This document shows, piece by piece, positions 1 through 64,000 of a stretch of DNA of 64,000 nucleotides. Every line of letters begins with the position of its first letter. The stretch's first letter is position 1. The position numbers and the translations under genes are program-made. The DNA lies in NCBI GenBank assembly GCA_947561395.2, contig OX387184.1, positions 15,666,205-15,730,204 of the forward strand, given 5' to 3'. A model generated the notes under the pieces. It searched no databases. It saw only the letters and a program-made list of their open reading frames with translations, and was not told the DNA's origin. This DNA comes from Buxus sempervirens. Its lineage: Eukaryota; Streptophyta; Magnoliopsida; Buxales; Buxaceae.

Positions 1-114
1 TTTAAATTAAGAAACTGATACCTGTACTTGAACCAACATGTTATATTAGTTCAAAATTATGTCATAAAAAATTCTACGTGTCCTTTGTATTCATCTCTCC
101 AAAAATCTTGTAAT
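1..114. other. AT-rich edge sequence, nothing recognised
   Basis: Short AT-rich stretch left of the first solo LTR. No coding signal or known repeat end was seen. Confidence 0.4.
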
Positions 115-119
115 GTGTT

Positions 120-2487
120 TGTGAGACATGGAAAATCAATTTAATGACTTCCTAATCATTACACGGGATTCATTCGAACATGGAGTCTCCACCATTCTGT
201 TTAGGTGTGAATGGACACCGAAAATATCAAATCAAATAAAGGAAACATAAATTAGAGTAAAATAAATCTAGTTTAAAATACAAAACAAAAACAACCAGAG
301 ATGGGTAAAGGGATTAGGTTATGAACAGGGGAAGGTGTTAGGCACCCCTATTCATCCACACAATGTGGTTGCTAGGTACTGTTCATGTTAAAAATAAAGA
401 AGGCTTGTTTAATGAAAAAAAAATCATAAAAGTAACAAAAGTGTATGGTTCTTCATATAAATATCCCGATTAATTCAAAACTTTCAATATGATCACACCA
501 TTCCTAGGGTTTCATGACTGAAAGAAAACCAATCTAAAGTGAAACCTGAAAAACCAGCTTTAGGCTAAACCATTAAAAGGTTGAAAAACCAGATTGAAAT
601 CTCTTGATTAAAACATTGAAGAGTAAAGTTCTTTAGGGTACAGATCTGATCCAAATCTCTCATTAGTGGAGAGATATAACCCCAATCAACCCATGTTGAT
701 GAATAAAACATCAAAAGGGAGAGTTTAGACCATAGGATCCTTTCTCCAAGATTAAAACAACTTCAAAATCACATCATGAAACCCTATAGGTTACTTTCAG
801 GCTTTTGGTTTCAGATCTACCATATAGATCATGGTAGATCTAGAATCCTAGCCAAATATAACCAAAATCAATAAAACAGTGATATAGGTGCACTGTGTGT
901 GAAAAACCAAAACTGTAGGAGGCAGTGGGGATCCCATGCTATAAACAACATGGATCCATAGGATTCCTCCAGATTCAGAATAAAACTTTTAAAACATGAA
1001 CAGAATAGTAAAAGAAATCACATATCACAGATTACAGCATATAGGGGCCTATCCTATGGATCCACCTGTTCTCTTTTCCCCTAGTTCTCTCTTCACGTTT
1101 TATAGCTAGAGAGGAGTCTTGAGGTACTTGGAGATAGGTTTGGGGATACAAACACAATCAAATGGCCTTATTCTACAAAAAAGAGAAAATAACAGACTAT
1201 AGGGTTCTATTCTAAGGATCCACCTGTTCTCTTTTCCCCTAGCTCTCTCTTCATGTTTTAAGGTTAGAGAGGGGTCTTGAGGTACTTGGAGGCAGGTTTG
1301 GAAATACAAACATAGAAAAGCCTTATTCTACAGAGATGGAAAAGAACAGATTATAGGTTTTATTTTAAGGATCCACCTATTCTCTTTTCCCCTAGCTCTC
1401 TCTTCACATTTTACGGCTAGAGACGAGTCTTGAGGTACTTGGAGGCAGGTTTAGGGATACAAAAGAGAAGGCCTTATTCTACAGAAATGGAGAAGAACAG
1501 ACTATCTCTAGAATTAAAAACAGAAAATAAAAGAGAAAAGAGACTTACCTGGATTGAGAAAGCAAAGAGGCAGGGATTCCCTTCTTCACTTGGAGCTTTT
1601 CAAGCTTTAGATTCTCAGCTTTTTGCTTGAGGAGAGGCCCTCTATTTATAGGCAAACCCAGGGGCATAGTTGGTCCTAGGGGTATGCCAAAATAGGGTTT
1701 CAGAATGTTCCAATTGAGTTTCAAAAAAGGAGTTAATGTAAATCCATTAAACCACGGAGAGTAAAAAAGGGGATTCGAATCTCCTAGAGAGAGGTTTAAG
1801 TGTAAATAAGGCTCAGAAATCGAAAAATGACGAATTCACACAAAAAAACCCATGACCGCATATATAATGCGGTCACCACCAGTCCGCATTAAAAATGCGG
1901 GCATGATAGGTTTTACCAATTTTTAACAGTTTTTTGACCTGTTTCTGCACAGGCAATACTTATTTAGATGAAATATCGTTTAAGTAAATGTCCTCGTATT
2001 TTTTAATCTCCATTTACTTAAGATATTACATGTAAATAAGCAAACACCCCCCATTTGAATCCATTAAAAATAGTTCCAGACCCAAATTCCAAGTGAATAA
2101 AAAGTCAACTTTTCAGATCAAGGCTAAATTTCGGTTTTTCAGGTTCGATAAAAAGATTCGACATATTAATACCAAGGTATTTGTTAAGATTTAAAGGCTC
2201 AAAAAATTCATTTATGCAATAATATTACTAAAAACCTGATTACCAGGAAAAATTATCTTGAAATCTTGCCTTAAAAAACATTTCATTTTTTGGGGTCAAA
2301 AGTCAACAAAATTCAACAGGAAAAAGTTTGACTTTGCACGAAAGATTGAATTTGGGCCTTTTCCTTTGTGGTTTTGGATTCAAATGGGTTAAGCATCACA
2401 AACCCAATGCTAAGGATTGAAAATTCCAGTAAAATATTTCTCTCCTTCATGATTTATCAAAAATCGTGCAATTTTGGGATGTCTACA
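120..2487 (-). mobile_element. Solo LTR A, Tat/Ogre-type family, inverted
   Basis: Starts TGTGAGACATGG and ends GTGTCTACA-like, the inverted form of the TGTAGACACC...CATGTCTCACA ends seen on the full element at 5640-28330. It is flanked by a 5-bp duplication gtgtt (115-119 and 2488-2492), so it is complete as a solo LTR. A TATA-like box on the minus strand lies near 1642-1650. About 205 bp upstream of it is a two-unit dyad array (1856-1900). The block related to CTAGCCGTAAAACGTGAAG occurs three times (about 1092, 1249 and 1402) as part of roughly 150-bp internal repeats. Solo LTRs arise by recombination between the two LTRs of a complete element. No internal region remains. Confidence 0.93.
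1856..1900. promoter_or_regulatory. Dyad array in solo LTR A, 28-bp period, CCGCAT core
   Basis: Two dyads CCGCAT-N5-ATGCGG begin at 1856 and 1884, exactly 28 bp apart, on the upstream side of the minus-strand TATA box. The layout matches the arrays of the sibling LTRs but the core letters differ. The function is unknown. A protein-binding array is inferred. Confidence 0.8.
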
Positions 2488-2492
2488 GTGTT

Positions 2493-4099
2493 GCCTTATG
2501 GTTGTCCAAAAGAAATCTGCATCCAACAAATGTATGCTTAGCATGAACAAATATATCCTAAACATCCTACTAAAAACTTGTCATTCCTCAAGGAACAATC
2601 TACATTACATAGCTTACACTTTTTAAAGAGGCATCCCATATCTTGAAAATCGTCTTTTTTTACTCATCACCATGCCACAAAAAAAAAAAAAAAAAATCTT
2701 CGTAAACTGTTTTTCAAATCAATTTTGGAGATCTCCAAAACTGCAATAGGAATCAAATTAGAACAAGGAATGAAATAAATTCAGCATTGAACAAATATCT
2801 CATGAATCAAAATATAACTCACTAAAAGTACCCCAAGCAAAATACAAGTCTTCAAAATCCACCAAACAAATTGTAAGTTCATAACAATTTGACATTATAA
2901 TTATAAAATAACAATCTTAAGTCGAGAAAATCTCATACACAAGGCCAATCTAGGACCCTTGCTTGCCCTACCTGCTTAATTAATTTGTCAACCCTCTCCC
3001 AAAAAACTAATCACAAATCTTAAGAATAGTAAGTGTTTGTTCCTCCGAAATTGAGCCAGGTTGGACACATGGCGATGTTGATGATGTGTCTCTGTGCGGG
3101 GGTGCCAGTATCAATTGATACAAAGATTTCGGGTCGGATCCTGACCCCGGGCACCTGTTTCGAATCTAAACTGGAGTCGGTTTAGTCGTACTGCAAGTCA
3201 CTTGTAATAAAACCGGTCAGGCAATAGAATAAAGACTAGGGGTTCGGTCTTCGTTTGGGTTCTTATACGTGTTTGAAAGTCAAAGCAGTCGATGGCGTAG
3301 CACTCTATTATAAAATCGGCCGATGAACACAGCCGTAGATTACAACAGATAATCCTCAAAAGTATTTCAAAAAGGAAATAAAAGCAAAAAAGAAAACCGA
3401 CTGAGTTCTCAGGACCGGCCTATCCTGACCTTATAATCGTGATCGAAGTATAAAAGCAGGAGGAAAGGGGCGACTACTAACAAAGTCAATTCGGGGGTTC
3501 ACCTAGGATTACTATTTAGCCGAAAGTACGTGAGTCACCTGGCTTGATCAAAGTCCGTCTCGGGACTAGCTGCTTAGAATCATATAGCCGTAATCGGAGT
3601 ACAAAATTGCGAGTCAGGGGCGGCCTCAACCTACTTGTCGATGGCAGGGTTCTGACGTCAATCGGAGTAAACAGGGGCCTATGGTGTCACTGCGACTGGA
3701 AGCAGTAAGAGAAGTCCTAATTTATCCTTCTTGCTACAGTTTGGGGTGTAGGAGATGGGATAAAGATCACAGATGATCAAATTAGCATTATGATAACTGG
3801 TTGCGGTTTTTTGATGGAGGTTCTCCTCGAGCTCTTCGAACTTGTGCCTTTTATAGCCATTCTCTGACGGTTGCCCAACGCCCCACTCTTGTACGATCTT
3901 CATGGAGGTTATTCATCTACAGTTTTTTGTTTGCAAGAGATAACTTCTCGGCCACGATCATAAACGACTCACTTCCTTGCTCGCAGTCGCCCATTCTCTA
4001 ATGGTCGACCTTCTGCTGATGGTGACATGATCTTTTGAAAATATGAGGATGGTTGTCATCTGTGCTTACGTGGCTTCGGCTGAATATCTGGCCTACGTG
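2493..4099. other. Unclassified repeat-like intergenic DNA
   Basis: No credible gene. From about 3060 to 3480 there is diverged similarity to 63470-63680: both hold GGATCC followed by a shared TAGTCGTACTGCAAG block and then TGTAATAAA. This suggests two old copies of one element family. A poly-A run lies near 2673-2697. The segment 3480-4100 has no recognised content and replaces the distal part of the FAR1-like gene, so an insertion or deletion boundary lies near 4100. Confidence 0.4.
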
Positions 4100-4890
4100 T
4101 ATGCCGATGTGGCCTATCTTCATATTCATATATACATTTTTGAAAATCTTTCCCAAAAGTTTTGTGATGCTAAAAAATCTCATGAATGTGCTTTGCAGCA
4201 TTTTGATACATGTGCCATAAACATAAACGATGAAAAGTTTCTGGCCAGATTGATTTTATTGCACTACCCGTTGCATGATCCTCATCTATCAGAATTGTTT
4301 GTGGCTTTCTTCTAGACATTGCCTTTGCAAATGTTGTAAACAACCACTTAAATGACACTATTGTTTCATCATAAAGCAATGAAGCACCAAAAACAATTGT
4401 TTGTTTCAAATGATTTACCCCAACAAATAGCCCAAATGGGCGGCCTTCTTTTTTTGTTTATATGTGGTATCAAAACAAACCACATCACCGAAATAGGTAT
4501 AATCAACAATCAGTCTTGCATCTGACCAAAAAATATTTGTTATTAATTCTTCCTCATCGAGCTGGATGGCATAGAAAATGATGGATTTTTTATTTGTTTC
4601 ATTTCAAAATACTCCAACAAACCCCTTGCATCTCCTTTTTGCATTTGCTTTCCTCATTTAGTACGCAAACAATTGTTATAGTCTTCAGGCATAAACCCCA
4701 AATTCTCACGTCCACCGGCTTGTTTTCCCATCATTTCCATTATTGCCTTTGGTGCAATCCTTGAGCTATTTGCGATGTTTGCTTCCATAACTTGGGCATT
4801 AGACAATCTCCTATGTGACCTCAAAAAGTGAACCATATCAGGGGAGACAAGCTCATGATTATGCACTGCTTCAAACTTGTAGACTACATA
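4100..4890 (-). pseudogene. FAR1/MULE-like transposase-domain gene, distal half (broken)
   Basis: On the minus strand this encodes the middle of a FAR1/FHY3-related or Mutator-like transposase. The pieces YKFEAVHNHELVSPDMVHFL (end of the FAR1 DNA-binding region), LDEEELITNIFWSDAR, VVCFDTTY, QTIVFGASLLYDETIVSFKW, TILIDEDHA and FHRLCLWHMYQNAAKHI match the family in order. The D residues in CFDTTY and LIDEDHA sit where the family has catalytic acids. At least two frameshifts are visible: one in the A-rich run near 4455 and one near 4170, after which HHKTFGKDFQKCIYEYE continues in another frame. Homology stops near 4100, so the C-terminal part is missing. The gene continues upstream at 29124-29517, beyond the CACTA insertion. 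It could be a host FRS gene or a MULE transposase. No MULE terminal repeats were seen. Confidence 0.85.
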
Positions 4891-5730
4891 CACTACAAAA
4901 CTAAGAGACTTAGAAAGCGACCTTTTACCGGTGGTAAGCATATTCTGCCCCTAAAAGCACTTTTATCGACGGTAAAGACTCTCTCCGCCCCTAAAAGTTA
5001 ACATAACTTTTTCTTCACGCGAAAACCCATGGCGCGAGTTTTTTTTCGAGTGAAATAGCCTTTAGAGGCGGTAACTCCCGCAGGAATATTCGGTTTTACT
5101 GGCGGGACCGCGAGAGGAGTCCTACTGCCGGTAAAAAGTTGGCGGGAACTTCCCGCCAAATAAAAGATTGTTTCTGGTGGTAAATAGCTATCCATAATAA
5201 TACTTTTAACAGCGGTACACGCTCTACCGCCCCTAAAAGGTAGAAAATAAAAATGGAATTAAAAATTTTGTATTTTTCATAATTTCCACAAAAATAAAAT
5301 AAAATATTTACCAGCGGTTTTTTAAAGCCGCCGGTAATAATCTAATAATGCAATTTTTACCGGCAGTTAAACTTCCAGTAAAGATCTCCATTGTATTTAA
5401 AAAAACAAGTATTTTACCGGCAAAAATGGTTAGTAAAAAATAAATAAAAAAAGAAAACTTGAGTTTTAGGGGCAGCCTCCCGCCGGTAAAAGTAAAAGCG
5501 GGAATTTTCCTGCGTGCGTAATGCAAGGAATTTTGACTTTACTTTTAGGGGCGGTGAGGTATCGCCGGTAAAAGGAAAAGCAAGAATTTTCCCGCTACGC
5601 AGTACACGGAAATTTGACTTCACTTTTAGGGGTGGTAAGTGTAGACACCCCAAATTGCATAAACAATCATCAAAAATCATTATCTCCTGGAAAGCCAGCA
5701 CAGAATTTGAAGAAAATAAATTTTTGCCTG

Positions 5731-5871
5731 TATCCGGATACTCAATCCGGATACAAATGCTCCTCCCCTTATCCGGATGGTCGTACCGGATACGTGTGAG
5801 CCTTAGCGTATCCGGTACCATGTACCGGATACCTTAAGGCCCTTTGTTATCCGGTCTGATGTACCGGATAC
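5731..5871. promoter_or_regulatory. Dyad array in the 5' LTR: 4 units, 39-bp period
   Basis: Four 24-bp dyads of the form TATCCGG-N9-CCGGATAC begin at 5731, 5770, 5809 and 5848, exactly 39 bp apart. The first T is part of each unit and the centres vary. The array ends 157 bp upstream of the LTR TATA box. The phasing and repeated half-sites suggest cooperative binding of a dimeric factor, or hairpin formation. The binding role is inferred. Confidence 0.92.
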
Positions 5872-6027
5872 CGTAAGTTTGCTCAAAATTAGGGTTTTCC
5901 GAGAGCTTTTCACTTTTACCATCATGTCCCTCATTAAATGAGGGGAAATCGCGGAAATAACCTTAGGGTATAGGTTTGAGGGGTTCTAGACATTAAGTTG
6001 TGTCTACCAATGACCTTAGCCCTTGCC

Positions 6028-6036
6028 TATAAATAG
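6028..6036 (+). promoter_or_regulatory. LTR TATA box
   Basis: TATAAATAG in the 5' LTR, preceded by GCC. The same box sits at the equivalent place in the sibling LTRs at 42594, 50633 and 55806, and in inverted form in those at 120 and 41800. Transcription of the element probably starts about 30 bp downstream. Confidence 0.8.
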
Positions 6037-6278
6037 GAGCCTCCTCCTTGAGCAAAAGGCACACAACTCTTGTTTTGAATTCTCGCAAAGAAGAACTCCA
6101 AGAGAAGAAGAAAACCGCTGTGGAATCGCCTCCAGCACTCAGGTAAGCCTCAACTTTTCTTTTTATTTTCTGTCTTTACATTCCTAGATCTAGATCTCTT
6201 CTTCTACCTTTCTGTAGTGTAAAGCCTTGTTTGTATGTGTGGAAATCCTTCCCCGGCTCAAAGTATCTCAAGACTCCC

Positions 6279-6297
6279 CTAGCCGTAAAACGTGAAG
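6279..6297 (+). promoter_or_regulatory. Conserved LTR block CTAGCCGTAAAACGTGAAG
   Basis: This 19-bp block is the most conserved stretch across all Tat-type LTRs in the window. Copies occur at 26696, 43254, 43410, 51441, 51592, 56456, 56614 and 58393, with inverted versions near 1092, 1249, 1402 and 47896. Flanking bases can pair (CTCTCTAG...GAAGAGAG or CCTAG...CTAGG), giving a possible RNA hairpin just downstream of the transcription start. It might be a poly(A), packaging or dimer signal. The role is unknown. Confidence 0.7.
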
Positions 6298-7915
6298 GCG
6301 GATCTAGGAGAAACGAGACTGGGGATTGACCCTAGTGCTAGAACCTATGTAGCGTAAGGCCTTTTTGATTGATTGTAAACCGTTCCATATTCAAAGTACC
6401 CTTGATTATCTTAAAGAGAACAGAGGGAAACGATAATGGAACGGAACCCTAGGCTATGCTAGAACCTATTTTGTTGAATATATGCATGTTGTATTGATCT
6501 TGCTTGGTTTTACACTCTTGCACATACATATCACTATTTTGGCGGGGTAGGCTCATATTTGGGGTTTATTGCATTTATTGTGATAAATCTCAAATAAATG
6601 GCCTCAATCAATTCTGAAATGCTTTTCGGATGATTTTAAAGTATTTGTGTTCATCTTGCACGAATTTCATTTTTATCAATTTTCGGACTTGGTTTTACTC
6701 AAAAGTGGCTTAGCTTGACAGCACCTGTACCCCTACTTCGGACGTCCGTAACTTCATCATCCGGATGAATTTTGGGGCGATTCCAGAACCATGGGAAAGG
6801 TGAGGCTGTCTAGTTTATGTCCACCAAATTTCATGAATTTCTGTCTAGCCGATTTTTGACACTTCTCTGTCGAAGTTAAGTGGACAGTTCAGGTCCAAGT
6901 ACAGAACTTGTCACTTCGACGGACCGCCATGTGTTCGTTTTAAGTCCGATTCGAGTGGTTTTTATTTCTGAGTACTCCTTTTTGAGTCTATTTTCAAATC
7001 CAGTTGGTTTCATAATTTTTGAATTCCATTTGAATTATTGGTAGCCGATTTACTCAGAACTGCTCATTTGCATTTTTCTGGGTAAATCTGTGATCTTCGG
7101 GGCCTGTTCGGGGCACCACCCAAGGCACACCCGAAGGGATTTTTGTATGAGGCTAGTTTCTATGGAAAGATGGCCATACAAACTTCAATCACACCAAATT
7201 TCGTGGACTTTTATGTAGTGGATTTTCCTAGACAATTTTCCAAAGTTGCCCACTTACCACTTTTAAAAATCCCCAGCAGCAACTTCAAAGGAGCATAACT
7301 CCTAGATTTTTCATCGGAATGAAATGAAATTTTGTACTAGACTCTTGTCTACCCTAATCTTTCAAATGGATTTGGTTTGGGTCAATTTAGAATCGGATTT
7401 GAATGATTTCAAGGCAAATGGTATACTTTTTACCAAATTTTCCGAATTTGATTTAACTTGGTTTTGAGCAATTTGTGCTTTGATTTCCATCTTTTGAGAT
7501 ATTCCAGAAATGATATTGACATAAGAGAGGATCTAAAATCCATTTAGATCTTCATGTGAAAATATCATACATTAATCCTTTTTCAAGGTTTTCTATGATT
7601 TTTAGCAAGCTTTCTTACTTTATTTTTTGCATGAACATACACTTGGCAACCACTTCGTGTGGATGAATGGGGGTGCCTAACACCTTCCCCCGTTCATAAT
7701 CTAATCCCCTTACCCATCTCTGGACTTGATTTTCAAGTAGGGTTATTTTTCCCCTAGAATTTGTCTTTTGGCTATTTTTGCCTTACTTTTGAACTCTTTG
7801 GTGTCCATTCTCACCCCAAAATCATGAATGGTGGCGACTCTCCCAATTTTTGCGTTGAGCCCGTGTGTTGACGGAGGGACGATCACTCCGGTGATTTTTT
7901 CCCATGTCTCACAAC

Positions 7916-7933
7916 TGGCGATTCTGCTGGGGA
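7916..7933 (+). other. Primer-binding site of the Tat element
   Basis: TGGCGATTCTGCTGGGGA begins two bases after the 5' LTR. TGG start and position are as expected for a tRNA-primed minus-strand start. It resembles the tRNA-Arg type of site described for Ogre elements. I could not align it to a tRNA here, so the tRNA identity is tentative. Confidence 0.7.
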
Positions 7934-9420
7934 GCTGTGGATTTAAGCCATTTTGTGTATATTCATGCTTTTTCATCACTTTTGAATGCTTGCTATTTTT
8001 GTTTCTTTTATTTGTGCATAATGTTGTATTCTAAATCAGATTGGGATGCTCTTGAATTTTATATGAATCAAGTCATGTATATTTTGCTTGATGTTGCATA
8101 AAGGTTGATTTAGGTAAAGCCTATCTTGAAGCATGATTTGGTTGTATTTGGTGATAACATGCTCTAATTTGAATTTTGAATACCATGGTTTGAATATGAG
8201 AATTAGTATCATGAAATCTAGGAGTTCAGAATTTTTGGGGTATTCAAACATGGTTCCCATAAAGCATGCTTTTTGTGCTTAAAAATTTTTGTTATGCCAT
8301 GCCTTTGATTTAAGGTATAGGGGGATTCAATTTGAGCATGAAAACCAAGAGTATGAAATCTGGAATTTTAGTGCACATTGGGGTTTTTTTTAGTATGTTC
8401 ACCAATATACCATGTCAAGTAGTTGCTAGACTTTTAGGCATTAATTTGGGGTATAAAGGATGCACTTTTGAGCATGAGAAATCTGAAAATTTTAGTGCGT
8501 ATTTCTGGAAATTTTAAGCATGTTTTACCTCATTGAAACACTTTGGTATCATGTCAAGTAGTGCTAAAATTTTAGGCTCCAATTTGGGGTAGAAATGGTA
8601 CACTTTGATCATGAAAAAGAGCATGAAATCTGGGATTTTAGGGAATGCTTTTGAGTTTCAAGCATGCTTACATGAGTTGATTGTTGTTTGCACAAATAAC
8701 ATGTTTTGTATACCACTTTTTGGGCATGTAATATTTTTATGCATATTTGGTGCTTGCTTGCTTGTATTTAGCTTCATTATTTTGTCATATATGCCTTGGC
8801 TTGAAGTTGAATGCATGGCTACGAAAAAGAGTGGCAAGGGGCTGGGACGTTGTGAATGTTACCACAATTTAAAATTGCACTTGAGCACTTGAAACAATAT
8901 GCACAGCCTACCCTTTACCTATTAGGAAGTTGAACCATGAATGTGTGTAGCTTGGCGCACCGAGGTCGTGACTTCGGAAAGCGAAAGTGAAAACATTTAC
9001 CTTAGAATTTGAGTCAATGATGTGATGACAATGGGATCTGTGATTCGATTCCGGGCATCACTAGACTTGAGTTCTAAGTTGCCAATTAAGCCAAAACCCA
9101 AAAACCATAGGCTTGAAGGTGGAGAAACACGTTTTCGGCTAAAAGCACACAATTGCGTTTGGGGAATTGGGTGTAAATGTGGGAAGGCCGTTTGCATGTT
9201 TTACAGGCCAAGGTATAATGTGAATACCATATTGAATGAAGGTAATACAAGGTGGCAAGGTAAAGCCATGTTCTTTTCATGAATTTGGGGATTTTGCAAG
9301 TATGATGTCCAAGCCCAATTTGGGGCAAGTTTTGAAGGTCAAATTAAGGTGAACATCAATTGGGAATGAAAAAAATCAAATCTGGTGGAAAAAATGAGTC
9401 AAAAAGGGCCATTTCGGCAA
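7934..9420 (+). other. Untranslated leader of the Tat element, proximal part
   Basis: No long open frame. From about 8320 to 8660 there are roughly three diverged tandem units sharing GAGCATGAAA, AAATCTGG, ATTTTAG and CATGTCAAGTAGT. No extra Ogre-type ORF1 was found here. The rest holds nothing recognised. Confidence 0.5.
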
Positions 9421-9561
9421 TAACCGGCAACTCAGGCCGGTTAATAACAGCTCTAATCATATCCGGTACATATTTCCGGATACAAATACATATGCGGATA
9501 TTCGGTTAAGTTGACCGGATACAATAAGGCATATTATTATCCGGAATGTTATACCGGATAC
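9421..9561. promoter_or_regulatory. Dyad array in the leader: 4 units, 39-bp period
   Basis: Dyads begin at 9421, 9460, 9499 and 9538, again exactly 39 bp apart. The first is a variant, TAACCGG-N9-CCGGTTA. The third has TATTCGG on the left. The second and fourth are TATCCGG-N9-CCGGATAC. The array is not inside an LTR and lies 1.5 kb upstream of gag, so it is an independent copy of the same architecture. Confidence 0.9.
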
Positions 9562-9859
9562 ATTCAAAAAATGCACAAATTGGCTGTTCAGCCCAAATTT
9601 TCAGAATAAAATGCCTAAAACACTGTGGATAATCCTTAGGCACCCCGAAAAGGACATAAGAAATGTTCCCAAAAATACAAAATCAAAAAAAAAATACAAA
9701 AAATAAAATATTCTTTCAGGGTTTAACCTAAGTTTGAAAATCAAAGAGGAAACCAAGGTGTCATATTTTTTGACACCAACTCAACTCAAACATGTGTCAG
9801 TCAAACTCTGGAACTTGAAAACTGAGAAAATTCAACAAATTTGAAGAAAAAAAAAAAAA

Positions 9860-10975
9860 ACCTTTGGTTGGTTATTTTTATCAATCAAATCAAAAAAAAG
9901 TGGGACACTTGGAAGCCCTAGAATATTCCATGAAAACCTTGGTTGGTTATTTTTATCAGTCAAATCAAAAAAAAAAAAAATGAAAACCTTGGTTGGTTAT
10001 TTTTATCAATCAAATCAAAACATTTGTAGGATACTTGGATAGAGTAGTCCAAGAAAACCTTGGTTGGTTATTTTTATCAATCAAATCAAAAAAAAAAAAT
10101 GAAAACCTTGGTTGGTTATTCTTATCAATCAAATCCAAAAAAAGTGGGATACTTGGATAGAGTAGTCCAAGAAAACCTTGGTTGGTTATTTTTATCAATC
10201 AAATCAAAAAAAAAAAATGAAAACCTTGGTTGGTTATTTTTATCAATCAAATCAAAACATTTGTAGGATACTTGGATAGAGTAGTCCAAGAAAACCTTGG
10301 TTGGTTATTTTTATCAATCAAATCAAAAAAAAAAAAAAATGAAAACCTTGGTTGGTTATTTTTATCAATCAAATCCAAAAAAAGTGGGATACTTGGATAG
10401 AGTAGTCCAAGAAAACCTTGGTTGGTTATTTTTATCAATCAAATCAAAAAAAAAAAAATGAAAACCTTGGTTGGTTATTTTTATCAATCAAATCCAAAAA
10501 AAGTGGGATACTTGGAAGCCCTAGAATATTCCAAGACACCTTTGGTTGGTTATTTTTATCAATCAAATCAAAACATTTGTGGGATACTTGGATAGAGTAG
10601 TCCAAGACACCTTTGGTTGGTTATTTTTATCAATCAAATCAAAACATTTGTGGGATACTTGGATAGAGTAGTCCAAGACACCTTTGGTTGGTTATTTTTA
10701 TCAATCAAATCAAAACATTTGTGGGATACTTGGAAGCCCTAGAATATTCCAAGACACCTTTGGTTGGTTATTTTTATCAATCAAATCAAAACATTTGTGG
10801 GATACTTGGATAGAGTAGTCCAAGACACCTTTGGTTGGTTATTTTTATCAATCAAATCAAAACATTTGTGGGATACTTGGATAGAGTAGTCCAAGACACC
10901 TTTGGTTGGTTATTTTTATCAATCAAATCAAAAAAAAAATTGGGACCCTTGGAAGCCCTAGAATATTCCAACTCA
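9860..10975. repeat. Leader minisatellite
   Basis: Tandem units sharing CTTTGGTTGGTTATTTTTA, TCAATCAAATC and TTGGATAGAGTAGTCCAAG. The full unit is about 71 bp. Shorter units with A-runs, and units carrying AAGCCCTAGAATATTCCAAG, are interspersed. Units also hold a small CTTGGA...TCCAAG dyad. Tandem repeats are common in untranslated parts of Ogre-type elements. An AAAAAC microsatellite follows at about 10976-11009. Confidence 0.9.
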
Positions 10976-11074
10976 AAACAAAAAACAAAAACAAAAACAA
11001 AAACAAAAAATTTTTTCTGGCTGGTGTTCACCTAACTTACTGGTTTACATATATAAGGGTGTGACTCAAGTTAA

Positions 11075-14000
11075 GTGGAAGCTAACATGTTCTATTCATT
11101 TTTTTCCTCAGGTACATTCAACCCAGGTACACTTGCAATCATTGCTCCAGTAACTAGATCCAAAGCCAGAACAATGAATACTGAAGAGAACCAAGCCCAA
11201 GCTACCGTCCCTGCTCAGGACTTTACTCAACTGCAGGAGCAAGTGGCCGGTCTGGCCAAAATGCTGGGGGACCTACTGGCGGCTCAGGCCCAACAGGCCC
11301 AAGCCCAGAACCAGGCATCTACTTCTCATCCGGCACCGCCACCTCAGGCTTACATTCCGCCTCCGGTTCAGCCCATGCCTGAGCCCATTTCTGAACCGGT
11401 CCCTGAGCCCATTCTGATCAGGGAAAATACAGCTGAGTCTGAGAGAGAGTTGGAGAAAGAAAAGGCCCGAGATGAGATGGAAAAGAAGATGCTGCTGAGG
11501 ATAGAGAGGATTCAGGCAGAGCTGAAAGAGGTGAAGGGGGGAGGCAGCCATGCAGGCACCACCTTCGAGGACCTGTGCATGTACCCGGACGTCTGTCTAC
11601 CGGCTAAGTTCAGGTGTCCGGATTTTGACAAGTTTGATGGCACGGGCTGCCCATTAAGCCATCTGAAACTATACTGCGGGGCCCTGTGCCAGTTTGGCCG
11701 GGACGATGGAATACTGATCCAGCTCTTCCAGAGGAGTCTGACCGGGTCAGCCCTTCGGTGGTTCGCTACAGTGGACCATGGAAGAATCAGGAGGTGGAAG
11801 GACTTGGCCGATGCTTTCCTGGACCAGTACAAGTTCAACTCTGAGATCGTGCCGGACCGGTACGACATGATGAGGATGACCAAGGGGAAGGATGAACCGG
11901 TACGGCAGTACGCCAAGAGATGGAGAGAGGCCGCCTCCCAGGTCAGGCCACCTATGCAAGAGCCAGAGATGATCTCCACCTTTATGGGCACACTGGGGCA
12001 GCCCTTTTACAACCATCTGGTGGGTCAGATAACCACCAACTTTGCAGCCCTGGTGCAGGTGGCTGACCGGATCGAGGAAGGGGTCAGGTTAGGACGGCTG
12101 ATAGACTACTCTACTCTGACTGGGCAGTCTGATTCCTCTGCCTCCATGGCCCAGAAGAAAGGGGCCGGATTTAAAAAGACGGGGGCCCGAAAAGAAGGGG
12201 AGGTGAACCTGGTCCAGGCTCCTCCCGCCAAGAAGCCACTGCACGTGAACATCTCGGCACCCCAACAGGCCCAGCAGGCCCAGCAGTCGTACCAGACCCC
12301 GATGAATGTCAACTTCTCTCCTTCCGTGCCAGCTAACACAAGGAGGACTTTTTCTAAGGAGGAGCGGGATGCCTGGTTCGCAGCAAGAAAGAACCGGGTT
12401 TTCACCCCTCTACCCATATCTCTGTCCCAACTATTGCCAACCCTGCTAAAGGGTGAATACTTGACTCTGAAAGAGCCCAACCCGAATGCCACCAGGGGGA
12501 GGAATTTTGACACATCGGTCACCTGTGATTTCCACATGGGTGCACCGGGACATTCTACTGACAACTGCTGGGTATTGAAGCATGCAGTTCAGGATTTGTT
12601 GGACCAGAAGGCCTTGGTGTTCAACACTGCTGCACCGGCCCCGTCCGGGAATGATATTGGGCAGAATCCTCTGCCTTACCACAATGGGGCAGGCCCATCC
12701 AACTCCATCACTGCCATATCCACCACCAGAAGGGCCTTTGACCCATCACAGCTTATAGCACCAGTAGGGACCACTGTCCAGGTCCGTTTCTTCCAAGAAG
12801 AGGAAGAGGAGGAGATCAACATGGTCTCCCAAAAAAATAATCTTGCTGCTGAGGACATAAGCTCCTCCTTAAACCGGGTCTCTTCTCTGATGGCCCAGAT
12901 AAATACTGCAAGGCCTCCATTGGTCTTCAATTGCAGTCCACCCACTTATTCCCCATCCAAGCCGTCTAAGGCTCCACTGGTCATCAACCTTGACCCCACC
13001 ACTGCTTCCATCACTTCTTCTGTCCCCACCAAATCCAAACTTCAACCCCTGGTTGTAAATGTGCAGCCAGCCCATGCTATCCCTAAACCGGCCCATACAT
13101 CCCGGTCCAAACTCCAGCCACTAGTGGTTGACATCCCTAAATTAGCCTATTCAGAGGCCGCTGTACCATGGAACTACAGCGAGGGAATCACGGCTACGGT
13201 TCCAATGGTCAGGAACCAGAACCAGGAGGAGGTGAACCTCATGACGAGGTCGGGGAGATGTGCAGGGGGTGAAGAGAAAGAAAAAGAGACAGAAGTGGAG
13301 AAAGAAAAAAGAGAAAATGAAGAAAAAAGAAAACAGAAAGGAAAAAATAAAATGGGAGAAGACACCCCCCAGGGTGCAGAGAATGAGGCAGCAGACCTCA
13401 TAAAAATAATAAAGAAAAGTGAATTTAATCTTGTGGATCAGCTGAACAAGGTCCCGGCCCAGATTTCAATACTGGGCCTTTTGCTGAATTCTGAAAAGCA
13501 CAGGGATGCATTGTTAAGGGTGCTACAGAGTGCACACGTATCCCAGACTATTGATCCGGACCAGCTTGGTAAAATGGTTGGTCAAATCTTGTCACATAAT
13601 GTGATAAGTTTCTCAGAAGGTGAGATCAGCCCAGGTGGGTGTTACCATGTGGACCCTTTGCACATCACTGTGCTTTGTAGGGGCTGCATGGTTGCACGGG
13701 TTTTAATTGACAACGGGTCAGCGTTAAACGTTTGCCCGTTAATCACTTTTACCAAGCTGGGCCTGGACCAGTCAAGGATCAAACGGAATGGGCGGATAGT
13801 GAGGGCTTTTGATAGCTCCAAGACCCACTCCCTAGGGGAGATTGAACTGCCGGTCACAATTGGGCCGAATATCTTTAACATCACATTTGAAGTGATGGAT
13901 ATACCCGCAGCATTCAATCTGCTCCTAGGGAGGCCGTGGATACATTCGGCTAGGGCAATACCATCCACGCTCCACCAGAGGGTGAAATACATAAGAGGGC

Positions 14001-14878
14001 AAAGGGTGATAACAGTCCTAGCCGAAAACTTGGTGCCGCCCATTGTGTCACCTGATGTACCATTAATCAATGTGGACTTGACTGTCGACAAGATTGCATT
14101 CCACTCATTTCAATTTGAGGCGGTAAATTACATACCTGGGGGGTGTGAGAAAAAGAAAGAAAAGGGGACCACTGCAGAAAAAATGGTCAAGAAAGTGATG
14201 GAGAAATACCACTTTCACCCGGGGAAAGGCCTGGGGATCAATCTGCAAGGGATGGTAGAGCCAATCACGGCTAAGAAACTGATCCCCAGGGTAGGGTTGG
14301 GCTTCAAGCCCAGAGGCTGGAGAAGAATGAAATATGAAGAAGGGGAGAGCAGAAGCAAAGGAAAACTCCCACATCTGAGGGTGAACTTTCCAAAACCCTC
14401 CTACATAATCCAAATTTCTCCTCCCATGGACCAGTCCAAACCCCCATACCTAAATGTCAACCCATTTCAAAAGCCTTTTGTTTCGGCCCTACAACCTTAT
14501 AACCTTTCTCCAATACTGGGAGCAGCAGATGGGCCTGGACCACAGCCCGAGCAGCAGTCGGACTATTCTGAAGATGTTGGGGCATTCTTCGCCATGACTG
14601 AAGGTGAAAAGACTGACGGTGACATGGAACTGCCGTTCATTGACTGGGCCGCAGTAAAGATTCCAGAAGAGGTTACTTCTGGACTGGGCCCCGTAGCAGA
14701 AAAGGGCGGTACCCACCCGGTGATGATGGCATCGGATGCTGGGCTTGAGGAGCGGACTTTCCCTATTTCCCCTGCTCCCCAAAATTTTGTACTGAACAAT
14801 TGGGAGGAAACTCCCCTTACCTTTGAAGCAGCGTTAGTTCGGCAAACTGACGCGGCTTCCAAAAAAAAACTCCAATAG
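11075..14878 (+). CDS. gag-pro: gag-pro region of the Tat element
   Basis: An open frame of about 1267 residues. Methionines at 11087 and 11174 are both possible starts. After a Q/A-rich coiled N-terminus come a Tat-type gag domain (about residues 170-350; FDGTGCPLSHLKLY, LFQRSLTGSALRWF, YAKRWREAASQVRP), a zinc-knuckle-like motif (CDFHMGAPGHSTDNCW), a long Pro/Lys/Glu-rich linker, an aspartic protease (VLIDNGSALNVC with the partner FNLLLGRPWIH) and a G-patch-like segment (HPGKGLGINLQG, GLGFKP). Gag forms the capsid-like particle and the protease cuts the polyprotein. The pol frame follows directly; the Ogre group is known to remove an intron between protease and RT. This is a fossil element part; it looks whole. 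Confidence 0.93.
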   Translation: MEANMFYSFFSSGTFNPGTLAIIAPVTRSKARTMNTEENQAQATVPAQDFTQLQEQVAGLAKMLGDLLAAQAQQAQAQNQASTSHPAPPPQAYIPPPVQPMPEPISEPVPEPILIRENTAESERELEKEKARDEMEKKMLLRIERIQAELKEVKGGGSHAGTTFEDLCMYPDVCLPAKFRCPDFDKFDGTGCPLSHLKLYCGALCQFGRDDGILIQLFQRSLTGSALRWFATVDHGRIRRWKDLADAFLDQYKFNSEIVPDRYDMMRMTKGKDEPVRQYAKRWREAASQVRPPMQEPEMISTFMGTLGQPFYNHLVGQITTNFAALVQVADRIEEGVRLGRLIDYSTLTGQSDSSASMAQKKGAGFKKTGARKEGEVNLVQAPPAKKPLHVNISAPQQAQQAQQSYQTPMNVNFSPSVPANTRRTFSKEERDAWFAARKNRVFTPLPISLSQLLPTLLKGEYLTLKEPNPNATRGRNFDTSVTCDFHMGAPGHSTDNCWVLKHAVQDLLDQKALVFNTAAPAPSGNDIGQNPLPYHNGAGPSNSITAISTTRRAFDPSQLIAPVGTTVQVRFFQEEEEEEINMVSQKNNLAAEDISSSLNRVSSLMAQINTARPPLVFNCSPPTYSPSKPSKAPLVINLDPTTASITSSVPTKSKLQPLVVNVQPAHAIPKPAHTSRSKLQPLVVDIPKLAYSEAAVPWNYSEGITATVPMVRNQNQEEVNLMTRSGRCAGGEEKEKETEVEKEKRENEEKRKQKGKNKMGEDTPQGAENEAADLIKIIKKSEFNLVDQLNKVPAQISILGLLLNSEKHRDALLRVLQSAHVSQTIDPDQLGKMVGQILSHNVISFSEGEISPGGCYHVDPLHITVLCRGCMVARVLIDNGSALNVCPLITFTKLGLDQSRIKRNGRIVRAFDSSKTHSLGEIELPVTIGPNIFNITFEVMDIPAAFNLLLGRPWIHSARAIPSTLHQRVKYIRGQRVITVLAENLVPPIVSPDVPLINVDLTVDKIAFHSFQFEAVNYIPGGCEKKKEKGTTAEKMVKKVMEKYHFHPGKGLGINLQGMVEPITAKKLIPRVGLGFKPRGWRRMKYEEGESRSKGKLPHLRVNFPKPSYIIQISPPMDQSKPPYLNVNPFQKPFVSALQPYNLSPILGAADGPGPQPEQQSDYSEDVGAFFAMTEGEKTDGDMELPFIDWAAVKIPEEVTSGLGPVAEKGGTHPVMMASDAGLEERTFPISPAPQNFVLNNWEETPLTFEAALVRQTDAASKKKLQ

Positions 14879-17800
14879 TGGAATGCCATTTCCCTGAAGG
14901 TTCTAATGGGCCTTCGTCTTCAGGGGAATTATGTTTAGAAGGCCCACAAAAAACCCAAAAAGATTTTTCTATTTTTTCTAGGAAATTTAATTTTTTCAAA
15001 AAGGTCCAAACCACTTATGAACCATATAATCAGACCGAATTGGACCAGGTTGAATATGACTTCGACCTTGAGCTCGACTTTGATCTCATGGGGGTCGAAG
15101 AAGAGACCGAGGTCGAAGAAGATGACATTCCAAAAGAAATTGAATACCAATTGGAACGTCATGAAAAGGGGGTCCAACCTAATATTGAGGAGACCATATC
15201 CATAAATCTTGGGACCAAAGATGACCCAAAAATTGTAAAAATCGGGTCATGTTTGTCTGATGTGCAGAAAAATGAAATGTCACAGTTCTTGGCAGATTAC
15301 AAGGATGTGTTTGCTTGGTCATATCGGGACATGCCGGGGTTGGACACTGACATGGTGGTGCACAAGTTGCCAATTTTGCCAGGGGTTAAGCCGATTAAGC
15401 AGAAGCTGAGAAGATTGAAGCCTGAATGGACCTTAAAGGTCAAGGACGAAGTGGTCAAACAATTCCAAGCTGGATTTTTGGCAGTCTCTACATACCCAGA
15501 GTGGCTCGCAAACATAGTGCCGGTACCAAAGAAGGACGGGAAAGTCCGAATGTGCGTAGACTACAGAGACTTGAACAAGGCAAGCCCAAAGGACGATTTT
15601 CCACTTCCACACATCGACATTCTGGTCGATAATACTGCGGTACACAGCCTATTCTCTTTCATGGATGGGTTCTCGGGATATAATCAGATCAAGATGGCTA
15701 AGGAGGATCAAGAAAAAACAGCATTTATCACACCTTGGGGCACATTCCACTATACAGTCATGCCGTTTGGGCTCAAGAACGCTGGGGCAACATATCAGCG
15801 GGCCATGACTGCACTATTTCATGACATGATCCACAAAGAGATGGAAGTCTACGTGGACGATATGATTGCCAAATCATGCAAAGAGGAGGACCACTTGATC
15901 AATCTGAAGAAAGTGTTTGATCGGCTCAGGAAGTACAGTCTACGGCTTAACCCAGCTAAGTGCGTCTTTGGGGCTACATCAGGAAAGTTGCTTGGGTTTA
16001 TAGTGAGCCGAAGAGGAATTGAAATTGACCCGGCTAAAGCCAAGGCCATAATTGAAATGCCAGCACCCAGAACCGAGAAGGAAGTCAGGGGCTTTCTTGG
16101 AAGGATTCAATACATAAGCCGGTTCATAGCACAGCTCACTGCTATCTGTGAACCAATTTTCAAACTTTTGAGGAAAGATAACCGACGGTCTGGAATGAGG
16201 ACTGCCAGCAGGCATTTGATACAATAAAGAGGTATTTGCTGAACCCACCTGTGCTAGTGCCACCAACTCCAGGAAGACCACTGATCCTGTACTTGTCAGT
16301 GTTGGAAACGTCGATGGGATGTGTCTTGGGGCAACATGATGAGACTGGTAGAAAAGAAAGGGCAATTTACTATCTGAGTAAAAAATTCACAGAATATGAA
16401 GCCAAGTACTCACCATTGGAAAAGACTTGCTGTGCTCTAGTGTGGGCCACTCAGAGGCTAAGGCACTATTTCCTTAGTCACTCCACACTATTGATATCCC
16501 GGATGGACCCGCTGAAATATTTATTTGAGAAACCGGCACTAACTGGCAGAACGGCTAAGTGGCAACTACTACTGTCCGAGTTTGATCTCACATACATCAC
16601 CCAGAAGGCGATCAAGGGTCAAGCCATAGCTGATCACCTGGCTGCACATCCTTTGCCAGAATATCAACCCTTGAAGACCAACTTTCCCGATGAGGCGATT
16701 CTGTACACTGAAGAGGAGGACAGTGAGAGTTCTTGGCAGATGTTCTTTGATGGGGCCGCCAATATGAATGGGAACGGAATAGGGGCAGTCTTGGTTAAAC
16801 CAGATGGTTCACATATCCCAATTGCAGTAAAACTGAGATTCCAGTGCACTAATAACATAGCAGAATATGAAGCATGCATAATTGGATTGCAAGCAGCCAT
16901 GGATCATGGAGTAGAGGAACTTGACGTATATGGGGATTCGAGTCTTATCATCTTCCAAACAACTGGTGAATGGAAAACCAAGGATCACAAATTGATCCCC
17001 TATCACCAGTATTTGGAAGAAATAAGCACAAATTTCACTCGAATTTCTTTCAACTATATGCCAAGGGCCAAGAATCAGTTTGCGGATGCTCTAGCAACCT
17101 TGGCTTCAATGGTCAGCATACCAAAAGGAGTAGACATCAGACCACTGGAAATTGAGGTCCGAGATGAACCGGCTTACTGTCTCGTTCTAGAGGGAGCACC
17201 AGAAGAAGAAGCACCATGGTTTCAAGATATCAAAAATTTCTTGAACAGTCGGAGTCTACCAGAAAATGCCACTGCTACTGAGAAGAGGACAATACAGAGA
17301 TTGGCTGGTCAATTTCTGCTAAGTGGTGGACATGTGTACAAGAGATCACATAACGACATTCTGCTCAGATGTGTTGCCAAGGGTGAATCGGAAAGGCTAA
17401 TTGAGACTGTACATGGAGGAGTCTGTGGGCCCCATATGAGTGGACACATGCTGGCTAAGAAGATCCTGAGGCTGGGATACTACTGGACGACCATGGAGCA
17501 TGATTGCTGTATACATGTCAGGAGGTGCCACCAATGTCAAATATATGCAGATAATAAGCATGCACCCCCAGGTGAGTTGCACAACATGACATCACCCTGG
17601 CCTTTCTCTATGTGGGGCATAGATGTCATCGGCATGATCTCCCCTAAGGCATCAAACGGGCACAGATTCATCCTGGTGGCGATTGACTATTTCACTAAGT
17701 GGGTGGAAGCAGTATCATATGCAAATATCACAAGCAACCATGTTATTAAATTTTTGAAGCACAATATCATTTGTCGCTATGGACTGCCAAATGCCATAGT

Positions 17801-18464
17801 ATCAGACAATGCTTCAAATATTAAGAACAAGGACATGAAAAAAATGTGTGAGCAGTTTCAGATCACCCACCACAAGTCAGCTCCGTACAGGCCTAAGATG
17901 AATGGGGCAGTGGAAGCAGCAAACAAGAACATAAAGAAAATCATCCAGAAGATGGTAGTGAGCTACAAAGATTGGCATGAAATGCTGCCACTTGCTCTAC
18001 ATGCCTACAGAACCTCGATCCGAACTTCAACTGGGGCAACCCCGTACTCCCTAGTCTATGGGATGGAAGCAGTCTTGCCCGTGGAAGTAGAAATCCCGTC
18101 ACTCAGAGTGCTCATGGAAGCAAAACTAGAAGAAGCCGAATGGATCCAATCAAGACATGATCAACTTAACCTGATAGAAGAAAAACGGTTGAAAGCGCTT
18201 TGCCATGGACAGTTGTACCAGAAGAGAATGGCCCGGGCTTACAATAAGAAGGTGAGGCCCAGAACTTTCCAAGAAGGAAACTTGGTGTTGAAGAAAATCT
18301 TACCATTTTTGGAAGACCCTCGTGGTAAGTTCAAGCCCAATTGGGAAGGCCCATATGTCGTCAAGAAAGTCCTGTCAGGGGGTGCACTCATCTTAGCAGA
18401 AATGGATGGGTCAGATTTTCCTGAGCCCATTAACTATGATGCGGTAAAAAGGTATTTTCCTTGA
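14878..18464 (+). CDS. pol: pol region of the Tat element (RT, RNase H, second RNase H, integrase)
   Basis: The order is an acidic linker; reverse transcriptase at roughly 15.4-16.0 kb (VPKKDGKVRMCVDYRDLNKA, MPFGLKNAGATYQ, YVDDM catalytic motif); RT-type RNase H at about 16.3-16.7 kb; a second, archaeal-like RNase H at about 16.7-17.1 kb (MFFDGAANMNGNGIGAV, YGDSSLI, ADALATLASM); and integrase at about 17.3-18.4 kb with an HHCC-type finger (RRCHQCQ) and a D,D,E core (WGIDVIG, IVSDNAS, GAVEAAN). The second RNase H is a hallmark of the Tat lineage. About one break is present; otherwise the domains look complete. Transcribed from the 5' LTR. Confidence 0.93.
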
Positions 18465-19393
18465 GTGAATATTCCTAGGAAATGATCCGAGGCCATTTTT
18501 CTTTATTTCCTTCAAAAATTTTAATCCCTAGTCTAGCCAAATTGAGCCGGATCGTTTCTTTGATAAACCCAAACCGGATTTACAGTCAAATTGGGGCAAA
18601 ATCAATTGGGGCAAAAGTGAGGAAAGAAAAAGAAAAAGAGAGGAAAAGCAATGGAAATGGCAAATGAAAGCCAAGTGTGAAAAAAATGCAAAAAATGCAA
18701 TTTGGGGAAAAATGGGTAAATTCATCATAACTGTAAGTCCGGTTGACCTATTTCCACACTTGAAAATTTTGGGCCTTTAATACCCTTTCTTTCATAAACT
18801 GAGCCTAGCCTTTATTTCGTCCTATTTTTAAGCCCTCGGTGATCTTAGCGTGTTCATTCAAATATCAGAGTAAGATCGGTGATGACGGAATTCAGAAGCC
18901 GGCCCTAGTGAAAACCGTAACTGGCGCTAGGGGCAATATTGGCAAAAAAAAGAAAAAAATAAGAAAAATGAAAGAAAATCAGAGGTTGAGTTGATCATGG
19001 GGATCTGAGCTTCAAGCAAAGTGGGCATGAGCAGAATGGGGCAGTTTTGGCCGTTGGGGATGACTCTAAAGGTCCTAAGATGGACGGTTCTGATCCCTCA
19101 GTATTTTCTGGACTACCCTTTTCATTATTTAACCTGGTTCTAATTCCTTTAATTATAGGTGATTAAGTGCATGGACCAAATTTCAAAAAATACAAAAAAA
19201 AATATAAAAAGAAAAATTATACTTTGGCCAGTGATGAGAAATCAAATACTTTTCATAAAACCTTTGTTTTTACAAGCATCTGAGCATTCTGAGGCCAATA
19301 ATATAAAAATTTTATTTTGAATTAAATCCTTTGTCTTTCCACTATTGGAGTTCAATTTTGTACAAAGGTATGAAAAATGTGCAGGAAATAAAG
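18465..19393. other. Spacer between pol and the antisense genes
   Basis: AT-rich, with a purine-rich patch near 18600-18670 and A-rich stretches near 18945-18985 and 19180-19220. No coding potential. It presumably holds the 3' untranslated DNA of both the sense pol transcript and antisense gene 1. Confidence 0.5.
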
Positions 19394-20302
19394 CTAATCT
19401 CCTAGCCGCTCCTCAAGCTCCCGAATCCGAGCTGCCTGAGCTGCAATGACTCCTGAAGCCCCCTCTGCAGCGGGATCACTCAGGAAGGAAATGACCTCAT
19501 CTGAAAGGGCCTGCCTGATCCGCATACTCCTAAGGCTGGCCAAAGTATCCTGGTACTTCTGCCGGATCATACGGACCTCAAAGCGACGGGCCTGCCTCTG
19601 CTCCTCCAGCTTCTCTTCCACGGCAGTACGGCGTGAGATCTGCTCCTCAAGCTGCCTCTCCAGATAAGCACCCTGTATCCTGAGCTCCTGGGCCTCCCGC
19701 ACCCATATTTGCTGAAGCCGCTTATGAGAAGCCCGCTCAGACTCTAGAATGTCCTCATAGGTGGGAGCCAAGACTACAGGAGGATCTTCAGGTACTGGGG
19801 CCTGAGTCTGTATCTGTTCCTTGATCCAGAAGAGATAATCCTTCACATGGGCTTCTGAGAAGACTGGACCATGCATGAAGCGGACATAGGACCACTCCTT
19901 CATCAACCAGGCATTCAGCTTCATAGAAAGGGGCCCAAGACGACCCTCATATCCACATGGGATGATAATCCCCTGGGTCGCTCGGAACTGACGAAGGACC
20001 CGCAGAGGAAGATACAGCACTGCATGCTTTAGGCCCGCCAGAATCAGAAAGTTGCAGTCTCGGAAGCTAATCACTGTCTCCGCATTAGGCTGATAAGTAC
20101 CAGGCCATCTCACCTGGTCATCCTGAAGCGAGCCCAAGAAAGTGAACCAGCCCTGTTTGCCCCCTGGAATGTCGAGGCACCCCCTGTTGCTCATCAAGAG
20201 GGGAACTTTTAGACTCGGGAAGAAGTGTCGATTGATCTCTTCAATCTGGCTCAAATGATCAAGTAGCCAAAGCTGCAAAGGAAGAGAGAGGTGTCAGCAC
20301 AT

Positions 20303-20343
<41 letters not shown>

Positions 20344-21106
20344 CCAAAAAGCAAGAAAAAAAGAAAAAAAGAAAGAAAAAGAAAATATTTTTTTTTACCT
20401 GCAGGATCTGGGCACATGCTAGGAAGCGTTTCGACTTCCTATTGTAGCAGTCGGTTAAGGCCTGATATATCCCAGCTAAAATCATAGGGGCCAACCTCTC
20501 CCGCTCCCTAACCTGGCATATCACGGAAATCAAGGCCAAGTCCACCTCGTCATCCTCCCGTGGGAAAAGCAACTGGTTGACCACTATCAGGGTCAACGCA
20601 TTGAATCGGGCCTCCTTATCTTCTCCCCTCAAAAGCTTCTCAGTCAAAAAAGCCTTAGATAGGGTCAAAAGGGTGTCAGAATCCCCCAAGTCCTTCTTCC
20701 CTATGCCCAAAAAAGTAGAAGCTTCCTTTTTGTAACTGGGCCTTAGAGGTGGATTCACCACCTTCTCATCAAACCTCAGGCCCAGGATGGTTTCCACCTC
20801 TTCAATGGTTGGGGTCATCTCATGGGTCCCAAAACGGAACAAGTTGAGATCAGGAACCCAATGACCAATCATGGCCTCTATAATCTCCCACCTGAAGGGA
20901 ACCTTGGGAATGAGCAGGGTATGGCCTAGATTGGTAGTACCCCATCTCCTCTCCTCATCTAGGGACATAGAGTTAACCCACCTTGTGTAAAAGGAATCCA
21001 CAGGGTTGTACCTAGTGAGATTTGGGGGTTTTGATCTAAAAGGCTGTTTTGCAGGGGAGGCAGTGTGGACAGACAATAATGGGGCAGAAGATGATCCGGA
21101 TTCCAT
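19394..21106 (-). CDS. Antisense gene 1 of the Tat element: plant-mobile-domain/DUF7745-like protein
   Basis: Transcribed against gag-pol. The likely start is the ATG at 21106 (MESGSSSAP), just below a TATA box at 21218-21224. Coding runs to about 20.4 kb, is interrupted by an intron with GT...TGCAG edges and an A/T-homopolymer tract, then resumes at about 20.27 kb to a stop at 19394. The N-terminal part holds HWVPDLNLFRFGTHEMTP, EEVETILGLRFDEKV, LTLIVVNQLLFPREDDEVDL and MILAGIYQALTDCYNRKSKR, resembling plant mobile domain/DUF7745 proteins. The C-terminal third is a Q/R/E-rich coiled coil ending RIRELEERLGD. Tat elements are known to carry extra, often antisense, ORFs. The family assignment rests on motif recall and the function is unknown. 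Codon use is richer in G+C than the surrounding noncoding DNA. Confidence 0.7.
20308..20342. repeat. A35 homopolymer inside the antisense gene 1 intron
   Basis: A run of about 35 A on the plus strand, that is T35 in the sense of antisense gene 1. It lies between the intron's 5' edge and its 3' splice site, where it may serve as a polypyrimidine tract. The length may be unreliable in assembly. Confidence 0.85.
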
Positions 21107-21217
21107 TGGATTTGACGGGAGCAAGCTAGAACTCAAAAGGAGGAAGAAAAAGGCGGAAAAGGGGGTTTCTAAACTCAAAAACTCGTAAAAAATGCCCAAA
21201 TCCCGAGACTGGTTGCA

Positions 21218-21224
21218 TTTATAG
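21218..21224 (-). promoter_or_regulatory. TATA box of antisense gene 1
   Basis: CTATAAA on the minus strand, 13 bp below the nearest dyad (21237) and about 110 bp upstream of the proposed ATG at 21106. Spacing is good for a plant core promoter. This is inferred from sequence. Confidence 0.65.
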
Positions 21225-21236
21225 CATCTTTTAACA

Positions 21237-21376
21237 TATCCGGTAACTCAGACCGGATACAAATGCTTTGGTAATATCCGGATAAGTATACCGGATACAA
21301 AGGATCCCATGAATATCCGGTATAACATACCGGATACAAAGACCAATCCATGTATCCGGTATGTCAGACCGGATAC
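21237..21376. promoter_or_regulatory. Dyad array at the antisense gene 1 promoter: 4 units, 38-39-bp period
   Basis: TATCCGG-N9-CCGGATAC units begin at 21237, 21275, 21314 and 21353 (steps 38, 39, 39). The array abuts the TATA box of antisense gene 1. It has the same core and period as the arrays in the LTRs and leader, but the spacer bases differ, so it is not a simple copy of LTR DNA. Confidence 0.92.
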
Positions 21377-21583
21377 CGAGAAAAAATGCAAAAAAAAGAG
21401 CTAAGGATGAAAAAATCCGAATTTTTTACCTGTTTTACCTGCTTACAAGTCATAATTGCATAGAATGGAAAGCAAAAGATGTGCAAGACATGATAGAATG
21501 AATAAAAAGTTTTTTCATATATATCTGAAAGTTTTTGTACAGGGATGATAAAAATACATGAAAATGAAAAATATAATCCTAAT

Positions 21584-24264
21584 CTACTCCTGTGCAGGAT
21601 CATCCCCGCATCCTCGGCTGCGTCCACCTCTACGGCGTCTCCCCCAAAGGGCTCGGCCTCTAGAGTATGCAAGAATCCGCTCGGCCGCATGGCGAGGATG
21701 CCGACCCACCACCTGCTGAAGATGATACTCCAAGCAATAATCCTCGAGATCCGGGGGAGGAGCAGGAGTAGAATCGGGGGAAGAAGCCTCGGGCTCAGCA
21801 GCAACCGGCCCAACTGGGCCCTCATCCAAAGCATCCTCTGCTCCCGCAGCTCCAGAAGGCCCAGCATCAGCAGCAGAGGGGCCAGGATCAGAAATAGCTG
21901 AGTCCACAGAAAAGAGAAAAATCAGAAGATTCAGATATAAGGAAGAATAAAAGAGGAGAATGAAAAGAAGATCATACCAGGAATGTCTGCAGAAGGAGCA
22001 GGGGGATCCGGCTCGTCAGGATCAGCAGCTGGGACATCCACAGGATCAGAGGCCCGAGCAGGAGATGGGTCAGGAATCAGGAAATCATGCTCAAAGAAGG
22101 CATCCTGATCATGGACCGGGCCCTGCACAAGTCAAACAAGCATATCAGAATAGCAGAAACAGGAAAATAATGAAAGAAATGAACATATGAGAAGGCCAGA
22201 TACCTGTCTAGACTGGAGCTCAGCAACTAGGGCCTCCAGCTCCCTGATCCGGGCATCCCGCTGGGCCACGACCGCATCGTGCTCCGCGATCATATCATCG
22301 ATCGCAGCCCGCTGGCTCTCGAACCGGTCCCGAATGGAGTTCAGCTCGTGTACCTGCCAATAAGAACGGAAGCATGGTCAGAAAGGCATAAGGAAGGAAA
22401 AGAGGATAAAAATGGGAAGAGTACAAGGCTTACCGTGTCCTCATGGATCCGGATACGGATCCCGCCAATCTCAGTCACCCCAGCACGAGTGGGTCGATCC
22501 ATCAAGCATCCGATAGACACCCGCTGGAACCACTCGTCATAATCTCCAGCTACTGTAAGCCCCTCCACATCCAAGAAGTGATCGAACTGATCAATATCAA
22601 AGCCCGGGAGGAGTGTGTCGGGACCCACAGCAGGAGGAGGGACGGGGATGCGAAGAGCGCCAGTGTGCTGGTAGTACAGGCGCTCTCCCAAGTACATCAC
22701 CCTACCAAGCCTCCCAAGGAAGCACTGGTAAGGCTGACGTCGGAGATCTCTCTCAAAAGCATCCTGTACTGCCATCTCACGGGCAACTCCGACATCCACG
22801 TCATCTGGACGGGATAGAATGAGCTGCAAAGAAGCAAAGTGGTCAGATACAGTCAAGATACAGGAAAGAAAATAAAAGAAAAAAATAGAGGACTTACATC
22901 AGATCGGCGTGCACGGTCTAAGTGCACCCGGGCAGTGCGAGGCTGGCTCCTATCGGCATCTCGAACCTGGGCCGACCATCGCAGGGCCACAGGAAAATCT
23001 GCAACCTCAGGAACTGGAGAGGAGCGGAAGAAGGTCATATAGGTGTACATGAACACCTGGCAAAAGAAAAATCAGTCAAGAAAAGATAAAGCCTAATGAA
23101 TTAAACCAGACAGATGAATGCAATACCTGTAGAATCTGCCAGAAGAACCGGCTGCTGACTCCATCACCTCTCGGAGATGCTAAGCCCCGAACTGCTCGGC
23201 ACAGCCCGGCCAAGATGTTCCCACAAATGAGCCGACCCCATGCTAGCTGGCGGGTCTGATGGAGATCTCTCAAAGCGTCCAAAAAGAGCGGACTGACACC
23301 AGTAGTATCCTCCGGGAAGAAGCAGCTCCCCAGCATCAGCAAGAATACGTGCCGGAAGATAGGAATAAATGCAGCATCATCCACAGCCACAGTCCTATGT
23401 CTCCCCTCGAAATGTCGAGCCAGACTCTCCCGCAGCCAGCTAATGGAGAGCCGGCCGCTCCGCCTATCCCAAGCAGTAGGTGGCAGGGCCTGATATCCCA
23501 GGAGAAGTCCCATATCCTCCGCAGAAGGCCGCTCCAAGACGATGGTCCGCCCCGTCAGAGGAATGCCAGTAATCATCACAAAATCGGAGGGGCGGATCCC
23601 CAACTCCACGTCCGGCAAATGAAATGACTGCGTCTCGGGGAAATATCTCTCCATCATGGCAAAAATAAGCGGACGGTCGGCTCTGAACGATGGAATACTG
23701 AGGAAGTGATCCAGGTGGCACCTCCCAAACTCCCGCCTGAGTGCTGGAGAAAGTGCCCGTGCCAACTCGCTGAATCTCCCCCAGCTGCCGCGCAAGTGGG
23801 AAGAGTAGTAGGGAAGCGGCACATCGGCCCTGATGCACATAGAAGGATGGCTATCCAAGCCATGGAGGAGCTCTGTATCATGAACAGAAGCCCTCAACTC
23901 CTCAGAGACCCCTGCCAGAGCTACAGCAACCCCCTCTGGAGCCATATCTCTGGCTCTGCCTCGGCCTCTACCACGGCCTCTCTCGCCCTCAGGGGCCTGA
24001 TCCTGAACTCTGCCTCTGCCTCTGCCTCGACCCCGAGCCGGTGCAACCACGGGCTAAATTTCAAAGAGAAAGGTGTGAAGATTGATGTAGGAAGAGAATG
24101 AAGAAAGGAAAATTTTGAAAGCCTACCTCAGCAGAGCTCTCCCTGGAGACATCCAATGGCTCAGACAAGGTAGCACTGGAGCTCGCCTCTGTCCGAGCCC
24201 GCGAACTAGAGGGCTGATCAGCAGGGTCAGCCTCCTCTCTAACTCGGGAACGACTCCTAGCCAT
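21584..24264 (-). CDS. Antisense gene 2 of the Tat element: plant mobile domain protein, multi-intron
   Basis: On the minus strand from an ATG at 24264 (MARSRSRVREEADP) to a stop near 21594. About seven coding stretches are separated by short introns with GT...AG edges. In order: a Ser/Arg-rich start; an RG-rich tract (GRGRGRGR); a plant mobile domain at about 23.9-23.1 kb (FVMITGIPLTGRTIV, FIPIFRHVFLLMLGSCFF, WGRLICGNILAGLCRAVRG); further helical parts; a coiled coil (DARIRELEALVAELQSRQ); and an acidic Pro/Asp-rich tail. PMD proteins include nuclear MAIN/MAIL1, and PMDs are known in Mutator-like and gypsy elements. A nuclear role is inferred. No obvious decay was seen. The next gene downstream is antisense gene 1 at 19394-21106, with its own promoter. 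Confidence 0.82.
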
Positions 24265-25426
24265 CTACATACAGCAGGGAAGCGTCCTATGAGATCTAAT
24301 CCTACTTTGCTTTGAATCTAAATTCAGTTTAAATTTATCAGGAATTCTACTTGGTTTTGATCTAGATTCATTGCACATTTGTTAGGAATAATACTTGGCT
24401 TTTGGGTCTAGATTCAGTTCGTAGGACCTTGGTCTCTTCAAAGCTATTGCCAAGAATTCTAACTTAATTTTGTGGTCTGTTGCAGGTCAAGTGTTTCTGG
24501 AAAAATTTGAGACAGATGCAAAAGATCATAATAAGTGGCTCTCCAGACACAAGCTGGTCTCAAGAATCATCAAGGATTACCAAGAAAAAAATCAATTGCA
24601 AGAAAAGAAATGCCACATGATCAAAAAGTGGCCATCAAAGCTGAAAGGAGCTAATGGCAGTACAATGTCAGTAATTCAGAGAAAATATCAAGGTGATCAT
24701 GCAAAGAGAAGTCAAGAACCGGTCATGGACAGACAGAGCATCACATTATTCAGAATAGATTGAAAAAAAAAATCCAAGCATACACCAGCAGTCTAATTAT
24801 AGCAAATGGGACCAAGTTCAGAGCATGCAACCGGGAAATTCAACATACAGTCAAGAAAATTGGCATGCAATCAGCAGGATACCATCAGAGGAAACCATGG
24901 TGATCAAATATTGCCGCATAAAGTCCAAAAAGTCCAGAATCAACAGAGCAATCAGACCAAGGATCCAATGGCAAATGAGCATCTCAAGCATGATCACGAA
25001 GCAATCAAAAGCAATTGACAACAATTCACGAAATGAAAAAGTGGGAATTCGGCTTGGGCTAAAAAAGAACAGGTCGATTGAAGCATGCCAAGCTGTGATC
25101 ATTGTTTGATTAGCAATAAGAAAAAAGGAACCTGATTGGAGGTAAAGGAATCGGATTGGTCGCCGGAGGAGGATGGTTCAGATCCAAAAGTCGCCGAGCT
25201 CGCCGGAAATCAGATGCCAAGCTAGGGCTCGGCCACTGTTGTGAAGGAAGAATCTCCGAAATCAGCACGTCGCCGGAGCTAAGAGACTCGCCGGAGGTCG
25301 CCGGAACTGATAAAGTTCGTCGGAGAAGGTAGGAGGATCGTCGGGCGTCGAAGCAAAGAAGGAGGGAGCCGGTCTGAGTAATCGGAGCAAGAAGAAAAGA
25401 AGAGGAAAAGTCGCGGTCGCGCGCGA

Positions 25427-25435
25427 CTTATAAAA
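25427..25435 (-). promoter_or_regulatory. TATA box of antisense gene 2
   Basis: TTTTATAAG on the minus strand, 8 bp below the first dyad of the array at 25443-25505. It lies in a locally GC-rich segment. Inferred from sequence and position. Confidence 0.55.
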
Positions 25436-25442
25436 CCTGCGG

Positions 25443-25505
25443 GATCCGGATACTCAGACCGGATACCCGCAGACCCTTGATTATCCGGATACACTTACCG
25501 GATAC
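25443..25505. promoter_or_regulatory. Dyad array at the antisense gene 2 promoter: 2 units, 39-bp period
   Basis: Two units begin at 25443 (first base G instead of T) and 25482, exactly 39 bp apart, each ending CCGGATAC. As for antisense gene 1, the array abuts a minus-strand TATA box. Confidence 0.9.
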
Positions 25506-26056
25506 CAAAGAAAAAAAAAGAAAAAAAATAGAAAAAAGCAGAAAAAATAGAAAAAATAAAGGAAAAAAACAGAAAAGAATAGAAAAAAATGAAAAAAAAA
25601 AAGAAAAAAGAAAAAAAAAAAAGAAAAAAAAGAGAAAAGAAAAAAAAGAAAAAAGAGAAGAGCAAAATTGTGCTACAATTTCTATTTTCTAAAAATCCTA
25701 TTTTTGTCTTGAAATCCACCTCACAGCCACAAGAGCTCTGTGGAATTTGGGACAACCTTGGGAAATGTGCCTGGTCAAAAGGATGATATCCACTCAATTT
25801 TCAACTTGGTTTGATAAAAAAAATCAGTTTTTCAAAAATCCTATTTTTGGGCTTAAAATCCACTTCACAGCCACAAAGGGCTCGGTGGAATTTAAGAACT
25901 CTTGGAGAGATGCCCCCTTAAAGTGAGGGCCTTTTGGCAAATCTCCACTCAAAAATGGTTTTCTACCGAAATTGAATTGAACCGAGCAAATCATGCTCAA
26001 GGGAATGCAATTTGGGCTTGTCTACTCTTTGCAGCTCACTGCTTCGCAGCTCCCAC

Positions 26057-26069
26057 AAAGAGGGGCAGT
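26057..26069 (+). other. Polypurine tract of the Tat element
   Basis: AAAGAGGGGCAGT lies directly before the 3' LTR start. This is the expected plus-strand priming site. Confidence 0.85.
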
Positions 26070-28330
26070 TGTAGACACCCCAAATTGCATAAACAATCAT
26101 CAAAAATCATTATCTCCTGGAAAGCCAGCACAGAATTTGAAGAAAATAAATTTTTGCCTGTATCCGGATACAAATGCTCCTCCCCTTATCCGGATGGTCG
26201 TACCGGATACGTGTGAGCCTTAGCGTATCCGGTACCATGTACCGGATACCTTAAGGCCCTTTGTTATCCGGTCTGATGTACCGGATACCGTAAGTTTGCT
26301 CAAAATTAGGGTTTTCCGAGAGCTTTTCACTTTTACCATCATGTCCCTCATTAAATGAGGGGAAATCGCGGAAATAACCTTAGGGTATAGGTTTGAGGGG
26401 TTCTAGACATTAAGTTGTGTCTACCAATGACCTTAGCCCTTGCCTATAAATAGGAGCCTCCTCCTTGAGCAAAAGGCACACAACTCTTGTTTTGAATTCT
26501 CGCAAAGAAGAACTCCAAGAGAAGAAGAAAACCGCTGTGGAATCGCCTCCAGCACTCAGGTAAGCCTCAACTTTTCTTTTTATTTTCTGTCTTTACATTC
26601 CTAGATCTAGATCTCTTCTTCTACCTTTCTGTAGTGTAAAGCCTTGTTTGTATGTGTGGAAATCCTTCCCCGGCTCAAAGTATCTCAAGACTCCCCTAGC
26701 CGTAAAACGTGAAGGCGGATCTAGGAGAAACGAGACTGGGGATTGACCCTAGTGCTAGAACCTATGTAGCGTAAGGCCTTTTTGATTGATTGTAAACCGT
26801 TCCATATTCAAAGTACCCTTGATTATCTTAAAGAGAACAGAGGGAAACGATAATGGAACGGAACCCTAGGCTATGCTAGAACCTATTTTGTTGAATATAT
26901 GCATGTTGTATTGATCTTGCTTGGTTTTACACTCTTGCACATACATATCACTATTTTGGCGGGGTAGGCTCATATTTGGGGTTTATTGCATTTATTGTGA
27001 TAAATCTCAAATAAATGGCCTCAATCAATTCTGAAATGCTTTTCGGATGATTTTAAAGTATTTGTGTTCATCTTGCACGAATTTCATTTTTATCAATTTT
27101 CGGACTTGGTTTTACTCAAAAGTGGCTTAGCTTGACAGCACCTGTACCCCTACTTCGGACGTCCGTAACTTCATCATCCGGATGAATTTTGGGGCGATTC
27201 CAGAACCATGGGAAAGGTGAGGCTGTCTAGTTTATGTCCACCAAATTTCATGAATTTCTGTCTAGCCGATTTTTGACACTTCTCTGTCGAAGTTAAGTGG
27301 ACAGTTCAGGTCCAAGTACAGAACTTGTCACTTCGACGGACCGCCATGTGTTCGTTTTAAGTCCGATTCGAGTGGTTTTTATTTCTGAGTACTCCTTTTT
27401 GAGTCTATTTTCAAATCCAGTTGGTTTCATAATTTTTGAATTCCATTTGAATTATTGGTAGCCGATTTACTCAGAACTGCTCATTTGCATTTTTCTGGGT
27501 AAATCTGTGATCTTCGGGGCCTGTTCGGGGCACCACCCAAGGCACACCCGAAGGGATTTTTGTATGAGGCTAGTTTCTATGGAAAGATGGCCATACAAAC
27601 TTCAATCACACCAAATTTCGTGGACTTTTATGTAGTGGATTTTCCTAGACAATTTTCCAAAGTTGCCCACTTACCACTTTTAAAAATCCCCAGCAGCAAC
27701 TTCAAAGGAGCATAACTCCTAGATTTTTCATCGGAATGAAATGAAATTTTGTACTAGACTCTTGTCTACCCTAATCTTTCAAATGGATTTGGTTTGGGTC
27801 AATTTAGAATCGGATTTGAATGATTTCAAGGCAAATGGTATACTTTTTACCAAATTTTCCGAATTTGATTTAACTTGGTTTTGAGCAATTTGTGCTTTGA
27901 TTTCCATCTTTTGAGATATTCCAGAAATGATATTGACATAAGAGAGGATCTAAAATCCATTTAGATCTTCATGTGAAAATATCATACATTAATCCTTTTT
28001 CAAGGTTTTCTATGATTTTTAGCAAGCTTTCTTACTTTATTTTTTGCATGAACATACACTTGGCAACCACTTCGTGTGGATGAATGGGGGTGCCTAACAC
28101 CTTCCCCCGTTCATAATCTAATCCCCTTACCCATCTCTGGACTTGATTTTCAAGTAGGGTTATTTTTCCCCTAGAATTTGTCTTTTGGCTATTTTTGCCT
28201 TACTTTTGAACTCTTTGGTGTCCATTCTCACCCCAAAATCATGAATGGTGGCGACTCTCCCAATTTTTGCGTTGAGCCCGTGTGTTGACGGAGGGACGAT
28301 CACTCCGGTGATTTTTTCCCATGTCTCACA
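26070..28330 (+). repeat. 3' LTR of the Tat element
   Basis: Pairs with 5640-7913. It is 2261 bp, exactly 13 bp shorter. By eye the rest matches throughout, so the insertion is young. It ends CATGTCTCACA, followed by the duplication gtaag. Confidence 0.96.
26161..26288. promoter_or_regulatory. Dyad array in the 3' LTR
   Basis: Counterpart of 5731-5871. Three full 39-bp units and a shortened first unit are present. The LTR length difference lies between repeated half-sites, as expected for slippage or recombination in such an array. Confidence 0.9.
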
Positions 28331-28724
28331 GTAAGCTACCACCGCTAAAGGTAAAAGCGAGAATTTTTCAAATTTAATTCAGTTTTAGAGGCGATAATCA
28401 ACCGCTGGTAAAAGTCATCTCTACAGATACTAGTCGAGTCTCTTCTTCTTCAACTCGTCTCTTCTTTCTCTCTTGACAAACACTCTTCTTCAACTTGTCT
28501 TTCTCTCTTGGAAATCTAACTAAAGGTATGTTTTGTTTAACTCTATCTTTGCATTTCTTCTTTCCCCCATCATCTCTATCTACTTTTCTTCCTTAAAACT
28601 CTACTCTTTCACTAACCTTTTGATCTTTCTCTCTCTACAGATTTCATCCCTCCTTTTTTTTGTCTCAAGCTTTTGGTACGGAGAATGACCTCCAAGGTGG
28701 TAGGAGTAATGGATGTGAATTTGT

Positions 28725-28739
28725 TCTCTCTCTCCCTCT

Positions 28740-28780
<41 letters not shown>
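28725..28780. repeat. CT-rich microsatellite
   Basis: A (CT)n run with an internal C10 patch inside the right arm of the CACTA derivative. Nearby CT-rich DNA (28420-28640) resembles plant 5' leader sequence but no gene is recognised. Confidence 0.85.
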
Positions 28781-28781
<1 letters not shown>

Positions 28782-29123
28782 AATTTTCGTTTGTATGCTG
28801 CTGTCTGGCGACTGCCCAACGACAGCAGCAAAATTTTTTTTATTTTTTAATATTGCTTTTGGCGGCGGTTGTTCTTGTCGGTAAAAGCCACTTTGTTATT
28901 TTTAAAAGCATATTTACCAATGGTTGTTACTGTCAGTAAAGGTGAAAAGGACTTAATTGAAAATATTTTTTAGTAGCGGTAGCTTCTTCTACCGCCTCTA
29001 TAACCTTTAGCGACATTAGTGTCTAGAGTGGTAGGTCTTACCGCCGGTAATGCCTTTGCCGGCAGTAATTGAGTTTTTACCGGCAGTAGCCTACCATTGG
29101 TAAAATTAGTTTTTTTTGTAGTG

Positions 29124-29517
29124 ATACCTACCATCTGTTGTTAGGGAAATTCTAATCTCTACTTGACAATTGGTCCTTGTCTCGGCACGAGGCTTTTTAA
29201 TATTTTCGTATCTCCTGTCTCTCTCTAAATCTAGATCTAGAACAACAAAAAGTCCTATCTTTGATGACTCTAAAGCTCATATGTTTATGCTTTCTTTGAA
29301 TGCTAAAACCAATTGTTTTAGCATACTCATTATAGAACTTATAAGGTCCATCTTCTGACTCAAACTCCATTCCAACTTTTGGCTCGAAGTCACTTTTGCT
29401 AATTTCTTCCATTTCTACGTTTTGCTTGCCCCATTCTTCAGTTGATTCCATTCCTATCTCCACATTGAATTCCATTTCTCTACCAAGATGTTGCCTAATA
29501 AATCTTAAAACTGTCAC
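29124..29517 (-). pseudogene. FAR1-like gene, N-terminal part
   Basis: Minus-strand coding with VGMEFESEDGPYKFYNEYAK, IGFSIQRKHKHMSFRVIKD and RTFCCSR, the start of a FAR1 DNA-binding domain, after an acidic lead (EIGMESTEEWGKQNVEMEE). A methionine near 29475 is a plausible start; the frame is open to 29517. At 29124 it meets the CACTA right end. Reading across the ata duplication to 4890 restores DGRYVVYKFEAVHNHEL, so the CACTA insertion split one gene. A frame change after RTFCCSR adds to the decay. Host FRS gene or MULE transposase; see 4100-4890. Confidence 0.85.
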
Positions 29518-30035
29518 AAAATTGCATGGCAGCTGAATGGCACGTTAAAACTTGTACAACATCCTCAAGAAGAACTCCAAACTTTAAAAATAAACAAATA
29601 AATAAAATCACCCCAACTGCATGAAAGTTGAGAGTGTTTCATGATCAAACTCATATTTGAGGAAAATAATAAATAAAATTTTATTTCATAAATAGTTTAA
29701 ACAGACCACTCTAAGATGTATTTTGCCAAATTACAGAAATCCTAAAAAAAAATCTTGCCAAATTAAAGCAATCCTAAAATATGAAATTAAATCCTTCAAT
29801 TACAGTAGAGAATCAAAATGCCCCACCCGTTCCTAGCCAAAATGATAAAAAACTTTTCCCCCAAAATATTAGCCACCCTTACAAACAATAAAACAAACCG
29901 AATAAGAAACATAATCAAGATGATTGACAAGACAAACCTTGATTTGCGTTGTCCTAATGGTGTTCTCTTCACGAAAGTCTGACCAATGAAGACGATGGAT
30001 TCCTTGAAACCTGTGTAGCCATATTTCTCTGTTGG
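29518..30035. other. Intergenic DNA with no clear content
   Basis: AT-rich region upstream of the FAR1-like gene and before the globulin fragment. No promoter or repeat could be supported. Confidence 0.4.
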
Positions 30036-30245
30036 ATGGTTTATATCGCTGCGGCTGGAAATCAACAGCAACAACAAGAGTCCAAGACAAGATTGCGTGA
30101 AGCCAAGCAATGCTGTCTTTGTCAGATTAGGGCCAGCCAACCTTCTCAAAGTATCCAGTCAGAGGGAGGCGTGATCGAGCTCTGGAATGAGTATGACGAA
30201 CAGTTCCAATGCGCTGGAGTTGCTGCACTGAGGAAAAAATTCAAC
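30036..30245 (+). pseudogene. 11S globulin (legumin-type) exon-1 fragment
   Basis: The frame carries QCCLCQIRASQPSQSIQSEG, GGVIELWNEYDEQF and QCAGVAALRK. This matches the start of 11S seed globulins, where an early Cys and the Cys in QFxCAGV form the intrachain disulfide, and a short poly-Q precedes them. Upstream residues (VAIFLCWMVYIAAAG) look like a worn signal peptide. Homology fades after AALRKKFNLD and no cupin barrel follows, so it is a truncated relic of a gene that is normally about 480 residues long. Seed storage is the family role; no function is expected here. Confidence 0.7.
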
Positions 30246-30345
30246 CTAGATCGCAGCTTTCGTCTTGCCTCTCTCGACAAGGGCTTTGTTTTAGAGCCTG
30301 AAATTTCTTTTCCCGCTTGTTTGCTGTTAGCGGCAATTCAGTTCC

Positions 30346-30503
30346 TGTAGTGGCTCTATTTGCAGCCCTTAAATGAAGCCTCCACAAGATGCAAACACGT
30401 GTCCTGTGGATGCAAACACGCAACTAATAGTTTTCAGCCACAAGACACATGTTTGCATCCTGTGGAGGCTTCACTTAAGGATTGCAGATAAAGCCACTAC
30501 ACG
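30346..30503. repeat. Foldback (long hairpin) repeat
   Basis: Arms of about 64 bp, from TGTAGTGGCT at 30346 and ending AGCCACTACA near 30503, pair with few mismatches around a loop of about 28 bp. No clear target duplication. It could be a MITE-like foldback or a small-RNA hairpin. Confidence 0.75.
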
Positions 30504-30825
30504 AAGTGATCCGTGTTAACGGAAGCCTAAAATGCCTAAAACAGAGACTTTAATCCCTCTCTCGTGACGTGGCGGGTTGAGACACGCGGCATTAAATTAT
30601 TGTAGCAGCAGTAGCCACTGCAGTGCAACGCGACAGACGATTTCAACCCTGAAAATAAGGTAGATGACATGGATTACGCATTAACTTCTCTTCCAAAAAC
30701 AACAGAAATCATCAATAGGTTCCTTATTTCCATTAAAAAAAAGAAGAAGAAAAATCAATAGGTTCCTTATTTTATTGCCCAAAGAGTTCTTTCTCTTTTT
30801 TTGGAAAATTTGGATATTTTAATGG
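30504..30825. other. Intergenic DNA with diverged similarity to 36180-36300
   Basis: Contains GCAACGCGACAGACGATTTC, comparable to the sequence near 36245-36270 (ATAACGCGGCAGATGATGTC). This suggests an old local duplication. No gene. Confidence 0.35.
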
Positions 30826-31155
30826 GGAATTATTGGTAGAATAGCTTTGATGCACAGTTAGCTAAGGGTTTCATGAACAAGGTTAAGGACCTACCAGTTA
30901 TACAACACCATCAGTCCGCTATCAACAACAATTCATAGTGCCATGTATAATTATCAGAAAATAGTTCATTTCTTAATCTTTCAGCAGCAATGTGCATGTA
31001 GGAATGTAAGAAATTAGATTAATGTCGAACCCAGAAGCCTCGCCACCCCATACACAATCCCGAATTTAATTTCCACTAGGCTATTCAACACAGTATAACC
31101 AAGAAATAGATATTACCTTTGGGATTTTACCAACACAGAGTGTAGTTTGAACTTC
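30826..31155. repeat. Duplicated segment, copy 1
   Basis: Shares long blocks with 40799-41350: TAGAATAGCTTTGATGCA, AACAAGGTTAAGGACCTAC, AGCCTCGCCACCCCATACAC and AATAGATATTACCTTTGGGA. The order is conserved, with some intervening length differences. The two copies flank the peroxidase region. Confidence 0.85.
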
Positions 31156-31272
31156 GATCTCAACCAAATATGAAGGCATTATTTATAGTTGTATGTCTTA
31201 CTCATCAAAGACATACTCTAACACCAAGGGGCTAGTTGAGTTTTGATTGCTTTTATTTGATATATTTACAAG

Positions 31273-31609
31273 TAGCGTTTATAGTTTCGGCGGCACACCA
31301 ATTTCATTTTTTTTCAAGTAACGATGCGTTTCGAAAGGAGAAAATTCTTTAGTTGCATCGCTGGCGATTTTTTTGCGGCATGCCGAGCGAAATGGGTCGA
31401 AACGGGTGAAATAGGCGATAAAGAGAAAAAAAATTGATTTTTTTTTAAATTTTCATTAGCAACTTTTAGCGTTGTGCCGGCGAAATTTCGACAGAATAAA
31501 AAAAAATCAATTTTTCCAGCTTTTTACCTTCTTGATTTTTCCGACGTTTCCGGCATGCCGATTTTTTCATAAATTGACAAGCCCATTGGCACCGAAACTC
31601 AAAATCTTG
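31273..31609. mobile_element. Small hAT-like MITE
   Basis: Flanked by the 8-bp duplication tttacaag (31265-31272 and 31610-31617). Ends share a weak inverted GTTTCGG(C/T)G motif. The paralogous segment at 63260-63300 lacks this insert and reads straight through TTTACAAGAC, which supports an insertion of about 337 bp. Confidence 0.75.
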
Positions 31610-31787
31610 TTTACAAGACTTTGGATATTTAAACTTTAATTCCACGACTTTCACCCAATCATAAAAATAGAAAACAGCTGACGTCTATAATTCCGTATAC
31701 TTTAAGTGTCGGTATTCCACATCGTTTCAAAACACCAAGGCTAAGGGTCTATAATTTCACAGACTTTTGAGTCTCGGTATTCCACAT

Positions 31788-32001
31788 ATTTGTTTTTTTT
31801 TTTCGGAAATAAATTATTACTTTATATTAGTTCAATTAAATCCACCCACAAAAAGTTGTCCTCGAGTATCATCCAACAAAGAGAGAGTTAGAAAGGGTGG
31901 ATGACTACTATTTAACCAGGTACAACCAAAATTATCTATTGCATAGTTACCTAACAGATCAGCACATTGTTCCAAAACATGAAGGTTCCAAAAAGTTGTC
32001 T
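31788..32001 (-). mobile_element. 5'-truncated LINE (L1) 3' end
   Basis: On the minus strand this is the tail of an L1 RNase H region (ECADLLGNYAIDNFG-like, ending in a stop) followed by a short 3' end and a poly-A tail. A 14-bp duplication tcggtattccacat (31774-31787 and 32002-32015) flanks it. It sits inside a repeat unit shared with 63330-63400. Confidence 0.8.
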
Positions 32002-32213
32002 TCGGTATTCCACATCGTTCCAAAACATTAAGATTGTGTTTGAAACCTTGGATTTGGGGGAAAAGAAAAGAAAATGCTAAATGCTAAAATTTTCTTTTCT
32101 CTTATTTGATTTTAATGAGTGAAAATGAGATTTTCTCTCCCTCTTTCTCTCCAATGTAAAAAATTTTTTCTCTAAAAAGGTAGGAATTTTGAAAGAAAAG
32201 AAAATTCACCATC

Positions 32214-32297
32214 AATTATCACTATTCACACCACCAACCTCACCCCACCACGAGCAATTATCACTATTCACACCACCAACCTCACCCCACCACGAGC
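32214..32297. repeat. 42-bp tandem duplication
   Basis: Two identical-looking units beginning AATTATCACTATTCACACC and ending CACCACGAGC, inside the MITE. Confidence 0.9.
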
Positions 32298-34119
32298 ACC
32301 ATCCACAACCCACCACCCACCATCGTCCACCACCACGCATCACCACTGTCAGCACCTCATTTTTGCACCCCCAAAAATGAAAGAATAAAACCCTAATTGA
32401 AAAAGTCAAACCTGAAGGGCTCAAAAAGTTGACTTTTTGATCGTGTGCAAATTGACCACCAAACTTCATACCATTGGAAAGAGGATTCCGATACGGTTCT
32501 AATGCCACTGAGTTTGCTCAAATCGGAGTCCGGATGAAGAAGTTATGGGCTGGTCAAATCTGGAAATATCAGAAATCGGCTTTCTGCAGAACTCCGAATT
32601 AGTTGCTCAATTGGATATCAGCAGAAAGGGCGCATCGACACGACTCCAACGCAACTGAGTTTGCTGGAATCGGAGTCCCAGATAAGGAGATATGAGCAAA
32701 ACTGGCTCCGGGACGCGAGTTTGCACTTCTGCTAAAAAGCCTGAGTTTGCTGCCAACCTTTAGCTTAGTGGATAGGGAATCTCAACCTGATTCCAACGCC
32801 ACCAAGTTTGCTGAAATTGGATGTCAAATGAGAAAGTTATGAGCAGTCAAAAATCTTGGAAAATCTGCACACGTGGCAAGATTGAAGAAAGGACAAAAAA
32901 TAAAAATCTAAGAATAAAATAATAATATTTTGTAAATATCTAACAATTAAACTAAATCAAAAATAAAATAGAAAATAGAAAAGACATGTGTCTTCTAATA
33001 AACCAATCTTAAAGAATAAAATAATATTAAAACTTAAAGAATCTTAAGATTAAAGAAAAAATAAAGAAAAAATACTAACCACATTCGTAGAATAAGATGA
33101 TGTGGAGAGATAAGAATAAAAAATATTTACGTTTTAGTTATGTTAAACAAGAAATTAAAATTCAGTCAAAAAAATGATTAAAATTCAATTTTAGGACAAA
33201 TTTTCAACTATAAAAGGGGGGCCACCCCCCATTCCATTCCAAGCATCAAACCCCTTCTCCTCTCTCCCTTTTGCTCTCTCCTTCACTCACCCCCTCCTTT
33301 CTCTCTCCCTCCTTGATTTCCAATCAAGAGAGGCTGGCCTCCCTTTAGCTCTGTCCTTTTTTTTCTCTACGTCCAACCCCTGCCCAAATTCTGCCCCACT
33401 CAAAACCAAAACCCAAAATACCCTTGGATTGCACCATCCCCCTTTCCATTTCATTCCTTTCAACCCAGAAGTGGGGAATCCCTTTACAAATCCATTCTTG
33501 GAATTCTACGAGGGTGCGGAAGCGCTGCCGAAATCATCGGAGAACCATCACCTATCAAAAACAAGAAGGTAACAGTAAACAGTAGGTTGTTTCATTCAAT
33601 ACATATCACGTTTCTTTTCTTTTCTTTTCTTTTTAAGCTTGATTTATTACTTGTTTTATTACTTATTTCTCCCCTCCATTTGCTTCTAATGTGTACGATA
33701 CTGAGCATCTCATGTTGAAAACAAGATCCAATTAAAGGGTGAAAGGAGAGAATTTTGTCAAGGATATAATGAGCAAAAGTCATCTAAGATAAGATGTCAT
33801 TAGTCCTTGCAAAATAAAAAGAGACAAATCATCCTCTTGCCAACTTTCTATCTTTGCGAGCAAAGGTGAATACGTGGTTATGATCATAGCAAGATGGTAA
33901 AAGAATCTCTGGTGCCTCTCTTGATTCCCATGCAAAGAATGACTACATGAAGAGCAAAGGAAAAAGGAAGGAGAAAAGAAGAAAAATATGACTAAGAAAG
34001 GAGCTTGTGTGTTGCTGTGAAGATGCTAAAAATCCCGACAGACGTCGCCGGACCTCCCTGAAAAGCAAACGAAGCGATCCCGACCGAAATCGGAGCAAAA
34101 CAGCAAATTCGGGCAAAAA

Positions 34120-34220
34120 CCGCATACTCAGGGCGGTCTGGACTTGACCGCACTTGGTATGCGGTTTGGTCTAAACCGCACTGCATCTAAGGTTCAAACC
34201 AGACCGCATAGTAAATGCGG
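34120..34220. promoter_or_regulatory. Dyad array in the second-family LTR, 28-bp period, CCGCA core
   Basis: Left half-sites CCGCA begin at 34120, 34148, 34176 and 34204. Right half-sites GCGG begin at 34133, 34161 and 34217; the third right half is worn. The period is exactly 28 bp. The array lies downstream of the TATA-like box at 33211, unlike the Tat-family LTRs. Confidence 0.85.
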
Positions 34221-34334
34221 TCAATTCGATAAACAACCAAAAATTATTCTTTTTGACCCAGTTGGATCCAAATCCAACCCGAATTGGTTTTGACCCGACC
34301 CTATGAGTAATTTGGACTATTTTAAGTCCACTTT

Positions 34335-34455
34335 TGGACCATGGGCCTAGATGGGCCCACCAAGGCATCCCCTGGGCCCACCTTTGACCAGCCCAAACCA
34401 GGCCCGTTTTTAACAAATGGGCCCAAGGCATCTGACCCTTGGTTAATGGGCCAAA
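34335..34455. promoter_or_regulatory. Cluster of TGGGCC/GGCCCA motifs in the second-family LTR
   Basis: About seven TGGGCC- or GGCCCA-type motifs occur within about 120 bp. Such motifs are known as plant site II elements bound by TCP factors. The inverted copy has a matching cluster at about 42370-42520. Activity is inferred only. Confidence 0.55.
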
Positions 34456-35137
34456 TCCAAGCCTTAGCATGTTTAATTTAATTAGATAAATAACCAAAAT
34501 GGGTTACCCAATAACCTTGCTGGGCTCAAGCCAAACATTGGCAATCCATGGGTCTTCCAACGGGACCCGCCTCCGACCCACTTCGCCTAAATAAGAAGAT
34601 AAAATAAAATAGAAAGGGATCCACACCTCCAGAGGGTCCCGCCAGACCAAATCAAGTGGCATGCTGGCCTAGGAAAGGTGAAACTGACTCAAAAACCAGG
34701 GAGACCCGAGGGACCTGTCAAATTGACGGGGCGGGCTAGGGTGTCTTCGGACTTCTCTGGACGTAACCGAGAACTTACCTTGAATCTCTAAAAAGCCGCA
34801 GATTAGTAAAAATAGACCTGTATAGGCATCCCTTGTGTCTGCCTGCACCTCTTAGGCAGTGGCGACTCCAAAATAGTCCCGAGGCACGCGCATCACCACG
34901 TGCGCCTCGTCGTGCGACTGATTTTAGGTGCGTACAACCACCACCCACCACCACCACCACCATTGCCGCCGCCGTCGTTGCCACCCCACCAACCCTACCA
35001 ACACCCACTCACTCTCCCTTGCCCACTACCCCAACCCATCATCTTACTAAAATATATATTTCTTTTCTTTTCTTTTCTTTTCTTTATTAACTTTCTTTTC
35101 TTTTTTCCCAAAATCCAAGGCTCCAAATACAGCCTAA

Positions 35138-36946
35138 GGCTTTGACATTTGAAATCGCACAGCCCCTTCTCTTTTTTCACAGTAGCAATATGCACGTGTA
35201 ATACTGCATGTATGTAAAAAGGTTAGATGAAAGTTGTGAGAGAAAACCGTTTAGCAATTAATTTAGTTTTAAAAGAATTGACGTAGTTATGACTGTTATA
35301 TTCCTTTTTTATTAATGGATTGAGGGAATTATGACTATTATATATTTTTATTAATGAATCTTAACTATGATTTATAAGGGTTTCTTTTAAAAAATCGCAT
35401 ATTATGGTTGATACTATTCTCAAAAAAATGCTCTTTATAATATAGATTAACTTCTATATCCGAACTAATAACTTAATCCCTCATGCAAAATGCACGTGTG
35501 CAAAATGCACGTGTAATCCACTGGGTTGTTAAAGATATGAGAATGTAAGTACCCGTAAGCAAGAATAGTGCATTATAAATGATTTCCATTGCTTGCACAA
35601 AATCCGCGTCGTATGTCTAATCAATGTGCGGCCAATCTACCCGTAATTTAGGGATGACTTCTCTTGCATGTTATATTGCATTGGTATTTGATGCTGCTAT
35701 GTGAAACATCTTAGGGCTTAATTTTGTTGTTTTGAATGGGGTCCACTTGAAAAAACACAGGCTATGAAATGCTCAAATGGCAGCATCTCACTGTCCATAG
35801 CAGTGACTAATGCACTTTAACACTCTAAAAGATTTCATACCAAACTTTAGTAGCCAGGTAGATAATGCATTGAATAAGAGTTTGATCAGTTCAACCGGTG
35901 GTTCAAACAAGATAACCAGGAAATTAACCTTCTTACACAAATACATACATGATTAAAGCAAATAATAAAAATGTTTCCTTGGTTAACACGAAATGGGCTT
36001 CCCGCAATTCCTTCTCAGCAACATTTGGCAGGAGACGCAGGAGACGAGCTTTCAACTAAGGCGGCCATCGTCATCTTCTTTTCCGATACCGGAACGCAGG
36101 TGATGGAAGCTTTAGGAGAACGCGAAATGGGTTTTTACGCGTTTGAATTTAACGGAGATAAAACGAGGCGTTAACGCCTTCCCGCTGACATAGCTATGTG
36201 CTCCACACGGCAGCATATGATACGAGTAGCAGCTTCAATTGCATTATAACGCGGCAGATGATGTCAACCCGTACCGTTGCTTGGATGAAATCTTCTCCAG
36301 TTTAAACTTTAAAGTGCGTTGGTGACTGCTCGTGAGATGCTGCGTTGTTCTCACCAAAAAAAGGAGATGCTGCGTTGTTAGCATCTCAAAGCTTGTGTCT
36401 GTTCAAGTGGGCTCTAAGTTCAGAACAATGAAAATTCGAGCCCTGATCGACATGCAAGTATTCCCAAAAGGCCATAGGAGCGACCAATGCAAGAGGGTCG
36501 AGAGACATATGGCGGGGGACTTTCACCCATAAACCAGATCATGCATTGAATAAGAGTCTGATCGGTTCAACCGGTGGTTCAAACAAGATATCCAGGAGAT
36601 TTATGTTCTTCTACATTCATGATTAAAGCAAAAAAATAGAGAAAATCCAAGATTTTCTGCCCAATCCAGTTTTCTACCTCTTCTCATAGCCGATCTACTA
36701 AACCCGTTCCTAGTTTTATAATAAAGTCAAATGAGGTCTTGAGACGAACGTTGATGGGTCCCCGTATGGTCCAAATTTTAAAGCACTTGAAACATACTAT
36801 TATTATTAACCAGATCCACAACACAAAACACAGTACTCAAACTGGTAACTGGTTCTTCTTCTTCTAACAAAAAGAGAAAGACGAGTACACAACACCCTCG
36901 TGTCCGTGGCCTAACTAAACCATGCAACACTAACGCAACTCAGTAC
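35138..36946. other. Intergenic DNA with a local duplication
   Basis: No gene supported. A block of about 100 bp at 35860-35960 recurs at 36535-36640, sharing ATGCATTGAATAAGAGT, GTTCAACCGGTGGTTC and CATGATTAAAGCA. An open frame at 35971-36174 (MFPWLTRNGL...) has no recognisable family and is probably chance. The end of this stretch is the 3' flank of the peroxidase gene. Confidence 0.5.
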
Positions 36947-38257
36947 TCAGTAGACTGATCCTGCCTCCTCTTCGCCATCCACCACGGACGACAGATACGT
37001 CCTCGCAGAGTTCCGGGCAGAGCAGTTCGCGCGAATCTCTCCTTCCGTACCAGTCAACACGCTCAGCTGGCTCATCTTGATCATGGCGAAGGCAAACTTC
37101 TCGAAGAACAAGGACTGGTTCACCGCGAAGCTCGTCACAATTGGTCTAGTCCTCCGGTCGGTGAACAGGTCCTGGTCCGACGTGAACAGCCCCTGCCGGT
37201 TCATGAGATCCACGTAGTACTTGTTGTCAAACTTGTTCGGTGTCAGGATGTCCAGCACGGTGGTCGCGTCAGTATTACTGGTTGGGCAAACGCGTCTGAG
37301 CCTGTCCGCAAAGGTCTTGTCCATGGTGGGGTCCGGACCGACCGGTGGGAACAAGCGATCCGTGAACGAGCTGCACTGGCTGATTCCGATGGTGTGGCCG
37401 CCGGATAGAGCCACGGTGTCTGTGGCGTCCAGATTTTTATTCTTGAACATGGCCAGAATGCGGGTGGTATTGCCGTCAGGTGGCGGAAGGTTGTCTAGCG
37501 CCGATTGGGAACTTGCGAAGTTGAATCCGTCACGCCTACCCAAAGGGATCTGGTAATCTGGACCCCCTGACTGCAATAAAACACGAGAGAGAAGAAGAAG
37601 ATATCAGGTGGTGGTTGCCAATCCTGACTGCAAAAAAAAAAAAAAAGCCACGTGGCAAAATTTTAAGCTTAAAAGGCGCAAGTAAAGTAAAGTTAGGTTA
37701 CCAGAGCGATGGAGTCTCGCGTAGCTTGTAGCGCGGGCGGTGATGTCGGAGCAGGAGACGACGCGTCCACACGCCTTGTGTGCCAGCTCACGAAGGTCGT
37801 TGATGATCTTAAAGCCCTGTTTTCTCAGACTCAAGTTCGGTGGTGAAGATTGCTCTCCCTGACCTTTTCCGTCGAGAAGCACAGAGCCATCACATCCCTA
37901 CACAGAGGAACACAGGAAGCCATTAACGCGTCGATCAAGCTGGGATCCGCACGTACGTTAGCAATAATAAGGAAACGAGACATTCCTGAAATGGGAATGG
38001 ATTTAGCTAATTACCTGAACAAAGCAGTCATGGAAGTGGATACGAAGCAAGCCTGCAGCTTGGCCGATATCTTCCTTGAGGACTTTCTTGAGGTGGTTCC
38101 TGACAATGGATTCCAAATTGGGACAGCTAGATCTGTAGAAGGACCATGAGAGGCCCTTCACTAAAGGAGGTGTGGATTGGGCATTTAAGCTGGAGATATA
38201 ACAACCCAGTAGAAGAGAGGAAGAGATCAGAAGAAGATAAGTGAAAGAAGAAGCCAT
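36947..38257 (-). pseudogene. Class III peroxidase gene, three exons, frameshifted in exon 2
   Basis: Secreted haem peroxidase of the cell wall or vacuole (H2O2-dependent oxidation of phenolics). Exon 1 is 38257-38015: signal peptide MASSFTYLLLISSSLLLGCY..., then the distal-His motif RIHFHDCFVQ. Exon 2 is 37897-37702: GCDGSVLLDG, VVSCSDITA. Exon 3 is 37570-36947: the proximal-His motif ALSGGHTIGISQC, VCP and RANC, stop TGA. All introns have GT...AG edges and all eight structural cysteines are present. Exon 2 is 196 bp where phase needs 189: a 7-bp tandem duplication (GCTACAA before GCTACGC, near 37725) shifts the frame just before ATRDSIAL. Without it the protein would be about 351 residues, normal for the family. 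Either a recent pseudogene or an assembly error. Upstream TATA at 38309-38314. Confidence 0.9.
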
Positions 38258-38308
38258 GATTGCAACTCTGTTTTGTGAGACGAGTAGAGCTATACAGAGC
38301 AAAGCTCA

Positions 38309-38314
38309 TTTATA
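38309..38314 (-). promoter_or_regulatory. TATA box of the peroxidase gene
   Basis: TATAAA on the minus strand, about 52 bp upstream of the ATG at 38257. This leaves a short leader. Position fits a plant core promoter. Confidence 0.65.
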
Positions 38315-38315
38315 G

Positions 38316-38951
38316 GCAAGGAGGGCTTCAGAATTGTTCATTTTATGTAATAGAAAACAATAAAGAGGGGCCACGTTATAGAAATTTTTTTTGGTAAAAC
38401 GTTAAAGACTCTGATTAAAAAAGTCTTTCACTCCAGGATCCAGATATTCTCAACCATAGAAACCTGTGGCTGTCACACGCCTCCTTGTATTGGCAGAGCC
38501 TACCGTGAACAGAGATTCCCTTTATTACTTTAATGTGTCACGTACCAACTCAAGTTTTTTACTTAGAAAATTAAAATCAAGAGAAAATTACGACAACGGT
38601 AACTTCTTGGCTGGTATTTATAAAAAACTGTACATTAAAAATCTCATTTCCAGGAAAAAATAAGTTTTTAAAAACTATTTTGGCGCGTAAGATTATTTTT
38701 CAAAAAACTAAAAAAAAAAAAGAAAAAAAAGAAAATAGCCTACTTGAAACACGAATGCATTATAAGTGGAATACAAACACGAGTACATCTTACATGAAAC
38801 ACAAGCACAACATACGTATCCCATATATGCTTCTATCCAAGTAGACCGTGCTCGTATCTCATGTAACTACAATAAAATGATTTTATAGTTTAAGTTTCTT
38901 TGAAAAGTGATCCATTTCTTAAAATAAAATTTTAATGGTAACATATATATA
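38316..38951. other. Peroxidase upstream DNA
   Basis: AT-rich sequence with an A-rich run near 38710-38745. No gene or defined element. It probably includes the peroxidase promoter. Confidence 0.4.
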
Positions 38952-38959
38952 CTTGTAAA

Positions 38960-39368
38960 TAGAGCTGGTAACGAGTCGGGTTATAATCGGGTTAATCGGG
39001 TCATGTTCGGGTTGGACTAAATTAAGGCGGGTTGGAAAACCCCTAACCCGCCAATAAATGGATTCACTCACCAACCCGTTTATTGTTTTTTTATTTTTAT
39101 TTTTCAAAAAATATGATTAAAATAGGGTTGGGGGTGTTAATTGGATCGAGTTGTACTGAGTTTGGGTCGGGTTGTGGATTAATCGGGTCGGGACGAGACA
39201 CTTTTATCATTGTTTTTTTAAAATTGGGTTGCCGGGTCATAATCGAGTTGACCCAATTACTAGCGGGTTGGGACACCCAACCCAATTAATAGACGGGTCA
39301 ACCCACCACGTTTAACTTGGGTCAGTTTGGGTTGACCCATCGGGTCGGTTCGCATTTTGCTAGCTCTA
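38960..39368. mobile_element. hAT-like MITE
   Basis: The inverted ends TAGAGCTGGTAA and TTGCTAGCTCTA and the 8-bp duplication cttgtaaa (38952-38959 and 39369-39376) define a 409-bp element. Its interior is rich in GGGTTGACCC/CGGGTT runs in both orientations and is noncoding. It lies in the intron start of the second peroxidase copy. Confidence 0.9.
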
Positions 39369-39400
39369 CTTGTAAATCATGAAAGGATTTAATTAATTAC

Positions 39401-39646
39401 CTGAACAAAGCAATCATGGAAGTGGAGACGAAGCAAGCCTGCAGCTTGGCCGATATCTCTCCAGAAGACTTTCCTAAGGTGGTTCCTGACCATTGTTTCC
39501 AACCTGGGACAGCTACATCGGTAGAAGGACCATGAGACCCCCCTCGCTAAAGGAAGGGCGGGTTGGGCGTTTGAGATGGATACATAACAACCCAAGAGGA
39601 GAGAGGAGAGAGGAGATAAGAAGAGAAGAAGAAGGTAGGATGACAT
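39401..39646 (-). pseudogene. Class III peroxidase, exon 1 only
   Basis: An 82-codon exon (MSSYLLLLFLSPLSS..., then VSWSFYRCSCPRLETMVRNH and LRLHFHDCFVQ) ends at the same splice junction as exon 1 of the gene at 36947-38257, followed by GTAATTA. Signal peptide and distal His are kept. Exons 2 and 3 are absent: below it come only intron bases, a hAT-like MITE and AT-rich DNA up to the promoter of the complete copy. It is a partial tandem duplicate in the same orientation and not expected to make an enzyme. Confidence 0.9.
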
Positions 39647-40206
39647 AATATAATAACTTCATGCCCATCTTATCTTAGACTTGTGTCTCCGGTGACCAGT
39701 TTTAGTTCGCTATTTGAACAAAAATAACCCAACTACATCATATATCTATTCTCCACTTAAGCCTTCACAATAAGAATATTTTAAAGTCATACATAACCCC
39801 GCTAATTAATTAGCCAGGTGGTAACATGGGGCTAATTACAGCTAGATTAGTGTCATCCAAGTTCTTTAAACATGGCAGCATAGAAGGGCTTTACAAAATA
39901 AGCTGCCATGTGTGACTAATATGTCACGTGCGGTTTTTTTTGCCCTTTTTTTTTTTTTTTTTGTTGGGGTAGAGACCGTAGAGTCATGTGAAGTTTCTAC
40001 GTGGGAGCTTTTCACCAACCGACAACATCGTTTCATTATTCAAAAAGCAAAAGATGTACCAAAAGCAATGCAACTTGCCTCTTAAAGAAAGCAATGAATC
40101 TACCTCAGCAGAAAAACATAATAAAAAACAGAAAACATAAATTTAAGACAAGGGCGGAGAGCTCAATAAAGCTGAAAAAATTAATTTAATTAAGAAACAT
40201 ATTGCT
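39647..40206. other. Intergenic DNA
   Basis: Upstream flank of the exon-1 copy. A T-rich run lies at about 39936-39962. No gene supported. Confidence 0.4.
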
Positions 40207-40214
40207 CTATGGCA

Positions 40215-40554
40215 TAGGGATGCTAATCGGTTCGATAAGGGCACGGCCCAACACGCTAAAAGCATGCTAGTGCCTGGCATAGCTAGGGCTCTAATAGTGG
40301 ACTGTGTCGTGTGAGCCTTATTGAACCCAATGGGCCACGGCCCGCGAAGCACGCAGGTGGCACGGCACACTTTAAGCATACGACTTGAATTTTTTTATTT
40401 ATTCCTTGGCCCGTGTACACACCCTTAAACGTGCCATGGGCTAGGTCGTGTTGGGTCTCTTGGAAAATGAGCACGGTCGTGCCTGTCCCGCGGCCCACCG
40501 GGCACGGGCTAAACGTGCTCATACCTGTGCCAGGCTGCACGATTAGCAACCCTA
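40215..40554. mobile_element. hAT-like MITE
   Basis: Ends TAGGGATGCTAATCG and CGATTAGCAACCCTA are inverted. The duplications ctatggca (40207-40214) and ctatagca (40555-40562) differ by one base. It is 340 bp, rich in GGCACGGC/GCCGTGCC-type words, noncoding. A truncated relative is at 55317-55426. Confidence 0.85.
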
Positions 40555-40798
40555 CTATAGCATATACACACACCAAAATGTGTTATTCAAGAGTTGAGAG
40601 GACTCATGGTGGTCAATTTACATGGCAAGAACAAGATGACTCAGATGGAGTACAATTGGTGGCTTTGGATTACGGCCCAGCTCGAAAGAAGCCTCCATTC
40701 ACAACTAATGATGTAGAAGCTTTCATCTCTATCATTTGAACATAAATAAAAAAAGTCATTGAAATATGCAGTCTCGGCCTTGGCGCCTTGAATGATGG

Positions 40799-41350
40799 TT
40801 TAATGGGGAATTACTGGTAGAATAGCTTTGATGCAAAATTAGTTGAGGGTCTCATGAACAAGGTTAAGGACCTACAAGTCATACACCACCGGTCTGTAAT
40901 ACAAATTATATAATTTCCAGATGGGTGTTCTTGGACTGTTTTCCTTGTTTCATTTCAGAAAATCATTGTCTGCCTATATATTAACTAAACTTATAAATAT
41001 ACTGAGACAAGATGGCTGAACAGACAGCAACACAGTCTCCATTCGATACATGAATGAATGATCTTTGATGGACAATGCTTCATAATTTGAAGCACTTTAT
41101 TCATTATCTTAATTGCTGAGTACAAGAGTCTGCCATAATTATCGGAGAATAGTTCATTAATTTCTTAATCTTTCAAGTTTCAGCAGCAATGTGCATGTGG
41201 GAATGTAAGAAATTAGATTAATGTCGAACCCAGAAGCCTCGCCACCCCATACACAATCCCGAATTTTCCACTGGGCTGTTCAACACAGTAGAACCAAGAA
41301 ATAGATATTACCTTTGGGATTTTACCGACAAAGTGCAGTCTGAACGTTGG
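40799..41350. repeat. Duplicated segment, copy 2
   Basis: Counterpart of 30826-31155 (shared blocks listed there), with extra sequence at about 40910-41140 that copy 1 lacks. Confidence 0.85.
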
Positions 41351-41493
41351 TATTATCTATACTACTGTATACAAAGGGAGCACTAACTTGAGAAGCATGT
41401 CAAAAACCATATCTTTTTGCCTATAATATAGTTATAAATCATTCATAAAGTTCAATAATATAGGACTATAGTTGTCTTTTTCTCTCCAACCCT

Positions 41494-41709
41494 AAATGGC
41501 TGGCCTGGTGGTCAATGCCTGGGGTCTGGAGGTATGCTCCCTCAAAGGTCTCTGGTTCGAACTCTCATAGGCTTTAACTTCTTGGGGCCACGCCATGGCC
41601 TTTGGCCTGTATTTATGCGGTTTGTGTGGGACGAGAGGACTGCACAAGCCTCGAGGATTAGTCGGTCGCGCGAGCTGGCCGGACACCCTGAGTTACAAGA
41701 AAAAAAAAT
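41494..41709 (+). mobile_element. tRNA-derived SINE
   Basis: Starts with an A-box-like TGGCCTGGTGGTCAATGCC and a B-box-like GGTTCGAACTC, the internal RNA polymerase III promoter of plant SINEs. It ends CCCTGAGTTACAAG followed by an A-run. Length about 215 bp. Target duplications are not clear. Confidence 0.8.
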
Positions 41710-42593
41710 CCAAATAGTTATAAAATGGTTCCACTTCTCCAGCCAGTTGTTTAACTCTTTTCTCTTTTATCTTTTTATTGCAGTACTGCAGGTGCACCCT
41801 GTGAGACATAGGAAAAATCACCGGGATGATTTCCCTTCCGTCAACACACAGGCTCAACAAAAAATGGGAGAGTCGCCACCATTCAGATTTTTGGGTGTGA
41901 ATGGTGTGCGCACCTAAATCTATCTGGCCTAGATCGCACACCGGGCGCACTTTCAGTGCGTGCCTCGGGATATTCGAAGTCGCCACTGCCTGAGAGTGCA
42001 GGCAGACACGGTTTTGCCCTATCCGGGTCTAAGTCTGGTCTGCGGCTTATTAGAGATCTAGCTAAGTCCTCGGTTACGTCTGGGGAAGCCCTAAAACACC
42101 CCGGCCCGCCCCGTCGGTTTGACGAGTCCCTCGGGTCTCCCTGGTTTTTTTGAGTCAAGCTCACCCTTTTTCCTAGACCAGCATGCTGCCTTGTTAGGTC
42201 TGGCGGGGCCCTCTGGAGGTGTAGGTCCCTTTTAGTTTGATTTTATCTTTTTATTTAATGGAGTGGGTTGGACTCGGGTTCCGTTGGAAGACCCGCGGGT
42301 TGCCATGGTTGGGCTTGGGGCCCAGTTGGGTTATTGGGTAACCCATTTGGTTATTTATTTAAACTATTTACACATGCAATGGGCTTAGTGGGCTTGGATT
42401 TTGCCCATTAGCCAAGGGTCAAGGGGCCTGGGCCTGTTTATTGAAATCAAGCCTGGTATGGGCCGGTCAAAAGTGGGCCCAAGGTGCCTTGGTGGGCCCT
42501 TCTAGGCCCACAGTCCACAAATGGGCTAAAAAAATAGCCCAAACAACATATGGAATCGGGTCAAGTCGGTTCGAGTTGGATTTGGGTCCACCC

Positions 42594-44418
42594 TGTAGAC
42601 ACCCCAAATTGCACTAAAAATGAGAAAATAATTCAAAATATTAATTGGGATTTGAAACAGGTCAAAAAAGTATAAAATTTGGCCAAACTGGTCATGACCG
42701 TATTTTGTTTACGGACTGGTCATACCTGCAGTTGATATACGGTCACGGCGTGCCCGTATTATTAATACGGGCAGGGCGCGACCGTAATATATATACGGTC
42801 ATGGGGGTCTTTGTGCGAATTTTACCTTTTTGATTTTTGAGCCTTATCTGCACCCAAATATCTCTCTTGGATAAGCGACTTCTCTTATTTATCTGTTCGA
42901 ATTATCTCATTTATCCTTGTGGATAAAGGATTGGCATGATCTTGTGTTTAACTTAAACTGAAACTCTATCTTGCCAAACCTTGGACCAACCATACCCCTA
43001 GGTGTGTCTATAAATAGAGGCTCTCTCCTCTAGCTAAAGGGCCACGAAATTTTGAGTCCAAGGAATTCTAAGAAGCTCCAAGAGAAGAGAAAGAACTCCT
43101 GCTGCCTGCCTGCTCAATCCAGGTAAGTCCCCTATCCTTTTTTATTTTCTGTCTTCAATTCTAGAAGTAATAGGATCATCTCTATTACTGTAGAATAAGG
43201 CCATATCTGTTTTTGTATCCCTAAACTTGTCTCTAAGTACCTCAAGGGTCTCTCTAGCCGTAAAACGTGAAGAGAGAACTAGGGGAAAGGGGAACAGGTG
43301 GATCCCTAGAATAGAACCCCATATCTGTTTTTTTTTCTTTCTCTTTTAGAATAAAGCCTTTGATTGTGTTTGTGTACCCAAACCTATCTCTAAGTACCTC
43401 AGAGTCTCTCTAGCCGTAAAACGTGGAGAGAGAACTAGGGGAAAAGAGAACAGGTGGATCCGTAGGGTAGACCCCCATGTGCTCTAATTTGTGAGATATG
43501 GCTGTTTTAAATATCCTGATCATGTTTTAATGCTTTTTATGATATATCTGAATGAATTACATGAATCTATGATGTTTATAGCATGAGATCCCTACTTTTT
43601 GCTAAAATTTGGATTTTTGCCACTTTTGCACCTACAGCACTATTTTCGTGATTTTTGTGGTTTTAGGCTAGGATCTTAGATTTATCATGATCAATATGGT
43701 AGATCTGAATCCAAAAGCCTGAAAATAACTTCTAGGGTTTCATGATGTTGTTTTTAAATTGTTTTTCATTATTGAAAGAAGACCCTACGGTCTAAATTCT
43801 CTCTTTTTGGTGTTTTTCATCAACGTGGGTATTTTTGGTTTTGATTTTCAAATTTAATGAGAAATTTGGGCTTTATCTATATCCTGGACTGTTCAAGTTC
43901 AATTTTGAAATATTTTATAAAAATCATATTTTTCTAGATTTCTAGAATTTTGACTTGAAACCAGATTTTTGGATTTTTCACTTTAAATTGATTTTATTTG
44001 ATTTTATCTCAATTTTATTTTGATCATGAAACCCTAGGAATGGTATGATCATGTTTGATAGTTCTGGATCAATCAGAATATTCATATGAAAAAACCATAT
44101 ATTTTTGCCTTTTTTGTGATTTTGTGTGATTTTTATAGCAAGCTTTTTCCTTTAATTTAACATGAACAATGCCTGGCAACCACTTTGTGTGGATGAATAG
44201 GGGTGCCTAACACCTTCCCCTGTTCATAACTTAATCCCCTTTCCCATCTCTGGTTGTTTTTTTTAGGAGGGATATTTTGCCCTAAAATTGCCTTTTGTGC
44301 TTATTTGATATTTTGGTGTCCATTCACACCTAAATTGAATGGTGGCGACTCTTTGTTTAATTTAATCCCGTGTGATGATTGAGGAAATCATGAGATTGAT
44401 TTTTTCCCATGTCTCACA
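42594..44418 (+). mobile_element. Solo LTR B, Tat/Ogre-type family
   Basis: TGTAGACACC...CATGTCTCACA, flanked by caccc (42589-42593 and 44419-44423). It has a dyad array 42698-42798, TATA near 43011 and the CTAGCCGTAAAACGTGAAG-type block twice (43254, 43410). 1825 bp, shorter than the LTRs of the full element, so a sub-family. Inserted into the second-family LTR, which makes it the youngest layer here. Confidence 0.93.
42698..42798. promoter_or_regulatory. Dyad array in solo LTR B, 28-bp period, CCGTA core
   Basis: CCGTA-N7-TACGG dyads. Right halves begin at 42710, 42738, 42766 and 42794, exactly 28 bp apart. Left halves are at 42698, 42754 and 42782; the second left half is worn. Confidence 0.9.
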
Positions 44419-44463
44419 CACCCAGGTCGAAAAAATGGTTTTTTAAGTTACTTTATCAAATGA

Positions 44464-44564
44464 CCGTATTTAATTCACGGTCTGGTCAGAACCGTAAATT
44501 TAATACGGTTCAAGCCAGACCGTATATTAACTACGGTCATGCCTTGACCGCTCTGAGTATACGG
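44464..44564. promoter_or_regulatory. Dyad array in the inverted second-family LTR, 28-bp period
   Basis: Left halves (CCGTA, the last CCGCT) begin at 44464, 44492, 44520 and 44548. Right halves (TACGG, the first CACGG) begin at 44476, 44504, 44532 and 44560. Every step is 28 bp. It matches in position the array at 34120-34220 of the forward copy, but the core has changed from CCGCA to CCGTA. Confidence 0.92.
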
Positions 44565-45403
44565 TTTTTGTCCAATTTCGTCGTTTTGCTCCGACTTTGA
44601 TTGGGATCACTCTGGTAGGTCTTTTAGGGGGTTCGGTGATGTCCGTCGAGGTTTTCATCCGCTTCCGCAACAATGCATTTACTTCATTTGGTCTTCAAGT
44701 TCTCTCTCTCTCCTTTGCACTCTTTGAAGAAGTGAGCTCATCTTTTAATCACCCGTGGCCAATACCAAGAAAGGAAAGAGAGAGGAGGGCATGGGGTACA
44801 ACGGATTTTTAAGGACATATCCTTCTATAATAAACAAACAAAATGAATTCATTAAAGTGGCCTGAAGTTAACTTAAACGTCCTTTTTGGCTTGTAGATGT
44901 TCTTCTCCCTTCTTAGGTAGTTAATTACCTTTAAGTGTATTTCTCGGGATGTACAACAGGCAAGAAAGAGGTTAGAACAAGTATGGGAAGAGCCAAATGT
45001 AGAAAATAAACTTAGATGGATACCAAAATCAGCCAATATTTACTCATATTGAATGAAAAATTGTAAATAATACTTACAATGTTAACCTTACCTTGATTTA
45101 GATGTGTTGAGGTTCTCTGAGAATTTCGGCAGCGCTTCCGCGTTCCTATGGATTTCTTGAATTGGGATTCGAAAGGGGATTGCTGGGTGCTTGTGTTAAG
45201 GGGAATGAGAGGGAAGGGTTAGACAGGGTTTCATGGCAGTACAAGGGTATTTCGGGTATTTTGGGGTTTGGTATTAGGAGTGGCAGGACTTGGGCAGGGG
45301 TTGGACGTGCAAATAGCAAGGAAGGAGAGGGGGAGAGGCCTTAGGGTCGGCTTGTTCAAATGGGGGGGAAGGCCTCTCTATTTATAGGCAAAAAGGGGCG
45401 TGC

Positions 45404-45613
45404 CCGTATTTGAAGTACGAGAGTGCCTTGCCCGTACTTCAAGTACGGGCGTGCCTTGCCCGTAATTCAAATACGGGCGAAAAACGCACATTTGCAAATC
45501 TCACGAATCGGCCGTACGGGACGCGTGTCCCGCCGTAGAGCGACGCGTGTCTTCTTCCAGAAGCTTACCCGTATTTCAAATACGGGCATGCCCTGCCCGT
45601 AATTGAAATACTG
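45404..45613. promoter_or_regulatory. Second dyad array of the inverted second-family LTR
   Basis: CCGTA begins at 45404, 45432 and 45460, with TACGG-type partners at 45416, 45444 and 45472, 28 bp apart. After a gap, two more units start at 45569 and 45597, again 28 bp apart. The array lies on the upstream side of the minus-strand TATA-like box. Outer letters (GCCCGTA...TACGGGC) are also paired. Confidence 0.9.
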
Positions 45614-48347
45614 TCCAACACGTTTTTAAAATGTTTGGATTTCAAACCTTTATTCAATTTGGTTTTTTGCAAGATTTTTATTCGATTTTTCTGATTATTT
45701 TATTAAAAAGCGAGATTCTCTTTATTAAAATATTATTAAACACCTTTATCTTATTTATTTTATTGGTTTAGTCCATTTTTGTTGCCTTTTTGCCACATGG
45801 GCAGTTTTTCTGAAACTTCAACTGCTCATAATTTCTTCATCCGGTGTCCGATTTCAGCAAACTTAGTGTCGTTGGAACCGGCTCGGAACCACCTATCCAC
45901 TGGGATCAAGTTTGGCAGCTGAATTGGGGTCAAGCAAAAAGTCAACTTTTCGCTCCCCAAAAGTTTGACCAACTCATAATTTTCTCATCTGGACTCCGAT
46001 TCCAGCAAACCTAGTTGCGTTGGAACCGTGTCAAAATGCTCTTTTTAATGAGATGAAGTTTGATGGTCAAATTCACTTGAATCAAAAGTCAATTTTTTGG
46101 CCCCGTTAGGGTTTGACTTTTTAATTGAAATTTTCATTTTCTTCATTTTTTGGGGTGCAAAAATCAGGTGCTAACAAATGGACACCAAAAGATTCATCAA
46201 AATTAACAAAAAGAGCTAAAAAGCAAATACTAGAGTGAAAATAACTCTACTTGAAAATCAAATCCAGAGATGGGTAAGGGGATTAGATTATGAAAAGGGG
46301 AAGGTGTTAGGCACCCCCATTCATCCACACAAGGTGGTTGCCAAGTGTTGTTCATGCTAAAAAATAAGAAAGCTTGATAAAAATCATTAAAAACCTTGAA
46401 AAATGACAAATGTATGATATCTTCACATGAAAATCCAAATGAATTTCAGATCCTCTTTTATGTCAATATCACTTCTGGAATATCACCAAAAGATGGAAAT
46501 CAAAGCAAAAGTTGCACAAAACCAAGTTGAGTTAAATCCGAAAAATTCGGTAAAAGCAAGAACCATTTGTCTTGAAATCATTCAAATCCAATTTAAATTG
46601 AATCAAACCAAATCCATTTGAAAGATTATGGTAAATAAGAGACTCATGCAAAATTTCAATTAAATCCGGTTGAAATCCTAGGAGTTATGCCTCTTTTAAA
46701 ATTGCTGCTGGAGATAATTAAAAGTGACAAGTAGGCAAGTTTGGAAAATCATCTAGAAAAATCGGCTCTATATAAATCCATGAAATTTGGTGTGAGTGAA
46801 ATCTGTATGACCATCTTTTAAATGAAACTAGCCTCATAAAAAAATTCATTCGGATGTGCCTTGGGTGGTCTCCCGAACAGGCCCTGAAGATCACAGATTT
46901 ATCCAGAAAAGTGTTGTTAAGCAGTTCTGAGTGAATCTGTTACCAACGACACAAATAGAGTCAAAAAATTATGAAACTAACTGGATTTGAAACTAGACTT
47001 CCATAGAAAAATTCAGAAACAAGAATCACTTGAATCGGACTTAAAACGAACACATGGCGCTCAGTCGAAGTGACAGGTTCCGTATTCAGATCTAAATTGA
47101 CCTATTAACTTCGACAAAAAGGTGTCAAAAATCCGTTTGATAGAAATTAATGAAATTTTACAGGCATAAACTAGACAACCTCACCTTTCCCATGGCTCTA
47201 GAATCACTCCAAAATTCATCAGGACGATGAAGTTACGAGTGTCTGAAGTTGGGGTACAGTTGCTGTCAAGTTAAGCCTTTTTTTTTTGAAGAAAAACAAT
47301 TTAAAACAGTGATCCAGTGTGTGGAATCCGTGCCAAACAAATCAAACATTTTGAAAAGATATTGAAGGACCTCTAGGAAGGAATGGGGCACAAGTTTGGC
47401 TCGCCATCCTCTCCGATTGGAAAGGATATGCCAAAAACCCCATAAAGTGAGCAAAAATGTCCAAACCGAGAGGTTGGACCTAGAGGTCTTCAATACTCAA
47501 CAAAACTTGCTTGAAATCATGTTGAAAAGCAACAAGAAATATCCCAGAATTGATTGGGGCTATTTATCCCAGATCTACCACAATGACGGCAATAGATCCG
47601 AAATACAAGCCAAATCAAATAAAACAAGTGCTATGTGTGTATGTGTATAAAAATCCATTCAAGAACAATATATCAACATATAGCATGCATTCATATCAAT
47701 AAAAAGGGGTTCTAGAACAACCTAGGGTTCCGTTCCATTATCGTTTCCCTAAGTTCTCTCTCTCCGTTAAACACGGTTCTTCAAGATAATTTTGGGGTAC
47801 TTTGAATATGAAACGGGCTTCACAGATTCAAAAGGCTTATTCAAATAGGTTCTAGCACTAGGATCAATCCCCAGTCTCGTTTCCCCTAGATCCCGCCTTC
47901 ACGTTTTACGGCTAGGGGGAGTCTCGAGGTACTTTGAGTAGGAGAAGGGTTTCCATACACATAGAAGAGGCCTTATTCTACAGAAAGGTAGAAGAAGAGA
48001 TCTAGATCTAGAATTTAAAAACAGAAAAATAAAGAGAGGTTTGAGGCTTACCTGGGCTTCTGGAAGCAAGACTGCAGCGGTTCCCCTCTTCACTCGGAGC
48101 TCTTTGATCTCCAACTTCTTGGCAAAAGTTCTTTGCAAGAGTTAATGGCCATTTGCTTAAGGAGGAGCCTCCTATTTATAGGCAAAGGCTAGGGTTAGGG
48201 TTTGCATGATGGTAGACACAAAATGATGTCTAGAGTCCACCAACCTTAACCCTAAGGCTATTTCCGAGATTTCCACTCCTTTAATAAAGGATATGATGGT
48301 AAAAAGTGAAAACTCTCGGAAAACCATAATTTTGAGCAAAAAGCTTG

Positions 48348-48487
48348 TATCCGACATGTCAGGTCGGATACAAGCAATTCTCTTTGTATCCGACATTATC
48401 TGTCGGATACAATAAAGATCCTTTGTATCCGACATTATTTGTCGGATACAATAAAGATGTTTTGTATCCGACATTATCTGTCGGATA
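48348..48487. promoter_or_regulatory. Dyad array in solo LTR F: 4 units, 39-bp period, TATCCGAC core
   Basis: TATCCGAC-N7-GTCGGATA dyads begin at 48348, 48387, 48426 and 48465, exactly 39 bp apart. A lone half-site follows near 48506. Period and copy number equal those of the full Tat element, but the inner core is CCGAC/GTCGG instead of CCGG. Confidence 0.93.
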
Positions 48488-49064
48488 CAAAAAAGAAGAA
48501 GCTTTTATCCGAATTTTAACACAGGCAATACTTATTTACATGTAATATCATTTAAGTAAATGTCCTCGTATATTTTAAACTCCATTTACTTAAGATATTT
48601 CATGTAAATAAGCAAACACCCCCAATTTGAATCCATTAAAAATAGTTCCAGACCCAAATTCCTAATGAATAAAAAGTCAACTTTCCAGTTCTAGGCAAAA
48701 TCCCGATTTTTCAGGTCCGGTAAAAAGATTCAACATGTTAAAACCAAGGTATTCGTCAAGATTTAAAATCTCAAAAAATTCTTTTATGCAATAACACGGC
48801 TTAAAAACCTGCTTACCGAGAAAAATTATCTTGAAATTTGGCTTTAAAAATATTTCATTTTCTGGGGTCAAAAGTCAACAAAATTCAACCGGAAAAAGTT
48901 TGACTTTGCACAAAAGATTGAATTCGGGCCTTTTCCTTTACGGTTTTGGATTCAAATGGCTTAAGTATCTCAAACTCAATGCAAAGAATTGAAAATTCTA
49001 ATAAAATATTTCTCTCCTTCAAGATTTATCAAAAATCGTGCAATTTTGGGGTGTCTACACACCC

Positions 49065-49534
49065 CGGCCCGCTACTCTTTTCTCTTTTATCTTCATATTG
49101 CAGTATTGCAGGTGCACCCCGGCCCGCTAGTTAAATGCTAAGAGAAGCGCATATTATGGTGCAACAAATGCCAAATGTAGACATTTTTCTGATCAAAGAC
49201 ATTGTTGACTTTACATACCATAGGATTTCTCCTAGTTTAACAAGTCATTTGTGGCGAGCTAGCGCTGCATTGTATCCCACTTCAAGTTTCTATGCTACCG
49301 TTTGGTATGTTTTTTTTGGGTGGAATACCACTTGGTATGTTGTTCTCTAATTCCAATAAATTCAATTAATTATTTATAATTACATACACATCCCACATAA
49401 CTAAACAAGTGCAAGTGATTCTCAAACAAACCATTTAGTATAAATTAGCAGAAATATATTTAAAATAAAAAACGAAAAAAATAATTTAGACAAAGAGCTC
49501 AAGTCGTTCTCTTGTCTTTGTTTAATTAGAAAGC
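49065..49534. other. Intergenic DNA between solo LTR F and the second CACTA element
   Basis: Begins with a unit of about 55 bp (CTCTTTTCTCTTTTATCTT...GCAGGTGCACCC) that is also present left of solo LTR F at 41752-41799, so F inserted into a tandem repeat. An open frame at 49135-49350 has no recognised family. Confidence 0.45.
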
Positions 49535-49648
49535 ATCCACTACAAAAAAAGGGGCTCTAGCGGATCACTACAAAAAAAAGGGCTCTAGCGGCGGGGATTA
49601 AGACACATTTAACAACGGTCTTTAAAAAGACTGCCGCTAAAAGTAATC

Positions 49649-49897
49649 CTATTTTCGACCCCACTCCGCCCTAATGAGACTCCCATGCGACTCCACCTTG
49701 CTGCTCTTCATCTTGCTTGGCTCTGCCCTAATCCTGTTCTCATCAAACACATCGAAAGCTTCCTTCACCTCCTCCAAACTTGGCTCCTCCTCGTCGAAGA
49801 TTGTAGTAAGATCATCCGAATCTGAGCTCTCTCCGCTGGTCTTTTTGTTCTCCAACGATTTCCGCAATATCAAGATATCGATCAACCCTAACTGCAA
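49649..49897 (-). pseudogene. Captured calmodulin-like (CML) gene fragment
   Basis: The minus strand encodes ESSDSDDLTTIFDEEEPSLE and EEVKEAFDVFDENR, matching the linker and the start of an EF-hand in plant CML proteins, where FDVFDENRDGFID would follow. The match stops inside the calcium loop and continues as unrelated RIRAEPSKMKSS. No other EF-hand was found. It sits just inside the CACTA left end, as expected for gene-fragment capture. Not expected to bind calcium. Confidence 0.65.
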
Positions 49898-50616
49898 CTG
49901 TCCTCTTTGTCAGTGTTAGGCTGTGCAGAACGACGATCATCTTCTTCATAAGTATCGTGCTTCTTATCTGGCGACTCTTCTTTATCGGTTTTGAGTGCCT
50001 TCTCTGGTGACGATAAGAGATCTCCTCTAGCTTTTCAATTGTCTTCTAATTCTCTGTTCAGGGATTTCTATTTTTTACCTTTTTCGATTTACAATCACCA
50101 TCGTTTTTAGAAAAAACAAGACTAGGGATGTTGAACAACTGTTGTGCCCTAAGGGCTGTTGAGGGATTTCGCATATTTTTTCAAGCTTTGCAACTTCAGT
50201 GGGGATGCAAATATCTGAAATCTTGATTTGCGATACTGCCAATAAACTCCAACACATCATCTTTGTAACAACTCAATTGCATATATAGAACAATTCAGTC
50301 AAAAAGGGAAAGGTAAAATAGAAAAACCAAACTAGTCTTGCAGAGGTGGTTTCAACTTTCAACTTCAATGATACCTGATTTGTTCCTTTCCATCGCATCA
50401 CGTTAGGCTTAATAGGAAAATTTAGATTTCAACTCTACTGTAACTGGTGAAAGCTACATCAACTCTACTTATTTTTCATTGGCACCTATAAGGGGCTCTT
50501 TGTGTTCGCCATTTTTCCTTTGTCATTTTTCTTCCGTTTGACACAGAGCTACAAAGGAGAGAGAAAGGAAGAGAAAGGGATAGAGAAGACAGAAAGAATA
50601 TGTATTTACTTTAGAC

Positions 50617-50950
50617 TATATGTGTAGGCACCCCAAATTGCACTACAAAATGAGAAAATAATAAAAACATTAGTTGGAATTTAAAACAGGCCAAAAATGC
50701 ATGAAAATCAATAAGTTAAGCTTGGACCGTATTGTATTTACGGGCTAAGCGCACCCGAATTTTATATACGGGCACGCAGCTCCTACTTTAGACTATATGT
50801 GTAGGCACCCCAAATTGCACTACAAAATGAGAAAATAATAAAAACATTAGTTGGAATTTAAAACAGGCCAAAAATGCATGAAAATCAATAAGTTAAGCCT
50901 GGACCGTATTGTATTTACGGGCTAAGCGCGCCCGAATTTTATATACAGGC
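50617..50950. repeat. 167-bp tandem duplication across the left junction of solo LTR C
   Basis: Copy 1 is 50617-50783 and copy 2 is 50784-50950. Each starts with host flank TACTTTAGACTATATG, including the target duplication atatg, then about 151 bp of LTR start. The duplication therefore happened after insertion. Confidence 0.92.
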
Positions 50951-52594
50951 ACGCAGCGCCCGTAATACATATACGGACAACACTGGATCGTAAATCATTT
51001 ACGGGCACATCAGACTCGTGCGAGTTCTGTTCTTCTCTCGATTTATGAGCCTTATATTTAGTCCAATATCCCTTTAAATGAGCGAATTATATATTTTATT
51101 CGTGCGAAATATCTTTGTGGATAAAGGATGGGCATTATATTGTGTTTAACTAAAACTGAAACTCTATCTTGCCAAACCTTGGACCAACCATACCCCTGGG
51201 TTTGCCTATAAATAGAGGGCCTCTCCTCAAGCAAAAGGCCACGAAAATTTGAAGTCCAAGGAGCTCCAAGAGAAGAGAGGAATCCCTGCTGCTTTGCTTG
51301 CTCAATCCAAGTAAGTACCTTTTCCTTTTTATTTTCTGTCTTCAATTCTAGAAGTAATAGGATCTTCTCCATTGCTGTAGAATAAGGCCATCTTTTATTC
51401 TGTATTCCTAAACTTGTCTCCAAGTACCTCAAGAGTCTCTCTAGCCGTAAAACGTGAAGAGAGAGCTAGGGGAAAAGAGAACAGGTGGATCCCTAGAATA
51501 GAACCCCATATCTGTTTTTCTTTTTTTTAGAATAAGGCCTTTGATCGTGTTTGTATACCCAAACCTATCTCCAAGTACCTCAAGAATCCTCTCTAGCCGT
51601 AAAACGTGAAGAGAGAACTAAGGGAAAAGAGAACAGGTGGATCCGTAGGGTAGACCCCCATGTGCTCTAATCTGTGAGATGTGGCTGTTTTAAATATCTT
51701 GATCATGTTTTAATGGTTTTTATGATGAATCTGAATAAGTAACATGAATCCATGATGTTTACAGCATGAGATCCCCGCTTTTTACCAAAATTTGGATTTT
51801 TCCCACTTTTGCACCTACAGCACTGTTTTCGTGATTTTTGTGATTTTAGGCTAAGATCCTGGATCTATCATGATCAATATGATAGATCTTGATCCAAAAG
51901 CCTGAAAATAAATTCTAGGGTTTCATAATGTGGTTTTTGAATCGTTTTTCATTATTGAGAGAAGACCCTACGGTCTAAGTTCTCCCCTTTTAATGTTTTT
52001 CATCAACATGGGTATTTTTGGATTTGATTTTTTGATTTAATGTGAAATTTGGGCTATATTTATGTCCTGGACTATTCAAGTTCAAATCTGAAATATTTTA
52101 TAAAAATCATATTTTTCTAGATTTCTAGAATTTGACTTGAAGCCAGATTTTTGGATTTTTCACTTTAGATTGGTTTTATTTGATTTTATCTCAATTTTGT
52201 TTTGATCATGAAACCCTAGGAATGGTATGATCATATTTGAAAGTTCTGGATCAATCAGGCTATTCGTATGAAAAAAACCATACATTTTTCTCTTTTTTGT
52301 GATTTTCATGATTTTTTATAGCAAGCCTTTTTCCTTTATCATGAACAATACTTGGCAACCACCTTGTGTGGATGAATAGGGGTGCCTAACACTTTCCCTG
52401 TTCATAACCTAATCCCCTTACCCATCTCTGGTTATTTTTTTAGGAGGGTTATTTTTACCCTAAAATTGCCTTTTGTGCTTATTTAATATCTTGATGTCCA
52501 TTCAAACCTAAATTGAATGGTGGTGACTTTTTGTTTTTATTTAATCCCGTGTGATGATTAGGAAGTCATTGGATTGATTTTTCCATGTCTCACA
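50633..52594 (+). mobile_element. Solo LTR C, Tat/Ogre-type family
   Basis: TGTAGGCACC...CATGTCTCACA with atatg on both sides (50628-50632 and 52595-52599). It includes the junction duplication, so the original LTR is about 1.8 kb. TATA near 51208; the CTAGCCGTAAAACGTGAAG-type block occurs twice (51441, 51592). Closest to solo LTRs B and D. Confidence 0.92.
50904..51004. promoter_or_regulatory. Dyad array in solo LTR C, 28-bp period, CCGTA core
   Basis: Left halves begin at 50904, 50932, 50960 and 50988. Right halves begin at 50916, 50944, 50972 and 51000. Every step is 28 bp although several half-sites carry one changed base. Part of it is repeated at about 50737-50780 by the junction duplication. 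Confidence 0.9.
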
Positions 52595-52701
52595 ATATGT
52601 TAGGTGTAGCATTATTGATAATTGGATTGAGAAAGATGGAGAAAGGTTTGAGTGAGGAATAGATAGAGGATGGGAAGCTGCCATAAAACAATGATCCTTA
52701 T

Positions 52702-55305
52702 TGTCACGCCCCGATCTTCGATCATATAAAATAGTATGATCGCAAAGCACCAAAACGTGACTTAAAGATACCAATCTACACTAATTTATAAAAATAACAC
52801 AATCCCCAAGAGGACAGTAATAATACCTAATAGAATCCAAGAAAATGTCTTCAACAACCCATCATAACATAAAATCTCAATTATACAAACCCAATTGAAA
52901 AAGATGAATCCTTAATAATACGACATCTAAATCCAAAGATACTAATAATATTAAACTATTAGCCATAGAACTTCAAGAACTTTCACTTAGGCTTCTTCCA
53001 ACTCTGGTCCTGTAACTCACCTGAAATTGTTTATTTCCATAAAGGGGTGAGCTCACAGCCCAGTAAGAAGAATCACTTTAATTTATATGAATTAATAATG
53101 TAAAATCTTCAGCCAATTAAAATTAAAAAAAATATCGAATTTAAACTATGCATAACATTGATATAATTAGACTTTGCACAATAATTCATGATGTTTCACA
53201 TATTAAGCATTCAACATAAACATCACAATAATTCATTCGAATCCCAATTATGGGGTCTTTATTCTAATGACTCTCATGTCAAATCTAACCAGAATTACAG
53301 TCAAGCCCGCCGGCTAGAGCAATCCAACTTTTTGCTAGGATCAACCACCCTTGGATCCCAATTTAATACAACAGGGATTAGACTCTCATAAATTCCACGT
53401 GTACATCGTGGTTTTTTAGGGGCTTTCAACCCATGGGACACAAGCGCCCAACCTTATTTCCTTAAAGCTTAGGGCCTCAAACCCCAAGAACACCAACTTA
53501 TCACTAAGATGCTCATCCTTCACGAGCAGTCACTAGGATAAAGACATACAGTTACGTCATTTGTCAATGTGCCAATTCCTTATATACTATTGACCACACA
53601 GATAAAATTTGTCACAATTCACATGATCCACTAAAATCATCCAAGGCTTGAAAAGGTCTTTCTTGAACCAAAATAATTGTAACCAGAGATAACACATAAC
53701 CATTGGCTCTTATAAATGATAACACAAACAATTATAGTATAAGCAATTATAGTATAGTCTTTACAAAGACAAAATAACTGCACTCATAACATGGCTAAAC
53801 ACAGTATAGCATACATTCCATATTAATAACTAGGCATGTTAGAAGTTTGAATCAATATTCTATTAAAATGTAAATCCACGTCTGAAATTTCACACCCCCA
53901 AGGTTATATGAGATTAAAATAATTGTATGTGATTGACACTATGAACTAAAAGGTTTGATATGAGTTGACTTTAAGCCATGGCTTGTTAGCCAATTCTGTT
54001 ATGAGAATGTGGCCGAAGCCATACCTTTGAAGCCATGCCTTAGTTGAAAATATAAATAAAATCCATAGCTACTGTAGCCATGTGACGTTTTTAAGAAAGA
54101 TATAAGTGATTGTGAGTCAATGTGAAAAGTAAGTTATGGTGATTCAATGGGTTATGTGATGACAAAAAAGAACCCATGGCATCATTGAATGATTACCATG
54201 ATCTCACAGTAGCCTTATGGCCATGATATGTAAAATAGTATTGCCCTACATGGTCTCATTGCCATTAGCATGATTAGGTGAAAAGCAGCCACAGCCATGT
54301 GAATCTCAAGACAACCCTGCCATTCTTTCACCCTTTTTGTTTTAATATATATAAAAATTGTCCTTTGCCATTAAAGCAATATGGCAGCACAAGAAAACGA
54401 ATCACCTAAAACAGTAAAAGGTGAATCCTGCAGAGAACGAATCACGTAGAAAACAAAAAAAAATTGAATCATTCCCACTGATATTCAACGATCATGTAAA
54501 AGCAATAAAAAAGTGAATCATGTCCATTGCCATTTAACGATCATGTAAAAATAATAAAAAAATTGAGTCATGACATTATCATTCAACGAATAGCCATATA
54601 TATATATATATATTTCATGAATTAACTATTATAAAACACCACAAGATAAAAAATCGACTAGGCCTTAATATTTAAATAAACATCACAAACAAAAGATTAA
54701 ATCCCCCAATGATTTAACAATGTGCAGAAATTATTTAAAATTCAGATTAAACCCCACGATGATTTAACAAGCATGCAGAAATTAATTAAAATTCCTAGTA
54801 GTTATTTATCATCTAAACAAAAGTGAAACCCTTACCTTAATCCAGCCCCAAATCTCTTAAGGTTTCTCCTATTCCTTCTTTTCTTCTTCTAATCCTCCTA
54901 TAATCAGCATTGAAGAAATAGATACATAAAAAAATAATAAGAAACTTGGAATGAGGTATAGAGAACTTGAGAAAAGGACAAGGCTTACCTACGGTTTCGT
55001 GTGCTTCTTGAGGAAGAGTAAAAGAAAGCAAATGGACAAAAAGGTTTCGAGAGAGTACGGTTTTGGCTCTTTTAGGGCAAAGGGACAAAAGGTTTGGACA
55101 GTACGATTTTGGCTCTTTTAGGGCTTCTCCCCTTTTTGGTTTCATCTCTTTTAAAATGAAGGCTTTCTAATGTGTATGTGCCACTAGGGAGGGTCCTACA
55201 CCAGCACCAATTAAAATCCCCAAATCAAATGACCCTTGACAAGTCAAAAGTTGACTAAGGTCAATATTATATTTATTATTGCTTTCTTTTGACCGAGTTG
55301 ATACA
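52702..55305. mobile_element. Solo LTR of a third family
   Basis: Starts TGTCACGCCCCGATC and ends GTTGATACA, flanked by cttat (52697-52701 and 55306-55310). The TGTCACGCCCC start and the segment GGGGTGAGCTCACAGCC resemble LTRs seen in many plant genomes. About 2.6 kb with no coding parts; the lineage is not assigned. A (TA)n run lies at about 54596-54612. A frame at 54837-55145 on the minus strand has no recognised family. Orientation is not certain. Confidence 0.75.
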
Positions 55306-55316
55306 CTTATATAGGG

Positions 55317-55426
55317 TAGGGGTGCTTATCGGGCCGTGCCGGCTCGAGCCTGGCATGGTCTAGCACACCCCAGGCGTGCCTAGGCCAGCCCAAGCATGCC
55401 AATGGGCCTGGGGCCATGGCACGCCT
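55317..55426. mobile_element. Truncated hAT-like MITE
   Basis: Starts TAGGGGTGCTTATCGG, like the MITE at 40215-40554, and holds GGCATGG/GCGTGCC words. It is cut at 55426 by the start of LTR E, and the other end was not found. Confidence 0.65.
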
Positions 55427-55805
55427 GTAGACACCAAAAAATTGCACGATTTTTGATAAATCTTGAAGGAGAGAAATATTTTATTGCAATTTTCAATTCT
55501 TAGCATTGGGTTTGAAATCCTTAACCCATTTGAATCCAAAACCAGAAAGGAAAAGGGCCGAATTCAATCTTTTGTGCAAAGTCAAACTTTTTCCGGTTGA
55601 ATTTTGTTGACTTTTGACCCCAGAAAATGAAATATTTTTTAAAGCAAGACTTGAAGATAATTTTTCCCGGTAATCAGGTTTTTAGCAATGTTATGGCATA
55701 AATGAATTTTTTGAGATTTTAAATCTTGACGAATACCTTGGTATTAACATATTGAATCTTTTTACCGGACCTGAAAAATACGAAGACATTTACTTAAATG
55801 ATATT

Positions 55806-57620
55806 TGTAGACACCCCAAATTGCACTGCCAAATGAGAAAATATTAAAAACATGTAATTAGAGCTTAAAACAGGTCAAAAAAGCCTAAAAATAGAATGAA
55901 CAGGCTTTGCCCGTATTTCCTTCACGGGCTCATCGCGCCCGCAAATTATCTACGGACAGGCGCGTCCGTAGTATCTATACAGTCCCCATTGGACCGTAGT
56001 GTATTTACGGGCATTAAAGACACGTGCAAGTTTTGTCCTCCTCTCGATTTCCGAGCTTTATTTGAAGTCCAATATATCTTTAAACGAGCGGATTATGTCT
56101 TTTATTCGCTGAGGCCACCTTGGTTGGCTATGGATGGGCATTATCTCCAACTTTCTCTCTATCCTGAGGATCAGGCTATATCCTTCTGGACCAGCCTTGC
56201 CCCTGGGTGTGTCTATAAATAGAGGCTCTCTCCTCTAGCTAAAGGCCACGAAATTTTGAGTCCAAGGAATTCTAAGAAGCTACAAGAGAAGAGAAAGAAC
56301 TCCTGCTGCCTGCCTGCTCAATCCAGGTAAGTCCCCTATCCTTTTTTATTTTCTGTCTTCAATTCTAGATGTAATAGGATCATCTCTATTGCTGTAGAAT
56401 AAGGCCATATCTGTTTTTGTATTCCTAAACTTGTCTCTAAGTACCTCAAGGGTCTCTCTAGCCGTAAAACGTGAAGAGAGAACTAGGGGAAAGGGGAACA
56501 GGTGGATCCCTAGAATAGAACCCCATATCTGTTTTTTTTCTTTTTCTTTTAGAATAAAGCCTTTGATTGTGTTTGTGTAACCAAACCTATCTCTAAGTAC
56601 CTCAAGAGTCTCTCTAGCCGTAAAACGTGAAGAGAGAACTAGGGGAAAAGAGACCAGGTGGATCCGTAGGGTAGACCCCCATGTGCTCAAATCTGTGAGA
56701 TATGGCTGCTTTTGATATCCTGATCATGTTTAATTGTTTTTATGATATATTTGAATGAATAACATGAATCTATGATGTTTATAGCATGAGATCCCCACTT
56801 TTTGACAAAATTTGGATTTTTCACATATTTGCACCTACAGCACTGTTTTCGTGATTTTTGTGGTTTTAGGCTAGGATCTTGGATTTATCATGATCAATAT
56901 GGTAGATCTGAATCTAGAAGCCTGAAAATAAATTTTAGGGTTTCATGAGATGATTTTTAAATTGTTTTTCATTATTGAGAGAAGACCCTACGGTCTCAAT
57001 TCTCCCCTTTTGGTGTTTTTCATCAACGTGGGTATCTTTGGTTTTGATTTTCAGATTTAATGTGAAATTTGGGCTTTATCTATGTCCTGGACTATTTAAG
57101 TTCAATTTTGAAATATTTTATAAAAATCATATTTTTCTAGATTTCTAGAATTTAGCTTGAAGCCAGATTTTTGGATTTTTCACTTTAAATTGATTTTATT
57201 GATTTTATCTCAATTTTGTTTTGATCATGAAACCCTAGGAATAGTATGATCATGTTTGATAGTTCTGGATCAATCAGAATATTCATATGAAAAAACCATA
57301 TATTTTGTTTTTTTTTGTGATTTCGTGTGATTTTATAGCAAGCTTTTTCCTTAATTTTAACATGAACCAATACCTGGCAACCACCTTGTGTGGATGAATA
57401 GGGGTGCCTAACACCTTCCCCTGTTCATAACTTAATCCCCTTACCCATCTCTGGTTGTTTTTTTAGGAGGGATATTTTGCCCTAAAATTTGCCTTTTGTG
57501 CTTATTTAATATTTTGGTGTCCATTCACACCTAAATTGAATGGTAGCGACTCTTTGTTTTACTTAATCCCGTGTGATGATTGGGGAAATCATTAGATCGA
57601 TTTTTTTCCCATGTCTCACA
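55806..57620 (+). mobile_element. Solo LTR D, Tat/Ogre-type family
   Basis: TGTAGACACC...CATGTCTCACA, flanked by atatt (55801-55805 and 57621-57625), inserted into LTR E. 1815 bp, very like solo LTR B. TATA near 56213; conserved block at 56456 and 56614. Confidence 0.93.
55911..56010. promoter_or_regulatory. Dyad array in solo LTR D, 27-28-bp period, CCGTA core
   Basis: Left halves begin at 55911, 55939, 55966 and 55994. Right halves begin at 55923, 55951, 55978 and 56006. Steps are 28, 27 and 28. Some half-sites carry one changed base. Confidence 0.87.
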
Positions 57621-57863
57621 ATATTACATGTAAATAAGCTTTGCCTGTGCAGAAAAGGCTCAAAACCAACCAAAAATGTGCTACCCACATATATACTGCG
57701 GTTTTTGTTAATTTTGTTCTGACCGCATATGATGTGTGATTGCAACTGCACATGATGAGCAGTTGGATTCATGCTTCCTGCATGCGCTTAAGTGGGCTGC
57801 CACGTGGCCGCCAGGCCGTTAGGCCACGTCGACAGTAATCATTGGGGCGCAACTAAATTTTGA

Positions 57864-57947
57864 CCGCCCTGTATGTGCGGTTTGTGGAGATTTGTGCTGC
57901 AACCGTAGACAAAGTGCGGTTGGCTCTAAACCACACTGTGTATGCGG
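57864..57947. promoter_or_regulatory. Dyads in LTR E with mixed 39- and 28-bp steps
   Basis: CCG-to-GCGG dyads begin at 57864, 57903 and 57931; their right halves begin at 57877, 57916 and 57944. Steps of 39 then 28 are the two periods seen separately in the other LTRs. The core is of the CCGCA/TGCGG type but worn. Confidence 0.7.
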
Positions 57948-59540
57948 TTTCTATCAATTTGGTCATTTGCACAAAGGCTCGAGATCTGAACCTTATTTAC
58001 ACATCTTACCTCTCTCATAGAGGCTTGAACTCCCCATTTTAACCTCCGAAACTTGTAGATTTACACCAATTCAAGCCTTTAATTTGAATTAGAATAATCT
58101 AGAAGGATTTATGGGCATACCCTTGGGACTTTTACACCCTTGGCTGTGCCTATAAACAGAGGGGTCCTCCTCTTGCAAAGGGCTGACAATTTGAAGCATT
58201 GAAGCTCTACAAGAAGAAGGGAAACTCTGCTGGATTGTCTACTCAAGTGCTCAAGCTACCAAGGTAAAGCTCTATTTAGCTTTCTAGTCTTCTCTTTACA
58301 TTTCCAACTCTCACCTTATACCTTTATGTAGTGTAAGGCCTTGGGTGATTGTTTGTAGCCCCAAACCTCTTCCAAAGTACCTGGGAATCCTCTCTAGCCG
58401 TAAAACGTGAAGAGAGAGCCTAGGGAAAAGGAAGATGGAATGGATCCTTTAGGCTAGAACCTATTTTGAATGATTTGCATATTGTTTCTGTGTGTTGATT
58501 ACTTGTGTTATTTGAATCTGGAGAAAACATTACGATCAATGCTCTCTATAGCATTTGATCTTTGTTTACTCCTACAAATATGATTTTCAACACCTCTTCA
58601 CATACTTTTCACTGTTTTCATCAAATAGGCTAGATCTTGGATTTTCCATGCTCAATATGGAAATTTTGAGATCCCAAGCCTTAGAATGAATTTTTAGGAC
58701 TTCATGAGATGGTTTTCATGATTTCAAGTTGTTTTGGTCGAATCCATTTGCACACATGCACTGGTATTGCCATTTTTATTCAAAGTTGTCAAAACAGGAC
58801 AGCATCTGTGGCCTGTCTTAGAATGCTCATAACTTCATCATCCGGATGAATTTTTGAGTGATTCCAAAGACATGTGATAGATGAGATTGTCTAGTTTATA
58901 CCTGAAAATTTTCATTGATTTCTATAAAGCCAATTCTTGATACCATCTGATCAAATTCGGTAGGTCAGTTCAGTCCAGATTGCTGAACTTGCCGCTTTGA
59001 TCGAGCACCATTTGCTCATTTTTAATCCGTTTTGAGTGATTTCAATTTTTGTGTTTTCCTTAAGGAGTCTATTTTCAAATCCAACTAATTTCAAGAGATT
59101 TTGTTTTTATTTGTGGCTTGTGTGCTTGATTGACTCAGAGCTGCTCTGTAGCAGAGTTCTGGGCTAATCTGTGATCTTCTAGGCGCGTTCGGGAGGTCAC
59201 ACAAGTCACAAATGGATGGAGTTTTGTACGGGGTCTATCTCATTTGAAAGATGGCACCACATACTTCATCCATGCAGGTTTTCATGAATTTATATGGAAC
59301 CAAACGCCACGAATAGAGTTTCAAAGTTGCTTACTCGCCGCTTTTTCTGATTTACAACAGTAGATTTAACTGTGTATTTCTCTCTTGTCTTAAATCGGAT
59401 TGAGCTAAAATTTTTACTGAGTACTCTATTTCAAACCAGCTTTCTAATGGCTTTGGTTTCATTTGATTTGAGTTTGAATCGAGTGATTTATGGTTGATCA
59501 AAGTTTTCAAGCTCTTATGGGTATTATTGCATCTATTAGG

Positions 59541-59929
59541 TAGAAGTGAAATGGGGTACACTTTTTATTTGGAGGTTTTACAAGACTGTGCCAATTGTAC
59601 TTGAAAAAAATTAATGATAAACCACTCAAGATTGCTCTTCACATGGGCTTTAGCGCAGATAAGAGTTCCACATGTTCTCAATTGATTGAAATGTACCCTT
59701 TGACTACATATGGACCCCAATAGGTTTTGTCATTTGTCTTATTCCCCCCCCCCCCCCCCCCCCCCCCCCATAATGCAAACCGCATTGTCCTTAAAATGTA
59801 AGACCAAAAAGAAGAGTTCAGGGGGTCTTCATACACCATGAGGTAATCCATTTCATGCAAAAGTTTAAAAAGACCACAAAGAAATCAAAGAAAAAGAGAA
59901 AACAGAAGAGTTCAGGGGGTCTTTATGCA
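59541..59929. other. Junction DNA between LTR E and the LINE
   Basis: Holds a C26 run (59744-59769). A 26-bp word beginning AGAAGAGTTCAGGGGGTCTT occurs near 59811 and again near 59904, just before the LINE frame. No gene. Confidence 0.5.
59744..59769. repeat. C26 homopolymer
   Basis: A run of 26 C on the plus strand (G26 on the minus). Very rare in AT-rich plant DNA; it could form an i-motif or G-quadruplex and its length is prone to sequencing error. Confidence 0.9.
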
Positions 59930-62375
59930 TTAAAGTTGGATTTCTCCAAATCTTACAACAAAGTAAGCTGGTCTTTCTTGAGGACGGCTCTGTCAGCATA
60001 TAGGTTTAATGAGCAGACCACAAATCTCATAATGCATTGTGTTCAGACTGCTACATATAGCATTTTGCTAAATGGCACACCAGTTGGCAAGATCAAAGCT
60101 TCTAGAGGTCTCCATCAGGGGGATCCTTTGTCCCCCTATATGTTCATAATATGTCAACAGGTACTCAGCCTTGCTATTAGCCGCTATGAGCTGGATGGCA
60201 GATTCAGGGGTATTCGACTTGCGCGCCATAGCTCTCCCATCTCTCACCTAATGTTTGCTGATGATATGACTGTGTATGGACATGCAAATGAGAGAGAAGC
60301 TCATTGTCTGGTTAGACTGCGCTATAAATATTGCATGGAATCAAGTTAGCAATTAAAAGGTTCGAAATCTTTGGTGATGTTTAGCAGTAATACAAGTCAT
60401 CGGCTTCGGGCAGAAATTCGACATATGTTTAATGTTCCGTCAATAGGATGGGTGGATAAGTATCTTGGACTCCCAGTCTTATTCAAAAAGCCAACTCCAA
60501 AGGATTGCAGGGATATGGTAGCAAGAATTAAGGAGAGACTCTCTAGTTGGAAAGGGCTACTGCTTTCATAGATGAGTCGAACCACTCTCACCCAATCTGT
60601 TATTTCTGCAATTCCAATCCATCACATGCAAAGTTTTCGTATCCCTTCCACTACTCTTAACCAGCTGGACCAAATTGCTCGGCAGTTCTTCTGGAGGAGG
60701 AGCCCAGAACAGCAAGCAATTACAACTATCTGCTAGAATCAGATTTCTCAGCCAATACGCAATGGAGGATTAAACATCAAGGGTGCTGACTACATGAACA
60801 AAGCTTTACTAATGAAAGCTGCTTGGCATCTTCATTCATCACAGAATAGTCTTTGGAAGACTATTATGAAATCTGTGTATTTTCCTGATGGCAACTACAT
60901 GGGGGCAAAAGTAAAAAGGAAGAATTCATTCATTTGGAAACAGCTCCACCCATTCAAGGAAGCCATCAATCGGGGGTCGATATGGCAGATCTCAAATGGT
61001 GAAGAGGTTGAGTTATTTAACCATATGTGGCTTCAATGTGGTGAGCATCTACCACAGCCGAATCATAATCCACAGCACTTACATTTGTCAAGGGTAAGCC
61101 AAATCCTCAATCCAGTATTAACTATTGGAAGTTGGAGTTGATATCCACATTATGGCCACCTGAAATAGTCTCTAAAATTCTGGCCAAACCGGTTTATCCT
61201 TATTTAACTCAAGATAAACCTTTTTGGGCTCACACATCAAATGGGAGCTTCTCTGTGGCCTCAGCCTATCGACAACTCAGCAGTACATTTTTGGCAAACC
61301 CAGACCCATTGTGGCTAAAGATTTGGCACATTAAATGCCCGGCCAGGTATAGATTATTTCTGTGGAAAAGCATTCATGGGGTCCTCCCAACTGCCAAGTT
61401 TCTTCAATCAAGGCTCCCAAACTTTACATCTTCATGTGCTTTGTGTGGAGAAAAAGAAGAGACTGTAGAGCATATATGGCTGGAATGCCCCTTTTCAAGG
61501 GCCGCCTGGTTAGCAACAATTGGAGGGTCTTTTCAGAGCTCGGGGCCTTCTCATGACTTTAGTAGTTGGTTTAGATATTTGGCTAAGTCAGTCAGGCAAG
61601 TAACTTGTTTCAAGGCAGATGAATCCCTATCTAACATCACGTTACTAGGATGGTTGATATGGTCTCACAAAAACAAAGTTGTTTTCGAGCATACTAAGCC
61701 AAATGTCTACCAGGTGATCCAACAATTCGTCTCTCTCCAAGTGGAAATTTCATCTCTAGTTAGTCCTAATCATATTGGAAATCTATCCAGGTAGCAAGTC
61801 CAAGTACAGTGGCAAAGCCCTCCTTATTCTTTTATAAAGTTAAACTTCGATGGTGCTTACAGGAAATCTAATGGAGCAGCTGGTATTGGGGTGGTAGCTA
61901 GAAGCTATGATGGTTCTTTTATTGCTGCAGTTGCATCTCACTACTTTGCTAAATCTTCAATTCAGACAGAGGCTATAGCGGCAGTGGAAGCTCTTAAACT
62001 TGCTCTGGTCAAAGGTTATTCAAATATCATTCTTGAGGGGGATTCGCTGACATTAATTAAACTGCTGCAAGCATCTCATAGTGCATGGCCTGAGGAGGAG
62101 TCAATACCCTGGAGAATTGCATACTATTTACAGGAATGTTACCATGTCAGGAGGCACTTCCAAAATATAACGGTACAACACATTCACCATGAAGGTAATG
62201 CTGCTGCAGATTACTTGGCGAATTTTGGCATAGACATTTTCTCCTGTTTGTGGCTACATAGACCCCCTGGAGGATTGGGTCGTTTTTTGGATGATGATGC
62301 TAGGGGCATTGTACATTTTCAATCTTAAGTTTTTAATATATGTTTTCCTGTGGATTACCGAAAAAAAAAAAAAAA
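59905..62375 (+). mobile_element. 5'-truncated L1-type LINE (ORF2 part), degenerate
   Basis: Begins inside reverse transcriptase: YALKLDFSKSYNKVSWSF, SRGLHQGDPLSPYMFIICQ, and HLMFADDMTVY with the catalytic FADD. Then come the usual C-terminal region (GWVDKYLGLPVLFKKPTP), a zinc-binding domain (CALCGEKEETVEHIWLECPF) and an RNase H-like end (FDGAYRKSNGAAGIGV, ILEGDSLTLI, EGNAAADYLANF). A poly-A tail lies at about 62361-62375. ORF1 and the endonuclease are absent. In-frame stops occur near 60346, 60570 and 60735 and the frame changes near 61135, so it is inactive. Target duplications are not certain. Confidence 0.9.
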
Positions 62376-63039
62376 AGAGATACCAAGTGTACTTAAAAAC
62401 AATTCCAAAAGAATTATGTTGAATATAACAAGGAAAATAAAGACATGAGTAGCGAAGCTGCACGTTTCTTCCTCACTCTGTTTTTTTTTGCTAATGCTAC
62501 CTCACTTCTGTTTCTCCCTTTCCAAATATATATAATTGTTTTATTCCTCTTTTTATATGTCAGTTTGGTCCTCTCGTACCAACAAATGCCTGGTAATCAT
62601 TTTGTTGGTCAACATAATGAGTTTGGCATGAGAATTTTGCTTGATTCTATTAGTTCCTTGTTTTAATTATTGTTCTTAATTTATTCTCCGTGTTGGAAGG
62701 TTTAGATGAAGATGACTATTTTCGCAGTGGAGCTTGAAGGTTTGGAGATAGATTTCAAAACATCAAATCATGGTTGTGAACAAATTTTTTTTTTTTTTTT
62801 GATAAGGTTTGTAGATGAATTTTGAACCATCAAATGTCATGAAACAGTTTTTGTTTTTTTGGCTTCGTAATAATATTGTAATGGAAAGTGTAAGTTTCAA
62901 ATTAATTTTTTTTAATTTACAAATTGAATTTTTTAATTTTTATTTGGCTTTATCTGGTGTAATTTAGGTGGCTGCGGGTAAGAGAGAAAGAGGGGAGGGG
63001 GGGAGAGAAAATGTAGGTTCGATTTATGGCGGAAAAAAA
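62376..63039. other. AT-rich interior of the second CACTA element
   Basis: No recognisable gene. T-rich runs near 62790-62800 and a G-rich patch near 62990-63005. It leads into the subterminal repeats of the right CACTA arm. Confidence 0.4.
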
Positions 63040-63229
63040 AAGATAGGCTTTAGCAGCGGACACAACCGCCGTTATGTCCGCCGCTAAAAGAATCAGCGAC
63101 AAACGAATCAACAGCGGACAGGCGTCGTTGAGTTGGGCTTTTGAGATTTAGCAGTAGTCTTGGTCCGCCGCTAAAAGTACCTTTTTTGTAGTGATCCTCT
63201 AATAGCAGAAAAGCTTTGCCTTAAATACT

Positions 63230-63430
63230 TTAAAAAAAAAAGTATCCCTAACTTGAGTTTTGATTACTGATATATTTACAAGACCTTGGATATTGACGTC
63301 CTTAATTCCACAACATTGACCCAATCATAAAAATGAAAAAACAGGTCAGGTCTATAATTCCATACACTTTGAGTCGGTATTCCATATCGTTATAAAATAC
63401 AAAGGCTAAGGGTCTATTTGTTAAAAATCT
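63230..63430. repeat. Segment paralogous to 31205-31770
   Basis: Shares TTGAGTTTTGATT, ATATATTTACAAG, CCCAATCATAAAAAT, TCGGTATTCCA and AAGGCTAAGGGTCTAT in order. The copy at 31 kb contains a 337-bp insert that this copy lacks. Confidence 0.8.
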
Positions 63431-63469
63431 TTTATTAAATGAATATATATGTGTTGCACCTTTCTCCTT

Positions 63470-64000
63470 TCAGACTTGACATGTGATAGTTGTGATACAA
63501 TATTGCCGGGTGTGCTAGTACCCACTCAAATAAAATAATTTGGATCCGCGCCTGTTCCAATCCAAGCCACAGTTAAACCATGGTTGACTTAGTCGTACTG
63601 CAAGCCACATGTAATAAATAATGGATCAGTTAGCCAATTGTACAAAGGTTGAGATTCATCCTTCAATATAAGTTCTCGGTTAATAGGTACAACAAATAGC
63701 AATAATTAACAACACTTAGATATATAGTTGAAGCCACAGCTGATGTATATTTGAATGAATGCACCAGTGTGCTCTAATGCAATAACTGGCTACTTTGTAA
63801 AGTGATGACCACTTAATGACGAAGAGAGATTAACGTCTACAATCAACCTCAAAGAAAAGGAAAAAAAAAAAAAACAAAACAACGAAAATCAACAAAACCG
63901 ATGGTACCAGCCTCCCTCTCTTATTGCTGTGGTGTTGAAGGACAAGAGAAGGTTGAAGAGCAGATCCACCAGTAGTTTCAATTCTGGATTGCGTGTTAGT
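63470..64000. repeat. Unclassified repeat related to 3060-3480
   Basis: Shared anchor TAGTCGTACTGCAAG and neighbouring words with diverged spacing. No coding signal. The element type is unknown and it runs off the window end. Confidence 0.4.

Follow-up and report, generated by a model that had tools for sequence, protein, structure and literature searches.

We found that LTR retrotransposons in a 64,000-nt stretch of Buxus sempervirens DNA (contig OX387184.1, 15,666,205-15,730,204, forward strand; hereafter the window) carry phased arrays of the dyad CCG-N11-CGG, repeated every 28 or 39 bp, in the U3 of their LTRs and, in one young element, also just upstream of two antisense genes. These arrays are probably operators for some dimeric sequence-specific DNA-binding protein. 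They may be read by a dimeric factor that the element itself encodes, likeliest its antisense plant-mobile-domain (PMD)/coiled-coil proteins, a reading to which we give slightly less than even weight.

Element A and its dyad arrays

Element A (5640-28330) is a complete, very young Tat-type LTR retrotransposon and is probably Ogre-like. Zero substitutions separate its two LTRs, and a 5-bp target-site duplication, GTAAG, was found together with a gag match in Pfam (Retrotrans_gag), pol frames and, between pol and the 3' LTR, two antisense genes that both encode PMD proteins (Pfam matches on the minus strand of 5.7e-13 and 2.2e-14). Pfam scans of the antisense frames returned PMD/DUF7745 only. 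The features of element A are as follows.

5640-7913, plus strand: 5' LTR, TATA box CCTATAAATAGG at about 6028
5730-5871, plus strand: LTR U3 array, four dyads at 39-bp steps, CTGA spacer in the last unit, TATA 160 bp beyond the end
9420-9561, minus strand: leader array, four dyads (two exact, two diverged) at 39-bp steps; the CTGAG unit is in minus-strand orientation
19394-21223, minus strand: antisense gene 1, TATA, PMD/DUF7745 exon 21106-20399, then a GT-AG intron by reading and exon 2 from 20272
21236-21376, minus strand: array of antisense gene 1, four exact dyads at steps of 38, 39 and 39 bp, ending 16 bp before TATAAAT at 21223
21584-25432, minus strand: antisense gene 2, TATA, PMD exon within 24053-23125, about six putative GT-AG introns by reading
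25369-25385, plus strand: isolated CCG-N11-CGG unit, spacer CTGAG, on the downstream side of the gene 2 TATA
25442-25505, minus strand: array of antisense gene 2, two dyads 39 bp apart, ending 13 bp before TATAAG at 25432
26070-28330, plus strand: 3' LTR, array 26161-26288, 13 bp shorter than that of the 5' LTR

The preliminary description had placed TATCCGG-N9-CCGGATAC dyads at 39-bp steps in both LTRs, in the leader and at the two antisense genes, and this was confirmed. The sequence is exact at 11 of the 14 listed sites, and diverged dyads make up the remaining three: 9421 (TAACCGG..CCGGTTA, both arms altered with the symmetry intact), 9499 (one arm reads TATTCGG) and 25443 (GATCCGG). Neighbouring dyads are 39 bp apart throughout, except for a single step of 38 bp (21237 to 21275). 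The 3' LTR has exact units at 26187, 26226 and 26265, and a remnant at 26161, left by the absence of 13 bp between two CCGGATAC copies. Of 20 copies of the window generated by a first-order Markov model, none contained the exact dyad.

The arrays described as lying beside the TATA boxes of the antisense genes do so, at the 16 and 13 bp listed above. That arrays mark every promoter was too broad a statement, since the leader array has no TATAAA or TATAAG within 350 bp in either direction and the LTR array of element A is not beside its TATA box but ends 160 bp before it. In seven LTRs of the window this distance is 160-210 bp.

Constraint and ancestry within element A

Across the arrays of element A the half-site positions carry 1.6-2.0 bits, and 21 of the 23 spacer and linker positions carry at most 0.74 bits. 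Half-sites and spacing have thus persisted as the spacers and linkers drifted, and not by copying within arrays; that core and period are kept agrees with the earlier proposal. The spacers were also said to differ between arrays, which is correct, but they differ equally within them (mean agreement 3.47/9 in 19 pairs within arrays vs 3.64/9 in 72 pairs between arrays). As there is no excess of within-array likeness, homogenisation within arrays was ruled out as the main force in element A.

An origin by one copy event had been rejected, and here our result differs. The first units of all four arrays have an ACTCA spacer in common, a likeness that 0.8% of 20000 random orderings equalled (roughly one in the 128 that are possible), so the arrays appear to descend from an ordered common ancestor and to have diverged afterwards. 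However, the 14-nt linkers gave no signal of ordinal homology between arrays (p 0.73), which argues against a simple copied array. Slippage does occur, since the units in the related LTR A' (below) are nearly identical and 13 bp were lost between repeats in the 3' LTR.

A CCG-N11-CGG rule across the window

The autocorrelation test proposed earlier for the host genome was applied to the window. Scanning gave 48 CCG-N11-CGG units vs 2.6 expected. With the 3' LTR left out there were 45 units vs 3.5 expected, the pattern ranked first among 64 triplets x 22 spacings, and 20 unit pairs lay at exactly 28 or 39 bp vs 0 in 200 shuffles. The two repeat periods are 11 bp apart, close to one helical turn. 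Arrays were present in all eight related LTR copies in which the U3 was read, some of them without an antisense gene. The expectation that the arrays lie only in this element family therefore failed in the narrow sense in the window, where related LTRs carry the CCG-N11-CGG plan with other flanks. The arrays of the related elements are listed below.

1856-1900, minus strand: 28-bp array, U3 of LTR C (minus-strand LTR)
34120-34220, minus strand: 28-bp array of D', a relative of D, CTGAG end unit, no TATA downstream
42698-42798, plus strand: 28-bp array, U3 of solo LTR B1 (LTR 42594-44418, CACCC on its flanks)
44464-44564, plus strand: 28-bp array of the older element D, CTGAG end unit, no TATA downstream
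45404-45613, minus strand: 28-bp arrays of element D; the nearest unit, degenerate, stops 17 bp short of a TATA at 45386 on the minus strand
48347-48489, minus strand: array of the related LTR A' (LTR start 49059), four units at 39 bp with half-site TATCCGAC, ending 170 bp before TATA
50727-51004, plus strand: 28-bp arrays, U3 of LTR B2, whose LTR start is duplicated
55911-56010, plus strand: 28-bp array, U3 of LTR B3
57864-57947, plus strand: LTR E array, two exact units at a 39-bp step, followed after 28 bp by a third, degenerate one (by eye); the TATA comes 203 bp later

The A' array occupies a place in U3 orthologous to that in element A, and all four of its units have changed together. 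CCG and N11 are constant and the bases flanking CCG are family-specific, as seen in a few copies that are related by descent; a CTGA spacer is retained in one unit type across families. Readable antisense genes were found in one element only, and a remnant resembling gene 1, located downstream of the array at 44.5 kb, was rejected as too weak (tblastn E = 0.8).

The double dyad of the element A type was not found in genome_contigs or viral_contigs. A generic 39-bp CCG array pattern matched 43 loci in viral_contigs; three of these have a G+C content below 50% and resemble ordinary tandem repeats, and the other 40 were taken as chance on G+C alone.

A proposed operator and its alternatives

In the proposed mechanism a putative dimer would contact the two CCG half-sites, 14 bp apart, in each CCG-N11-CGG, and the sites are indeed of a form that would suit the dimeric factor suggested earlier. 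The family-specific bases beside each CCG would serve as an address, and adjacent dimers 28 or 39 bp apart would have a similar rotational setting, suggesting cooperative stacking. Because the LTR promoter and both antisense promoters are each preceded by sites, one factor could govern the antisense genes as well as the genomic RNA. If this factor were the element's own antisense PMD/coiled-coil proteins, the likeliest case, the element would recognise itself, and the outcome may be either autoregulation or local anti-silencing, by analogy with VANC of the VANDAL elements. The dimer, its binding and cooperativity, the encoding gene and the sign of the effect are inferred, as are the element-encoded factor and self-contained circuit of the preliminary description. 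Against the proposal stand the leader, D and D' arrays, which lack a TATA.

For gene 1, exon 2 is predicted to form a 93-residue C-terminal helix (single-sequence model, mean pLDDT 51.5, informative for the helix only), and the corresponding model of the PMD exon was unusable (mean pLDDT 36.8). PDB sequence searches with both PMD exons gave no match. A search of viral_contigs for their relatives was also negative, and among seven pattern matches there none was a relative of either exon. Promoters that depend on the PMD proteins MAIN/MAIL1 have a common motif, according to the available part of the source (PMC7156037).

More tentatively, Tat-type elements might share CCG-N11-CGG at 28 or 39 bp as an operator code in which each family rewrites the flanks in step with the antisense PMD protein that it encodes. 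Such a protein would find only the promoters of its own family and would be a self-specific anti-silencing or autoregulatory factor, VANC-like and independently evolved in retrotransposons.

It is also possible, although we rather doubt it, that one or more host transcription factors bind CCG-N11-CGG and that the elements keep the arrays as enhancers through which host cues activate them, as has been described for other plant LTRs. Binding of LTR repeats by host factors is what is usually seen in plants, the constant frame is compatible with a single factor, and the arrays occur also in the LTR copies without an antisense gene. Flank words that are strongly kept in element A and differ between families would, however, be needless for one host factor, and we know of no plant factor with a CCG-N11-CGG site. 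The palindromes of Sireviruses were matched to stress-related sites by their authors, in the part of that report available (PMC2829016). Even with a host factor as the reader, the 28/39-bp CCG-N11-CGG rule would be a simple promoter signature for large plant retrotransposons.

We consider it unlikely that the arrays are silencing targets, that is, CG/CCG-rich tandem repeats through which DNA methylation or a host repressor is brought to the promoters. The observed/expected CpG ratio is 1.1-1.7 in seven arrays vs 0.03-0.6 in eight other stretches, and in six of the eight units with one decayed half-site the change is C-to-T or G-to-A (three of these at CpG), as methylated cytosines decay. Yet the high CpG is partly due to the CCG core itself, and an element would gain nothing by strictly constraining such sites at several places.

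RNA hairpins, with the dyads acting as stem-loops of the genomic RNA in packaging, dimerisation or translation, are very unlikely. Every dyad could pair as RNA, and by their coordinates the arrays of the leader, of the two antisense genes and of the 3' U3 would be part of the genomic RNA, but the array-TATA distances are set on both strands, the periods differ by about one helical turn of DNA, a U-G pair is retained on the plus strand in only 3 of 8 decayed half-site pairs, and no Rfam family matched anywhere in the window at gathering thresholds. Functionless, neutral turnover of palindromes and tandem repeats, to which the near-identical A' units and the 13-bp loss in the 3' LTR would be suited, is very improbable, since it would homogenise or decay all positions alike, whereas in element A half-sites and spacing persist among spacers and linkers that are unlike even within one array.

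Comparison with known systems

Fungal zinc-cluster proteins of the Gal4 type read CGG-N11-CCG, two inverted CGG triplets separated by 11 bp, as a coiled-coil dimer. The polarity is opposite in our elements (CCG-N11-CGG), and a zinc cluster is absent among the Pfam matches of element A.

The nearest precedent is the palindromic repeats of Sireviruses (Ty1/copia). In the available part of their description these are element-specific, CpG-rich CGG/CCG repeats that form clusters ahead of the TATA box in the LTR and a second time before the internal gene ENV (PMC2829016), and the arrays of element A too are palindromic CGG/CCG repeats before an LTR TATA and an internal gene. The Sirevirus sites are shorter (e.g. 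CGG-N5-CCG), with no fixed 28/39-bp phase reported in that text (PMC2829016), and ENV is a sense gene, in contrast to the antisense PMD genes here. Retrotrans_gag, the antisense PMD genes and the Ogre-like layout exclude that element A is itself a Ty1/copia Sirevirus.

VANDAL elements (MULE DNA transposons) carry short family-specific motifs as tandem repeats in noncoding regions, which change together between related elements (PMC5735166, PMC10398659, as far as available). The families in the window similarly have family-specific motifs in noncoding tandem arrays, with an element-encoded protein as candidate reader. In contrast, the VANC motif is YAGTATTAY, with no palindrome mentioned in the available text, and belongs to a DNA transposon (PMC5735166, PMC10398659); VANC binding has been demonstrated, whereas the reader in element A is putative.

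Phased dyad arrays in Tat/Ogre elements were not found in the titles and abstract openings returned by searches of an open-access library. The available portions of the reports on Retand, Grande and Ogre place antisense genes in the interval from pol to the 3' LTR, with PMD in 57% of Ogre elements; Grande gene23 has a promoter of its own, and its protein is nuclear; no phased dyad arrays are described there at antisense promoters (PMC11963269, PMC7264820, PMC6317226). The antisense genes of Retand differ from those of element A in encoding TRP28, not PMD. Many Ogre elements carry antisense PMD genes; if the arrays were the targets of the PMD proteins, the reason for keeping these genes would become testable, and the differing flank words of neighbouring families would provide a built-in test of specificity.

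Results

When CCG-Nk-CGG was searched for across the window at k values of 0-40, k = 11 had by far the highest count, with 48 matches against 2.6 expected in the whole window. Smaller peaks at k = 37 (25 matches), k = 39 (23) and k = 24 (15) follow from the periods of the arrays in which these inverted half-site pairs (units) are repeated; a further peak at k = 13 (13 matches) is not accounted for by those periods. After exclusion of the 3' LTR of the LTR retrotransposon A (5640-28330), 45 matches to CCG-N11-CGG were found against 3.5 expected, and 20 pairs of them were separated by precisely 28 bp (9 pairs) or 39 bp (11 pairs), with none in 200 shuffles. CCG with k = 11 also gave the top observed/expected ratio among 64 triplets and 22 spacings.

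Three of the 45 matches (11742, 34035 and 42101) look like chance singletons, which is roughly the number expected. The other 42 lie in or adjoin arrays of A or of its relatives by LTR similarity (the LTRs A', B1, B2, B3, C and E, the older element D and its relative D'). No match occurred in 2490-5639, 28331-34000, 35000-41800 or from 59300 on. A peroxidase-like coding exon, apparently of a host gene, was seen on the minus strand at 36947-37576 (Pfam PF00141, 2e-46), with no CCG-N11-CGG unit nearby. All eight LTR copies in which U3 was read (A twice, A', B1, B2, B3, C, E) carried an array; as these copies are related by descent, the counts per family are not independent events, and the sample is one window with one element, present in a single full copy, whose antisense genes are readable.

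Half-sites followed each other at a constant 14 bp in the 28-bp arrays and at alternating 14 and 25 bp in the 39-bp arrays. The two periods differ by 11 bp, near one helix turn, so from this geometry neighbouring sites would share a similar rotational setting.

The features discussed below are:
21223, minus strand, opposite to gag/pol: TATAAAT of antisense gene 1 (one intron, by reading)
25432, minus strand, opposite to gag/pol: TATAAG of antisense gene 2 (about six introns, by reading)
48347-48489: array of A'

The content of the window is that of plant DNA. Element A is flanked by GTAAG at both ends, and its LTRs (2274 and 2261 bp) showed no substitution across 2261 aligned bases, the sole difference being 13 gap columns from a deletion within the 3' LTR array. 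Its gag frame encodes Retrotrans_gag and G-patch domains (Pfam), the G-patch being found alongside Retrotrans_gag in the frame at 11075-14878 with 1.3e-06. The pol is divided between two frames, the break falling near 16.2 kb; this split, at 16182-16236 despite the identical LTRs, reflects either a recent disruption or an error in the sequence. An exon of gene 1 matched DUF7745/plant-mobile-domain (PMD; E 2e-17 and 5.7e-13, Pfam), and for exon 2 a 93-residue helix was predicted (block-mean pLDDT up to 97, whole-model mean 51.5). Gene 2 likewise encodes a PMD (2.2e-14, Pfam). Since PMD has been reported in 57% of Ogre elements (PMC6317226), we call A Tat-type and probably Ogre-like.

In the preliminary description 14 dyads were listed for A at 39-bp steps. 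Eleven of them are exact matches; the remaining three, at 9421, 9499 and 25443, have diverged. Every step but one, of 38 bp, is 39 bp, and the exact dyad was absent from 20 Markov copies of the window. Among 14 units, with the 3' LTR excluded, each of the 15 positions in TATCCGG and CCGGATAC carried 1.6-2.0 bits. Of 23 positions in spacer and linker, 21 reached at most 0.74 bits, the remaining two having 1.05 and 1.06. Spacers vary as had been described, and since they were no more alike within arrays than between them (mean match 3.47/9 and 3.64/9), copying within arrays does not account for the kept core. ACTCA occurs in the first-unit spacer of all four arrays of A, and first-unit spacer similarity was 37 against a mean of 22.3, a value reached by 0.8% of the orderings drawn at random (roughly one in the 128 possible); linkers had no comparable first-unit similarity (p 0.73). 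We read the arrays as descending from an ordered common ancestor and then diverging except in half-sites and spacing. The earlier proposal that period and core are not kept by one copy event is not supported in that form.

The bases flanking CCG were specific to the family. The word was TAT-CCG-G in A and TAT-CCG-AC in A'; in B and D, CCG was usually preceded by A or C and followed by TA, and in C and D' it was usually preceded by A and followed by CA. The array of A' has the identical U3 location to that of A, with 83.7% identity over 535 aligned LTR bases beside it (47 gap columns). Its four units share the same changes relative to A, seen on each of the two arms. B3 (55806-57620) appears from its sequence to be inserted in the U3 of E, nested near an array with ATATT on both sides (by reading), and B1 likewise lies within D with CACCC on both sides. 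At 50607-50957, B2 contains a 177-bp direct duplication repeating the LTR start and part of the array.

Arrays ended before the LTR TATA by 160 bp in A, 170 in A', 202 in B2, 203 in B3 and E, 205 in C and 210 in B1, and before the TATA of other promoters by 16 bp in gene 1, 13 in gene 2 and 17 at the 45.4-kb promoter of D, with the values for B2, E and D counted from a degenerate last unit. No TATAAA or TATAAG was found within 350 bp of the leader array in both directions, or of the D 44.5-kb and D' arrays in one direction each.

CTGA stood at one fixed spacer offset in 10 of the 48 units, one being the 3' LTR copy (next tetramers, 5 each), and the stricter CCGNNCTGAGTANNCGG had four matches in the window and none in 100 shuffles. 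These units occur in A, A', D and D' and are absent from B, C and E. A CTGA unit is the one nearest the promoter in the LTRs of A and A' and in both antisense genes; in the arrays of the leader, D and D' it comes last when the strand carrying CTGA is followed (minus for the leader). Gene 1 has a second CTGA unit at the far end of its array, and gene 2 has a further, lone one downstream of its TATA. The sequence after the leader CTGA unit resembles, by eye, that after the D and D' units, which hints that the TATA-less arrays are a separate class.

Discussion

The most economical reading of these sequences is an operator array for a putative dimer, which would read two CCG half-sites 14 bp apart, make added family-specific contacts beside CCG and be stacked at fixed rotation near promoters. 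Contacts that change by family under constant geometry are predicted by a co-diverging, element-encoded protein. One host factor would not lead us to expect this pattern; a family of host factors could. For an element-encoded reader, the PMD proteins of the element are natural candidates, as their own promoters bear arrays and a long helix is predicted in at least one of them. In addition, Arabidopsis genes whose expression falls when the PMD proteins MAIN and MAIL1 are missing have been reported to share a promoter motif (PMC7156037). The TATA-less arrays and the arrays in LTRs without an antisense gene at hand stand against the operator and PMD reading, in which DNA binding by PMD is putative.

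The targets of VANC, the anti-silencing protein of VANDAL transposons, are described as tandem motifs evolving together (PMC5735166, PMC10398659); the array pattern resembles them, with binding in our case putative. In Sireviruses, palindromic CGG/CCG repeats precede the LTR TATA and ENV (PMC2829016), which is the same principle in a different superfamily, where the sites are shorter. Antisense genes and tandem arrays were described in a Retand survey (PMC11963269), and gene23 of Grande has a promoter of its own (PMC7264820). Our searches of open-access papers turned up no description of either CCG-N11-CGG arrays or 28/39-bp phasing.

CpG observed/expected was 1.1-1.7 in seven arrays compared to 0.03-0.6 in eight other stretches. 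This is due in part to the CCG core itself; as CpG is kept in these arrays, methylation of their sites may matter. At 9847-10971 the leader also contains long 71/119-bp tandem repeats built on TTGGTTGGTTATTTTTATCAATCAAATC, and CpG is nearly absent close by.
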